From contig CM035306.1 of the NCBI GenBank assembly GCA_002900995.3, positions 186,001 to 250,000 on the forward strand: 64,000 bases of DNA, given 5' to 3'. Below are positions 1 to 64,000 of this stretch, piece after piece. This DNA comes from Ganoderma boninense. Its lineage: Eukaryota > Basidiomycota > Agaricomycetes > Polyporales > Polyporaceae. The notes under the pieces were generated by a model that had not been told where the DNA came from, did no database searches, and was given only the letters and a program-made list of their open reading frames with translations. The number at the start of each line of letters is the position of its first letter. Position 1 is the first letter of the stretch. The position numbers and the translations under genes were made by a program.

Positions 1-15
1 CCAGGTAAGTAGGCT

Positions 16-414
16 ATGTCGTTGACAGATATTTCTACGTTCCAACTGGACGCTGACGACGCCGCTGTCGTCAGGCTGACGACGAGCGATGCCGCGACTG
101 TCCGTAAGATCCCCAGCTCGTGGCTTCCCGTCCTCAAGCTCGCTTCCCTGTGGCAGTTCACAAGCGTGCGCAAGAAAGCTCTTCAGTATCTGAAGTCAGA
201 GAATTGCATGACGCGCCTTGAGGTCTCGAGGCAGTACGACGTCGAAGACTGGTTCCTTCCGGCATTGAAGGACCTTATCAACCGTGACAAGCCTCTCACA
301 GTGGAGGAGATCAATAAGCTAGGCATTGACTTCGCCGTCAAAGTGATCGAGCTCCGCGAGAGAGCTCGTGGTGATCCTAAAGTCCCAAGGCAAGTAGTCC
401 ACCTCGTTTCGTGA
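16..414 (+). CDS. C-terminal part of a BTB/POZ-type protein (5' end cut by window or intron)
   Basis: An open frame of 132 residues ends in TGA at 414. The middle part (FTSVRKKALQYL, then SRQYDVEDWFLPALKDLI and LTVEEINKLG) is the alpha-helical segment that follows the BTB fold in many agaricomycete BTB proteins. No BTB core is visible, so the listed ATG is probably inside an exon: the bases just before it (caggtaagtag) look like splice signals and the first exons would lie upstream of the window. The family is thought to act as protein-interaction adaptors, sometimes for cullin-3 ligases. It is a different subfamily from the BTB genes at 25-55 kb: it lacks their CCGKK exon end and their C-terminal cysteine motifs. 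Confidence 0.6.
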   Translation: MSLTDISTFQLDADDAAVVRLTTSDAATVRKIPSSWLPVLKLASLWQFTSVRKKALQYLKSENCMTRLEVSRQYDVEDWFLPALKDLINRDKPLTVEEINKLGIDFAVKVIELRERARGDPKVPRQVVHLVS

Positions 415-618
415 ACGGTTCCTCCCAGTGTAAAACCTGAATAACGGCTATTCGTACATGTTCATACAGCCTGGTCAGCGACGACTTGATCAGCAGCACA
501 TTCAAGGGAAAGTAGGACACGTCTGCATTATGACGACTTGTATCCCTAACCGCACTTCTGAATACATACATACGTGGTTGCCGTTTGTCCTCGTTCCCTC
601 CAGTCCTCGAACTCCCCG

Positions 619-2143
619 TCAAGCACCAACATCACCTCGCCCCCCAGCCGGGCCAACGTCGACGAGCAAGCAGATCTTCTGGTCCAAGCACCCCATCTCC
701 GGCTCGTTCCCGTACACAGCCGCGAAGCGCGTCCGCACGCGGTTGACATCCCCCAGCGCCGTCACCCAGCGCACCTCCCGCCACTCGATCCCCTCTGAGC
801 CTGCGCTGGCGTTAGGGACGAAGATCGGACGGACGGGCGTTGACGAGGACGCCGTCGAAGCCACGGCAGAGCTTCGCCCACAGCACGTCCTCGTCTTCGT
901 GCGAGTGCGTGTCGAGCCGCACCACGCGCGGGAACGCGAGCAGAGCGCGCCCCCTCCCGACACTGTCATTCTCCCCATCATCGTGGGCGGGGTCGTGCCA
1001 CTCGAAGACAGAGAAGAGCGCAGGCCGAAGCCGGAGCGCGGTGCATGCGCGGAAGAGCGCAGCGTCGGCGCCCTTGAGGTGTGCCGTGAGCGACGTGAGC
1101 GTGGTGTCCGTGTGCGGGCGGAAGGAGGTGGGGAGCGGGTAGAGGTGGCGCAGGCCGAAGCCGAGCGTGCCTCCGTGAGGGAGGAACGTCTGGTCGGCGA
1201 GGAGGGTGGCGAGCTCGTGCTCGACTGTTGGGGTGTTCGCGGCGAGGGGATGGGTGACAATGAGTGTGCGGTTGGGGAGAGAGGAGAGGGGAGAATGAGA
1301 GGGCGAGGAGAAGTGGAGGTCGTAGGTTATGGTGAGGCGGTGGCCAGAGGTTACGCGCGTGGACTTCGTGGTCGACGTCGCTGAAGAACGCGATGTAGGC
1401 TAGGCGTGGCGTGGAACTGTGTGGGAGAGAAGAGAGCACCTGGGCGGTGTCGAACGTCCATTTCTTTCCCTGGTGCTGGAGGATGAGTTCGCCGCCTTCG
1501 TGAGGAGTCTGGAGCACGAGGATGAGAGTGCCGAACATGGACGTTCCTCGGGGCGTGCCCTTGCGTGACTTGGAGAACGAGCCCTGGCCTATACTCTCGG
1601 AATGAGTTCACCGTTGTAAACGGGCTGATCTTTGAGCGACATACCGTAAACATTGAGCTTGTACAGCTCTGCGTGGATGGCCTTCCTCTCATCTCTGCCT
1701 GGGAACAAACCCATCCGTATGGCCTCAAGCAGTCCTGTTCGCTCGACGTCGAGGTTGAAGCTGAAGTGCCGGCTGTCGAGCTTCCCTCCCTTCATGCGCA
1801 ACTCGTCGACGACGCCGGACGTTGCGGGGTCGCACGTCTTCTCGAGGACCTCGAGAGCGGATCGAGTAGGGTTTGACAGGTCGAGCCGACTGCGGGACTA
1901 TCAACTTGAGACAATAGTGTACAGGAGGCTTACTTACCCAGCAGAGTCGCCTTTGCCGTAGAACAGGACCAAGCTATCCGACGGCAGCTCGAGTGTGCCT
2001 GAGCAGTATGGCAGCGACTCGTTTAGAGCAGTGCGTAGCTCGTCGGCCCGGGGATGTTCGAAGAGTGCGAGAGAAGGGTTCGGCGGAAGGTTGTCCCCAG
2101 GCTGATCGAATTCAGAGTCCGAGCCTGAAGAAGGGGTGTGCAT
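619..2143 (-). pseudogene. 2OG-Fe(II) dioxygenase-like gene, copy A, with frame breaks
   Basis: Exon 1 (2143-1934) starts MHTPSSGSDSE and contains PYCSGTLELPSDSLVLFYG, matching the start of the intact copies at 44.4 and 47.6 kb. The segment ending at 1589 matches their GLLxDKDETR..AELYKLNVYG block. From 1538 the oxygenase core follows (MFGTLILVLQTPHEGGELIL, then FFSDVDHEV, with the distal iron-binding His). At about 1362 the frame must shift by one base to continue as TSGHRLTITYDL, and by about 800 it must shift again to reach the C-terminus (YGNEPEMGCLDQKICLLVDV), which ends near 619; a stop lies in the intervening frame at about 810. Introns explain the 5' jumps but not the shift inside the conserved GHR block. 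Either a decaying copy or a sequence with indel errors. Confidence 0.6.
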
Positions 2144-4917
2144 GGCGAGGATGTGGGGTACCGAATGTCTCGAACGACGTGAAGAGAACGGTCCTCCACA
2201 CCCCGCTCACGGCTATATAGGTGCACGACGACGAGAGTGCCACCGATGCTGAACTTTCGTCTTCACGCATCCGCCGTGCGCCATCTGTCTCACACAGAGT
2301 CAGAAAACACAGAATGGGTGGCGTGCATGCCACTGTGCGCGCGCGACGTACCGGGAGGGGCCATGCGAGGAAGGATATGCCATATATTGACTGGCAAGGG
2401 GAGCTTACACGTAAGCCATATACGGATCTCAACCACAATTCGAATTCCGCGCCTGCGTTAACGTTATCTGATTGAACGGCAGAACCGCCCGGCTGCTGGT
2501 CGGGAGCGAGCGGCGGATGGGAACGAGAAGCGGGCTATAAGCGGTGCTATGCGGCTCGGCGTGGGGTTAGCGCACCTTCGTACTCTCGTCGGTGAACGTC
2601 CTTACGTGACTTCACGCCTGCTGTGTCGAGATAACCGTCGACATTGACCTGCAGGGCATGTGACTCTGCTATTTGTCCGTGTGGGTCCTCCTTGGTGACC
2701 CTCAGCGATCTGCAATGGTTACACGGTCCTGTACAGGCTGGGCGGCTGTATATCTGCAGCTCCCACCATGAGTCACGTCGTACCCGAATGGAGGTCGCCG
2801 CAAATAGGTACTCACCATATACGCGAGATTAGTTGCGGAGAGCCGAAGCGAAGTACGGCGAGAAGTCAGTGGTTGATGTGTGGATGAGATCTCGTCTCTT
2901 CAGCGCAGCGAATGCTCCGACGAAGCTCGCCAATAATACTGACTGCCCTCGGCACATCTGTTCGGACTTTGTCTCCTCAACCGACCTCGAATACTTAACT
3001 GGTCATAGCGCGGCTACTCTCGATGACTCGGAGTGGGCGAAGGGGAATGGCAAGTCCTAATCAGGACGGCGAAGTTTGATGCGCTAGGCTTTCTATTCAA
3101 CGCAGCATCAGTAAAACCGACAATCTCTGGAGATCTGGATGCACTGGACAACCACCGTCCCAGACCATCCAGACCTCCGAACTCAGGACGTGGGTTCACA
3201 GGCCAACAGCGGAATAACTTGCAATTCATTTGAAAACACCCAACATGGTATACATGGACACTCTGAACCCGAATACTGGAAAAAAAAGAAAACAGGCCTC
3301 GCGGATGGAGACGGAGAGCGGGAAAAGGACTGCGGGCACATGGACAGTGCCACTACAACTTACCAGAGATATGTCGGAGGCAGATAGTGTCTCCGAGTTG
3401 AGACCAGGTACATTATAACAGCTCTGACAGAACGTTGTGAATAGCTCACGGAAGGTAGACTCAGCGGAAAAGCCCAGAGCGAGGAGGGAGAAAGCAGGAG
3501 CGCTGTCAACGCAGCAGAGCGCCCGATGTTCTGGGCGCCAATCGGACCAGAGCTCCCAGAGCTGTGCAAGTTTTACAGAGTTCATTCAGGCCAAGCTTCG
3601 CTGCCAGTATGCATGACTTAGGAGTCATAGAGTGCCTGGAAGCCAAGCCAGGTTATGGCGGCACCGTAGATCTATATCAGGGGGGATTTCCGACTCTGAG
3701 TTGCGGCACCTTTGAGACAAAGATCGTCATGACGTACCTGGAAGTGGGCCACCATGACAACTGGAGCCGCCTCGAGGCCACTTGGGCGGGGGGCTGCGAC
3801 CGCGCCACCTATATCTTGTGCCATCCGATTGCACAACTTGAAGATATGTCGGAGGCGAGATAGAAGTCCGAGGGGGCATGCCAGGAATTACAACAAACCC
3901 ACTGGAACCTGTACGAGTGAAAACATTTGCTCCATCTGTAACAGAAACGTGGAAGCGGTGGTGGTGGAGAGGAGGAGGAGAGTCGAATTTTGGCGGTGGA
4001 CTCGGTTCCTACCGGTACCCTGCGAAACGGGCGCTTATCTCCAGTTAAGATCGATGTCGGTCGGGTTAGGGTCTAGGCAACCCTTGTCTCAGACTCCAGG
4101 ACCAGGGACCACCGGACCAGCCCAGTCCTCGGAGTGTCCGAGTCCTGCCCGCGCACTCGCTAGTAAGTATTGCGTTCCAATCGACGCTCAGAGCTCTGTT
4201 AACTCCGAACATTGGAGAGGGATATGATTGACATGCTTCACGCTTGAGAAGACCGTCCCGATAGATACGCCGTCTGCGAAGCTCGGCGTTGTTACTGGGC
4301 AGCCTCCGTGAGTCCGGGTCAGTAGCCACCAAAATTATTGGCATCGATCTTCCGAGCCTCGAGGGTGAGTCACAAGTCAAAACCGTTTATTGTGGGAGGT
4401 TTGTAATCTACCTATGACCGGCAGGTCTCTCTGAGGGAAACCGGGTTTCCAAGAGCCTCGAACCTAATATGAACTGCGTTCTCATAAATGATCACTTCTA
4501 CTGATGAAGGGGCCGTGATGAGGGTGCGATGATGCCGGTCTTTCAGGGGCCATTTCTATACTGACTGCCGAGAAGGCGGCCGCTTAAAGAACCCTGGCAG
4601 GAGAGCCGTTCAGCGACCGGTCGGTTCGGGTGAGTTGCATAGGAAGGCTAAACCTTGTAAAGGAAACTGACTCAAGCATCCGCATCAAAGGACTTTATAG
4701 CCTTTACGTATTCGAGAACGCCTTCGCGCGGGCAGCCAAGGTTCTTTGTTCGTGTGGATCCATGTTTCTCACAGCACGACCGTTTGGGGTTATACTGCGG
4801 GGCGAGTCATTTTGGACGGAAGAGGCTGCATCCTGGATCTCGCTTGAACTTGAATAATAATAAGCGGTAAGATAGGCAATGCTCAAACGAGAGGTCCTCG
4901 GCGTGTTCTCCCCCTGT
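2144..4917. other. Gene-poor spacer
   Basis: No frame here shows a recognisable domain or a convincing exon chain. The longest protein-like stretch is a plus-strand frame at 3564-3863 (about 99 residues), which I do not recognise. A short motif of about 20 bases containing gatatgtcggaggc occurs twice, near 3368 and 3844. The spacer separates two decayed relatives of the same dioxygenase (619-2143 and about 4918-6190), which point in opposite directions. Confidence 0.4.
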
Positions 4918-6190
4918 TGTCATGGCTGGATATGCCGCGTTTCGCCTGCTATACAGACACTTCAAGCCACCCACTGGACGAAGCACCTCCCGTACTACAG
5001 GGCGTATCCTCGAGTTATCCTCGTACAATTTTGAACTGTACAAGGACACACGGTACGCGATTAATGACGGCTCAATCCAACGACTATCGTCCTCACGAAA
5101 ACGCATTTGCGCCAGGCTCCTCGCCGGACGCCACACCAGGGTCGCATACGTCCGCGTTCCTCAGCGCCGTCGAACGCGCCCCTCTCGTCTCCAGCCGCCG
5201 CGTCGCCATTACATTCTCTGCCGCGACGCGCAGCCCGTGCCCAGGCAGAACACCACATCCACATCCCCTGACAACAGGCTCGAGGTGCAGTAGCCCCCAT
5301 ATGCGAACACGAACGCGATCCAGGCGGCGCTCGCTGCCCTCCTGGCCGACTCGCGCGCGCGACGTTCTTGCCGCGCGGCGGGACGCTCGGCTTCGCGCTG
5401 CGCCACGCGTACCCACTTCCCCAGGTCTGGACGCGCCGCCCAGATGCAGATGCGGAGGTAGATGAGGGTGAGGGTGAGGATGCGAAGAACCCGCTCGACA
5501 GCGTGCGGGCGCGGCTCGCGGGGAGCGACGCGGCGCTGTTCGCTGCGTGCACGGCACTCAGGCTGCGGCCGCGTATGCAGGGGCCTCAAGTGCGGACGGG
5601 GATGGAGGAGGGAGATTGGAACGGGATCGTGCTCGACCATATGGAGGACCTCGGGACGGGGTCGAGAGCGCGGAGGGCGCGCTCCTCGGGCGCGGGGCCG
5701 TCCTGCAGCTGTACGGTCGTAGGACCCGCGGGGCCCGCAGACACGTGGTCGCACTGCAGTTGAGCGGCGGGCGGATACGGGCATGAGGAGGACGGGCTGG
5801 CCGTCTTCCATTGGATCGCGGAGGCCAGCGACGAAGACGGGCCGCGCTCCGCGTATGCGACGTACAGGGACGAGGCGGCTTTGTGTTGGCTGCGCACGAG
5901 TCTTCGTCTTCTTGTGGAGATTGGGCCGTTCGGCGATCGGTCGAAGCAGGGAAAGAGAATGGGTGATGCAAGTGAGGAGGCCATGGGCTTGAATGATGAG
6001 AGTGAGGATATCGATGAGGACCCGGGCCCTGAGAGCACAGCAGATGGTGAGAAATGTGAGGAGAGGTGGACGAGGACGAAGAACCTGGGAGATTCGTATA
6101 TCTGCGCGCACGCGAGGCTGAGGATGATACACTTTTCCTTGAATAGCTTGAACGTTGACCGGACGCCGTGTTCAAATCCCATTACAATAT
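4918..6190 (+). pseudogene. 2OG-Fe(II) dioxygenase-like relic, copy B, internally deleted
   Basis: Similarity to the intact copies runs through several frames. Near 4985-5060 ILELSSYNFELYK recalls the N-terminal LEVPREAFKLYY block. At about 5155-5230 AFLSAVERAPLVSSRRVAI recalls FFSDVEHEVAPVLSGHRLT but has lost the iron-ligand His and the GHR pair. At 5300-5420 an ANTNAIQAALAALLAD stretch leads into LPRGGTLGFALRHAYPLPQV, and 5510-5560 encodes LAGSDAALFAACTALRLRPR. A stop (TGA) follows at about 5761, then the C-terminal block reappears at 5800-5960 (FHWIAEASDEDGPRSAYATY, later VEIGPFGDRS) with an unusual acidic extension. The segment with the HxD iron motif is missing. Not expected to make an active enzyme. 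Confidence 0.65.
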
Positions 6191-6342
6191 ATTCCATATC
6201 CGCCATGCACTCCAAGATAAAGTTATTATACAAAATCGCCGAGTATCGCTAAGGTATGTCATTGATCTTCCTTCCTGATTATTCCAAGATCGTACAAGCA
6301 AAACCCAAAGCTTCTGCACAAAGTCGCGACTCGGGATACCCG

Positions 6343-7180
6343 CTATTCATCGTCGTCCGACAGGGGATCCTCCTCGTCCTCATCGAAGCCAGCCCCAAGC
6401 GTCTCTTCAGGCAACCCCAGCTTCGCGCGCACGAGCGCGAAGTCCAGATCGTTCGCGCACTCCTTGTGTTCCCCCGCGAACATCGCGTCGATGTACCGCT
6501 TCTCGCTGTCGTACTGCCGCCCGAGCGGCGTGAGCTCCTCGCGCGCGCGGTCAACGACGCAATCGAGCGCGTGTACTGCCGCGCCCCCATGCTCGAGGAA
6601 CGCGACGACAGGCCGCGACGCGCTGTCCTTGCGCGCGCGTATCGTGTCGAGCTCGGCGGCGACGGTGGACACGGAGGGGAATGCGCGATCGTGCTCTCCA
6701 TCCCCGTCTCCTGAGTCCTCCTCCGAGTCGCCAGCGAGGTCTCGGATGACCTTGAAGACGGCGACGTACCCGCGGTAGATCTCGTTGCTACTTCAGCGTC
6801 GTGCGGCGCACCCCCGCCCTCGTCGGATGCCGATGCCGATTCCGATGGGCTCATCTTGGCGCGGATTGCGGCAGGGAGGTAGCGGACGGAGGTACCGTCT
6901 ATGCGGGCGTAGTCGATGGGGAGGACGCTCGTGATGTCCTGGCCGACGCCGTCCTGCGTGTCCAGGAGGGACTTTGCGAGCGCGTAGCGAAGCTCTGCGG
7001 AATCTGCGCCAGGAGTGGGGAAGGGGTGGGGAAGGGGAACGCGGACATAATGGGTACAGGGACGGTGGCGCGCGAGAAACTGGGTAACTCACATTCAAGA
7101 CACTCTCTCATCTTCGGCGACAGCCACCCCTCGAAGCACTGGCCACAGGTGCAGGTGCTGGTACTCTTCTTCTCAGACAT
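6343..7180 (-). CDS. Unrecognised protein with an N-terminal CxCGxC motif
   Basis: Exon 1 runs from ATG at 7180 and encodes a small cysteine cluster (CTCGQCFEGWLSPKMREC). A GTGAGT donor near 7090 and a CAG acceptor near 7015 join it, with the codon preserved, to SAELRYALAKSLLDTQ and IDYARIDGTSVRYLPAAIR. Near 6790 the frame has to change to continue as NEIYRGYVAVFKVIRDLAG and then ELDTIRARKDSASRPVVA, ending in an acidic tail (EDPLSDDDE) at 6343. The change could be a very short intron or a one-base indel; I could not settle it. The CxCGxC..G.LSP.M motif resembles one I associate with some fungal ankyrin-type proteins, but no ankyrin repeats are seen here. Function unknown. Confidence 0.45.
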
Positions 7181-8608
7181 GATGTTCAGAGTCAGAGTGG
7201 GAGGCGTAGGGGGGAAGGAGGGGGGAATATAGCATTGGATTCGAGCTGCAGTGGCAGAGCGAGTTCTTATAGGCGTCTGAAGTGGCCAGGATGGAGACCG
7301 TCAAAACAACGATAAGCGCTATTCAGATCTAGATCTTACTCGCCACGGACAAGGCGAGGAATGCTGCCTGCGGTCATTGATATGCAGAGCACCATGCCGA
7401 AGCAGCACAACCACAAATTAACGAAATATAGACAGCTTCATATTATGCATAGGCTCGAAAAAAGCGAAGCTAAGTAATGTCGCCGAACTTAAAATGCAGT
7501 GAGCGAGATTCGAAGGCTGGCGTAGGATGCCTGCGAATTGTAAGCGCTCCTCTTCCAACCCTCCAACCCAACTTCCACAAGCCCGGACTCCCGCCACAGT
7601 AGTGCACTCCATTGCATTGCTGCTGTTACACACCACTTGAATATGAATGCTGGTAGGAACGGTAGTAGCGCGATATGATCTGCACAGTAGTCGAACGCGA
7701 GGCCGCGGATCATCGCCGCAGCGATGAACTTGAAGAAAGAGGACTCGGAACGGCATTGACATCAATACTTATTTAGGGCACGCCGCTGGATTTTTGACGC
7801 GAAGTCCCGGACGTGCTTGGATTTTACGTTTTCCCACGTAGAGTCGGAAGGTCAGAACGCTTCGATGGTGCGGGTGTTTAGACGCTGAGCCTTTGGAACC
7901 TAACCACCACCACCTCGCCTTCAGACAGCAACCACTGAAACTTCGCAGAAAGTACTCGAAAATTGGTGGTGCGTCCTTGGAAATCCGGCAAATGGCTTCT
8001 TGGGCTGACGTTTGCACCCAGATGGGCAGCCTGAACGAGTCGATGGACCTCTTCTCTGGCAACGGTGAGCATTCGAAACGCTTCCAGTGCATACATGCGC
8101 TCATTTTTCCCAACGAATCGAAGCGTGCTTCAGCCCGCGAGTCCCTGCCGCTGTTCAGAAGGAATGGGGTGAGTGTCGTCCCGTTCCTTTCTTTTCTACC
8201 CGCGATTGCGATCAGGTCCTGGCAGCACAGTACGGAGGAAACGTCGCAAATATACAAGCAGACAAGGCGTGTGCGACATACATCTTCTGCGATGGCGAAG
8301 ACGACCCGTGGTTTTTGAGGTGAGCATTCAAGACCGCGCATATAGTCATCTTTCTGTATCACGATCACCCCTGCAGGCTGTTCCAGAGGTCCATGGCGGT
8401 CGGTCAGTGCTGGCACTGACGGAGAACAAGGCTGTTTTTGCCTACCTGACGCCTTTAGGTCTTCCACTGGGGATGGATCTCCGCGGTGGTCGCCGCCCAG
8501 TTCCGCCTGCCCATCTCCGCATATGTGCTTGACGGTCAGTATCTATCTCTTCCCCAACTTTTCGCCTTCCAGTCCAGTGGCCATTAAATGTTGATCTCCG
8601 TATCGTAG
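7181..8608. other. Spacer without a convincing gene
   Basis: Both strands carry open frames, the longest on the minus strand at 7769-8467 (232 codons), but none shows a domain, a plausible composition or splice-linked continuation. A plus-strand frame at 8087-8323 (ending CATYIFCDGEDDPWFLR) looks somewhat protein-like and could be an exon of whatever gene continues at 8609. Confidence 0.3.
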
Positions 8609-9078
8609 GGCGTTCTTTCGTGCCAGCGAAACCTCACACGCACACGCGGTAGAAGATGGAGACCCTCACGAAGATGCGGACCGCACGCTCTTAAGCACCC
8701 CTCCTAGAAACTCGGATGCGCGCATACTCAGCCCCTCGGCCAAGTCCGAGTTTGGATCCGTCGACTTCTCCAGCCGTGACTGCCCGGAAATTGATCTGCG
8801 AGGGGCACCTCGCTCGCGCAAGGGAAACACGCGTCCTCGTCGTGAACTTGTGCCTATTCGAAGCACACTTGAGGTCGAGGACCTATACGAAGAGAGGACG
8901 CTGGTGCACCGGTGCGTCTCCATTCGTTTGGTCGAGATGCAGAATCCTGAAACCCGTGTAGTAGTCACGAAGACAACGTCCAGGATACTCTCAGAGGACT
9001 GGTTAACTCATCTGGGGTCATCTCTGTCTCGGACGCTCTTGAGGCTCTACAGCACGTCTCGACGGAGAAGGCAGCGCA
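8609..9078 (+). other. Possible exon of an unrecognised plus-strand gene
   Basis: Immediately after a tag acceptor at about 8609 one frame stays open for about 155 codons without a start ATG at its head. It begins AFFRASETSHAHAVEDGD, continues through STPPRNSDARILSPSAKS and the charged LEVEDLYEERTLVHR, and then SIRLVEMQNPETRVVVTK. Codon composition is protein-like, yet I do not recognise the sequence. It might belong to a multi-exon gene with an upstream exon near 8090-8320. It may equally be a remnant. Confidence 0.25.
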
Positions 9079-9951
9079 GTTCACTCCTCGGGACGACTCA
9101 CCTGGGAAAGGAATTCCGGTGCTGGTACGCTTGACTGGCTGCCGTGCAAGGACAGTGACAAGAAGTCGCGGATGAGGTGGGTAGTATCGAAGATCGGTCC
9201 CATAACTGGTCGACGAGGATGGCGACAGATTTGACGAGATGTCGTGAGGATGTGGTGTCTGAGACCTTTGCTGTTACCTGTTATCCTTGAAGTCAAGACT
9301 AAAGCGAAAAAAAATCACTGGTGAGAGGTGAAGAGACAGATTCCGGGCTCATTAACCAGTTCCTGCTGTGCACTGGGAACGTCCTACAGGCCGTGATTGT
9401 GGCAAGGGGTCGCTCCAGTCGAAAACACATGAATCATACCAATGGACGATGTACAGCAGGAACCCAGTCTTCAATCATACTGGATGCACGCCGCGTGAAG
9501 GAATAACCTGGTGCGACATATCTAGCATACCATCTATTGACACACGCGTCTGCGACCCCGCTCAGCCGCGGGAGGTCGCGCCGCCAGTGTAGTACATGAC
9601 TATCATCTCCTCGTAGACAGAGGCACACTCAAGGTGGGCCATGCCGTTGTGGATGGAAGCAGGACAGTATGCAGGAAGCCGGCCCCGGAAGCGAAAAGGC
9701 AAAGAAGATCAACCGAGAACAAAGTACGAAACCATGTCGATCCACCTTACCCCTTCCTGCATCCGGACTACGGTGCCGGAACTTCACCATCTTGTTCTCG
9801 GCAAGTATTCGGCCGATGGATGTGGAGGCTCGTGATGACGCGAAAAAGTAGAAGTGCAAGCGTAGGCTACATGGCATAATGATAGATGCGAAACAGGTAG
9901 GCATGAACATAATGATAGGAAAAAGAGTTGGAGGACAGTAACCCAGGCAGC

Positions 9952-11019
9952 TCACGGGTCATTCAGCGCATACCTCAAGTCGGCGACGAAGACGTTCGTC
10001 TCGACTCGCTCTAGCCTAGTAAGCCAAGTCCTATAAAGCGCATCAGGGCGCACTCTCCACTCGAATGTCTGCTCCTGCGACAGCTCTGCCGTCTTTTGCT
10101 GTTACAGTGATGCCCGACGTCAGTCCAGAGCAGGAGGTAAGGGTCGTGATGCTCACCGTAAGAAACCCATAGAACACCTTCGCGACCAGCATCCCCAGCT
10201 GCACCTTCGTCGTGGATTCCTCGATGCGCACCCACTGCTCGTACATCACAGGTGAAGGAGCGATGTTTGGCGACTGCGGCCACTGCAAACAAGCCACAAA
10301 GCTCCCCTTAGTCCCCAATTCGTAGGCAGAATAAAACCAAAGTCACATACCACGAACCGTATCCGGACGCGCCGCAAGCCGACGCTGGCGACCGAGTGCG
10401 CGCTCCCACCAACCATGACCTTCTGCAGCGCGTCCTCGGCCGCACACAGGAGCGCGTACATCGGCACGCCGTACCTGCGCAGGTATGTCTTGCGCGACGC
10501 GCGCAGCGCAAACTCGATCTTCTGCCCGAGCGCCGCCTGCGAGCGCGTCGCCGGCCGCTCCCGTCCCCGCTCCCGTTCTTGTTCATCATCCGCGTCGGCT
10601 CCGGCGCCTTCGCGGCGCGGAACGGGGTGGAGTGCACGCAGTTCGACTTCGTTCAGCGTAAGCGCGCCCTCGAGGGTGGCGAACGCTTTCGCGTGGCGGT
10701 TCCAGGTGTCGGGGAGCGGGCGGAGTATGCAGGAGGAGGAGTCCCAGAAGGTGTCATCTTCTGCGGCGCGTGGTTGAGGTGGTTGGGCTTTGTAGCTGGG
10801 AGAGGGCGCGGTGGAGCGATAGCGCGACGCGAAGGGCTTGGTTGGGGATGCTGAGAGCGCGGGGATGCCGACGATGGCAGTCTTGGACTTCATCTTGCGT
10901 TTCCGAAGTGGTTGTCGTTGTTGTTGTGGTTGCTGTTGTTGTCTCGGAGGCTTGTTCGAGGCGCCGCGTGAAGATGACGATGGAGCGGTGCGTGTTGGGA
11001 TCGGGAGTGGGGCGGACAT
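9952..11019 (-). CDS. Unknown protein with disordered N-terminus and helical C-terminus
   Basis: The likely start is the ATG at 11019 (MSAPLPIPTRT); an in-frame ATG also exists at 11079. Residues 1-110 are low-complexity with a glutamine tract and a basic RKRKMKSK patch that could be a nuclear signal. The rest contains NRHAKAFATLEGALTLNEVE and KIEFALRASRKTYLRRYG. Two introns can be placed: a GTATGT donor near 10350 with a CAG acceptor near 10285 leading to WPQSPNIAPSPVMYEQWV, and a GTGAGC donor near 10155 with an ACAG acceptor near 10095 leading to KTAELSQEQTFEWRVRPD and a TGA at 9952. The second intron replaces an unlikely read-through with a charged, plausible C-terminus. No family recognised. 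Confidence 0.55.
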
Positions 11020-11211
11020 GTTATACGGACGAGAGGGAGCAGCTTGGGCCGCAGAGAGCATCAGGGTAGGGGGAGACAACGCTTACCTGCGCTTTGACCG
11101 AGGGAGTGGGGGGGAAGAAGAAGAGGGAATGGGTTGAATAGAAGTTGGCGCAAAGCCATTTCGGGTACAAGGGAGACGTACTGCATCGCATTGTGACGGC
11201 AACGAACTCTA

Positions 11212-12337
11212 CAGCTGGTGCCGAAAAGAATGCCCGACATGCCCCCGAGCGCCAACTCGCCCGATTTGACGCAAGTCGTCGAAACAATTCGATAAAATGT
11301 AAACAATCCATCCGTTGATAATCTTTTTCTGCCGAACTAAGTGCATCCATTTGATTGTTATATCATGTCTTCGCTACTACATATCAAAAGAGGCAGTAGG
11401 AGAGTTGAAGTGGTGAACGAAAACGTCATCGCGACAGATCCAGGGATATGCGCGACAGCCAGGGCAGTCGCAGAAATTGGGTGAGGTACTATATGACCAT
11501 TGTTCATGAAGACTCGAGTCTTCATGAGTTGAACGAGTTTACGGTCAGAAGGGGACGACTGAGGAATTGGCGGAGGTGCTGCGGAACATGAACGGGCGCT
11601 AACCCAGCATATGGGGAGAGTGGCAGGGGCTCCGGAGACAACAACAAAAAGGGGGGTACACTGACGGCAGAAATGGTACAAAACATGATGGATTGTTCAT
11701 AATGGGCTTGGGAAGACGATACTAACCGCTTCCTACCGCTCAGGCGGTCGTCAACGGGTCATCGCCGGGCGAAAACTGAAGTTGACTGGGGATACCCGAA
11801 TACGACCACAACGACGTACTTACCATGAAACTCGGGCCCCGGCTCCGCCTATCCGCCTATCCCATAAACTCCCACTCCATCCACCAGAGTTAGAATCGGA
11901 TCGGAGTGCCGTAGCGAGGCTAGGTGTCACTTCCATAATTGGCAATGGGCATGGTCGTCCTCGACAAGAGCAGTTTGGATCTTCTGGATTATCTGCAGAC
12001 GGGGATGGGCATACCAGAGGGTACAATGTACATTGTATAGCGTGATTCGAAAGCTTGCTAGCGTCGGAGCATGAGTAAACGAATGTACCGAGTGCAATGT
12101 TGCCTGGGACAGCGAAAGCAGTGTGGAGCGCGTAAAATGTGATTTCTTCGAAAACCTTGCTACCAGCAGGTGTGTCGAACATCAAGCCATGTGCCAAGAC
12201 ACGCAAAGTGACGAGAAGGAGGCGGTTCTGGGTAAGGAGGATTTTTCTGAGTCGGTTCGATTTTTTGGGATTGTTTGGCGCAGTTTGTGTCAACTGGCGC
12301 GCGGAGGCACGTCGGGCATTCTTTTCGGCACCAGCTG
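11212..12337. mobile_element. TA-flanked DNA element with terminal inverted repeats
   Basis: The left end begins CAGCTGGTGCCGAAAAGAAT at 11212, and its reverse complement closes the element at 12337. The match spans about 45 bases with a few mismatches, including a perfect run of about 29. Each end is bordered outside by TA (11210-11211 and 12338-12339), the target duplication expected of Tc1/mariner/pogo-type transposons. The 1.1-kb interior holds weak minus-strand frames (for example 11820-12293, 157 codons) with no transposase motif that I can recognise. It therefore looks like a non-autonomous or decayed element. Confidence 0.6.
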
Positions 12338-13351
12338 TAAAATCCGAGGAAGAGAAACGCTCGTCTCCACGTTAATTAATGTCGCAGGGGTTGGAAAAGA
12401 GGTCGTCCAGTCGGTCCCTGTGGAACTTGGACGGACGATGCAGGACGTCGTCAATTCGCTGAGTGCGAGGACTGAGTGCGATGTTGTACATAGTCAAGAC
12501 ATTCCAGCAGAAGAACCACCGATTGAGAACAATTCACAGGCTAGAATACACATCACAAAGCAAAGCGGTGACCGAGGAGTGGCTGATGGCGGAAAGCAAA
12601 GCTTTGGTCGAGTCGAGGACAAAGCACCAACCATTGACAATTATGTAGGCGCCTTTATGTCAAATTATAAGGAGGAGCATCGATAAGGTTGCATCTGACT
12701 ACCGGAATATGCCGAGACTACAGTGCGTTAAAGGACACACTTTGCCTACTACATAGTGCTGTCTGCCCACATCCATTCTCTGTTTCGGGTAGAACTCTCA
12801 GCTTTTCAACGATGGGCGCAGGTTGGAAGAGGAGTGACCTGGTCCTGCAGTGTGTGCGATTTTTGGCGCGCAAGATTGATGGTGACGGCGCGCTTCAGCC
12901 TGGCGCCCCAGGGGACATAAAAACAAGAATTGATGGAGGCTACGTATTGTTCAATCTGGATGCTCTTCAGCCCTCCGCAACAACCGCTGACTATGGTTCC
13001 AATGTTCAGATGCAAAAAGTGAAGAAGACGAGTCTGTACTGGATATCGAATCATGTCCTGAAGGTACGGACCCGGCTCTAGAGATGTAGGGAGGTGCGGG
13101 CAGCCTGCAGGCTCGTAAGCCGCTTCAACGAGACAGTGACATATCTCTTTCCTGATGGAATGAGATAACATCGTCCGGATAAAGGTGAGTATTTATCTTA
13201 GAGTCCTTCCTAACCTGGATCACAATCAGGTTGGAAGGCGTGTGTCTTATTCAGCGATATTATCAACAATAACTGTCGTCCGTTCCGCCCCAGTGGGCAC
13301 ACACTGCCCAAAGCTGCCCTATCAACGGCTCCAGCGTCGTCAATATACACA
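12338..13351. other. Spacer; one unassigned open frame
   Basis: A plus-strand frame at 12123-12686 (187 codons) crosses the right inverted repeat of the element at 11212-12337 and ends at 12686; it encodes hydrophilic sequence of unknown type. A second frame at 12689-13081 (130 codons) follows. Neither shows a domain. Since the first frame starts inside the transposon-like element, it is unlikely to be a native gene. Confidence 0.3.
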
Positions 13352-15998
13352 ATGGAAGCGCTCGAGCGACGCTTGACATCGCTTTGGCTTGCTTTGTCTC
13401 GGTTCCCGCGACGCCTTGGCCCAGCGCTGGTCCTCTGCATCGAATTGGCCACCCGCCACCGTCGTTCTGGACCATGTACCTGGACGGCACACATCCTCTC
13501 GTTGAATATAAGTATGCCTCATAATCCAACCGCATTCTCCGTCACCCACCAACTTGTCATCCACCATTATGGCATACGTCTTCCGCAAGATATTCGCTCC
13601 CATACTGTCTCGTCTCGAGCACGCAGATCGACACTATGGTCTTGGACTCCTCGTCGCAAGTTGTATCGGCACCCGTGTACGAATGGGCTTCCTCTACAGA
13701 AAGGCCATCTCTGGCGTCTTCGATCGCCCCCGTCTCGGGTGCGCCACATCTTCTACTCTCAGCCACATTTACAGCTGACCTCGACCTTCAGTGGCGGTCG
13801 TAGCACTATCGGCGTGACACCCGTTGCTCCATCCCCCACTCTCATCATCACACCGGATCAGGACCCATACGCCCGCAGACTTCCCTGCGCCCCGTCCTTC
13901 GCCAAAGCAGCTCCACCCCAACTTCATTGGCGTCGTCTCGCCACCCAACCGATGCACGACCCGCCTTCCCACCTGAAGGACTCGAAACCAGGCGACCGAC
14001 CGCCATGGCTCGATCTTGGAGACAAGGCCGTTCATCCTCCTTGGAGCTTCAAGGACATCGCGGACAACTTGGACCTCCTGCAGTTCCCTAAGGAGATCAC
14101 GACGGCCTTCGATTCCGACAACAACTCGGACTCCGGCTCTAGTTCAGCGAGTTTGCGGTCTTCGTCCTCGTCCTCCGCGGATTCTTCCAAGGCTGTCGTC
14201 GGAACGGTGGAGCACGATCTTCCCTCCTCCCCACTCGAGCCACTCGTCACGCCACCTCCCAGCCCGCAGTCTCTCCCACTCAACTCCCCTGCCCCCGTTG
14301 CGTCCGGTGTTCTCCTGTCTAACCCGCTCGGTCTCTGTGCCCGCGGCTCCCCTCAGGGTTCCGTGCACTCGTTCCTCGTACTCGACGATTCAGACATGCC
14401 CGCCGCCGACGCCGACGCCGACGCCGACTACTGGGCTGCGCTCAACCCGTACGCCATGAACCGAGGACGGTACGCGGACCGGGTGACATCGCCGTTCGGC
14501 AACACGTACGCGGTCTCCTGTGGGGTCGGGAAAGGCGCACACGGCAAGGTAGTGATTGGGATGGACACGCGTTCGGCGCGCTGCGTCGCGATCAAGGTCC
14601 TGAACAAGCGCATCTCTACGCGCAAGATGGACAACCAGGTGTCGTATTGGTCTCTGGAGAAGCGGTTCATGCAGATCGGGCGCGAGAGGCAGATCATGCA
14701 CTGGGTGCAGATGTTCGAGAGCTGGCATGATGAGTACAACGTGTTTTTCGTCATGGTACGTCCCCCTGCATCCCTCTGTGCTGCTGTCGTGGTCGTCTTC
14801 AGCGCACTCATCTCGTGCGGTAGGAATTGGCGTTCGGGTCGCTGCGGGACAAGATGGTCGATGACAACTACGACCTCATCGAGGCGAAGCTCTGGTGTCG
14901 GGAAATGGTGCGCCACCCTCGTCTCGTCCTGAGCGTATACATACCCACCACTCATGCATCTTCACAGCTGTGCGCGGTGAAAGCCCTCAGGGACTACCAA
15001 ATCGTGCACTCGGACATCAAGCCCGACAACTTTCTCATCGTCAACGGCGGCTCCGTCGTGCTCTCGGACTTCGGCATGGCGCAGACCCCTGAGCCCGCGC
15101 TCCCCACCACGGCGGACTTCATCCAGTGGCGTGCGTTCCCTGGGGGAACCCCGGGGTACTACGCCCCGCAAACGCTGAGGGACGAGGGGTACTACGTCTC
15201 GCATGCGACCGACATCTTCAGCCTGGGCGTCGTCTTCGCAGAGTTGCTGTCGCACATGGGCGACAACATGCTGTGGGACGTGTGCAAGGTGCCGGCTGAG
15301 TTCAGGTACGCCCCTGAGAGGTGGACGGGGATGCCACAGCCCTCGCGCCAGAGGTGGCTCTTGGAGACCTACTGGCTCAAGACCGTCAACCTGCCCCCGA
15401 CGTCCCCCCAGATGGACCTGATTGAAAAGGTGTGTTCTTAGTGGTAATGTGCAAGTAGCTGGTTGCTCATATGTCCATTCCTTTTCTTTTGTTTTACAGA
15501 TGCTGAACCTTGAAGCACCTAATATCGACGAGCTCCTCGAGCACGGCCTCTTCAACGGGCTGTTCGACGTCGACGGCAAGCTCCTGCGCCACCGTAAGTC
15601 TCGCCTGCGGTCTGTACGTCTGTGCTGCGTATCTCACGGACTTGCCCCTCTCTTCCTCCGTAGACATGACACCACAAGTGTTGCCTCCCCTGTGCGTTGA
15701 GCCGGATATGCGGGACCTCATGTTCGAATCATGGCACCGCGGAGATGAGGAGGACGGGTCCTACGGCCCTGTGCGCCCGTCGTTTGCGCCGATCATGAAC
15801 GGCTCGCAGGTTGTCCGGTCACGGTGGCTCAAGGACAGCGAGTTGACGAAGCGCCAGCTGCGGGAGCCGTTACCGAGCGACTTCAACTGGATCTGGCCGC
15901 CGCCGCCGCCACAGGAGCACGAGCCTGAACACGAGGATGAGCCTGATCACAAGGACGAGCCTGAGCCCAAGGACGAGTTGCCATCGTCATCATCGTGA
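13352..15998 (+). CDS. Serine/threonine protein kinase
   Basis: The kinase domain starts near 14470. It has the glycine loop GKGAHGKV, the ATP-anchoring lysine in VAIKVLNKR, the catalytic loop HSDIKPDN (usual Arg of HRD replaced by Ser, Asp kept), the metal-binding DFG in LSDFGMA, and APQ where APE is usual. Introns: 14756-14823 (VFFVM to ELAFGSL), about 14908-14969 (WCREM to LCAVKALRDY), about 15430-15500, and about 15594-15663. The protein ends in a proline- and acid-rich tail (PPPPPQEHEPEHEDEPDHKD) at 15998. The 5' end is uncertain: the frame is open from an ATG at 13352, but between 13554 and 13790 two other frames are open, and the one from ATG 13635 (MVLDSSSQVVSAPVYEWASS) looks more protein-like. 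The region before the kinase domain is Ser-rich and disordered. Confidence 0.8.
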
Positions 15999-16851
15999 TC
16001 GACGGTCGCCCTTCCTCCCCCCAAACGTTCCCTCGCCTCACGATGTTTTAACGATTAATGGAGCTTCAAAATGCTCCGACGATTTGCATGATGGTTGTGT
16101 ACTAAAATTTATTCATATGTATTGTATCGGTAGCACTGCCTCGGTTCCCGGATACTCGACACACAATTTCAAGCCATTTCAATGGCACAGTGTCTTATTA
16201 AAAGCGTATAATGGCATGCATTCATCGCCGATTTCATCGTTCAGCTGCCTAACATGAGTGTTTCCTAATAAATATCTTCTCTGGTGTTTAGGAAACAGTT
16301 TTATTCAAGGTCAGCTACGGCTCGCATTCTGAATCTACGATTTCAATATGGGATGAGTCCTCGACATTCATGGTCAGGGTGCAACACAGCTGCACAGGGC
16401 TGGGAGCGCAGCCTGAGGCCGCTGGGCTTCTCCCCGCCCTCCGAGTTGTGCAGTGCAGCCTTCACCGCGGTCATCAAGTACAGAGCGATGTTCAGGAGGA
16501 ACAGTGGTGGTGTAAGATGGGCAAGTCCACCAAGAAGGGCCAGGTCTTGGACTGTGCTACCGTGACGGACTTGAAACTCGAAGTGTTTTGAAGATCGAAA
16601 TTCAGAAAAGGCGATTTGCATCCGGTCAGGTTCGAACCTGACACTACTCGCAACTCCTCGGGCGCCCAGACTGGGGCGCGTTGTTGTGGCTTGTTTGCTT
16701 CTTAATGAACCACGCCGCGACGCCCGACGCGTCTTGCTCGACTTGCTCCTCGACCACCATCACCGTGACCGGGCCTCATCCTCCTCCGTCGACGACATCC
16801 CCCTGCAGCTCACAACATCGCCATATATACCACCTCTGCCGTGATCTCAAG

Positions 16852-19378
16852 ATGAGTCGAAGAGCCAACGCTGTCCGGGGCCCAGCCTCGGCGCTCACCG
16901 AGTTCTTGCGGGTGAGTCTACGAATGAAAGTGTTACTGGCATACCATTGCTGATGAGGATGGTTTAGGAATCCGGTATTACGCCCACGACGGTTGCACGC
17001 AGGGCCATGACCCGTCAAGCTGCTCAAGTTCAGGCCCAGACTGACGCTGCGCAAGCGGAGTCAAGTAACGGAGTCGAGCCACAGGGAGGAGATGTAGCCA
17101 TGGCAGAGGCCCAACCATCTCGTGTACGTCCTCGATATTCCCTATTCTTGGAATGGAATTCAACTGTGAGCTAGTCCGGCGATGGGTACGCATCGGACGA
17201 CCTAGACGAACCTGAAGACGAGCCGGCGCCGAAGAAGCGCAAGCAGAGCAAGGCTGCCGAAGCTAAGCAAAAGGCAAAGGACAAGGCCAAGGGGAAGAAG
17301 AAGGGGAAGAAGGGAGACGACGATGATGACTACGAGGATGACGAAGACGAAGACCCTTACTCTGCGCTGTCGAAGATGTGGAAGAACGACCTTCCGAAGC
17401 CCCCAGTTGGCAGCTTCGAGAACTGCGCTCGTTGCGAGAAGGAGTTTACTGTGGTACGTCTCCGCTGTTGCACATGTTGCGAACTCCTTAGCGTAACGGC
17501 GTGTCAAGACCAAGTACACCATGGCCGCAAACCCACCGCCGGGGTGGTTGTGCCATACGTGCGCAAAGTCGTCGGGCGCCGACCCCTTCAAGAAACCTGC
17601 GCCACCCCGGAAACGAAAGCCCGCCGGTGATAAACGCAACGTTGTGAGCTACGAAGAGCGGCATCTTCCCAGCCTTGCGTCTATCTGCATTGATGTATGT
17701 GCCGTTCATCTACTTTTGCGAACACTGGTCTGATCTTCTCGTAGGTCGTCAGTAGTCATATAGACGATGTCGAAGCCCTTGGGGACATTGGGTCGATGAA
17801 CATGGACAAGATTGCGAAGGCTTTGGCCTGGAACAGGCGGTTGTACGTCTGCCCTTTCTGCATCTTGACGTATCTGACATACTCATCGTATTGCAGGAAT
17901 TCTGAGAATGTCATGCTCTTCCACGACATCGGAAACGTGAATCTGACGCTTTATGACGCTACTAGTAAGTCAACTACATTACGCTGTTTTCCAGATCGAA
18001 CTGCAGTCGCTCCGCGCGTGGTGGCTGTGTGCTCGTATTTGTGCCACCACCAGCTAACCGCAGCGGGAGGTAAGAACGATCGTCCTGGAGGACAGATACT
18101 CCCCCCATGGCGTGCACATGAGACGCTTCTGCACCAGGGGAACGGCGTGGAAAGGGGGATGGGAGAGAAACGGCCCGAAGTGTATTCACAAAAAGGAAGT
18201 TCTGAGGGAACTTGCCAGAACCATCTCTGGAAACCGATTTGTTTCCTCAAATGGTGGCTGGTGGCGCCATGAACAGGCTTGACGCCCGAACATCGACTGC
18301 AGTTTGAAAAGAATTGGATCGAAATTGCGAAATCGCTCATACCATTCCGCCAGATCTCAAGGCTCCTGCACTGTGCACGCTTCCGGCCTTGAACCCAAAC
18401 CTAGTCAACCTCCGTCTGGAGTACTGTGGGCACATGGACGACTCTGTCGTCGACGCGTGGGCTAAGTCTTTGCCCAGTCTAAAACGTCTCGAGCTTCTAG
18501 GACCTTTCTTGGTGCGCGCTCCTGCATGGCAGGCGTTCTTCAGGGCACGTCCGAATCTTGAAGGCTTCCTCATCACACAAAGCCCAAGGTTCGATGTCGA
18601 GTGCATGCGAGTGCTCGTGGAGAGCTGTACGAACCTCAAGGAACTCAAGCTGCAAGAAATCGGTCAGCTCTCGGACGAGTTCATGGAGTGCCTCAAGCCG
18701 CTCGGTGGTCAACTGACGTCCCTCAACCTCTCCGACCCCGGTCGCGGCGAAGCCGTGAGCGAGAATGCGCTCATAGAGCTGCTCGAAGCCGTCGGAGGCT
18801 CGCTCGAGCACCTCGACCTGTCCGGTCATTTGAACATCACAGACGCGCTCCTGTTCCGCGGCATCAAGCCCCACGCACAGAGCCTGTCCTCTCTCGTCCT
18901 AGTGAACACCCCAGACCTGACGGATGCCGGCGTTGCTGAGTTCTTCGACAACTGGAAGGGCACGCCCCTCTCTCGGCTCAGGCTCCGCCGCAACCACAAC
19001 CTCGCAGACGCAGCACTCGGCGCGGTCCTCAACCACTCCGGCACGCACCTGACGCACCTCGACATGAACGGCTGGAAGGACACGTCCGAGGAGGCGCTGA
19101 AGGAGCTGCCGGCGATAGCGACGAATTTGAAACGGCTCGACGTGGGTTGGTGCCGGGCCGTCGATGACTGGTTCGTGAAGAGTGTGCTGGAACAGTGCGG
19201 GGACCTGGAAGAGCTCAAGGTGTGGGGGTGCCAGCGGATCACGGAGCACTGCGCACGCAAGGTACGTGCCGACGCGCCTAGGGCTGACGATACTGCTGAC
19301 GACTCCTGTCACTGTGCTCCTCCGTTGACCTTGCAGAGGGGTGTGACTATTGATGGAATAGAATTGTCGGCGGCATAA
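16852..19378 (+). CDS. RAD7: DNA repair protein Rad7 (leucine-rich repeat, global-genome NER)
   Basis: Exon 1 (MSRRANAVRGPASALTEFLR) opens at 16852. A lysine/acid-rich linker follows (APKKRKQSKAAEAKQKAK), then a zinc-finger-like pair CARCEKEFTV and GWLCHTCAKSSGADPFKKP. After that comes the Rad7 signature LPSLASICIDVVSSHIDDVE, then NMDKIAKALAWNRRL and NVNLTLYDAT, and about ten leucine-rich repeats from 18360 on (LKRLELLGPFL, LTSLNLSDP, LEHLDLSGHLNITD). The end RGVTIDGIELSAA lies in a last exon after an intron at 19261-19335. In yeast, Rad7 acts with Rad16 and Abf1 to find UV damage in silent chromatin and is part of a cullin-3 type ligase. One intron (17965-18353) is about 389 bases, far longer than the others; splicing it restores YDATNLKAPALCTL. 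Confidence 0.85.
17965..18353 (+). other. Unusually long intron in RAD7
   Basis: GTAAGT at 17965 and CCGCCAG ending at 18353 join a split Asn codon and give NLTLYDATNLKAPALCTLPA, the expected continuity in Rad7. Introns elsewhere in this gene are 50-75 bases. Just before the acceptor a stretch reads LTPEHRLQFEKNWIEIAKSL in the plus strand, which looks like coding sequence yet is out of frame with the gene. The extra 300 bases may therefore be an inserted fragment. Confidence 0.6.
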
Positions 19379-19702
19379 CGATAGATGGTGTTCCAGATGC
19401 CGTGAGGCGTGCCTATATCTTCGGCCTATGCTGTGCTTCCCACGAGTTTTCCATGTCCGCTTGCGTTACTGTCTGCTTAACGGCCTGTCCATTTCACACT
19501 TCTTCAAATTGACCTGAGCAGGACTGAGCGAATTTGGCAGTGGGGGAAGCAATGGTTTTGGCTTACGTATCATCATTAGATAAACGCGGAATGTCGGATC
19601 CTATATCCCGTCTACTGACGTTTATGGGGGAAAATGCGACTAACCCTTCCTCTATTTAAGCACAGGCTCCGAGGAGTGGAATGCACCAACTTTACTCAAC
19701 CC

Positions 19703-22123
19703 ATGTCGTTCACATTCACAATCCCACTCGCTATCGCCTCCTTCGTGGTCGTGTACATTTTATGGCGCGTCTTCCGAAACTACTTCATTAGGTCGCCGTT
19801 CGACAACATCCCTGGACCGCCATCCTCGTCATGGCTCGCTGGTTCGTATGCTGTCTTCACAATTATAAAGCCCCTTAGTCTGACCGGTGTCGTACAGGGA
19901 ACATGTTAAAGCTCTTAGACCATGACGCTTGGGCGTACACCGACGACTTGATCCAGACGTATGGGCCTGTTGCCAAAATACATAGTTTTCTTGGCGTATG
20001 TCACCTCCCACACGTCTATCACTCTCAGACGAAACGCTGATGCTCTTCCACTGGCGTAGAGTCGTTGGTTGCATGTTTACGATCCCAGAGCGTTGCACGC
20101 CATCTTCGTCAAGGATCAAGACAAGGACATATTTACGCGGGACCCATTAGCCACAACGTACGTTTGGCGCGGCCCCCTCGAATATAACGCTAATAGCTTG
20201 TCGTTGACCTCTCGTTTTTTACAGGGGCGCTGGGATCCTCCTTGGTCCGGGGCTTCTCGCCACAGCCGGTGCAGTGCATAGGAAGCAACGCCGGATGCTG
20301 CAGCCCGTCTTCTCTGTCGCGCACCTGCGCAACATGACTCCGACGTTCTACGGTATCACGAAGAAGGTGCGTCAGCGCAGTCGATGAATGCAAATGTAGG
20401 GGGGAAAGCTCACGACTCCATACTGCGCTCCCGCAGCTCCGCATCGCGATCGAGAGCCGTGTCTGCGATGGGCCGCAAAAGCTCGACATAATATCTTGGA
20501 TGGGCCGCACGGCGCTCGAGATCGTCGGACAGAGCGGCCTGGGGTACTCGTTCGACCCGCTGGTGGCCGACACGAAGGACGATTACACCGAAGCAGTGAA
20601 GTCGTTCATGTACGTATGTCCACCTTCGATCATGTTCTCTATCCGGTCTTTCTCCAGATCCGTAGCTGACTCCTAAACCCCGCTGGCAGCCCGACGATAG
20701 TTGAGGTTGAGACCATGCGGTTGGTTCTTCCCTTCGTGGACTACCTTGGGCCCGCGTGGTTCCGGCGCTGGCTAGTCAATCTCATCCCTAGTAAGAGCGT
20801 GCAGCGAATGAAGCACATCGTCGACACTATGTATGACCGGTCCAAGGAGATCTACGAAGCGAAGAAAGCCCTGATCGACAGTGGGGACGATGCAATGCTA
20901 CACCAAGTTGGGGAGGGGAGGGACGTGATGAGTATTCTACGTCAGTCTTTTTCGGTCCTGCGAACACGCTCACGACACCGTGATATATGCAGAGCTGACG
21001 ACCGTTTTAGTCAGGGAGAACATGCGTGCTGCAGAAGAGGACAAGCTCAAAGACGAGGAGCTGCTGGCGCAGATGTCGTAAGCTCCTCTCCTCCTCGCAG
21101 CATCCTTCCCCCGCGCTCACTGCAATATAGCACTTTCATTATGGCTGGAATGGACACCACCTCGAACGCGATGTCCCGCGTGTTGCACCTCCTCGCTGAG
21201 AACCCCGACATCCAGGAGAAGCTCCGCAGCGAGCTCGTAAACGCTCGCGAGACATATGGCGAAGATGTGCCCTTTGACGATTTGATGGCGCTCCCATACT
21301 TGGATGCCGTTTGCCGCGAAACGCTACGTCTGTGAGCATAACTCGTGTGCCTTTCTCCATTGCTACGACATTCACCGTTTTTCGCGCTCCTAGCCACTCG
21401 CCTACAACCCTCACCTTCCGAGTGTAAGTCCCATTTCCGTTCTCACACACTTCGCTTACTATGTACAATACTCTAGATCGACCGTGGACACGGTGCTGCC
21501 TTGTGTGGGAGCCCGTACGCGGTATCGACGGGACGGTTATGCACGAAATCCCGGTGCCAAAGGGCTCGCATATCTTTGTGAACATGCGTGCAGTGAACAC
21601 CTACAAAGCTATCTGGGGCGAGGACGCTCTCGAATGGAAGCCGGAGCGCTGGCTCAACCCGCTTCCGCCCTCGGTGGAAGAGGCGCGTATCCCCGGTATT
21701 TATTCCAATGTGTACGTTCCTGATCTGCAGATATGAGTACGCCGGACAAGGACATGTGCTGACTTTGCTTGCTGGAATAGCATGACGTTCACCAACGGCA
21801 GCAATTCGTGCATGTGAGTACTCATAGAGCGGGGCGTACGTCGTCGGACGCTTCGTGCTGACGAATTTTTATATCCGCAGAGGCTTCAAGTTCTCGCAGC
21901 TCGAAATGAGTGAGCAGCCATTACGCTCTGACACGCTCTTCCTACCCCTTTCTGATAAATTTTCTGCCTTCCAGAGACGGTCCTCTCCGTTCTGGTCTCA
22001 TCCTTCAAGTTCGAGCTCTCCGACACGAAGATCCACTGGAACTTCTCGGGCGTCACGTACCCGGCGACATCTAAGGACAGCGCAAAGCCGGAGATGTGGA
22101 TGAAAGTTAGCCTAGCCGCCTAG
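19703..22123 (+). CDS. Cytochrome P450 monooxygenase (heme signature altered, one frame break)
   Basis: The N-terminal membrane anchor (IPLAIASFVVVYILWRVF) is followed by the proline hinge NIPGPPSSSWLAG. Later exons give LLGPGLLATAGAVHRKQRRM, the I-helix AGMDTTSNAMSR, the K-helix ExxR in CRETLRL, and the PERW motif in WKPERWLNPLPP. The last exons encode FTNGSNSCIGFKFSQLEM and end WMKVSLAA at 22123. At least ten short introns fit GT-AG rules. Two oddities: the heme motif FxxGxRxCxG has Asn (codon 21803-21805) where Arg normally contacts a heme propionate, and after TVDTVLPCVG at about 21503-21513 the frame must change by one base to reach PVRGIDGT. P450s of this kind hydroxylate lipophilic substrates at the ER; the substrate is unknown. 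It may be a decaying gene or contain a sequence error. Confidence 0.8.
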
Positions 22124-22345
22124 TAACCACCTCCAATTTCAATCGTCAGCCCTGGCGATGAGGCCCGGACCAAGCTTTCCATGATGACATGGTTGCCTGC
22201 ATCGCGAATGCGAACTGTACTTACCTCGCTATAATCGCATGTTGCTCGAACAATCGTGACAAACATGCCCCACTAGATCGACCAATTTGATGCTGCTGAG
22301 ATGGTCGTGGCTCCACCAGACTCGGAGATCTGAATTTGAAACCGG

Positions 22346-24334
22346 TCATACAGACTCGACGTCTTCCATGTTCTCATCTGATGTGGTGCTACCAATCCCG
22401 CGATCAATCGTCCGTTCCATGTCCTCCCAACCAGCTGCACAGGCTCCGAGAATCGCCCTCTCGGAAAGAAGGTACTCCAGCGCGAGGCGGGTCTTGCCCC
22501 TGCCTTCGGGGAAGTTCTGTATATCGTCATCGGATATTTTGTTAGCAGTCGACCCCTGAGGATTCGAGAAACAGACACGCTTACGTCTACGACTTCAACT
22601 AGAGCTTCGAGGCTTGCTCCGCGATACACCTCTGCTCCCATATCAGCAGCTCTGTTGTCGCAAAGTCTTTTGAGGGTTCCGGCAACTGTTATCAATATCT
22701 TCGCAGCCTAGGAATATACTCAGAGAGCGTCGAAGTGATGTTAAAATTTTCACTCACCTCACGATCATGAGGCTGATCCAGGTTGGAGACGGCCTCGTCG
22801 TCATCCGCATCACGAAGAGACTCGAACTGCATCAGGGCCGAGCAAGTCCGTGAAATCAAATCTGTTTGCACTTGCGGCGGCTCTTGCTGCAGAGCATACA
22901 CGACCGCCCAAATAAATAGCGCGACAGAGACCTGTCCGTCACTGTTGATCTCCAGCGCCGATCCTTGCATCTCCGATTCGGGGACGTAGATCAGGGAGCT
23001 GCCTGCCACGATGGCGTCCACAGAATTTCGCACCATGGCGTACACGTCGAAACATTGGCTGTCACGCCCCAGCTCGAGGGATGACCCAGGCCACCCGAAG
23101 GTGACCGTGTCGGTCTCTCCGCCGTCTAAGACGAAGCCATACCGAGCGAGGAGGGCAGCATTTCCCAATGTCGCGCCGTAGGTATTGAACACCTCGACGC
23201 CTGGGGGGATTGAGCACACTGTGACCATGTCGACCGTGTCGGTCGGGTCGATCAATGGAGCTGTAGGGCTGGAGTCGTCTGTGGTCCCGCCTTGGCGATC
23301 ATGCGCGCACTCTGATAGCGATCCGCAGGTGGGGCACACGTCATACTCGCTCTGTGTGCAAATTCTTGGTGGTTAGATCGTATGAGATCGGTCAAGTTAC
23401 GTACGGCTAGTTGTACATGATTGTGATGGGCGTGGTTGAACCTACCTTACTCCGATCAGATAGGGCGCGAGACGACAGCGTATATCTACTTACGCGTCCG
23501 CTACAGGCACCATGGAGAGGCCGTGATAGGCGTCCACCAGAAAGGCGCGGGAACAGACGAGGGAGTAAGCGTGGAGAAAGCCAGGGAGAGTCGGTTGGAG
23601 CTTCGCCGAATCCAACAATGGATAAACCTCCGAGTGATAGAAATTCTTGATCTCGTCCTGTTAATGTCTCAGCCTCTCCAGTTCCAGTTGCAACAGATAG
23701 GCCGATCAAATCGTACCACTAGGGACGCGCCCTCTTCGTCCCGAAGCTCGCGTTGGACTTCAGTGCCGTGTAACCATCCTGCAGCATCTGTAGCATCAAG
23801 ATCCGGGAATGCGCTGTGATGGCCCCAAAGCCGTGCGATGGGAACCGTGTTCGCAGGAAGAGACTGCAGATACCCGTGCCATCGTGAGTCGCTCCCTAGA
23901 AGCCTGCCAGATACTGAAGTTGTCAGATATGCGTCGACTGACTATATACGGTCTCCATGAATAAAAATGATTGAAACTCACTGTTCTGAGTATAATGCGA
24001 GGGATAGGGCGAGGCTCGCATCATGGCCGTATGGATAGAAGGGGATCCGAGTGGCGAGAGCGCAGTTCCTGACGGAAAGGATAGAAGATTTGGGTATTAC
24101 TGCCACTGTTCAGAATGTTAGACATCTAAAACTCCTGTTTAACTTAGCATAGACATTCCCTACGTTTTGCGGGATGAAATATTGGTCGTCCTGGCTCCTT
24201 GCTACCACCCCGATCCCCGAGTCAGGTCTATCAACGATCTGTACGCCTGAATGGACGGCAACATGATTTTCGTCCAACCATCGGTGAAACAGGCTCAACT
24301 TCGTTGGGACGCTTAACTCGAGAGATTCGTTCAT
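22346..24334 (-). CDS. SET-domain lysine methyltransferase, Rkm4/SETD6-like
   Basis: The start is ATG 24334 (MNESLELSVPTKLSLFHRWL). Introns join IPQN to AVIPKSSILSVRNCALATR and SEQ to LLGSDSRWHGYLQSLPANT. The next exons give DEIKNFYHSEVYPLL, the SET motif MVPVADAFNHA, a small cysteine cluster DVCPTCGSLSECAHD, and VFNTYGATLGNAALLARYGF, the other SET signature. The C-terminus after a last intron is NFPEGRGKTRLALEYLLSER and ends at 22346. The layout (SET domain split by a helical insert, Rubisco-LSMT-like substrate-binding region) is that of Rkm4/SETD6-type enzymes, which methylate lysines of ribosomal proteins or other non-histone targets using S-adenosylmethionine. The usual GEE before VFNTYG is GVE. 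A miniature transposon-like element sits less than 200 bases upstream of the start. Confidence 0.8.
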
Positions 24335-24529
24335 GCTGCTAGGCCGCCATGTGGATGGAACAACTTCAGCCAGGTGAACGTTGGGAGTAAGTAAATTGAC
24401 TCGAGCGCCCGGCCTCGTGTGGTGCCTGTCAGGCGCCCGCATGCCGTAAGTCTCGAACTTGTTTCGAACATGACTCCCACAACCACGACCATGGTCATCC
24501 ATCGCTATCACCTTGTATTTTACTCATTA

Positions 24530-25170
24530 CAGCAGATTCACAAATGGATGACGCGTCCAAGATTTTTTTCGACGCGTCCCAATCTTCCGAGCAACCTTCC
24601 GACCCAATGTTCCAACTCATAGACGCCCATCGGGCCAATCCCCGCCGGCGTGGTTTGTTTGGTCCCCTGCCCGAAATGGTGCGTGACGAACCCCCGTTGC
24701 GAACGCGTGCCGTCACGAGAGTCACACGCGGCCCATTTCTGGCGAGGAGCCAAACATGCCACGCCACTTTGTAAGGGTTTGACGGGCGCTTGTAAGTTGG
24801 AAGACTGGTTCGGAACACGACGGACAATGGCGGATACCGCTGGCCTGAATACGTCTGTGAAAGAACCGGGACTGGTCTCCTGTCGCGCCCATATCCCTGA
24901 CCTAAATTCTCAAAGGCGCTCATTAACAAAAGAATACTACAACCTTATTGATCCGTTGACCGAGTAAGTACGTTTTGTTATGTCGATATAAACGGCGCTT
25001 ACCAAAAATTTCAGGTCCGGAATATGGTTGTGACAGGAGACCATTCCCGGTCATTTTACAGCCATATTCCGGCCTGAGGTATCCGCCCTTTCCCGTCGTG
25101 GAAGATAGGTCGGAAGATTCGAACGCGTCGAAATTTTTTCGACAGGCGTCAAGCATTTGTGAATCTGCTG
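24530..25170. mobile_element. Foldback MITE with TA target duplication
   Basis: The ends CAGCAGATTCACAAATG (24530) and its exact reverse complement (to 25170) are each flanked by TA (24528-24529 and 25171-25172). The inverted similarity continues inward for about 170 bases on each side at roughly 80-85 percent by eye: for example GGCGGATAC and GGTCTCCTGTC recur in reverse complement near 24835/25080 and 24870/25040. No coding capacity is recognisable. It looks like a Tc1/mariner-type miniature element. It lies between the SET gene and a BTB pseudogene and may influence the promoter of either. Confidence 0.75.
24597..24815. mobile_element. Second inverted-repeat element nested in the left MITE arm
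   Basis: This segment of about 219 bases interrupts the left arm of the element at 24530-25170 and has no counterpart in the right arm. Its own ends are inverted: TTCCGACCCAATGTTCCAAC at the left answers TTCCGAACCAGTCTTCCAAC read from the right on the other strand. The similarity runs inward for nearly 100 bases, so the segment is almost a complete palindrome. A clear target duplication could not be fixed. Confidence 0.6.
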
Positions 25171-25203
25171 TAAAGTGGCCCATTGTGGGACGACTGACAA
25201 TTA

Positions 25204-26110
25204 ATGTCCGACAGAGAACCTAATCCCCCCAGCTACGCGGAGCAAGACCGTGACCGCACAGCGGATTCCGATGAGCCCCTCCAAGACGTCGTGAAAGACA
25301 CTGAGGTCTTGCTGTCCAATGGAGACGTAGTCATCGTCTCCCAAAACACGGCCTTTCGCGTCCACAGGAGCATCCTCGCCCTTCGCTCTACGGTCTTTCG
25401 TGACCTGTTTCTCCGCGAACTGGCACTCCCCACGGGCCGCAGGAGGCGATCCTTGGTGACGTTTGAGGGCTGTCCCGCCGTTTGAATGTCTGATGATGCC
25501 GAAGACCTTCGACACCTCCTACTCGTAATCTGCGGCGGTAATGAATGCGTTGATTCTCCGTTTCAAGAATGAAGACCGCAGGTTCTGATGCCACACTGGC
25601 CCCTGGCAGCTACTACCACGGCGAAGACGACGAGAAGATCATCCTCGTACCACGCGAGATCCTCTGTCCTCTCATCCGCATTGGCCGCAGGTTCGCTATA
25701 CCAAATATCCTCAACGATGCCATCTCGCGACTCAAGAAGTGCTAACACGTCGGACTTGGCGACATCTGGGGGGACGTCGGGCCAAGTACGTCAACCTCGG
25801 GGCCGTGGTCGCGATCGAGGTCGCATCCTCACGAATACCCCATCCATCCTCCCCTCTGCACTCCTAGAGATGCATTCCTAGAGATGTGCACCCACGTAGA
25901 GAACCCATCGTGACGCTCTCGACGTGCGATGCGGACAGCTAGGTTGGCCTGACCTCGGACCTATGTACGTGCGACACTACTTTGGAGCTGCTATTCACGC
26001 GGTATTGGGGCTTGTTCGAGGGCCAGCTGTGTGCGTTGTGCAGGGACGAGGAAGAGCCTCCCTCAGTTCTTCGGACTCCAGATCGACAGTGACTGGCGAA
26101 TGTAAGATGT
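25204..26110 (+). pseudogene. BTB/POZ gene, inactivated by stop codons
   Basis: The start MSDREPNPPSYAEQ leads into the BTB core (TEVLLSNGDVVIVSQNTAF and RVHRSILALRSTVFRDLF). At about 25483 a TGA interrupts an otherwise continuous match (EGCPAV, stop, MSDDAEDLRHLLLVICGG). After an intron the helical part resumes (SYYHGEDDEKIILVPREI, NILNDAISRLKKC) and a TAA follows at about 25742. The C-terminal cysteine motif survives near 26010-26045 (RYWGLFEGQLCALCRDEEE). The closest relatives are the intact genes at 26899 and 28999. The 5' stop fits a C-to-T change in an ancestral CGA. Confidence 0.75.
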
Positions 26111-26898
26111 CCCGATAGCGGGTGCGGTGTACACTGCTGGAGGTATTCTGGTTAGTATGTGCTTGCTGAGTAGAAAATCTCCGATTGCTGATCCTGAGCT
26201 ACACTCACAGGAAGGTTGCTTTCGATCCAGTTGGGACTGCACCATCTGTACCTGACAATAGGTCGCGTCCGCAACATCCACAAACGTCCAACTTTGTGCC
26301 AGGTCTCCCTCTCCCTCAAACGTCGACCCCTGTCGCCATCGAACAGCATGGAGCTGCTCGCGTCTCCGTCCATTCGACCTGTGTTCACTCTGAAGGCCAG
26401 AGTCGCGTGCGGAGTCGACGCCACTGCGGCCAGCGCGGGGTCTCGACACCTCAGCGCATTTTTGTAAGCCCTGCGCGAGGCTGGATGCATACTCGTCTCT
26501 GTCAACCAAGCCAGTACTAGTCACCCGCCGTGAACGTTACTCTGACCGGAGCAACGCTACAGGTCCTTTGGCGCGGTGGCTCTCCCTGGGGCCCCGGGAC
26601 CGTCCTAGCAGACGGCGAACATTCAGGACATGTGCTCGGGGATCCGACTCGCGGGTAGATGAGGCAGGCGTTCTTGATGCAAAACAATGTTTGTCCAATG
26701 TGTCGTTCACAAGAATACAAATATTACAACAAATGCACAGCTCCGAATCCACTCCCAGGATGCTGCGAATACAGCCAGACTCCGAGACTTTGCTGAAGAT
26801 TTTGTGGCCTGCATTGAGATGACTGCCCATCATCGATGTTGGCTCACAATGCGGGGGTAACAGTAGCTCACCTGCACGCGTCCAAAAACCCTGTTTCC

Positions 26899-27989
26899 CT
26901 AGCCCGTAGCACTCGGCCAACCATTGACATGGAGGTCGAACGTCTCGGGGAGGTGGTTCCAGACCTCGGCACGTGAATTGTCATCCGTGCGCTTCAAAAA
27001 TTTGACACAGCTCTCGCATTGCAGCGTTGGCCGACCTGCGGAGTCTGCGGGGTTCGCGAAAAACCACTCGCACAATGGCTCGAGAGCGGCGTGATGCCGC
27101 GCGTTTTTGAAGATACTCCCATCGAGCGTGCGGCGGTGGAATATCGCTGTCACCTTCTCCGCGCACGCCTTGTGAGAGGCGCGGTAATCGGCGGGCAACA
27201 TGGAGTACTTCGCAACGAGCTTCAGGATGCGTTCGACGACGCCGAGGGCGAGGTTCTCCCTCCCCTTGATCAGGCGCCGCGAGTCTTGCACCGAAAGACC
27301 GTGCAGGAGGAGCTGATGTTCTGGAGGCGTGCGGTCGTCCTTGACGGAGATGGAACACGCGTTATCGCAGCATGCGAACAACGCCGACGGAAGGAGCGAG
27401 GGGGTCTCTGTGAGGCGTGCGAGTCTCACGGTCTCGAAGGCGTCGAATGGTCGTGTGACCACAAAGGCTTCACGGGTGTCTTCTTCGTCCCAGGCAGCCA
27501 GAGTGGTTGGGTAGTACTTCTTCAGACGCGATATAGCGTCATTCATGACCTTCGGGATGGAGTACTTGTGTCCCATGCGGATGAGGGAAGCAAGGACTGC
27601 GAATTCAACCGGTTTCGGCTCATCGTTCTCGTGATAGAAGCTATTAGGAAAATAAACCAGACAATCATCCGATATAAAATGTTAACAACGCACTCTTTAC
27701 CGCAGCATAGGACCAAGAAGAGGCAACGGACATCGTGAGAATCGTCTGGGACCTTGACAACCGGACATCCATCCATCGTCTCACCGTTGGAGTTGGGTAG
27801 GGAGAATAAGTCGCGAAAGAGGTCTGAGTGAAGGGAGAGGATGCCTTTGTAGACGCGAAAGGCGGTGTTTTTGGCTACTACAATACAATTTCCGTCAGAG
27901 AGCCAAACATCCGCTGCTCTGGTGAATCCGTGAACGTTCAAGTCGGCCGAAGGATCAGAGTCGGGGTGAGATGATGTGTTGAGCTCCAT
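26899..27989 (-). CDS. BTB/POZ domain protein with C-terminal cysteine motif
   Basis: ATG 27989 (MELNTSSHPDSDPSA) precedes the BTB core (ADVWLSDGNCIVVAKNTAFR, RVYKGILSLHSDLFRDLF, MDGCPVVKVPDD). One intron (donor GTGCGT near 27690, acceptor AATAG near 27636) joins LCCGKD to FYHENDEPKPVEFAVLAS. The helical region is SLIRMGHKYSIPKVMNDAIS, followed by RLTETPSLLPSALFACC and, near the end, LQCESCVKFLKRTDDNSRA. It has lost one cysteine of the C-x5-C motif kept by its relatives. BTB domains dimerise and often recruit targets to cullin-3 ligases or act in transcription; the partner is unknown. It is divergent with the BTB gene at 28999, sharing about 1 kb between starts. Confidence 0.85.
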
Positions 27990-28941
27990 TGACAGTAGAT
28001 AACGTGCAGGTCTTAGGGAGGCGACTACCTGTGTAATAGGCAAGTGAAAGGGATACCACAATAACAGCAACTCTGAGAAGCCTGAAGGGTCTCAGGCTCT
28101 CATCGATGGAACATTCAGATGAAGTGGATAGGAAACGTTTACAGTATCCTGCGTGGGATTCGAACATGGGCACAGAATTGAGCGCCTCTCGGGACGGACC
28201 GGCGCCACGATGTGACTACGCGCGCTGCCTTTCTCGACGAGCTTGAACCCGCGGCTGGAAATTCATCGCGGTGAGCCTCTTGCCATCTCAAACTTCATTG
28301 GAACTATAGATTAATGTGAAGCCGGAATAGGAGGAAGTATTAGAGGACGGGAAGCGTGGTGCTTAGAGGTAAGTGCATAGAAACCGAAGTCGATGTTGTA
28401 GTTCCATGGCACCATATGTTCGTAGGCCGACTGAGGAGCGAGACAGCTCAGTATGCTCTGAAGGTGCGGTTCTTCCCTACACTGGTTGTCCAACATAAAG
28501 TTGAAACAGGATCTCTGTCGAGGCTCGAGGTGAGTGATCAATCGCAGTCATGTCATGAACGTAGACTGACCAGTTTCGAAACACGGACGGTCTGTGCAGG
28601 TCTACCCTACCTAGCTTTCCTCCCTCTTCTCTGCCAAGGAATTGAAGCTGACAAACAGATTCCTCACGGAATATTCGACATCCCAGTCTAAGTTCGTCAT
28701 GGGCGGCCTTGTGGTCATAGCCGGCATGCAAGAGTTGACCGTTGTGCTGCCTTAATGATCTAGATTCTATCGAGTTGTTCAACGAGATTTTATGTCTCAT
28801 GGATGAACACATGTCGAATAGGGCTTCTCATGGACGCTTGTCATCCTGGCATTTCAATCCAGCCCACAGGTACCATATTCGGATACCCGCCTGCTTATAT
28901 GGCACTCCTCCGTCTTTTAGGAGCCTCAGTCGTTCGCTTCC
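27990..28941. other. Shared upstream region of two divergent BTB genes
   Basis: No gene is supported. Open frames on both strands (28356-28691 plus; 28311-28541 and 28477-28812 minus) overlap each other and show no domain. Two segments loosely resemble Pol III box sequences but do not fold as a tRNA. The right end holds the TATA element of the BTB gene at 28999. Confidence 0.35.
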
Positions 28942-28949
28942 ATATATAC
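28942..28949 (+). promoter_or_regulatory. TATA box of BTB gene at 28999
   Basis: The sequence catatatacc lies about 50 bases upstream of ATG 28999. Confidence 0.45.
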
Positions 28950-28998
28950 CGCCAGCTTCTTAACCTCGTCGAAATATACCTCCCACCTCACCGATTCC

Positions 28999-30137
28999 AT
29001 GGATCTCGATCTTTCGACCAACGACAAGAAGCGCAGGCACCTCGATGAAGATGGCTGTTCCGAAGAGGGCTCTAGACATCAGCAGACCACCTTGGAAGAA
29101 ATTCAGAGGGATGAAGATGTCTGGCTTTCCGACGGGAACATAGTCATAATAGCTCAGAACGTCGCCTTTCGTGTTCACAAGAGCGTCCTTGCTCTTCACT
29201 CCGAGGTATTCCGGGACCTCTTCCTGGTGTCCACTCCTGCTTCGAACCCCGGCTCACTGGCAGGCCCGACGGAGACTATCGACGGCTGCGCCGTCATCAA
29301 AGTACCGGACAACCCCAATGACCTCCGCCGCCTATTCCTAGTCCTGTCTTGTGGCAAAAAGTGAGTCGCGTTCTCTGTTGACATCTACGAGTGTTGCTGA
29401 TTTGCGGCTGGAGTTACTACTACCGGGACGACTTGCGGCAAACTGTCCCCTTCGATGTCCTCGACTCCCTCATAAGGATGGGCCACAAATACTGTATTCG
29501 AAGCGTCCTCTGTAACGCGCTCTCCCGGCTCCAGAAGTACTATTCCAATGACCTGTCTACCTGGCTCGACGATGCCAGACGTGCGCAGTACGTCGCCGCG
29601 CCCGAACCGCAAAGTGCGATCCAGACCATCAACCTCCTCGCCACCCTCACGAACACCCCTTCACTGCTGCCTGCAGCCTTCCTGACGTGCTGCAGCCATA
29701 TCGAGACCGTGATCACCGACACCCCCGACGGGCCAGGCGCTGCCGGCCTGAGCACCGAGGACGTCCTGCGCGTGATCAACGGGAGGGCCGCGCTGACCCG
29801 GGCGGCGGTCGATCGTATCGTCGGGATGACCACTACGGGCCCAGCGAAACAGTGCCACGGGGACTATCGATGCACGCATGCCGGCTTGTCTGCACTTGCT
29901 GCCCACAAGGGAAAGTCTACCCTGGAGGAGATGCAGAAGCACACCATGGCGTTCGCGCCGCTGTACGAACGCTTCTGGAAGCTGAACTCGCAGAAAATAG
30001 ATCCGCTCTGCGACCAATGCCGGACCGCGACGAAGCAGCAGGACGCGGAGAGATGCCGTGAGTCGTGGCTCCAGCTGCCTGCCATGCTGGACATCGAGGT
30101 CCCCGGCTGGCCAGCTCGTTCGGAATTTCCCATCTGA
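28999..30137 (+). CDS. BTB/POZ domain protein with C-terminal cysteine motifs
   Basis: The N-terminus is short and charged (MDLDLSTNDKKRRHLDED). The BTB core is DVWLSDGNIVIIAQNVAFR, RVHKSVLALHSEVFRDLF and IDGCAVIKVPDNPNDLR. A single intron of about 50 bases after LVLSCGKK leads to SYYYRDDLRQTVPFDVLDSL. The helical part contains IRMGHKYCIRSVLCNALSRL and LTNTPSLLPAAFLTCC. The C-terminal part carries CHGDYRC (C-x5-C) and LCDQCRTATKQ (C-x2-C) before the stop at 30137. This is the same architecture as the four other intact BTB genes, with the intron in the same place. Adaptor role inferred from the BTB fold only. Confidence 0.88.
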
Positions 30138-30327
30138 ACCTCCAGCTGTTGTGATATGTATAAACACATCCTCGCGATATGGAGGGCCGATGTATCACGA
30201 ACGGATAGGGGCTCTCATTCTCGCATTTGTTCTGGACGTAAGGATAACCACGTTTTCAGAAATACAGATCTATTGTACATACACATGCCGCGAGGTATAC
30301 TGCTCTTCATTATTTGTCATTGCCGCG

Positions 30328-33300
30328 CTACAACCCGTTCCACTCGAACCGCTTCGCGACCCTGAACACGCCTGACAGCGTCAACGCCTCCGGGGCGCTG
30401 CTCCGCCCCACGCGGACGCTGTACACGCCGTCCTCGACGACCCAGCTCGCGATGCGCTCCTCCCAGAACGACACCGCGTACTTGTCGAGCGAGAGCGTGA
30501 CGGTCTCGCTCTTCCCGGGGGCGAGGTCGAAGACCTTCCCGAACGCCTTGAGTGCAAGCGGCGGGTGCGTCACCTCTGAGGTCGAGGGATGCGAGATGTA
30601 GGCCTGGACGACCTCCGTGCCCGAGACGCTGCCGGTGTTGGTGACCTTGACGGACACCTTGACGGCGATGTCGCCGTTCTCGACCTTCGGTTCTGAGACC
30701 GAGAGGTTGGAGTACTCGAACGTGGTGTATGAGAGGCCATGACTAGGAGACGGGCAAGTTAGAATATGCCCAGTATGGTGAGGGGGTTGGGAGTACCCAC
30801 CCGAAGTGCCACTGCGGTGCAATACCACGGTGGTGATGGTGCTTATAACCCACGAAGAGATCTTCAGAGTACCACACCTGCAACGAATGCCAATTAGAGG
30901 TTGACGAATCGAGGGAGACTACAAATGGAGTATTCACCTTTCCGTGCTCGTGGTGGAAGTGCCCGTCGCTCGCGACGTCCTCCAGCCGCTTTGGGAAGCT
31001 CAAGCTCAGCCTCCCGCTGGGGTTGATCTCACCTGTAAGGACCTGGCCAATTGCATCGCCAGTGGCGTTCCCCAAGTACCACCCATGCACGATCGCGGGC
31101 ACTTCGTCCGCCCACGGCATCGTGATGCTAGACCCGCTCTGAGTAACGACGATCGTACGCTTGTTCGCCGCGCGACCTTGCGCACGAGCTCGTCCGTGCG
31201 CCCAGGCAGCGCCAGCGTCGTCCGGTCGTACCCTCCGTCTCCCAGTCCGCGTTCAGGCCGACTACGGCAATGACCGCGTCCGCCTCCTCCGCGAGCTTCA
31301 CCGCACTCGCCATGAGGTCGTCGGGGTGCGCGACCTCCGCACCGCCGAGACGCACGCCTGCGTTTGTGTCCATCAGCGCCTCGATCGGGTCCTCGTCCGC
31401 GGGCGCCCGGACGTTCATGAAGTCGACGAAGATCTCGTGCTTCACGCCCGCCTTGAGCTGGAAGACGCCGTACTCCTCGGTCGAACCCGAGTTGAAGAAC
31501 GCGTCGCCGCGCTGCTGCTTCGTCCAGTTGTCAATGAGGAGCTTGCCGTCGATGTAGAGCTTGGCACGGCCGGCGGAGAGGAGCCCGAACTCGAAGTCTG
31601 TGTCCTTGTCTCGTGGCTTGAAGAACCCACGGAGGCGGAGGGTGAAGCGTTTTGTCAGCTCCTTCGGGGAGTCGACGCTTAGGGCCAGTTAGTTGTCTTA
31701 CGGCGCCCGCAGAGAATAAGACGCACCTGAGGAAGATGCGGGTCTCGTCGATGTGGCGAGTCGTAGTCGGCTTCTCCAACGGTGTCATACTCTCGTCGCT
31801 CTCATGCGAGTGGAAGGAGCCGATCCATCCGGGCTTGCCGTCCTCCGTGATAATGTCGTTTTCGAGAGTGGGCATCTGCATGAAGGCTGCCTCCAGGTCA
31901 GCACGGCAAGATGGACAATGACGACCGACTTACAGCGCGAGCCCTCTGAATACGTGATCTCCACATTCTCGTCGATCTTGCCGAGGGCCGCGACGATGCC
32001 CTCGTATGGCGAGACAAAAAAGCTGGGCTTGAGAGCCGCAGACCCGCCGCCGCTGATTACGGTTGCCTTCGCGTTGCCGCCAACGATCGCGATTTTCTTC
32101 AGTCCCTGCTCCTTTAGTTTGAGAGGCAGAATGCCGCCCTCGTTCTTCAAAAGGACGATGGACTGGTTGGCGACCTTGGTCATAAGCTCCCTCCCGCTCT
32201 GACGATCGCCGGTCTGCTCGACGCGATCGCCATCCAGGACCTGAAGTAACACGTTCAGACACAATCGTACGACTATGATTCAAGCGTACCTCAGGCGCGC
32301 CGCGAGCACACTTCTGGACGAGCTCGAGGACCTTAGCTGCCCGCTCCTTGACAGTGCGCGCCGTGATCTTTCGGCTTTGAATACTGCCATCGAATGGTGA
32401 GAATTGTTCAACAGCCCAATCGATTGCAGGGACTCACGAACGGTTCATGAGATCCAGGGTCCGCCACTTGTTCGTTCCAGGCATTTCCAGGTCAAGTCCG
32501 GCGTTGACAGCATGGTCGATGGAGTACACTCCGAAACCTGTGCACGGATCAGTTATTGCGCTAGCGACGCTCTACGGGGAGCTACTTACCAGTCACTCAT
32601 GATCAATGCCTTGGTGCCCCACTCCTTCCGGAGGACGTCCTGCAGGAGGTGGGGGTTCTCGGATGCGTGGGTCCCGTTCACGCGATTATACCTGGAGCCG
32701 AAGCACGTCAGCATCAAGGGACGCACTCAGGATAAGGGAACGCTGAAACGTACGCAGTCATGAACGCCCACGGCTTCGCGTACTTCTCCGCAAGCATGAA
32801 CGGCATGAGGTAGATCTCCCTCAGAGCCCGCTCGGTGAGGACCGAATCGTACCCGAAGCGGTCGTTCTCCTTGTCGTTCGCGGTAAAGTGCTTGATGCAC
32901 GCGCCAATGCCGCCAGCCTGGAGCCCCTTGACGTACGCCGCGGCGACCATGCCCGACAGATGCGGGTCCTCCGAGTACGACTCGAACGAGCGGCCGCCGA
33001 GCGGGTTCCGCTGGGTGTTGCACGTCGGGCCAAGGAGGATTGACGCAGCCTTGAGCTTGACCTCCTCGGCGAGGAGGTCCTTGGCCATCGTCTCGATGAG
33101 CGCAGTGTCGAACGTCGCTGCCATCGCGGTCGCGGACGGGAGACATTTCGCAGGGGTGCTCATGAAGAAGTAGTTCCCGCGTGCACCTACCGACGTGAGA
33201 ATTTCGATAAGCACATGGACGACTGCTGAGGCACGGAAGAGGGATATGTACGCACCGTTTGGACCGTCTGTGACCTTGATTGCGGGGATGCCGAGGCGGG

Positions 33301-33415
33301 GGACGGCATGGGTGTGCCAGAAGCCGACGCCGGCGGTAAGAAGGATGGCCTCGTCGGTGGTGAGCTGCTCGACGACCTCCGGGATGGATGTCTTCGCAAA
33401 GTCAGATGGTGGCAT
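30328..33415 (-). CDS. GH3 beta-glucosidase with PA14 insert and fibronectin III-like end (two frame breaks)
   Basis: The start is ATG 33415 (MPPSDFAKTSIPEVVEQL); an upstream in-frame ATG at 33562 is less likely because a TATA-like element lies between. The N-terminal barrel shows VTDGPNGA, LGPTCNTQRNPLGGRSFES, CIKHFTANDKENDR and the nucleophile Asp in LIMSDWFGVYS (Asp codon 32592-32594). The second domain has NQSIVLLKNEGGILPLKL, then a PA14-type insert (about 31450-31880) and ADAVIAVVGLNADWETEG. The C-terminus is the fibronectin III-like domain (VKVTNTGSVSGTEVVQAYIS) ending at 30328. It would cleave beta-1,4-glucosides in plant-cell-wall breakdown; no signal peptide is seen, so an intracellular enzyme is likely. 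Two one-base losses, near 31230 and 31170, break the frame before IVVTQSGSSITMPWADEVP. Confidence 0.8.
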
Positions 33416-33500
33416 CGTGAGTGTATGTGCTCCTGATAAGCTCGAGACTGTAATGAGCGAGCAGAGGGGGATTAGGACGGGAACGCACGACGGGACAGGG

Positions 33501-33511
33501 TTCTTATACCT
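33501..33511 (-). promoter_or_regulatory. TATA-like element of the GH3 gene
   Basis: Minus-strand ggtataagaac lies about 90 bases upstream of ATG 33415 and supports that start over the one at 33562. Confidence 0.4.
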
Positions 33512-33599
33512 GTCCCCCCACTCCATAAGGTATATCCGAGGTTTTCCCGCATCCTCCCTCATCTTGGTGCGCCGTGCGACTGTCGGCGTAACCGATTAG

Positions 33600-35693
33600 G
33601 TTGCAGCCGGCATGGCACATATGTAAATCCCTGTCCAGTTTTGCGGGGAAGTCGACGCAAAAGTGGCCCTTCACGAATCGAGTGAGTTGTTTCCGACGAA
33701 ACTGGGTTCATCATCGGTCCGAGTCCACGATCGGACTCCATGCTCAGTGAAGAAGAGTTCTCGGCACCCTGGTCACTAGAACGTGGCGCAGAGGGACGAC
33801 ATGGCCGTAACAGGACGTTGACACCAGCGCTCGATAACCTGTCCATTGGGCGAATGACTGACCACGTGAGTGGCCGTCGCTAGCCGGCTGGGAGGCGAAG
33901 GGCCTCTCCTGCACCACTCGGGAAAGCTTCGGGTTGATGTCCAACCTTGTATTTACGGTCCAAAAGCGAGAGGAGGATGTAGACGATGATGCGCCTGTTC
34001 GATGGCAGCCAAACGTGGAGCTTGATCGACACCGTGATCAGGAATGCGAGCAAGTCGCGGATGCCGGGACGCACCGCCAAAATTAGACGCCAATGAATAT
34101 CCTGAGGTCATGCGCCGTGCACGCGACTCGCCATCACGAATGCAAGGTTGAAAGTAAGTGGGCATTTTCCGACGACGCCCCAAACAGCCTCCGCAACATG
34201 CACGCAAGACCATCGCGTTGCATCCAATCCAGAACGATGGCTTCTGAGCTTCTCGATCTACGTTAGGGTAGCGTTCAGCACTAGCTCAGAGCCACCACCT
34301 GTGGAATACATAAGCAGAGATGAAGGCCATGAAGCAAATGGGGAATGGTGGAGCGGCGCACCGTTCACGTAGCAATGCATCCGATGCATGTCCATAGAGT
34401 GGAAGATCCCTGTGCTGCTAAAGCTATCTTTGACGAAGCAGAAGAGGTCGAAAAAGATGCGCTCGGTAGCAACTGCCAACTTTGGACGGCATGCATTTGT
34501 GCGGTATTCGTAGATCTTCCACCCAGGCAAGGCGGCATTTGTTGACGTCGATGGTGCCAGGTCTGGTCGCATGACCCCATGGCGAAGGAAGGCACAATAC
34601 ACTCACCGTTGGGTTCCCTACATCCTTACTCCACTCAATAGCAAATGCCGGCCAGCCGGTATCGCGTTCAGAGGTACGTTGCAAAAGAAGCTGACGGCAA
34701 AGGGCGTTCTTGAAAGAAGGTCGGTGCCAAGAGAGCGCGGAAGTATTTGTGCTAGACCCAGGACGAGTAGAGAAGGCAGGTTCGCCACGAGGCAAGTATC
34801 CAGTGCAGAGATATAACGGAGGATGTGAATGCGCAAGGGTGCATGCCTCGCGGCGAAGAGGTTCGTCGAAACTCGACCGAACCCCCAAACTGGACGTGCT
34901 AGGTGCGCCTATACAGTAGTCAGCATACGCGGACACGAAAATACCGTTCTTTGACCACGCACCACAGCGTCCACCAGCCTCATAACCCAAGGATATTCAA
35001 CACGAACGTGTCTATCAACTCCAGGTCGAGCGTAGAGGGGACTCGTGGTGGGCAGAACCAACGTGCGATGGATGCTGGCTCTGAGTCTCTCTGAGTCTCT
35101 GGAAATGCACAGCCTTCCGGAAGAAGCCGATGCGGCCGGGATCCGGCGACCACAAGCTCCTCCGTTGTTGAACCAGATTCCGAAGCCCATCGTTGCCATT
35201 GTAAGCTTCGGGACAAAGGAGCGTACTCACATCGTCCTCAACTTTACTCTTCGAATCAGACTATTCAAGCATCAACCCCCCAGAATGCGGCTGGGCCGTC
35301 GATGCACGACGTGCCAACGTGACATGGCAGAAAACCAACAACTTCTCTCGGCCGTGGGTAGAAGTGAGTCCCGTCACAGCTTTATTTCAACCCTCTTAGC
35401 CTTACGGCGACCGCTATTCGCAAAAAACCACCCTTCATCGGCAATCTGACCTTGATTCGGGCTCGACGATGGATGACTCTGACCACGGACGCCCTCGGAA
35501 CCGACAACACCTGGGAATCCAAAGCTTCTGTACTGACATAGACCGACCGGATATTCATCACGACATCAACTTCCGACCGGATACTTTCAACTATTAAGAT
35601 AACACTCCGTCCCCCGATCGGTTTATCGGTAACAAGGCCGTGGCTCGGACAAGGATCACATTGACCAAATGGATGGTCTTGGCGGAGTCGAGA
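33600..35693. other. Spacer with a possible decayed minus-strand gene
   Basis: Minus-strand frames between 34990 and 33880 look partly protein-like: 34424-34990 contains RPSFKNALCRQLLLQRTSER and TGWPAFAIEWSKDVGNPTV, and 33880-34080 contains a hydrophobic RDLLAFLITVSIKLHVWL. They cannot be joined into a convincing exon chain, and no family is recognised. The right part (35000-35700) has nothing I can support apart from the AKR promoter. Confidence 0.25.
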
Positions 35694-35709
35694 TCGCTCA
35701 CTGTTTGCG

Positions 35710-35717
35710 TATAAATA
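35710..35717 (+). promoter_or_regulatory. TATA box of the AKR gene at 35794
   Basis: The sequence gcgtataaatattc lies about 80 bases upstream of ATG 35794. Confidence 0.5.
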
Positions 35718-35793
35718 TTCTCGCAGTGGGAGAGAGAACTCGTCTCCCTTTCCCCTCGTACTTGCCAGATCCCAGCACAGTGTTTCACCCACA

Positions 35794-37484
35794 ATGTCCG
35801 TCCCCAAGTCTAACATGCGCTATGGTGAGCATCCCGTATTTCTTCGTCATCTCACCACCCGAGTTTCTACTAGTAACCGCTGCGATTGCTTCCAGTCCGT
35901 CTGGGAAAATCAGGCCTGAAGGTCTCGAAGATCATTCTCGGGACTATGCAGTATGGCAGTACCGACTGGGCCTCATGGGTCCTTCCCGAGGAGGAAGCCA
36001 TCAAGCATATCAAGTTTGCGTACGTTTCTCCAGCAGCCGTACTTTGATGATACCCTGCTCGCACTCGTATTTATCTCACGTCGTATTCTCCGATAGCTGG
36101 GAGCACGGCATCACCACGTTCGACACCGCGAACTGCTACTCCAACGGCGTGTCCGAAACGATTCTCGGAAAAGCGATCAAGCAGCTTGGCCTCCCGAGGG
36201 AGGAGCTCGTTATCATGACAAAGGTCGGTGTGGGACAGTACACCGGGCCAACACGGGGCATGCTCACTAAATACCATGTGATAGGTGTACTTCGCCACTC
36301 CATATGAACCGGCACAGAGCTTGTTCAGGAAAGGCCTGACGCCGGGTGACGTCGGTATCATCAACCAGCACGGGCTGAACCGCAAGGTGAGCATTCGTTG
36401 TCTGGTTAAGAAGAGAAGAGACGGCTGACTCGGCATGTTGTACGCAGCACATCTTCGACTCAGTCAAGGCCAGTCTGAAGAGACTACAGCTCGACTACGT
36501 CGATGTCCTGCAGTGTGCGTCCACTTTGTTTAGTACCAGATCACCATTTTACGCGAGCAACGGCTTAACCTAGGTCATCGCTTCGATTACGAGACCCCAA
36601 TTGAGGAGACGGTGAATTTTTAAGACCCGTCCCCTGACTTGCAGCGAGATGTTGACCACGGCACCGAAACAGATGCGAGCTCTGGACGACCTCGTCAAAG
36701 CCGGCTACGTCAGGTACCTCGGCATGAGCTCGTGCCACGCTTACCAGTGTACGCCCCCGTCTCCGCACTTATATCTTCCGGTCGCTTACCACATACATCC
36801 CCCTCCCCCCTCCTGCGTAGTCCACCAGATGCAGAGTGCGTACCAATCCTCTCGCTCATGCCTAGTCTTTCCCTCTGGCTTACCCCCCGCGCAAACGCAG
36901 CATACGCGCTCGCGCACGACCTGACGCCCTTCATCTCGATGCAGAACCATTACAACCTCGCCTACCGCGAGGAGGAGCGCGACATGTTCCCTACCCTCGC
37001 TCAGCTCGGCGTCGGCGCCATCCCCTGGTCCCCGCTCGCCCGCGGGCTCCTCACGCGCCCCGCCGCGGCCGCCGCCGAGACGATGCGCGGCCAAGGCGAC
37101 TGGTGCGTCTCTCCCTCTTCAGCATCTGTCCAAGTACCTGGCGCACTAACGCGGCGCACGCGGCGCAGGTACATGCCGTACAAGAACCAGTCGACGACGG
37201 ACGTCATCACTAAGGTCGATGAGCTCTCGAAGCGCAAGGGCGTGAGCATGGCACAGATCGCCGTCGCATGGATGCTCTCGAAGCCCGGCGTCACCGCGCC
37301 CATTGTCGGGACGACCAGCCTCGCGAACCTCGAGGACATCCTGGGTGAGTGTTCGTGTGACTCTCCAGTAGGTGGATGATGGTTGATGGGACGTGCAGGC
37401 GGTCTGGACGTGCAGTTGACCGAGGAGGAGATCAAGGAGCTCGAGGCGCCGTATCGGCCGCAGCCGATTATGGGGCATGACTAG
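35794..37484 (+). CDS. Aldo/keto reductase, copy 1 (aryl-alcohol dehydrogenase-like)
   Basis: A tiny first exon (MSVPKSNMRY) from ATG 35794 is spliced to VRLGKSGLKVSKIILGTMQY. Later exons give WEHGITTFDTANCYSNGVSE (catalytic Asp and Tyr), REELVIMTK (Lys), then HIFDSVKASLKRLQLDYVDV and GHRFDYETPIEET (His), completing the AKR tetrad Asp-Tyr-Lys-His. The substrate/cofactor half has FISMQNHYNLAYREEERDMF, GVGAIPWSPLARGLLTRP and APIVGTTSLANLEDILG, where the late serine-rich loop holds NADP(H). The protein ends YRPQPIMGHD at 37484. About ten short introns. The family reduces aromatic or polyketide aldehydes and ketones in the cytosol. It is the most distant of the group from the tandem pair at 56 and 59 kb, apart from copy 5. 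Confidence 0.88.
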
Positions 37485-38141
37485 CCACTCAGTGCGTCGG
37501 TGTCTGGTGCATCGAGACTCTGCTGATGATATCTAATGTAGACGAAGAGGATGAGCGCGGCGCGATCATGTAAAGTTGTAGAAGTGGGACCTTCAGGCTC
37601 AAGGCGAGAGTTCACATAACCACATCCGAGGGGTTCAGACACAGGGGATTCGACGACATCGAAAGGGACGGTTTGCACCTCGTTGTTCTGGTAGAGATAA
37701 TCAAATCAACAACACTTGCAGATGTCAACAGAAAACGCGACTCATTTTTGCCCCAACACAGCACTACAGGAGGTACTTGATTCTTTGTGGAAGAGGCGGG
37801 CGACACGTCCGCGTCTTGCCCTGTCTTGCCGCGGAAATCGACCGACGGGACCGTCCGAGGCTCCATCGCCGTCTTAAGCTGTATCACTGTCTACGTGCGA
37901 CCGTTTGCCATTTGGGCCAATGTTTAAGACTATGATGTTAGCGGGAAGAATTCTGAGAGCAGGCTGGATGGTCTGAGCGGTACTTATTAATGTTATAATT
38001 ACGAGCCGAGCGGCCGGGCACCGTGTGAGATCACAGGTATCAGGCGCTCCGCCACGTTCAAGTTGAACATCGACGCCCATCTCCACCGCAGCGACCTAGC
38101 CAGCTCCAGCCAGTGGCACACACAACCTCATAGGGCACAGC
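37485..38141. other. Intergenic spacer
   Basis: About 650 bases between an AKR stop and a BTB start on the same strand. No coding, RNA or repeat feature is apparent. Confidence 0.4.
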
Positions 38142-39302
38142 ATGCTCTCTGACTCTCGTCCATCTCTTAAAAGTCCCCGCAAACGTCCACGCACTGAAGA
38201 CCAAAGTGGAGAGGCAACACCTAGTATTTCCCCTTTATCGGAGGTGACAAAAGACAAGGAGGTGTGGCTCTTCGATGGGAACATTATCATCGTCGCGGCG
38301 GACAAAGTAGCATTTCGGGTCCATAAAAGCATCTTAGCTCTCAGGTCAGGCATCTTTGGCGACCTTTTCTCTCTTCCAAACGCGGATAAAGCCACGGTGG
38401 AAACGATGGACGGCTGTCCCGTCGTCCGCGTCAGCGACTCCCCGGACGACATCCGCCGCTTGTTCTTAGTCCTATGTTGCGGAAAGAAGTAAGTACACAC
38501 GCAGACCACGCCCTCCACTCAATTCAGCTGACCAACGTCGCTCGTAAGCTACTACTACGACGGGGATGTGCTCACGGCCGTCCCATTTGAGGTCCTCGCC
38601 TCGCTCATCCGTATGGGACATAAATATGCGCTCCAAGACATCCTCGACCATGCGCTGTCCCGCCTCAAGAGATACTACACCAGTGACCTCGCCGTGTGGA
38701 AGGACCCGAACATGCGCGGACGTTATGTCACAGCAACAGACGACGACGCCCAAGAGGTGGTCTCCCTCGCTCGGTTGACAAACACACTATCCCTCCTCCC
38801 GACCGCGCTCATGGTGTGCTCCAAGATCATGACGGACTACTGGGAGACTGAGGACACTGCACGCACCGGCGACGGCCCCATCGTGCCCAGGATCTCATCT
38901 CTGTCTACGTCCGACCAGCTGCAGCTCACCGCGGCGAAGGTATCTCTGACAGAAACGTGCGCCACGCGCCCACTCCACCTGCTTGCGTCGATCCCATCCG
39001 AGGGCTGCTATCGGACGGCGTTCTGCCGGGCAGCACGGGAGGCGCCTCTAGAAGCGTTGCGCGCACGGGGCGTGCTGCTGTCGTTCTCCGACGAAAACGT
39101 GCTCGAGCCGATGGCGGAGCGGTTATGGGGTGACGAGCACTGGAAGAGGCTCTGCGCGAGCTGCCAGGAAGTCCTCTCGGAGGTTGACGAGGTAGAAATC
39201 AGGACTGTGTGGGCCTCGCTTCCTGAGGTCTTCGGTCTCAGTCTCGACAAGAGTACCTGGCCGAGTGGTGGGGCGGCGGCCCCCGGTGGTACGGGACAGT
39301 GA
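38142..39302 (+). CDS. BTB/POZ domain protein with C-terminal cysteine motifs
   Basis: The N-terminus is basic and Ser/Pro-rich (MLSDSRPSLKSPRKRPRTED), possibly a nuclear signal. The BTB core is KEVWLFDGNIIIVAADKVAF, RVHKSILALRSGIFGDLF and MDGCPVVRVSDSPDDIRRL. One intron after LCCGKK joins SYYYDGDVLTAVPFEVLASL. The helical part has IRMGHKYALQDILDHALSRL and LTNTLSLLPTALMVC. The C-terminal module keeps CYRTAFC-like cysteines (GCYRTAFCRAAREAPLEALR) and LCASCQEVLSEVDEVEIR. It ends in a Gly/Ala-rich tail at 39302. It is closest to the BTB gene at 50128, with which it shares DILDHALSRLKRYYTSDLA. Confidence 0.88.
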
Positions 39303-41390
39303 GTAGAGGCCTATGCGTGGTCCGTTTGGCGGCATTGCGACTGTGTGTTCCCCGTTTCACAGGTCATGAGTGGCTGTTGTTTCGGAGTGAGTCCTGCCTG
39401 AATTGGCTCGTGCCTTTTTGTTGCCCGCATGCGCTGTACATAAGAGTGTAAGAGTAGTCACCAGTAGGCTGGATTCGAGTCCAGCATCGAGTCATTTTGT
39501 ATCGATCGATTCCAATATTTAGTACTTGCCATTTACCGCGCCGTGAATAGCTCAGGACTCAGTACTACTCTGCTCAGCGTGATCAAATCGCAAGCATGCC
39601 AGTTATGCGAAGGTTGCCGACTCGTTGCAGCCCAAATAAAATATATATCAGTAATTGTAATGAGTCCGTCAAGCTTCGCGTAGACAACCCTTGGACAATC
39701 CCGACCCAACCATTGCAGCCTAAGTCTGACCTCCCGGCTCACCCCTCGGCCAACTGTTCCTGTCAATCCCAATGCGGAATTGACTCGGCAAGTCGTACCA
39801 CAAGTTTTGCATCTTCCTCGTGTCGGTCCTCACCAGGGCCTGCCGACAGCTCTCACAGAATGCATCCCAGTGTCATCAGCAAAACCGCAACCGTGCTGCA
39901 AGGCGCTACCTAACCTACAAAGGGATGCAAGAGTTCGCAGGCTCCGGCTCTATCCGGCAGGACCCTACAGCGACTAGGAGGGCACGCTTATCGCCTGTAG
40001 TATCCTATCGTATACGATAAGCTGTTGTAGAGTAATGCAGTCGATTGGCAGGATCCGTTGGATAGCTGCATTGCTATGCAAGTCTTCCAGCGGACGCGAC
40101 GGTGAGTTACATTGCGCTGTAGTGCCGCACAGGATCTGCGCCTCCCGCTATGATTCTCATTGGCAGTCAGTGACAACTTGTCTGCATTCCATCCGTGATC
40201 GGCGCCGTCGACCGCCAAATGCTGATTCCACGTACAGCGCCTGAGCCTCAGGACATCCGCCGGGCCGGGCAAATGCCAAGCTATCTCGCAACGGTCTCCT
40301 TCAAGTTCAAGGAAGGAGTCCCCAGTGTGCTGCAATGAGCTGAATGGTACCCCAATGGCTCGCTACCCCAATGGATTCACATTTCGGTCCTCGGCCGGAC
40401 GCGCTCGAATTGGCAGGAACTTGAGGGGGCAAGGTTTGCTATGACGTCATCGTTGCCTCCGAGGTCAACATTTATAGGCGGGGCGTTCGGCTTCACCCCA
40501 AAGCGACTTGTCTTGTTCCACCATCTCCCCCACTCGCACTCTCTCCCACGGCTCGAAATCAGCGTCCTCGATCTCATCTGCCTCTTGCCTATGCATATCG
40601 CCATCTTTCCTCTCCGATGCTCAGGTGTGTCTACCAGCTTCCTTGCAGACTGCGACTGGAATAGGTCACATACCAGGTACGTTTCCCTGCATCAGGCTGC
40701 GTATGTTGGGCGGGCCGCCCGGTCTATCTTCGGGGCTATCGAGAGGTGAGTCAGGGGCTCCGACACTCCGAATGTTCAGAGGTGCGTGTTTGCTGTATTA
40801 CGAGTTTGAGTAAAGCGCGATCACGACCATCATACATCCGCGGCCGCGCGACAATTCAGGTGCGTGCTTAAATGTCTTGGGGAGCGTCCAGGTAAGCACT
40901 GTACTTGATTTGTGGCCTATTGTGGGGTTTGAAGCACTCGGAGCACATCGTTGATCATATGGTGAGTGGGTCATGATGCGCTAGGCTCTCTCCTCGTACC
41001 TTCTCCGAGTCCTATAGTAGCTCGTCCGTAGAAGCACAAACCCACATTGTCATATTTCCTCGCGGTTTGTTAGTAGCTTGTCCGTAAGCTTGCAATATAA
41101 TTAATTTTGTTCGTTTGATTATTATCTGTTGGGGCGATCGCGATTTGCATTGAAGATAAGGTCGGCGTACTCCTCCATTTTCCACAGGAATTCGTAGGTC
41201 TCTACAGCGATACGGTGGGTCAACTATATGCCCCTGCCGTGACACGCAGGATGTTCTATAGAGTCCTACAAGCCTCTACAGTCTGCCACTGGTCGGGCTA
41301 CAAACATATACAGGGCCTTGTGCGCTATGCTGTAAGCCCCTACAGATCGCTACGACATCCTACAGGACCCCGCGGGGTACTTACGATCCC
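39303..41390. other. Gene-poor spacer with a cluster of short CTACAG-type motifs
   Basis: A plus-strand frame at 40441-40749 starts just before a TATA-like tttataggcgg (about 40470) and could be a degraded 5' end of a gene; nothing follows it. Between 41200 and 41400 about nine variants of CTACAG/CTACAR occur in 190 bases. No domain was found in any frame. Confidence 0.35.
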
Positions 41391-41710
41391 CTACCGACCT
41401 TGTAGATAATTACTGGACCCTGCATATCCCTGCAATCCCGCTGCCCAGTTTGCTGATGGTGGCTCAGGCCACAGCCTCTCCGCGATCGGCTTGAACGCAT
41501 CCTCGTCTGAAAGAACCACCGGAAGCCGTCCGACCTCCCGAAGCACGGTCAGCGGCTCCTCCCTCACGGCTCCGCAGGCGTTCCGCGTCGTGCAGCGCAG
41601 GCTCGGGATCGCGGAAAGGAGTGTGAACGCGCGCGTGGCGGTCGCCCGTGTCAGGTTCCCCTTCCCCTCGAGGATCAACGCCATGTCCCGAGGCGAGAGT
41701 CCTGTCAATG
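41391..41710 (-). pseudogene. BTB-gene C-terminal relic
   Basis: The minus strand encodes TGLSPRDMALILEGKGNLTR, LLSAIPSLRCTTRNACGAVR (C-x5-C), EEPLTVLREVGRLP and LSDEDAFKPIAERLWPEPP, aligning with the C-terminal module of the intact BTB genes (compare REAPLEALRARG and LEPMAERLWGDEHWKRLC). The following C-x2-C motif has been lost and no BTB core exists upstream: the minus-strand sequence at 41793-42130 is unrelated. It is a 3' fragment left by a deletion. Confidence 0.65.
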
Positions 41711-42229
41711 GATAACGGAAAGCGCCGCCCGATTTCTCCCAGGAGTGCGCGGACAGCGCGTTATCGTTTCTTTCAAGAGTTCCGGGTTAGACTTACGCAT
41801 ATTTGAGGCTGAGGCTCTCGCAATCTACGCGCGCTGGCTTGCGAGATGGCTGCAATTCGCTGGATACGAGGACGATGTCGTCAAGTGGGTATGATAGGCA
41901 GGGGGTAAACACGAAGCTGGGGTGCCGGGAGACGTTCGCGTCAGCGCCCATCGCCATGAAGACGCGTCGAGTCACGTTGTGACACGTCGCGATTCTCCTC
42001 TCCCGGTGGCAGCGGGGCGGTCACGCTTGGAACTCGGCACTGGCCGAAATACAAGCTCCGACCACACGAGTCAAGAACAAGTCCACCCAGCGCGAAAAGG
42101 TCTTTGCCGTGCCAGTTCATGCGCCTCATGAGGGTTGACCAGAGGGTTACTTTCTAGGATTGACGAGAGGTGCGCTGTGTAATGCCTAGACCAGAGTTAG
42201 CCTTCCCGGACTGATCTTTCCAAGTAGTG

Positions 42230-42905
42230 CTAGTGTCGCGGTTGTTATGACGTTGTACAAGCCACTGGATACGTCAGATATGTCGGCATGAGCTGGTGCT
42301 ATGCATATTAATGTGAGCAGTTGACTCGTTTTGAGTCGTGCGTGGGTTACACTTGGAGTCTCCCAGTCCACCAGATGCAAAGTGCGTAAATCTCGTGCCG
42401 TGCACGAGACGCCTCTGCTTACAATCCGTCTCGTATACGTAGCTTGCCCATCACCTATAAGCTCACACCCTTTATTTCAATGCAAAACCGTTACAGCTTG
42501 GTCTACCGTGAGGAGAACGCTCTATGTTCCCCACACTCAGAGTGCGTCGCTGCCGCCATTTCTGTAGCCAACCGGGCTAATCAGAGGCATTCATTTCCAG
42601 CTCTTCGGCGTGGGCTAGATCCATAGATAGCCTCTCAGTGGTCGGCTGCTGACCCGCCCCGTTGGCGCAGACACGGCCCGCGGGAAGTCCGACAGTCTGC
42701 TCTGGCGATACGAGAACGACGTCCTGCCTGCCGTCCGGACGAGGCGCGTCTTCCAAGTACCATCCCACTCCTCCCTCTCCCCTCCTCCTAACTTAATCTT
42801 GATGCCGTACAGTGTGGATGAGCTGGCGAAGAAGGGCGTTATCATGGCGCAGATCGCACTGACATGGGTGCTCGCGAAGCCGCATGTGTCCGCGCCGATG
42901 GCACA
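42230..42905 (+). pseudogene. Aldo/keto reductase relic, truncated at both ends
   Basis: Fragments match the second half of the AKR genes in order: YVGMSWCYAY (42268-42306, then stop), a VHQMQS splice remnant near 42370, YKLTPFISMQNRYSLVYREE (42455-42515) with a frame break after ENALC, a segment matching the GADTARGKSD loop near 42665, and SVDELAKKGVIMAQIALTWV with LAKPHVSAPM (42811-42900). The NADP-binding end after SAPM is replaced by unrelated sequence. It converges on the 3' end of the dioxygenase gene at 43034, so the junction marks a recombination or deletion point. Closest to copies 3 and 4. Confidence 0.75.
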
Positions 42906-43033
42906 TTCACACGGAAATGCTACTGTCTTCGCATGTACGTTCCTACACATTCTGTTACACGCCATTCTGGTCATAGTCTCCATCCTCGTCTTCGCCAACC
43001 TCGAACCCGTCGTCGTCTTAACCCCTCTTCTCT

Positions 43034-44486
43034 TCATGCACCTTCTCCGCCAGACCGATTCTCGTGGGGCCCAATGTGGACGAGAAGGCAAACACCGGTG
43101 TACAACCAGTCCAAAGACGCCTCGTTCCCATACGCAACGAACGCAGACCTCGGGCCGTCTCTCGAGCTAGCCTCCGTCAGCCAGTGGACGGTGAGTGTAT
43201 CCCCATAGTCGGTCATCGCACACTCCCATGGGTTCTGCGCGTCCCCCGTGAACTCATAGCTGGTCATGCGGACCCCGCCGCGCGCCTCGAGCACCTCCTC
43301 TGTGCTCTCGACGTAGTCCCCGAGCTCCACCATCCGATCGAGCACCATCTCGTTCGCGTCGTCGTCGTCGTACCCGAGCCCCCTGCAGACGAGGCGCAGA
43401 CGCGGCTTCACCCCGAGCTCGATGCACGCCGCGAATAGCGCCGCATCGCTGCCCTTCAGCCACGCATGCAGGCTCTTCAGCGGGCTGGTCATGCCGCGCG
43501 TCCATACCTTCGGGATCGGATACGCGTGGCGAAGCCCGAAGCCCAGCGTCCCGCCCTCCGGCATGAACGTCGGGGAGTTCAAGAGCGCGGCGAGCGCAAC
43601 CTTGATGGCGGACGTGTTTGCGTTCGGGGGCTGTAGCACCTCGAGGCCGCTTGAGGGCGCGGGGGTTTCAGTTCGCATCTCGTAGTAGAGGTTGTAGGTG
43701 AGGGTGAGGCGGTGGCCGGAGAGGACGGGGGCGACCTCGTGCTCGACGTCGCTGAAGAACGCGACGTACGCGATGCGGCTCGTGCGCCCGGCGAGCAGCG
43801 TGGCGGCGTCGAACGTGAACTGGTCGTCCTTGTGCCGGAGGACGAGCGCGCCGCCCTGGTGCGGAGTGGGGAAGACGACGACGAGGGAGCCGAACATGGA
43901 CTGGCTGCGGGGCGTGTCCTTGTGCGGCTTGAAGAACGCGCCTTCGCCTGTCAGCATCAGCGTATGGCTGTCAGTATCCCCTGCGCGCACTACGACAGGA
44001 GTGGCTTGCTCACCATAAACATTCAGCTTGTACAACTCCGCGCACACGCCACGTGTCTCGTCCTTGTCGGAAAGCAGGCCGACCTGGACAGCGTCTCGTA
44101 GGCCCGTCACCTCCAGGTCGAGCCCGGTCATGAAGCTGTCCGCGTCCATCTTCCCGGCCTTGCGGTACGTCTCGTCGAGCACGGTCTCGTCGCCCCTCCC
44201 GAACTTGGCTCGCGAGCACGCGTTTGCGAGTGCCTCTATATCGCTGGGGTCGTTCGGCGTCGACGTCTCTAGCAAGTCGATGAATCTGTGGGTTCGAGTT
44301 CAGCAAGACTCTGAAGCTTGGAGCCTGGATACGCAGTTGCGCCGTGACGCACCGTGCGTTCTTTCCCCCGTAATAAAGCTTGAAGGCCTCACGGGGCACC
44401 TCGAGTGTGCCGCTGCAGTACGGCGGACTCATCGTCAGGGTGGCTTGGAGTCGCTGGAGAAGGGGGAAAGCGGGGTATTCGTCCAT
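43034..44486 (-). CDS. 2OG-Fe(II) dioxygenase (prolyl-4-hydroxylase-like fold), copy C
   Basis: Exon 1 from ATG 44486 encodes MDEYPAFPLLQRLQATLTM and YCSGTLEVPREAFKLYYGGK. An intron (donor GTGCGT near 44352) leads to FIDLLETSTPNDPSDIEAL. A second intron probably lies at about 43945-44012 after LYKLNVYG; it keeps the frame open when read through, but copy D has the matching intron. The core has FFKPHKDTPRSQSMFGSLVV with the HxD iron ligands, ALVLRHKDDQFTFD, then SDVEHEVAPVLSGHRLTLTY with the distal His and the Arg for 2-oxoglutarate. The C-terminal half (TLGFGLRHAYPIPKVWTRGM, LDWLYTGVCLLVHIGP) is specific to this fungal family. Such enzymes hydroxylate proteins or small molecules; the target is unknown. 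It is the mirror-image paralog of the gene at 47633. Confidence 0.82.
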
Positions 44487-44546
44487 GGTGGAGGTCTGTC
44501 GCTAGGTGAGGGTGGCACTGTCCTCTCTCGAAGGTACCCTCTCGGT

Positions 44547-44554
44547 ACTTATAT
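44547..44554 (-). promoter_or_regulatory. TATA box of dioxygenase copy C
   Basis: Minus-strand gatataagtac lies about 65 bases upstream of ATG 44486; the same element precedes the mirror copy at 47633. Confidence 0.5.
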
Positions 44555-44555
44555 C

Positions 44556-46018
44556 GAGCTCGACGGACACGCGCGGTGCGTGCTTCCTCCAACTTTCAAG
44601 CGGGCACCCAGATTCTAATATCCGTGGATGACTCGCTCTTTCGCTCTTGGTGAGATCTCGTCCATTTTACGCGAACAAGCGGCGAGCGATGTGGACAGGG
44701 TTGCTTGGACACGTAATGCCTCCATAGTCCTTCTGTGAAGTGTTTCGAGTCAAGTTCATTTTCTGACAGAACAGGGCACTGAACTTAACTCGAAAGGGGC
44801 AGCCGAAGGGCAGACGGTCTCCTCGCTAACGGTAAGTTCACCGTCAGACCTTTGTCTCATCTCGCGCCTCCGGCCCCTTGTCGGACTGACGGATGTAGGG
44901 GCTAAGTTTGACCATACGACGAACGCCCATGAACGACCAATTCCATTCCTCCAGGGGTAGAGCGGTGTAGTCGGCCATGAAGAGGGCTTTCTCATAGTAA
45001 GTGAGGCAGGAGGTCTATCCGAGGTTGATCGATGGCGAGAGCCGCATACTTACGACAGATTTTCCGACGCTTACATCTCAATAGGTGGTATGCGGCTCGG
45101 CATAGATGGGCACGGAACCTTTCCCCATCGAGCGAAATACCAGACTGCCATTTTCGTCGAATATGACTCGGCTTGAGATCTTACTCGCCTCGTGTGCCCC
45201 AAAATGGATCCACATGAACAAACGATCCTCGGTATTGATGGAGTCAGCTTCCCCTTGGCGGACGGACGGCCTTCTCGGTACGAAATGACTTCTATGAGGC
45301 CGGTCAACCGAGATTTTACCGTGCATCATTCATTCTGCGCGAACTCACCCCATAGAGAAATAACATGCCGCGACCGGGAGGAAGGTGACATGGGATTGCG
45401 ACGAGCATGAGTTCATCGGAGAACTCTTCGACGAGGAGAGGATGAGTCATGATGGGGTAAATTCAGGACGAGAATGTTTGTACACAACAGACCCGTTCAA
45501 GGTGGATACCGATGATAGGCCCTGCTGGCGGTGCGATAACGGGGACAGTCGGCGTGCGCACTCGGATGTTCCTCGTCTGTATGAATATCACAGTATCTCA
45601 GAACAAACGCTTCTAACATTGCACGCGGACGGTCATGGTAGGAGACCACGTCCCAGTACACGACCAAGGCCATTCAAGTTGGTCTGTATGGCACCGAGAC
45701 TCGGGCTGCAGCGATTCGGACTTGATCCCCCTCCGACAGCTCAACGTTCAGCGCTCTGACCCCACAAACAGTCAGCATGACGAATCTTCGTCAAGCGCAT
45801 GAACGCACCTAAGTAGGATGTCCTTGAGGTTCTTGAAAGCTGAGGCTCGGCGTAGACCCATCTGGGAAGACATCATCAGGCTCTGCATAGCTTAGCGCTC
45901 ACGCTCTCCGACTCACCTGCTGCGGTCAATCGAGCGTTTGCCCACGGCCTGTGGGCGCTCCCGGGCTACCATTGTTTGACCTAGACCTCCACCCTGAATA
46001 CTTTCCCCGCTAAACTCT
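44556..46018. other. Spacer inside the inverted duplication
   Basis: No intact gene. The region to about 45475 is the noncoding part of the left duplication arm, with a decayed minus-strand frame at 45078-45329 (FMWIHFGAHEASKISSRVIF). The rest up to the BTB pseudogene shows nothing I recognise. Confidence 0.4.
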
Positions 46019-46713
46019 TCACAGAACATGTCCTCTGACGATGGCCCGCCCCACAAACGGGCTCGCGTAGAAGACGGAGAACACCAAGATCGAGACGACG
46101 GACCAGCTCAGCCCAGACCAGCTCAGGCTGCTAGCAACATTTAGCGGGACACAGACGTGTGGTTTCCAGACGGGAATATCGTCGTCATTGCGAAGAATAT
46201 CGCATTTCGCGTCCACAGAGGCATCCTGTCCTTGCGGTCTGAAGTGTTCCAAGACATGTTTTCGCTTCCTGACACCTCTGCGGCTGCAACCGAAACATTC
46301 GATGAGTGCCCTTCATTCCGGGTCGAAGACTCACCAGAGGACATTCGCCGCCTGTTCCTAGTCATATGCTGTGGCGAAAAGTAAGCTGGCCCACGTTCCT
46401 CGCGGTCCCCTGGCTGATGTTGTCCCATAGCTACTACTACGACCAGGATCTACTAGTCCCTGTCGCATTCGAAGTCCTCGCCTCCCTCATCCGGATGGCC
46501 CACAAGTACGCGGTATACGATGTCCTAGATGAAGCAATCTCTCGCCTCGAGAAGTACTACACCACCGACCTCGCCGCATGGCAAGACCCCACCGCTCGTG
46601 CTCGCTATGTCACGACAGCACTCGAAGACGCACCAGCGGTCATCGAGCTTGCGTGGCTGACCGGTACCCCATCGCTCGCCCCCACAGCCTACATGACCTG
46701 CAACAGCCCATAA
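46019..46713 (+). pseudogene. BTB/POZ gene, nonsense mutation and 3' truncation
   Basis: The start ATG near 46028 gives MSSDDGPPHKRARVEDGEHQ. An in-frame TAG at about 46142 replaces the expected Gln codon before RDTDVWFPDGNIVVIAKNIA. The BTB core continues (FRVHRGILSLRSEVFQDMF, IRRLFLVICCGEK) and after an intron the helical part is intact (SYYYDQDLLVPVAFEVLASL, LIRMAHKYAVYDVLDEAISR). It stops at 46713 after APTAYMTCNSP, so the cysteine-rich C-terminal module is missing. It sits in the spacer between the two arms of the inverted duplication. Most like the intact gene at 54182. Confidence 0.78.
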
Positions 46714-46739
46714 CTGGCGGCCCCCCATTGCGTTCACAA

Positions 46740-46860
46740 CAGCACGTTGTCCCCTCGGTCAGAAATATTCACGGGCCTCTTCTCTCTTCCCAAGGCAGAT
46801 GAATCCACCGCCGGAACGATGGATGGGTGTCAAGTTGTCCGCGTCCTTGAACTTGAAGGA
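46740..46860 (+). pseudogene. Second BTB core fragment
   Basis: Directly after the truncated BTB gene the frame reads LSPRSEIFTGLFSLPKADES, then MDGCQVVRVL, a piece of the BTB core that should precede, not follow, the helical region. It is about 35 codons long and must come from another BTB copy, brought in by a tandem duplication with deletion or by gene conversion. Confidence 0.6.
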
Positions 46861-47557
46861 AAGCCTGGTCTAGCCACATGTGCCACCTCCTCGGCCCCTC
46901 GCCGCTCCCCTGAAACCTTGCCCCATCATGACTCAATCCCATCTCGTCCCAGAGTTGTTTTGTGAACTCGTGCTCCTCGCAAAGCATCTCACGGTCCTCC
47001 CGGTGGCGGCATGTCCTTGCTCCGAGTCTACGAGCTCGAGGTGAGTTCCGCGTAGGTTGAAGTATGATGCATGATAAAGTTTCGGTTGACGAACCTAATA
47101 GGGAGTCATTCCATACCCAGAAGACCGTCCGTAAGGGGGAAGCTGACCAGTAGCACTTCACACGGACTCTTGAAATGGATCTAACGTGTTCTGTGAAGTC
47201 CATCTGGCATATTGTCTACCGAGCGTGGATCCACTTGGGGGGCATGCGACGCGAGTGTGATCTCAAGGCGAGTCATATTCGACGCAAATGGCGGTCTGAA
47301 CTTTCGCTCAATGGGAAACTAGGAGTGTTGTCGGGTGCGCACATATTCTGGACCGTACATCTCCTATTGAAATGTAGCTCGAAACACTTCACAGAAGCCA
47401 GGGCGATATTACGTGTCCAAATACCCTATCCATACCACGCGCTACCTGTTCGCGTAAAATGGAGGACGTCTCACCGAGTCATCTCCACGGATATTGGAAT
47501 CTGAGTGTCCGCTTGAAAGCTGGAGGACGCACGCTCCGCACATGCCCACGGAGTTCG

Positions 47558-47565
47558 ATATAAGT
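47558..47565 (+). promoter_or_regulatory. TATA box of dioxygenase copy D
   Basis: The sequence cgatataagtac lies about 70 bases upstream of ATG 47633, matching the element of the mirror copy. Confidence 0.5.
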
Positions 47566-47632
47566 ACTCAAAGGGTCAGGGTACCTTCGCGAGAAGGCCA
47601 CTGGCACGCCTACCGAGGGACAGACCTCCACC

Positions 47633-49084
47633 ATGGACGAATACCGCCTTCTACAACGCCTCCAAGCCACCCTGACGATGAGTCCGCCGTACTGTAGCGG
47701 TATACTCGAGGTGTCCCGCGAGGCCTTCAAGCTGTACTATGGGGGAAAGGACGCACGGTGTGTCGCGCAGCTGCCAGGCTCCAGGCTTCAGGTTGACGGT
47801 CTTGCTGAACTCAACGTCTTTCCGACATAGATTCATCGACCTGCTAGAGACGTCAACGTCAAACGATCCCAGCGATCTCGAGGCACTCGCCAACTCGTGC
47901 GAGCGCGCCAAGTTCGGGAGGGGCGACAAGACGGTGCTCGACGAGACGTACCGCAAGGCTGGGAAGATGGACGCGGATAGCTTCATGACCGGGCTCGACC
48001 TGGGGGTGACGGGCCTACGAGACGCTGTCCAGGTCGGCCTGCTTTCCGACAAGGACGAAACGCGAGGCCTGCGCGCGGAGCTGTACAAGGTGAACGTCTA
48101 TGGTGAGCGCGACTCCTATCGTAGTGTGCGTGGGGGGATGCTGACAGCCATGCGCGGACAGGCGAAGGCGCGTTCTTCAAGCCTCACAAGGACACGCCCC
48201 GCAGCCAGTCCATGTTCGGCTCCCTCGTCGTCGTCTTCCCCACCCCGCACAAGGGCGGCGCGCTCGTCCTCCGGCACAAGGACGACCAGTTCACGTTCGA
48301 CGCCGCTACGCTGCTCGTCGGGCGCACGAGCAGCATCGCGTACGTCGCATTCTACAGCGACGTCGAGCACGAGGTTGCCCCTGTTCTCTCCGGCCACCGC
48401 CTTACCCTCACCTACAACCTCTACTACGAGACTCGGACGCGAACGAACACCCGTGCCGTGCCCCCGAGCGGCCTCGAGGTGCTACAGCCCCTGCGCGCAA
48501 ACGCGTTCGCCATCAAGGTCGCCCTCGCCGCGCTCCTGAGTGACGCTACCTTTATGCCCCGGGGCGGGACGCTGGGCTTCGGGCTACGGCACGCGTACCC
48601 GCTCCCGAAGGTGTGGACGCGCGACATGGAGGACCCGCTCAAGAGCCTGAGGGCGTCGCTCAAAGGCAGCGACATGACGCTGTTCGCGGCGTGCACCGAG
48701 CTGGGGGTGAAGTCGCGCCTGCAGCTGGTGTGCACCGGGTTGGAGAACGAGATCTTGCTCGACGAGATGCTGGAGCTCGGGGAGGGCATCATGAGCGTGG
48801 AGCGCGTGCTCGTGGCGTGCGGCGGGGTGCGGGTGCGCGACAGCTCTACGTTCACCGGGGACGCGCAGAACCCGTGGAAGCGCGTTGTGCACGACTCGGA
48901 GGACGGGGCCGGCCTCGCCGTGCATTGGCTGACGGGGGCCAGCTCCACGGACGGCCCGAGGTCTACCTATGTTGCCTACCTGGAACAAGAGCGTTCGGAT
49001 AGGTTGGATTGGTTGTGCACAAGTGTTTGCCTTCTCGTGGATATTGGGCCCTATGGGGATCGGTCTGGGGAAAGGGATGCATGA
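47633..49084 (+). CDS. 2OG-Fe(II) dioxygenase (prolyl-4-hydroxylase-like fold), copy D
   Basis: MDEYRLLQRLQATLTMSPPY opens the gene. An intron of about 70 bases after GGKDA(R), GTGTGT to ACATAG, leads to FIDLLETSTSNDPSDLEAL. A second intron (about 48100-48160, GTGAGC to GACAG) joins ELYKVNVYG to EGAFFKPHKDTPRSQSMFG, which bears the HxD iron ligands. The distal His and 2-oxoglutarate Arg are in YSDVEHEVAPVLSGHRLTLT. The C-terminal region contains RGGTLGFGLRHAYPLPKVWT, LKGSDMTLFAACTELGVK and LDWLCTSVCLLVDIGPYGD. All key residues are present, so it should be active. It differs from copy C mainly in the RTRTNTRAVPPSG linker and the LEQERSDR loop. Target unknown. Confidence 0.85.
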
Positions 49085-50127
49085 ATAAAATAGGGCTGAC
49101 GACGTCAATGGGGTCGGGGGCGGAGACAAGGATGTAGACGACTCGGACCCCTTTCGATGTTGTGCAATAGGATATATGACGAAGTACTTGCTCACATAGT
49201 GGGCTTTTCGAGCCTGAGTGGTCGTGAGGATGATGGTAAGGAGCAAGTTCAGGACCGTTGCCAGAAGTATAACCGACGTCCGTTACGCGTTGTTATCTAC
49301 AGTGGCACACAGTTGGCCTTGTTGACTTCTCTTATAGGAATCTGCATAACTCGAGATCAAGGACTACTTTAAATGCAGACACTCACCGTCTCTACACCAC
49401 GGGGCGAAGCCTGACTCGGAGGGCATTGCGAGCACTTCTAGCGCGATGCAACTCATCTCTGATCCGAGTCCAGGATCCCCCGAGCCATTCCGCGATACAA
49501 CAGAGGGGGTGCCGCTGCAGCAATTCCCCAGCGTGTCATTGGTGGCGCTCCAGATCACGTACTTGAACTTGAAATTGCGGACCACGCGCATGAGCCAGGT
49601 GAGGGCTCCGAACAACGCGGCAACGAGTGTTTTCCAGTTTTGTGATCACCGAATATCGGCCTCTCTAATTTTGAACATCCAAGTTGTATAAGGGTTTGAG
49701 CGCCGGCGAGGGACTGTGAAATAAAAGATACAATTCCTCAACGTTCGGGGAAGACGAACGGTGTACGGTTAATAAGTACCTGTAAAATAAAAGATACAAT
49801 TGCTACATAACGTGAGCACAATGAACGGGCAGTAAAGTGTGGATGGGAGCTCACCTCAACGTTCGGGGAAGACGAACGGTGACGGGAGCGGACTCGGGGG
49901 TCTCACACAACATGAGGCCGGATTTGAAACTACTGGATACCAAAGAGGAAGGAGCGGGGGATCAGACACGGTACACGACATATGGGAGGTCTCGTGCGCT
50001 TTGATGGAAATGAAATAGGTAAAGAAAACGAAAGAGAATATACGGAAACATACAGAATACAACAAGTTGCTCATACTGACACGACGAAAGGTGGCTTGAG
50101 AGCCATTGGACGTGTAACCAGCGTCCG
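49085..50127. other. Spacer between convergent dioxygenase and BTB genes
   Basis: No gene is supported. It holds the interleaved direct repeats at 49719-49881. A plus-strand frame at 49446-49691 and a minus-strand frame at 49364-49615 overlap each other without any domain. Confidence 0.4.
49719..49881. repeat. Pair of interleaved direct repeats with a hairpin core
   Basis: A 28-base unit starting cctcaacgttcgggg occurs at 49736-49763 and again, identical, at 49854-49881. Each unit contains cgttcg and cgaacg seven bases apart, able to form a hairpin. A second unit of 17 bases, aaataaaagatacaatt, occurs once before each block (49719-49735 and 49785-49801). No gene overlaps them. Confidence 0.7.
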
Positions 50128-51287
50128 TTATGCATCATTATCCACGGCATTGTCTACAGGCTCGAATGTAATGATCATACGCTGCACCTCCGCCGGCGCA
50201 CTCGGCCACTCGTCGCTGTGGATATCCACGCCAAACATATCCGGTAAGGCGCTCCACACCCACTTGGTTTCCGCCTCATCCACGTCAACGAGAGCCTGCC
50301 AACATCTCGCACAGCCTAAGGCCCTCCAGTGCAGCTCGTCCCAGAACGTCGCAGCCATAGGCTGCAATGGGTCCCGATCATAGAACAACGGGCCCGAAGA
50401 CGGGGCCCCGCTGCGGAGGGCAACAAGAGGGGCGTCCTTCGCTATCCTGCATGCCTCGGGATGCCGGCAGCTCGAGCACGGGACGGTGGCGAGCAAGGAC
50501 AGGGCGCGCTCCGCACATACGTTGATGAGGTATCCCCGCGCGGCGATGAGCAGCGCCTGGTCGGGGACTGGGAGCGCAGTGATCTTGAACTCGAATGGGC
50601 CGCCGGCCACGGGACGGCGGTAACTCGTCAGGAGCTCAGTGCAGAGCAGGAAGGCGGTCGGGAGAAGGGACGGGGTGTTCGTCAGCCGCGCAAGGGCGAC
50701 GACCGTCGGAGCATACTCGGGCTTCGTCGTGACATAACGCGTGCGGGAGGCGGGGTCCCTCCAGGCGGCGAGGTCGCTGGTGTAGTACCGTTTGAGGCGG
50801 GAGAGCGCGTGGTCGAGGATGTCCTGGATTGCATACTTGTGTGCCATTCGGATGAGGGAGGACAGGACCTCGAAAGGGACAGGGATGAGCGTGTCCCTGT
50901 CGTAGTAATAGCTGTTGTGTGATGCATGAGAGATAGTATGAAAAGAGAGGAGTGGACGGTAGCATACTTCTTGCCGCAGCAGAGGACCAAGAAGAGGGGT
51001 CGGACGTCGTCGGAGATGTCACTGACGTGAACGACCGGGCAGCCTTCTATCGCGTCCGTCGTGGCTGCATCCGCGTTCGGGAGGGAGAAGAGGTCGCGGA
51101 ATATGTCCGACCTGCGTGCTAAGGTGCTCTTGTGCACACGAAAGGCGACTTTATCTGCCGCGACGACGACGACGCTCCCGTCTGACAACCACACCTCCTC
51201 GTCTTTTTCCAGGCCCGACGGGGAAAGATTTGGGTCGCCGTCCCCTACGCGTGCTCGCTTGCGAGACGGTTCCGGCTCAGCGGACAT
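50128..51287 (-). CDS. BTB/POZ domain protein with C-terminal cysteine motifs
   Basis: The start at 51287 gives MSAEPEPSRKRARVGDGDPN. The BTB core is EEVWLSDGSVVVVAADKVAF, RVHKSTLARRSDIFRDLF and IEGCPVVHVSDISDDVRPL. After LCCGKK one intron (about 50912-50970) leads to SYYYDRDTLIPVPFEVLSSL. The helical region has IRMAHKYAIQDILDHALSRL and LTNTPSLLPTAFLLC. The C-terminal module has CSSCRHPEACRIAKDAPLVA (C-x2-C-x5-C) and LGCARCWQALVDVDEAETKW (C-x2-C). The protein ends at 50128 with an acidic tail (EPVDNAVDNDA). It is an intact member of the repeated BTB set, closest to the gene at 38142. Adaptor role inferred. Confidence 0.87.
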
Positions 51288-51967
51288 GGAGAATGTAGTA
51301 CTGAGTAGTCGGCCACTGGCCAGTGGCTGTGAGGGGGGAAGGCAAGGATGGTACGTTAGCGCCGACGTCCGTTCAGGGGAAGCCTGGCGCCCAGGCGACT
51401 GCGGGACGTGGACGGTGACTGTCGCGCGGAGTCAGGGAATAACCCTCGCGCCCCAGCGTGCCACCACGCGACTCTCCAAACATTGAGCTGCCTAAACTGT
51501 GATGGTTACAAGGGGTCGTAAGTTGTCGTTGCTGCGTCTCGTCCGCTTGCCAGCCAAGATGGCCACGTCGCGCGCGCGCACTTCTGACCATCGTTATGTC
51601 GCACCACTGCATATGTGTGGGCTTGTCTCATTACTCGCCATGAGTAGCGATGTGTGTGGACAGGCGCGGGCCCCACATCGCGAGAAGCACCTCACCTTGC
51701 GGAGGGGCTCAGGCGGCCTTGGCCAGTCTCTCAGAGGACGCTTTGACTCTCACTGTCCATGGACGAACAAATTTGTGACATCCCACGTCGTATTCTCGTG
51801 TCCAAGTTGGCGACTCGGAGAGCCCGAGCATTTGAGGAACGGGTAGATTAATCCAACACGGCCAACAGCAAATCTTTCGCGTCTTATTCTCCCTCCAGTC
51901 TACTCCAAACATATAGATCAGTCACCCATCTCGTGCTCTCACGGTACTACTAACCCTTCTGGCAAGC
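51288..51967. other. Intergenic spacer
   Basis: About 680 bases between the start of a BTB gene and the stop of an AKR gene, both on the minus strand. Overlapping short frames on both strands show no domain. Confidence 0.4.
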
Positions 51968-53649
51968 TCAGATGGGCCCCGAGACGGGCAGCGGCCGGTA
52001 CTCCTCCTCCAAGAACTTGATCTCCTCCTCAGTGAGCGTCACGTCGAGCGACCCCAGGATGTCCTCGAGGTTCGCGAGGCTCGTCGTGCCCACGATCGGC
52101 GCCGACACGAGCGGCTTCGCGAACATCCACGCCAGCGCGACCTGCGCCATGCTCACGCCCTTCTTCTTCGCGAGCTCCTCCACACTTCAAAATGCACGCT
52201 CGTTAGCGGAAAGCACGCCAGACAAGAGAAGGGGAGATGGGGAGGATATGGAAGACGCACCGCTTCCGGATGGCGAACACGACGTCGTTCTGGTGCCGCG
52301 CTTGCGACCTGTCGGACTGCCCGCGTGTGGTGTTGTCAGCTCCGATGGGGCGCGCCAATAGCCCGCGGCCGAGCGGCGACCATGGGATGGAGCCCACGCC
52401 GAAGAGCTACGAAGAGATCGTGAGCACAATCAGTGAACGAGACAGCTCGAAGGCGTACATTCAGCGTGGGGAACATCTCGCGTTCCTCCTCGCGGTAGAT
52501 CAGGCTGTAGTGGTTTTGCATCGAGATGAAGGGCGTGAGGTTGTGCGTGATCGCGTAGTCTACAGGGGGACTATGAGTGGTAATGTCCCGTACACGACAT
52601 TCCTATGGACGCACTTTGCATCTGGTGGACTGGAGGCGGCACGACTGCAGTTAGATCATCATTGAGGTGAAGAAGGGCATTAAATGCCCACATTGATACG
52701 CGTAGCACGAGCTCATGCCGATGTACCTGACATACCCAGCCTTCACGACGTCGTGGAGTGCTTGCATCTAGGCGTGCGATCAGCGTCCCGGATGATATTG
52801 TTCCTGTTCTCTACTCACAGTCTCCTCGATGGGAGTAGTATAGTCGAAACGATGGCCTGCAAAGCACAAGTCAAGCGAAACGTCCCGCAAACATAGAATC
52901 CCACCCACATTGCAAAACATCGATATAGTCGAGCTGCAGGCGCCTCAGGCTTGCCTGGACTGAGTCGAAGATGTGCTATAGTGTCACAACAGGATGATTA
53001 CCTACCGTTCGACCCAGACGCGAACTCCCAAACGTACCTTGCGACTCAGGCCGTGCTGGTTGATGACCCCTGCTGCCTCCGGGTCCCCGTGGATGCGCTG
53101 GAAGCCTTCTTTGGGAATAGGACGGTGAACCTGGTCCGGTTTGTGGGGTAAGGCATGAAAGTATCGAAAGAGGACACACATGCACTCACCTTGGTGAGGA
53201 TGACGAGTTCGTCACGCGGGAGGTCGAGTTTCTTGATAGCGTTCCCGAGGATGATCTCGGACTGGCCGTGCGAATATATCTGTAGGGACGATGTGAACGG
53301 TGAGCAAGATCTCACTAGCATGACGTAGGTCATGCTCACGTTGGCAGTATCGAATGTCGTGATGCCATGGTCGTACCTGGAGCATGAGGAACATTAAACG
53401 TGTACATAACCTACAGTGTATGACTCTACGCACGCATATTTTATGTGCTTGATCGCCTCCTCCTCGGGGAGGACCCACTCTTGCCAGCGTGTGTCGCCGT
53501 AGGACATGCATCCGAGGATGATCTTCGAGACCTTGAGGCCCGAGTTCCCAAGACGAACTGGGGACATCGTCAGTACAACATCGTCAGTATAACATTGAAC
53601 GGGGGTAGAAGCTGTACATACCGTACTGCATGTTAGTGGTGCTCGACAT
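51968..53649 (-). CDS. Aldo/keto reductase, copy 2
   Basis: The start ATG 53649 (MSSTTNMQYG) is followed by an intron to VRLGNSGLKVSKIILGCMSY. Further exons encode YDHGITTFDTAN and IYSHGQSEIILGNAIKKLDL (catalytic Asp and Tyr), RDELVILTK (Lys), INQHGLSRK, HIFDSVQASLRRLQLDYIDV and GHRFDYTTPIEET (His). The second half has YAITHNLTPFISMQNHYSLI, LFGVGSIPWSPLGRGLLARP, SVEELAKKKGVSMAQVALAW and APIVGTTSLANLEDILGSLD, ending LPVSGPI at 51968. The intron after GLSRK is short here, unlike in copies 3 and 4. All catalytic residues are present. Cytosolic NADPH-dependent carbonyl reduction is inferred from the family. Confidence 0.87.
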
Positions 53650-53707
53650 CGCTGGTGCTCCTTGTAAGGCCGATGGTGCTATATCTCAACGCAGTCGCAG
53701 GGATGCT

Positions 53708-53717
53708 CCTTATATAC
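53708..53717 (-). promoter_or_regulatory. TATA box of AKR copy 2
   Basis: Minus-strand gtgtatataagg lies about 60 bases upstream of ATG 53649. Confidence 0.5.
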
Positions 53718-54181
53718 ACAGCCCGAAACCGCAAACCGGGCTTATAATAGCGCATGTACTTACCCACTACACGTCCGGGGCTCGATAATCAGAAGCTGTG
53801 CTTACAAAACCACTGGGTCGTCTCTCCCCTCTGTATCTCCTTCCCCCGCGATGTCCTTCCATTTGGTCCAGCGCTATGATCCCCGTCGTTGAGCCTGCCG
53901 AGATGCCGAAGCTCGTGGCAACTTGGTCCACGGGAACAAGTCATGGGTCGTTTGGATAAACATAGAAGACAGTAGGAGGCTTTGGGGTGAGCCCATTCCA
54001 CGAGCGCAGTAGCCTTGCGTACAGAACCAAGTCCGTGGTTAGGTTCGGAAGCAGATGAGTCGTGCCAAAACACGTCCAGTCACGGCGTGACTTGACGCGT
54101 TTCCTTGGAGACGCCGGCGCTTCATCTCCGGCCCACCTTCGTAAGTACGGCAGTTCACCGAGTACCAACCGACGGCAAAGC

Positions 54182-55336
54182 CATGTCTTCCGAATCCGAC
54201 GGCCGTACTTCAAGCAAGCGCGCCCGGGTAGACGAAGAAGAAGGGCGTCCAATTCCGCAAAGAGACGAGGACGTGTGGCTCTCGGACGGAAACATTGTCG
54301 TCATCGCGGCGAAGACAGTCGCCTTTCGCGTCCACAAAAGCATCTTATCCCTTCGATCCGAAGTCTTCTCCGGCCTGTTCCTGCTACCGGACGTGGACGC
54401 CGCAATCGCGACGGAGGAGAGGATGGATGGATTGCCCGTCGTCCACGTTAGCGACTCCCCAGATGACATTCGTCGCCTCTTCTTGGTCCTTTGTTGCGGC
54501 AAGAAGTAAGTCGCGGTCTTGATCTCTGCGCACTTGCACCGGCACCTATATGTGTGGTTGCTCATTCTCACATCCCAATGGCTTCCCCCCGTAGTTATTA
54601 CTACAATCGAGACGTGCTTGTCCCTGTGCCGTTCGCGGTCCTCGCCTCGCTCATCCGCATGGCACACAAGTACGCCATCCAAGACGTCCTCGACGACGCC
54701 CTCTCCCGCCTCCAGAGGTTCTACACGAACGATCTCTCCACCTGGCGAAACCCCTCTGCGCGCGCTCGCTACGTTACCGCATCCGACACGGATGCCCCAG
54801 AGGCCGTCGCCCTCGCGCGCCTGACAAACACCCAGCTGGTCCTCCCCGCCGCGCTCCTGGTGTGCGTCCGGCTCGCAGGCAGCTTCTGGGGTCCCGGCGC
54901 GGCCGATCGCCAGTCGCCCCTCTCTGTGCTCCCCATCACCGACCAGATGCGGCTCATCAGCGCCTCGGGACAGCTCACCCAGGCCTGCGCGACACACGCG
55001 CTGCACTTGCTCGCCACCGTGCCATGCTCAAGATGCACTTCGCGCCGTTCCTGCGCGGCGTCGAAGGAGCGGCCGCTGGACGCGCTCCGGGAGACCCCGC
55101 AGAAGGTCCATGGGCGGCGCCCGTACATCTCCGACTTGCAGGCGCTGACGCCCCTCGCGGGGAAGGTTTGGGACGACGACACCTGGTTCTGCGCAAACTG
55201 TGAGGACGCGTTGGCGGAGATGGACGAGAAGGCGATGAAGGCGTTGTGGTCGTCGCTGCCGCATGTGTTCAGGCTTGGTATCGACAAGAACGTTTGGCGG
55301 GGTGGAGAGGCCTCGGCCCCCGGGGCGAGCCAGTAG
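54182..55336 (+). CDS. BTB/POZ domain protein with C-terminal cysteine motifs
   Basis: I chose ATG 54182 (MSSESDGRTSSKRARVDEEE) over the in-frame ATG at 54105 because it matches the starts of the paralogs. The BTB core is EDVWLSDGNIVVIAAKTVAF, RVHKSILSLRSEVFSGLF and MDGLPVVHVSDSPDDIRRL. An intron after LCCGKK (about 54508-54593) joins SYYYNRDVLVPVPFAVLASL. The helical part has IRMAHKYAIQDVLDDALSRL. The C-terminal module is CSRCTSRRSCAASKERPLDA (C-x2-C-x5-C) and WFCANCEDALAEMDEKAMKA. The stop is at 55336. AKR copy 2 starts about 530 bases upstream on the other strand, so the two are divergent. Confidence 0.87.
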
Positions 55337-56018
55337 GGCGGGTGCGATGATGAGGGTGCTATGTTATGTTGTGCGTGTGCAAACTATATCGCTTCACTAG
55401 CACATCAGTGACTACGTCCCATCTGCCGAAAGACTCGGCCAACTCTCCTCGCTAAGCTTCATACCAAACGTCCCTGGCAGGCCCTCGCACTGCCCTCGCA
55501 AGGCTGAGCGCTGAGGACGGTACATTAGCGCCAACCAAACGCGTCATGTCACGTCGTGACGGTTCGCGTTCTCGCCTGTGCACGCATCACGGTCTGTCAC
55601 TGTCTTGTGGAAAGCGGTCGGCATGGGCCGAACTGCCGAGTTCTTCGAATCGCGGTCTGAAAAGGCTGACCAAGCGAATCTTGTCCTTACTCTCCCATCT
55701 CCACCACCAAATCAATGTTATCGCCGTCCTGGCTGGACCGAGCATTCGCTTCGAAACGACCCATGACTCGACCTCGTGGGCCGCCACTGTCACGAACTCA
55801 TCATGCCGGCAACCACGCCGTGTGGATGGAGCCGGGAGCCTGGCTGGAAGGGATGAGAAAGGCACCGAGGGAAGGGGAGTTACAGAAGGCGGCAGAGGCG
55901 GTGAGGCACACAAGTCGCTCTGGTAAGCAACTGGCTCTCGAGTCTGATTATCGAGCCCCGGGACGTGCAGTGGGTGACTCCTGGTGCTATTATAAGCAAA
56001 GTTCGCGACTGTGGGGAC
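55337..56018. other. Upstream region of AKR copy 3
   Basis: No gene is supported. The part from about 55840 onward is similar to the region upstream of AKR copy 4 (59130-59345): both contain gtaagcaact, tctgattatcgagcccc and gacgtgc in the same order. It therefore belongs to the tandem duplication unit. Confidence 0.5.
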
Positions 56019-56026
56019 TATATAAG
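56019..56026 (+). promoter_or_regulatory. TATA box of AKR copy 3
   Basis: TATATAAG lies 77 bases upstream of the end of the leader at ATG 56103. The matching site in copy 4 reads cataaag. Confidence 0.55.
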
Positions 56027-56102
56027 GAGTCCCACCACCTCGCTCTGGCCCACCCACACTCTACCTGCCCAACCACCATCGACCTAACAAGGAGCACCAG
56101 CG

Positions 56103-58162
56103 ATGTCGACCACCACGAAGATGCCGTATGGTATGTGGGTTGCCGCTGCTCACTCGATCTCGGGCTGACGTTGCCCCCAGTCCGCCTTGGAAACTCGGGT
56201 CTCAAGATCTCGAAGATCATCCTCGGATGCATGTCCTACGGCGACCCGCGCTGGCAAGAGTGGGTCCTCCCGGAGGAAGAGGCGATCAAACACATTAAAT
56301 ATGCGTGCGTAAAATCATACCTTGCTGGCTGTATGCGCCTAGAACCTCCCCTTGCTCCAGATACGACCATGGGATCACGACGTTTGACACTGCCAACGTG
56401 AGTGCAGCTGCAGCGCGGTTCTGAGGTTCGTCACTGAGCATCTCCCTGCAGATCTACTCGCACGGCCAATCCGAGATCATCCTGGGGAACGCGATCAAGA
56501 AGCTCGACCTCCCGCGCGACGAGCTCGTCATCCTCACAAAGGTGCGCATATATGCGCTCTTCCGGACCGTATTCATCCCTGATCGCACGTATCAGGTCTA
56601 CTTCCCCATTGCCAAGGAAGGCGCCCGCCTCGACGGCAATCCAGAGGATTCGGGGATTATCAACCAACACGGACTGAATCGTAAGGTGCGCTCACGCTGC
56701 TCAATTTTGGTCTGGAATACAGTTCGTCTCTGTGATCTCAGTCCCTCTGGGGAGCGCTGCACTGAGATCACGTAGTAGATTTGGGTGTAAAAGAGAGACC
56801 CCAGGTCAGCGTTAGCGGTCTCTGTGTCTGATGCGCGGAACACAATCGAAAATACTGCGGATTACAGTCGTTGACTCTGTGCAGACGGGTTGTGGCTGAG
56901 TAGCCTGGTTCGATTGTGGCTAGAAACGATCTCTGCACAGAGGAAGGCGGCTCTCTGCCGAGCGAACATCTGAGCGGATGACATAGCACCCCCGCAGATC
57001 CAGCCATCTCTGCACTAGTTCTGAGGCATACAGAGATTTTACTTTTTCCTGACGCACCCGGATCGCACAACATGCACGACCACGATTGACGTATTCCAGC
57101 ATAGCTTCGACCGAGCAGCAGCTGACCACGATGTCCATTTTACAGCATATCTTCGATTCGGTGAAGGCGAGCTTGAAGCGCCTCCAGCTCGACTACATCG
57201 ACGTCTTGCAGTGTGCGTCCTTGATATCATGTGGCTGAGGCCTTTGCTGAAAACTTGGCGTTTCAGGCCATCGCTTCGATTATACTACACCAATTGAAGA
57301 GACGGTAAGTGACAAATTGGAACAATACCGTGCGAGATACTGAAGGTATATGTATCCATAGATGCAAGCTCTTCATGATGTGGTACAAGCCGGCTACGTC
57401 AGGTACATCGGCATGAGCTCGTGCCACGCCTACCAATGTGAGCCGTCCATCCGTTCTTTGCCGTGTGCGAGCTGAGCTCCGAGTCTCTCCCAGTTCACCA
57501 GATGCAAAGTGCGTTGACGAGATGCCGTCCAGGCCGACATGACCGCTCACAACCCCGCTTGCAGACTACGCCATCACCCACAACCTCACGCCGTTCATCT
57601 CCATGCAGAACCACTACAGCCTGATCTACCGTGAGGAGGAACGCGAGATGTTCCCCACGCTGAAGGTGCGCCTCCGAGATCCTCACTGCAGCTGTCGCCG
57701 GCACTGTCGCGAGCCGGGCTCATCGTCGGGATTCGTCGACAGCTCTTCGGGGTGGGCTCGATCCCCTGGTCACCCCTCGGCCGCGGGCTGCTGACTCGCC
57801 CCATTGGTGCCGAGACCACCCGCGGGAAGTCGGACAGAATGCTCTCGCGGCACGAGAACGAGGTTGTGCCAGCCATCCGGCAGAGGTGCGCCGTCCATTC
57901 CCCACCCCATCCTTTCTTAGGTGACGGTTGTATTGGAATTATCAGCGTGGAGGAGCTCGCGAAGAAGAAGGGCGTGAGCATGGCGCAGATATCAATGGCG
58001 TGGGTGCTCGCGAAGCCGCACGTGTCGGCGCCGATCGTGGGCACGACGAGCCTTGCGAACCTCGAGGACATCCTCTGTTCGCTGAATGTGAAGCTCACCG
58101 AGGACGAGATCAAGTTCCTGGAGGAGAACTACAGGCCTCTGCCTGTCTCGGGGCACGTTTGA
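56103..58162 (+). CDS. Aldo/keto reductase, copy 3 (with a 460-base intron)
   Basis: MSTTTKMPYG is spliced to VRLGNSGLKISKIILGCMSY. Next come YDHGITTFDTAN, IYSHGQSEIILGNAIKKLDL, RDELVILTK and VYFPIAKEGARLDGNPEDSG up to INQHGLNRK. A 460-base intron (56686-57145) separates this from HIFDSVKASLKRLQLDYIDV. The rest is GHRFDYTTPIEET, MQALHDVVQAGYVRYIGMSS, FISMQNHYSLIYREEEREMF, LGRGLLTRPIGAETTRGKSD, SVEELAKKKGVSMAQISMAW and APIVGTTSLANLEDILCSLN, ending PVSGHV at 58162. The Asp-Tyr-Lys-His tetrad is complete. Introns other than the long one are 50-70 bases. Its tandem neighbour at 59370 is nearly the same protein. Confidence 0.88.
56686..57145 (+). other. Expanded intron in AKR copy 3
   Basis: GTGCGC at 56686 and TTACAG ending at 57145 bound an intron of 460 bases where copies 1, 2 and 5 have about 60-80. 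Its right half is clearly related to the 327-base intron of copy 4 (59973-60299): both contain, in order, tagtagcctgg, ggctaga, gcagatc, agccatct and aggcataca. The insertion thus predates the tandem duplication. Confidence 0.65.
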
Positions 58163-58994
58163 GCGTTTGGGCGGAGGTACGATCTATGGTACGCGTGAGA
58201 AGATCCGACGAGACCGTGTACGATGTCATTGGGAAGAACTTAGTCTGCATGCGTTTGAAAATATGCACCTCATTCGTCGGCGTATTTTCCTAGCTGTCGG
58301 GGGCTCGGCACAATCCCCCCCTGATGCGGTACCGAGACCCTTCACGTCGGCCTCCTCTCCCTTCTTCGCCACGAACTCTGTTTCTAGGAGTGAGGATCGT
58401 CCTACTAATGTATGATTCCTTGGCATATCGTAACTGATTTAAGAACTTTTACAGGCAGCAGTCGACAGCCGGCGGCCCGTGAGGCCTTGAGCTTGAGGTG
58501 CTAGATGCACAGCGGCGTCTAAAGTTGTGGCTTGTAAAGCCAAGTTACTAATTACGCCAGCCTAACATCCCGTTCGCCGCTGGGAGACTCTGCCAGCTCT
58601 CTTGATCGTTCTCCCGCTACCCACTTCGACTCCGAGTGGCTGTGGTGGGTGAAGACATGTTTCACCAACGAGGAGCAGCGTCCGTCCCCGCGGCGACGCG
58701 TGGAGTCACGGTGTGACCGTTCGCGTTCTTTCCTCCCGGGGCGTCACACGTGCCAGGGTCTCAGCGCTTGTCGAGCTCTCGCCAGGCAAGTCGAAATCAA
58801 CTCGACGGAAACTTCGCGGCGAGAGGATCTTTCCCGTGCTCCTAACCAGGTCTGATTCGTGCAAGTTATTCTCGTGCACAAATAGAACTGACGAAAAGAT
58901 GCTCTGCGTGATTCCCCGAGTTCGACGCCGGCGCGTGATTATGCCTTCTATGTAACGTAATCGTCGAGATCTCGCCGCAAGTTCGTTGTGCTCT
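58163..58994. other. Spacer between AKR copies 3 and 4
   Basis: No coding feature is supported. The first 250 bases are the 3' flank of copy 3. Short open frames near 58650-58960 on both strands show no domain. Confidence 0.4.
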
Positions 58995-59049
58995 TCTTCT
59001 TCCTCCTCCTCCTTCTCCTTCTCCTCCTCCTCCTCCTCCTCCTCCTCTT
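58995..59049. repeat. Pyrimidine-rich TCC/TTC microsatellite
   Basis: About 50 bases of (TCC)n with TTC interruptions on the plus strand lie about 320 bases upstream of AKR copy 4. The related promoter of copy 3 lacks it. Confidence 0.85.
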
Positions 59050-59369
59050 GCTGACTGACCGGGAACGTCTTTATTTTTTTTAAACAAAGAATGCTGTTAT
59101 CGTCCCGACTGAACCTACTGGCACGCACTGGAAGAGATGGGGGATGGAAGGGAGTTGCAATGGGCGGTGGAGGGACACAAATCGCTTCGGTAAGCAACTC
59201 CTTCTGATTATCGAGCCCCCGGACGTGCGGTGGGTAATCCGTACGCTATTCTAAGCGAGGTTCGCCGCTGTGGACAGGTCATAAAGGTCCCGCACCGCCG
59301 CTCTAGCCCCCGTTGTGCACCCCTACTTCACTTGACCGAACAGCTTCGCCCTAGGAAAGAGCATCGGTG

Positions 59370-61317
59370 ATGTCGACCACTGCAAAGATGCCGTATGGTG
59401 CGTTGGATCTTACGCCGCTCGCTCGATACTGGGTTCACGCTAACATCTTCTCAGTCCGCCTTGGGAACTCGGGTCTTAAGATCTCGAAGATCATCCTCGG
59501 ATGTATGTCGTATGGAGATCCACGCTGGCAAGAGTGGGTCCTCCCAGAGGAAGAGGCGATCAAGCACATCAAATACGCGTACGTAAAGTCGTAAAATGCA
59601 GACTGTATGCGCCTAGAACGACCCCTTTGCTCCAGATACGATCATGGCATCACGACGTTCGACACTGCCAACGTGAGTGCGAGCTCCCCCCTTGTTTGTA
59701 AGGTCTCATTGAGCACTGAGACTAAGCATAATCTACCAGATGTACTCTCACGGCCAATCGGAGATCATACTCGGGAACGCGATCAAGAAACTCAACCTCC
59801 CACGCGACGAGCTCGTCATCCTCACAAAGGTGTGCATATATGCGCTGTTCGTGACTGTATGCGTGCTGATCGCGCCTCTCAGGTCTACTTTCCCGTTGCA
59901 GAGGGAAGATCTCGCCTCGATGGGAATCCAGAGGATTCAGGGATCATCAACCAACACGGACTGAATCGCAAGGTGCGTTCGGGTTGTTCGACCTCCGTCA
60001 GAAAGACGGTTTCTGTCTGTGGCTTCAATGCAGCATTGCGCAGAGGCTCTGAGACCACAGAGATGGAGTTACAGTCGGAGATTCCAACGGGCAGAGAAGC
60101 TGCGGCCTAGTAGCCTGGGTCCATCACGGCTAGAGACAATGTCACTGGACAGAGATAGAGGGCTTCAGCAGAGTGTGCATCTCTCAGCATATTCCATATC
60201 CGTGCAGATCGAGCCATCTTTGCACTGAGGCATACAAAGAATGAACGTTTTAATGGAGTCCGGATTGAGTAGCGGCTGACCACGATTACCTTTTCACAGC
60301 ATATCTTCGACTCGGTGAAGGCGAGCTTGAAGCGGCTGCAGCTCGACTACATCGATGTTTTGCAATGTGCGTGCTGGATGACATATAGTTGACATCTCCA
60401 CTGAAATTTTGCTTTGCAGGCCATCGCTTCGACTACACTACGCCTATCGATGAGACTGTGAGTTACAAATCGGAACAATATTATGCGGGACACTCAAGGC
60501 ATGAGTAGATGCAAGCTCTCCACGACGTTGTACAAGCCGGGTACGTTAGGTACATCGGCATGAGCTCTTGCTACGCCTATCAATGTGAGCACTCGAGTCG
60601 TTTGGAATTGTGCGTGATTTAACCTTGGAGTCTCTTCCAGTTCACCAGATGCAAAGTGCGTCCATCTTGTAACGTGCATGAGACGCCGCTGCTTACAATC
60701 CGTCTCGTAGATTACGCCATCACCCATAATCTCACCCCATTCACCTCGATGCAAAACCATTACAGCCTGATCTACCGTGAAGAGGAGCGCGAGATGTTTC
60801 CTACGCTGAAGGTGCGTCGCCACCCTCGCATCCACTGCAGGAACCGCGAAAGCCGGGCTCACCGTCTACATCCGCCCAACAGCTCTTCGGTGTGGGCTCG
60901 ATTCCATGGTCGCCTCTCGGCCGTGGGCTGCTGACTCGCCCTGTCGGCGTCGGCGCAGACACGGCCCGCGGGAAGTCAGACAGGTTACTCTCGCGGTACG
61001 AGAACGACGTCTTGCCCGCCGTCCGGACGAGGTGCGTCTTCCAAGTTCAATCTCCCTCATCTCTCTTCCTTCCTCCTGACTTAATCTTGATGCCGTGCAG
61101 CGTGGAGGAGGTGGCGAAGAAGAAGGGCGTGAGCATGGCGCAGATCGCGATGGCGTGGGTGCTCGCGAAGCCACACGTCTCCGCGCCGATCGTGGGCACG
61201 ACGAGCCTTGCGAACCTCGAGGACATCCTCGGCTCGCTGAACGTGAAGCTCACTGAGGAGGAGATCAAGTTCCTGGAGGAGAACTATAGGCCGTTGCCCA
61301 TCTCGGGGCACGTGTGA
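59370..61317 (+). CDS. Aldo/keto reductase, copy 4 (with a 327-base intron)
   Basis: ATG 59370 gives MSTTAKMPYG, spliced to VRLGNSGLKISKIILGCMSY. Then come YDHGITTFDTAN, MYSHGQSEIILGNAIKKLNL, RDELVILTK, VYFPVAEGRSRLDGNPEDSG and INQHGLNRK. After the 327-base intron (59973-60299) the gene continues HIFDSVKASLKRLQLDYIDV, GHRFDYTTPIDET, VVQAGYVRYIGMSSCYAYQ, FTSMQNHYSLIYREEEREMF and LGRGLLTRPVGVGADTARGK. It ends with SVEEVAKKKGVSMAQIAMAW, APIVGTTSLANLEDILGSLN and LPISGHV at 61317. The tetrad is complete. Compared with copy 3 it has a three-residue expansion (GVGADT) in the loop before ARGKSD. Gene and promoter arose by direct tandem duplication. Confidence 0.88.
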
Positions 61318-61758
61318 GCGGAGGCACGCTGTACTAGACCGCAAGAAACTAGTCTGCTCGTCTTTAACATACGCACTATAAATCTCATCTAGGGGCTGAT
61401 TTGCTTCCGGCGCGCTTCGAACTGCAGCCCAGTGCTCTCGGCTCTCGACGACCGGCCGAACCTCGAGCAGACGCAGCAAGGTCACGGTCACAGTCGTTTG
61501 GCGTCTCCGAACAGTTTCAAACTCCGGATGGCCTTCGGGGCGTCGGACGGCTGCGAGAATTGCCTGCAATGGGCAAGGTAGAAGCGATATGTTTGTTTTC
61601 TGACGTATGTTCACCGAAACAGGATTAGCGCCCGGAGCTCATGTGGAGACACCCACAGGTGGGTCCGAATGAGGACTCAGATATTTATTGATCGCCGCCA
61701 CATCGCCAGGATGCGCACGTACAGCACAGCACCTTCAAACTCCTACGTCTCAGATTCT

Positions 61759-63523
61759 ATGGCGGCCGTTACGAACTCTATGAAATATGGTGCGCCAGTG
61801 GTTCTTCGAGAAGCGCTGCGTCTGCGAGCTAACCTCCATTTTCCGCAGTGCGCCTCGGAAACTCTGGCCTCAAGGTGTCCAGGTTGATCCTTGGCACGGC
61901 GTTGTGGGGCAACCCGAAATTCCTTCCGTGGGCGACCATCGACGAGGAGGCTGCGATAGAACAGGTCCGTGTTGCGTAAGTCTTCTTCCCCGGCGAACCC
62001 AGTTCAGGACCATCCGCACTGTCATCGCCCATGCTCACCTGCACAGATATGAGAACGGCATCACGACGTTCGATACTGCTGATGTATGCATCCTACGGGC
62101 TGAGGTCGCGGTTATCGCTGACGAGACATTAGATTTACTCCTTCGGTCTCGCGGAGAAGTTCCTCGGGAACGCGATCAGGCGGCTCAACCTTCCCCGAGA
62201 GGAGCTCGTGATCATGACGAAGGTTGGCACAACATACACACATCTCGACCGATGATCATGATTTACTGACGGCGGGGCCTACGAGCAGATCGGGTTGCCA
62301 ATGGTCAACCTAGACGATCCAGACGCTGCGAAGAAGTACGCGGAGCCGGAGCGGTATGGGCTCGTCAATCGACGTGGGCTCAGCAGGAAGGTCCACCTTA
62401 TTCATTCCCTTCGAGTTTTTGAGAGGATGCTGATGACTTGAAATGGTTCAGCATATTTTCGACGGTGTCAAAGAGGCTCTCGAACGCATGCAACTCGATT
62501 ACATCGACGTTATTCAATGTGCGCCCGATCCATGAGCTACTTATCGCATCGGGATCGAGCTGATCGTATTGCAGGCCACAGGTTCGATCCCAATACGCCC
62601 ATCGCAGAAACGATGTGCTACGGCGCATGGTGTTTGTCCTCCAGTCGCTGATTAAGAATTATTAGATGCGTGCTTTGCACGACGTCGTCCAAGCCGGCCA
62701 CGTTCGCTACATCGGCATGAGCTCTTGCTGGGCTTATCAGTGTAGGTTCCCCACTGTCTGCAAGACCTGAATGTCAATGTTCACCGTCCATCGTGCTCTC
62801 AGTCCAAGCTATGCAGAGTGAGAGAATATTTCCCCACACGAAGTGCCAGAATGTCCCGCTGATACAAGACCTTCCATAAAGACTATGCTCTGGACAATAA
62901 CTTGACGCCCTTCATCACGATGCAAAACCACTACAACCTCCTGTATCGTGAGGAAGAACGCGAGATGTACCCGACGCTGAAGGTCCTTATTACGCGTATT
63001 TATACACAGAGAGGATCCTGATGTATTTCCTGCCAGATGTTCGGCGTCGGCTCTACCCCTTGGTCACCACTGGCGAAGGGTCTCCTCACGCGCCCTCTCG
63101 GTGAGGAGGCGAACACCATTCGCTCAAAGGATCCGTAAGTGCACTACGACCGCCTCATTTTCTAATAAGAGCCAATGAACTTCTTCTTTGAAGGTCCTTG
63201 GCGAAGTACAAGAGCGCGGCGACGCAGACGACCCTGTCCCGGGTCGAGGAGCTCGCGACGAAGAAGGGAGCGAGCATGGCCCAGCTCTCGTTCGCATGGC
63301 TATTGCATAAGGAAGGCGTGACAGCGCCCATCGTCGGACCCAGCAGCGTCGAAAAGCTGCGGGGATTGTTAGGTGAGCTGTCTTGTGCCGTGGTATTCTG
63401 TCGCCCAAAAGCCTGAACGTAGCGTAACGTGATGAAGGGAGCATGGAGATTACGCTGAGCGACGAAGAGCTTCGCTACTTGGAAGAATCGTACGTCCCTG
63501 TACCTATCTTCGGTCACTCTTAG
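61759..63523 (+). CDS. Aldo/keto reductase, copy 5 (divergent)
   Basis: ATG 61759 (MAAVTNSMKYG) is spliced to VRLGNSGLKVSRLILGTALW. It differs from the others by GNPKFLPWATIDEEAAIEQV and a longer loop IGLPMVNLDDPDAAKKYAEP before YGLVNRRGLSRK. Catalytic residues: YENGITTFDTAD (Asp), FYSFGLAEKFLGNAIRRLNL (Tyr), REELVIMTK (Lys) and GHRFDPNTPIAET (His). The C-terminal half has FITMQNHYNLLYREEEREMY, FGVGSTPWSPLAKGLLTRPL, ELATKKGASMAQLSFAWLLH and APIVGPSSVEKLRGLLG, ending PVPIFGHS at 63523. The intron after GLSRK is short. It appears to be an older paralog in the row, with possibly different substrate preference because the loops around the active site differ. Confidence 0.87.
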
Positions 63524-63728
63524 TCGGCGTTAGCTATCGTTGGTGGGATGATACGTGGACTTGGAGCAATCTCCGTCATTAACTCAGGGTTTGCATTCGT
63601 TTCGGCGGGGAAGGTTGTCCATCAAGTACCAGAAATCTCAAATTGTCCGGCTTATCCAGAAGCATACAGGTACAATACCATCGTCAGTGTCCACGATACC
63701 ATGATCACTCAACATACTGCAGTTCCTC

Positions 63729-64000
63729 TCAATCCGAAACCGGTTCTGGCAGAAATCTCGTATCCTCCAAATCCTCCGAAGTCTCCGACTGATATCCGTC
63801 ATCCCCACTTCCTCTGTCGTCCTCCTGCACATTGTCGACGCCTGCTCTATCATCTTCATACCCGTCGGACTTCACACCCTTCTCGTCCTCATACCCGAAG
63901 TCGACACAAAGAGTCCCGTCCTCGCTTGGCCCCGAGTACACGCTTCCGATTTCGTCCTCAGTGGCCTCATCGTCCTCCTCTTCGGAATCGGGCCCATCAT
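63729..64000 (-). CDS. Acidic C-terminus of a protein running off the window
   Basis: The minus strand is open from the window edge to a stop at 63729. It encodes a strongly acidic, Ser/Gly-containing tail (DDGPDSEEEDDEATEDEIGS, later CVDFGYEDEKGVKSDGYEDD and SETSEDLEDTRFLPEPVSD). No domain is visible. An internal ATG at 63941 is unlikely to be the true start because the frame stays open and of the same character upstream. Convergent with AKR copy 5, about 205 bases apart. The identity of the gene cannot be told from this part. Confidence 0.55.
   Translation of the reverse strand, partial: DGPDSEEEDDEATEDEIGSVYSGPSEDGTLCVDFGYEDEKGVKSDGYEDDRAGVDNVQEDDRGSGDDGYQSETSEDLEDTRFLPEPVSD

Follow-up and report, generated by a model that had tools for sequence, protein, structure and literature searches.

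The stretch of DNA analysed here, from the wood-decay fungus Ganoderma boninense, covers 64 000 nt of contig CM035306.1 (positions 186 001–250 000; hereafter the window) and includes a segment in which genes of three unrelated families, aldo-keto reductases (AKRs), cysteine-tailed BTB proteins and 2-oxoglutarate (2OG)-Fe(II) dioxygenases, alternate. A first-pass annotation had suggested that the three families were repeatedly co-duplicated in a fast-evolving locus, which might be a functional cassette or simply a recombination hotspot. Are they neighbours because they share a task, or by descent and local duplication? In what follows the contig is called C3, on which a position is the window position plus 186 kb, and the genome is 55.6 Mb in size.

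Gene content of the mixed array

Genes were modelled by protein-guided, spliced alignment and refined with closer templates. The segment (35.79–63.52 kb) opens with AKR1 (35794..37484, +), which is intact, with a small first exon beginning at ATG 35794 and the other exons from 35889, and with the intact two-exon BTB1 (38142..39302, +), whose counterpart in a homologous block further along the contig (block B, below) is at C3:262.5 kb. They are followed by fragments of the C-terminal part of a disrupted BTB gene, BTBx (39722..41786, −), which is intact in block B (C3:264.1–265.2 kb), and by an AKR pseudogene (42246..42901, +) that consists of the 3′ part only and has three stops and at least one frameshift. 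DIOX1 (43034..44486, −) and DIOX2 (47633..49084, +), both identified by profile and spliced model as intact three-exon PF13640 2OG-Fe(II) dioxygenases, flank the N-terminal half of BTBx (46028..46702, +), which contains one stop and has been separated by inversion relative to block B. An inverted repeat (42969..49149; six arm pairs of 80–295 nt, 72–94 % complementary) encloses the two dioxygenase genes and is a likely substrate for inversion. Then come BTB2 (50128..51287, −), AKR2 (51968..53649, −), BTB3 (54183..55336, +; divergent to AKR2), AKR3 (56103..58162, +), AKR4 (59370..61317, +) and AKR5 (61771..63523, +). BTB2 and BTB3 are intact with two exons each, and AKR2, AKR3 and AKR4 are intact with 12 modelled exons each. 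AKR5 is divergent (59 % identical to P0001) and of doubtful intactness, as its splice donor near 62614 is non-canonical whereas that of its block B counterpart is canonical. Hence, the five intact AKR genes originally annotated become four clean ones and one doubtful one.

Outside this segment, the window includes two further intact BTB genes (26904..27989, −, and 28999..30137, +) and a BTB pseudogene (25288..25866, +), all from spliced models, as well as two decayed dioxygenases. One of these (627..2143, −; translated match and model) has two frameshifts and has lost the HxD motif, and the other (4678..6126, +) is a fragment with three frameshifts and two stops at 5.1–6.1 kb. The remaining annotated content was thus recovered: two intact dioxygenases, five intact BTB genes in the window, three of them in the segment (as models, with start codons settled for two), the broken AKR and BTB copies, and the outlying BTB and decayed dioxygenase copies. 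Broken copies of all three families are found among the spliced models for the window. An LTR insertion is also present in the array.

Predicted properties of the three protein families

The AKR1 exon block matches PF00248 with 82 bits against a cut-off of 24, several other AKR exons in the window also exceed the cut-off, and all five full-length AKRs (AKR1–AKR5) have D-Y-K-H, which we take to be the AKR catalytic residues. Relatives sharing about 70–92 % identity are often named aryl-alcohol dehydrogenase, though some are called ‘transporter’ or ‘hypothetical’, and versiconal hemiacetal acetate reductase is likewise suggested by the names of relatives alone. The AKRs are probably cytosolic NADPH aldehyde/ketone reductases of the aryl-alcohol-dehydrogenase type. 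In this naming they resemble the AAD family of Saccharomyces cerevisiae, described as redundant and subtelomeric, with two members that reduce aliphatic and aryl aldehydes (PMC5734042). Unlike the AAD genes, the AKR copies here occupy a single locus, in which they alternate with genes for BTB proteins and dioxygenases.

The two intact dioxygenases match PF13640 with 35 and 37 bits (cut-off 27). Both contain an HxD...H...R motif, presumably the facial triad and the 2OG-binding arginine, and H165, D167, H226 and R236 are unchanged across 48 relatives. The fold predicted for close relatives is that of a P4H/PHD-like oxygenase, with PHD2, bacterial P4H, iron uptake factor C and others tied within about 1 Z, and a profile search of the PDB found no sequence relative at E 0.1. 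These enzymes may hydroxylate protein prolines or small molecules.

For close relatives of the BTB proteins, the predicted structure is a KEAP1/KBTBD2/SPOP-like BTB fold, then a helical region of the Cul3-binding type and a tail with four cysteines, which are kept in 39, 42, 43 and 43 of 43 relatives. The likeness to the Cul3 adaptors KEAP1, KBTBD2, SPOP and KLHL11 covers about 150–170 aligned residues, but the four-cysteine tail replaces their kelch or MATH domain. On the basis of these predictions, the BTB proteins are putative Cul3-type ligase adaptors with a tail that may bind zinc. Almost all of the polypore relatives of the BTB proteins and dioxygenases are listed as hypothetical proteins. 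A Pfam scan of ten window reading frames revealed AKR, 2OG oxygenase, P450, GH3, kinase and weak LRR matches and no backbone synthase (PKS, NRPS or terpene cyclase). A literature search that set aside PMC8893723, in which the terms occur, retrieved nothing on this three-family combination or on a BTB expansion in polypores, and the main text of the G. boninense genome paper does not mention BTB, aldo or dioxygenase.

Two homologous blocks meet at an assembly gap

Self-comparison of the contig revealed that most of the segment lies in a block (A, C3:222131–260405; in-window part 36131..64000) that is homologous to a second block of about 39 kb (B, C3:260506–299767). Between them are 100 N (C3:260406–260505), and the homology stops exactly there on both sides. 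Along 85 % of its length, A matches some part of B at ≥60 % identity; the edges differ by 6–7 %, whereas the core has undergone rearrangement and diverges further. For every block A AKR, BTB1, DIOX1 and DIOX2, the B counterpart is the nearest or joint-nearest entry. No counterpart of BTB2 was found in block B, and the B copy of BTB3 (70 % amino acid identity, dS 0.70) joins G. sinense rather than the A copy in the tree (support 90). The AKR2, AKR3 and AKR4 pairs have dS 0.44–0.47 and dN/dS 0.03–0.05, which shows strong purifying selection on these three pairs. Head-to-head AKR/BTB pairs recur, namely AKR2/BTB3 in A and AKR3′/BTBy in B.

Because the homology ends exactly at the scaffold gap, the most likely reading is that A and B represent the two haplotypes of a dikaryon, with the overlapping ends of diverged haplotype contigs joined there. 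They could also be a true tandem duplication of ~39 kb within one nucleus, which would make a one-step co-duplication of the three families real. The adjacency of A and B in the scaffold, the extent of their match and the duplicated BUSCO of just 2 % in the published assembly are in keeping with a duplication, and core dS values of 0.44–0.70 are easier to accept for paralogues than for alleles. However, the position of the gap is that expected for haplotype contigs, edges differing by 6–7 % and a core with such dS values are not of one age without extensive conversion, and the published sample was a heterozygous (‘diploid’) mycelium. We consider the tandem duplication quite unlikely. Against the haplotype reading it must be said that dS ~0.45 for the core AKR pairs and 0.70 for BTB3 are very deep for alleles; the published mean for the genome is about 9 variants per kb. 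The repeated co-duplication first proposed holds only in part, as the sole large block that has all three families twice is the A/B pair, with the scaffold gap between what are probably haplotypes and not duplicates.

Linkage to a mating-type locus was considered as the source of the A/B divergence and rejected. There are no STE3 or homeodomain matches on C3; all 24 STE3 matches are at C7:2.199–2.240 Mb and the single homeodomain match is at C5:2.335 Mb.

Distribution of the families in the G. boninense genome

The concentration of the three families at this locus exceeds chance. BTB matches ≥45 % identical to BTB2 (among at least 122 matches listed) are confined to the C3 cluster, C3:72 kb and C7:226 kb, and AKR exons ≥60 % identical to P0001 (among at least 111) are only at this locus, at C7:2.35–2.40 Mb and at C4:733–735 kb. 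The top-scoring relatives of DIOX1 (among at least 41 matches listed) were located on C3 and at C5:798 kb. The same list includes, with lower scores, an array at C5:3.70–3.76 Mb in which short stretches are still 59–66 % identical. The mixed array runs past the end of the window, reaching roughly C3:289 kb (window +103 kb), and C3:1–186 kb carries additional rearranged duplications.

A second run, AKR-BTB-BTB-AKR-BTB with BTB genes from other clades, was found at C7:2.384–2.400 Mb. Together with the intact AKR active sites, the low dN/dS and the recurrent head-to-head AKR/BTB pairs, it would fit a dedicated cassette in which oxygenase, reductases and adaptors serve one task and selection keeps them linked. 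Such a task might, for example, be the clearing or tailoring of a class of compounds, with BTB adaptors controlling turnover. However, among the matches listed the C7 locus has no dioxygenase and the C5 dioxygenase arrays have no neighbouring AKR or BTB gene; the families also differ in copy number and decay. Nor is the C7 locus independent support, since relatives of its AKRs are on the same contigs as main-locus relatives in five genera (Epithele, Cerioporus, Daedaleopsis, Earliella and Lentinus), and it may once have belonged to this old neighbourhood and have split off from it. The upstream regions gave no convincing common motif; they share nine 9-mers against 1.9 in shuffles, a number inflated by alleles, paralogues and shared divergent promoters. 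A cassette is, in our view, unlikely, even with the linkage described next, in which at least one pair of families shares a contig in ten Polyporaceae genera.

Linkage in other species

Contig sharing was counted for the three families alone, with contigs of one species treated as the same when of equal size, using 116 of 120 AKR entries (the best 120 of 7998 matches), 49 of 93 BTB entries and 68 of 120 dioxygenase entries (the best 120 of 1779) from 35 species or strain sets. Entries without a species name were left out, as were genera found in just one family's list, four of which belong to the Polyporales (Rhizoctonia, Serendipita, Termitomyces, Sphagnurus, Pleurotus, Russula, Laetiporus, Rhodofomes, Daedalea, Athelia, Lactarius, Gloeopeniophorella, Serpula, Mycena, Macrolepiota, Auriscalpium, Artomyces, Marasmius, Phellopilus, Grifola and a tardigrade record). 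Also left out were the G. boninense entry P0226, which has no contig, and the T. versicolor BTB entry P0203, with no effect on sharing.

Of the 16 species sets with AKR and BTB entries, 10 have both on one contig (about 1.0 expected); the figures are 14/25 for AKR and dioxygenase genes (about 1.2 expected) and 8/14 for BTB and dioxygenase genes (about 0.8 expected). The expected values assume a 40 Mb genome, uniform placement and independent species, and the resulting P values (8.5e-9 to 3.3e-15) overstate the significance, as the species, which include three Ganoderma and many Trametes, are not independent and placement is treated as uniform; we therefore prefer the plain counts. Of the 14 sets with entries for all three families, 7 have them together on a single contig, and the other half counts against a conserved neighbourhood. 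No pair shares a contig in nine of the 27 sets with at least two families (Clac, Lbru, Parc, Tcin, Tcub, Tele, Tmax, Tmey and Tver2). The smallest shared contigs are 92 kb (AKR and dioxygenase) and 128, 139 and 170 kb (all three). The adjacency in several genera by which the first-pass annotation would have recognized a cluster was, thus, seen as contig sharing, that is, as linkage rather than adjacency, in about half of the species sets.

In G. sinense, if locus tags track map order, tree-placed genes span the tags 04717–04747 (BTB), between which lie the dioxygenases 04730 and 04737, and BTB 04747 and dioxygenases 04762 and 04792 are arranged in the same order as the G. boninense 215-, 191- and 128-kb loci. 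G. leucocontextum has a fused BTB-AKR gene model (P0131). In G. leucocontextum and G. sinense, relatives of the C7-locus genes likewise occur together on contigs. Contigs with C7-type AKRs are free of dioxygenases only in Ganoderma and Dichomitus; in other genera, relatives of these AKRs are on main-locus contigs, which makes such contigs unsuitable as a clean negative control.

Origin of the array

Contig sharing of this kind is evidence for an old neighbourhood but does not speak for a functional cassette, as an identical pattern is expected from ordinary conserved synteny. We favour, with a probability of roughly 0.62, an old Polyporaceae neighbourhood of AKR, BTB and 2OG dioxygenase genes that was amplified in Ganoderma and is present here as two rearranged and strongly diverged haplotypes. 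Amplification would have proceeded by local tandem and inverted duplication followed by pseudogene formation, and recombination between inverted paralogues, of the dioxygenases and of the AKRs, may have given rise to inversions. Additional AKR copies may have been retained for dosage or substrate range, with the families kept together mainly by common ancestry and local duplication. A joint task of the three families is possible.

A fast-evolving locus or recombination hotspot, as first suggested, is supported by the inverted dioxygenase repeats, the inversion-split BTB gene and the pseudogenes in every family. This raises the question of whether the association is passive only, three tandem arrays having intergrown in a rearrangement-prone region, with the conserved contigs reflecting ordinary synteny. 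The pseudogenes, the inverted repeats and the rearranged duplications along C3:1–186 kb all agree with this, collinearity with G. sinense is what plain synteny predicts, and counts made for these three families, with no control gene family, are thus compatible with it. Paralogues, pseudogenes and an LTR insertion are also features of ordinary fungal birth-and-death tandem arrays. However, here three unrelated families are combined, with linkage kept in many of the genera examined, and sharing in ten genera, even on contigs of 92–170 kb, is not expected when arrays otherwise churn fast. In addition, an exact 24-base pattern detected no telomere repeats on C3, and thus no sign of the subtelomeric position of the AAD genes. 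A purely passive origin is, hence, a credible reading, though short of a probable one.

Skp1, a BTB-fold protein, is hydroxylated by a PHD homologue in Dictyostelium and Toxoplasma. Protein prolyl hydroxylases that work with ubiquitin ligases, PHD2 with HIF and those acting on Skp1 in the two protists, are described in PMC7864055, PMC3515798 and PMC11570480. By analogy, the dioxygenases might hydroxylate prolines of the BTB adaptors or their clients, with the AKRs as reductive output, in a polymorphic module held as ancient haplotypes under balancing selection. Ubiquitin-ligase targeting would then respond to oxygen, iron or 2-oxoglutarate, and balancing selection would account for the rearranged, reciprocally broken A and B. 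The predicted folds, the linkage and the A/B divergence are what point to such a module, which we regard as highly improbable.

The preferred reading is that of an old neighbourhood, and it seems to have been repeatedly rebuilt, with the assembly holding two differently scrambled versions. If A and B are haplotypes, their alleles have diverged strongly in a region without linkage to the mating loci, and gene-family counts from mixed dikaryon assemblies may then include a single locus twice. If selection keeps the linkage, the BTB and 2OG-dioxygenase expansions of polypores would gain a concrete partner and a testable task. Even if the synteny is passive, this is a clear example of a mixed array whose linkage persists in many relatives despite rapid turnover of its contents.

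Gene content of the locus

Protein-guided, spliced gene models almost completely bear out the inventory of the first-pass annotation, in which aldo-keto reductase (AKR), BTB and PF13640 2OG dioxygenase (DIOX) genes are interleaved. Models were obtained at 35.8–63.5 kb in the window for AKR1–AKR5, BTB1–BTB3, DIOX1 and DIOX2, with 10–13 exons per AKR, two per BTB and three per dioxygenase model, and two further intact BTB genes lie at 26.9–28.0 and 29.0–30.1 kb. All five AKRs described as intact were recovered, though AKR5 includes one non-canonical splice donor and is doubtfully intact. All three families are also present as broken copies. In protein searches, the closest relatives of the window proteins were from Ganoderma. 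The neighbouring genes, for a GH3 glycosidase (30328–33595, minus strand) and, on the plus strand, a cytochrome P450 (20670–21335), a leucine-rich-repeat-like protein (18308–19378) and a protein kinase (13214–15441), are useful controls for a synteny test.

Distribution in the genome

The assembly analysed is 55.57 Mb in 74 contigs (55.87 Mb in 112 scaffolds is given for the published G. boninense G3 assembly; PMC11076493). Among the matches listed, contig C3, which includes the window (C3:186001–250000), is the only place where this AKR subfamily occurs together with the close BTB subfamily and the best-scoring dioxygenases. A second mixture, on the plus strand of contig C7, consists of AKR genes (2384.7–2386.5 and 2396.3–2398.1 kb) and BTB genes (2389.9–2391.1, 2393.7–2395.1 and 2398.6–2400.0 kb; the model of the third has two frameshifts). 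AKR copies or fragments (2346.9–2348.0 and 2353.8–2356.1 kb, minus strand) and a BTB gene (2377.4 kb) lie nearby; the genome search listed no dioxygenase match on C7. A mating-type B STE3 receptor cluster (C7:2.199–2.240 Mb) lies approximately 110–160 kb from this mixture (C7:2.346–2.400 Mb). Linkage of the C3 site to mating-type genes was rejected, as genome searches placed none of these genes on C3. Distant BTB arrays at C7:3.38–3.39 and 3.49–3.50 Mb include at least three similarly scoring match pairs approximately 107 kb apart and may likewise reflect a pair of haplotypes, or else a segmental duplication. More distant dioxygenases, with stretches 29–66 % identical to DIOX1, form an array of their own at C5:3.705–3.756 Mb, with no AKR or BTB beside it among the matches listed.

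Seven listed contigs from Ganoderma and Dichomitus carry AKRs that trees place in the clade of the C7 locus; two of these contigs also carry a BTB relative and none, among the matches listed, a dioxygenase. The C3 and C7 loci may nevertheless derive from a single locus, since AKRs of the wider clade lie on main-locus contigs in Epithele, Cerioporus, Daedaleopsis, Earliella and Lentinus.

Linkage in relatives

With equal size within a species as the fingerprint of a contig, AKR and BTB genes occur on a common contig in 10/16 sets, each a species or strain (chance expectation 1.0), AKR and dioxygenase genes in 14/25 (1.2) and BTB and dioxygenase genes in 8/14 (0.8). All three are together on one contig in seven of the 14 sets having all three listed, namely G. 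sinense, G. leucocontextum (170 kb), Trametes cingulata, T. punicea, Pilatotrama ljubarskyi (139 kb), Cerioporus squamosus (128 kb) and Fomes fomentarius (4.9 Mb, weak evidence). The other seven (Earliella, G. adspersum, Lentinus tigrinus, Polyporus arcularius, T. maxima, T. versicolor and D. squalens LYAD-421) have no three-family contig, and five of these retain a pair on a common contig. The comparison across genera proposed in the first-pass annotation finds linkage, but not everywhere: 9/27 sets listing at least two families have no common contig at all. A conserved but mainly passive neighbourhood ranks first among the readings considered. Conserved synteny by itself would predict the linkage equally well, and the proposal that the families form a functional cassette stands well behind.

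In G. sinense, if locus tags run in map order, the order is BTB (04717, 04719, 04721, 04722), dioxygenase (04730), BTB (04731, 04733, 04735), dioxygenase (04737), BTB (04745, 04747) and dioxygenase (04762, 04792); by trees, 04747, 04762 and 04792 correspond to the 215-, 191- and 128-kb loci here and are collinear. One G. leucocontextum gene model (P0131) is a BTB protein running into an AKR C-terminus, and therefore a BTB gene directly adjoins AKR sequence in that species.

Two homologous blocks

The right part of the window belongs to block A (C3:222131–260405), which is followed head to tail by a homologous block B (C3:260506–299767), each approximately 39 kb. They share 93.3 % identity over the left 3.7 kb and 92.6–94.0 % over the right ~13 kb, while the interior includes inversions, many stretches at 72–84 % and a few at 89–95 %. 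The border is exactly 100 N (C3:260406–260505; window coordinate 74406–74505), the sole N run in C3:96–320 kb, and B begins within its copy of AKR1. In the published description of the G3 assembly, every gap is 100 N and the sample is heterozygous mycelium with a mean of ~9 variants per kb (PMC11076493). The picture is that of contig ends from different haplotypes set one after the other, and gene counts for the locus are probably doubled in the assembly. The start of C3 (1–20 kb) matches C3:111–138 kb, mostly inverted and with dioxygenase pairs included, at ~88–94 % identity in its initial 10.7 kb and 67–94 % beyond, and is possibly another haplotype copy.

AKR1–AKR5, BTB1, BTB3, DIOX1 and DIOX2 have counterparts in B; trees and models revealed none for BTB2, nor any in A for an intact B gene at C3:276.8 kb. 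Breakage is reciprocal. A further BTB gene, intact in B (C3:264.1–265.2 kb), is cut by an inversion in A (window 46.0–46.7 and 41.8–39.7 kb), DIOX2 has an intact copy in A but a frameshifted one in B, and DIOX1, intact in A, is interrupted in B within its active-site region by an LTR element (C3:267206–273083). Because its 412-bp LTRs are identical and flanked by a 5-bp target-site duplication, this insertion inside the DIOX1 counterpart is recent.

Divergence between the blocks

Thirteen NG86 comparisons were set up by script, six of which were skipped for model frameshifts; a repeat used closer templates for some pairs and left out AKR1 and DIOX2. Between A and B, dS is 0.09 for BTB1 with closer templates (dN/dS 0.18; 0.11 and 0.32 with longer models) and 0.15 for the 3′ part of DIOX1 (0.22), 0.44–0.47 for AKR2, AKR3 and AKR4 (0.03–0.05), and 0.70 for BTB3 (0.31; 70 % amino acid identity). 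These ratios indicate that the AKRs are under strong constraint and the BTB genes change faster. The core combines shallow with deep pairs, a mosaic that a single tandem duplication producing A and B does not predict and that fits haplotypes with little recombination in the core, or core paralogues differently sorted by birth and death. The BTB3 pair in particular may be non-allelic; in the tree of BTB proteins, BTB3 of block B joins a G. sinense gene before it joins BTB3 of block A (support 90).

Joint work of the three families is unproven, and a reading of them as hydroxylase and adaptor is a bold possibility; the AKR-BTB-dioxygenase neighbourhood itself is real, old and fast-changing.
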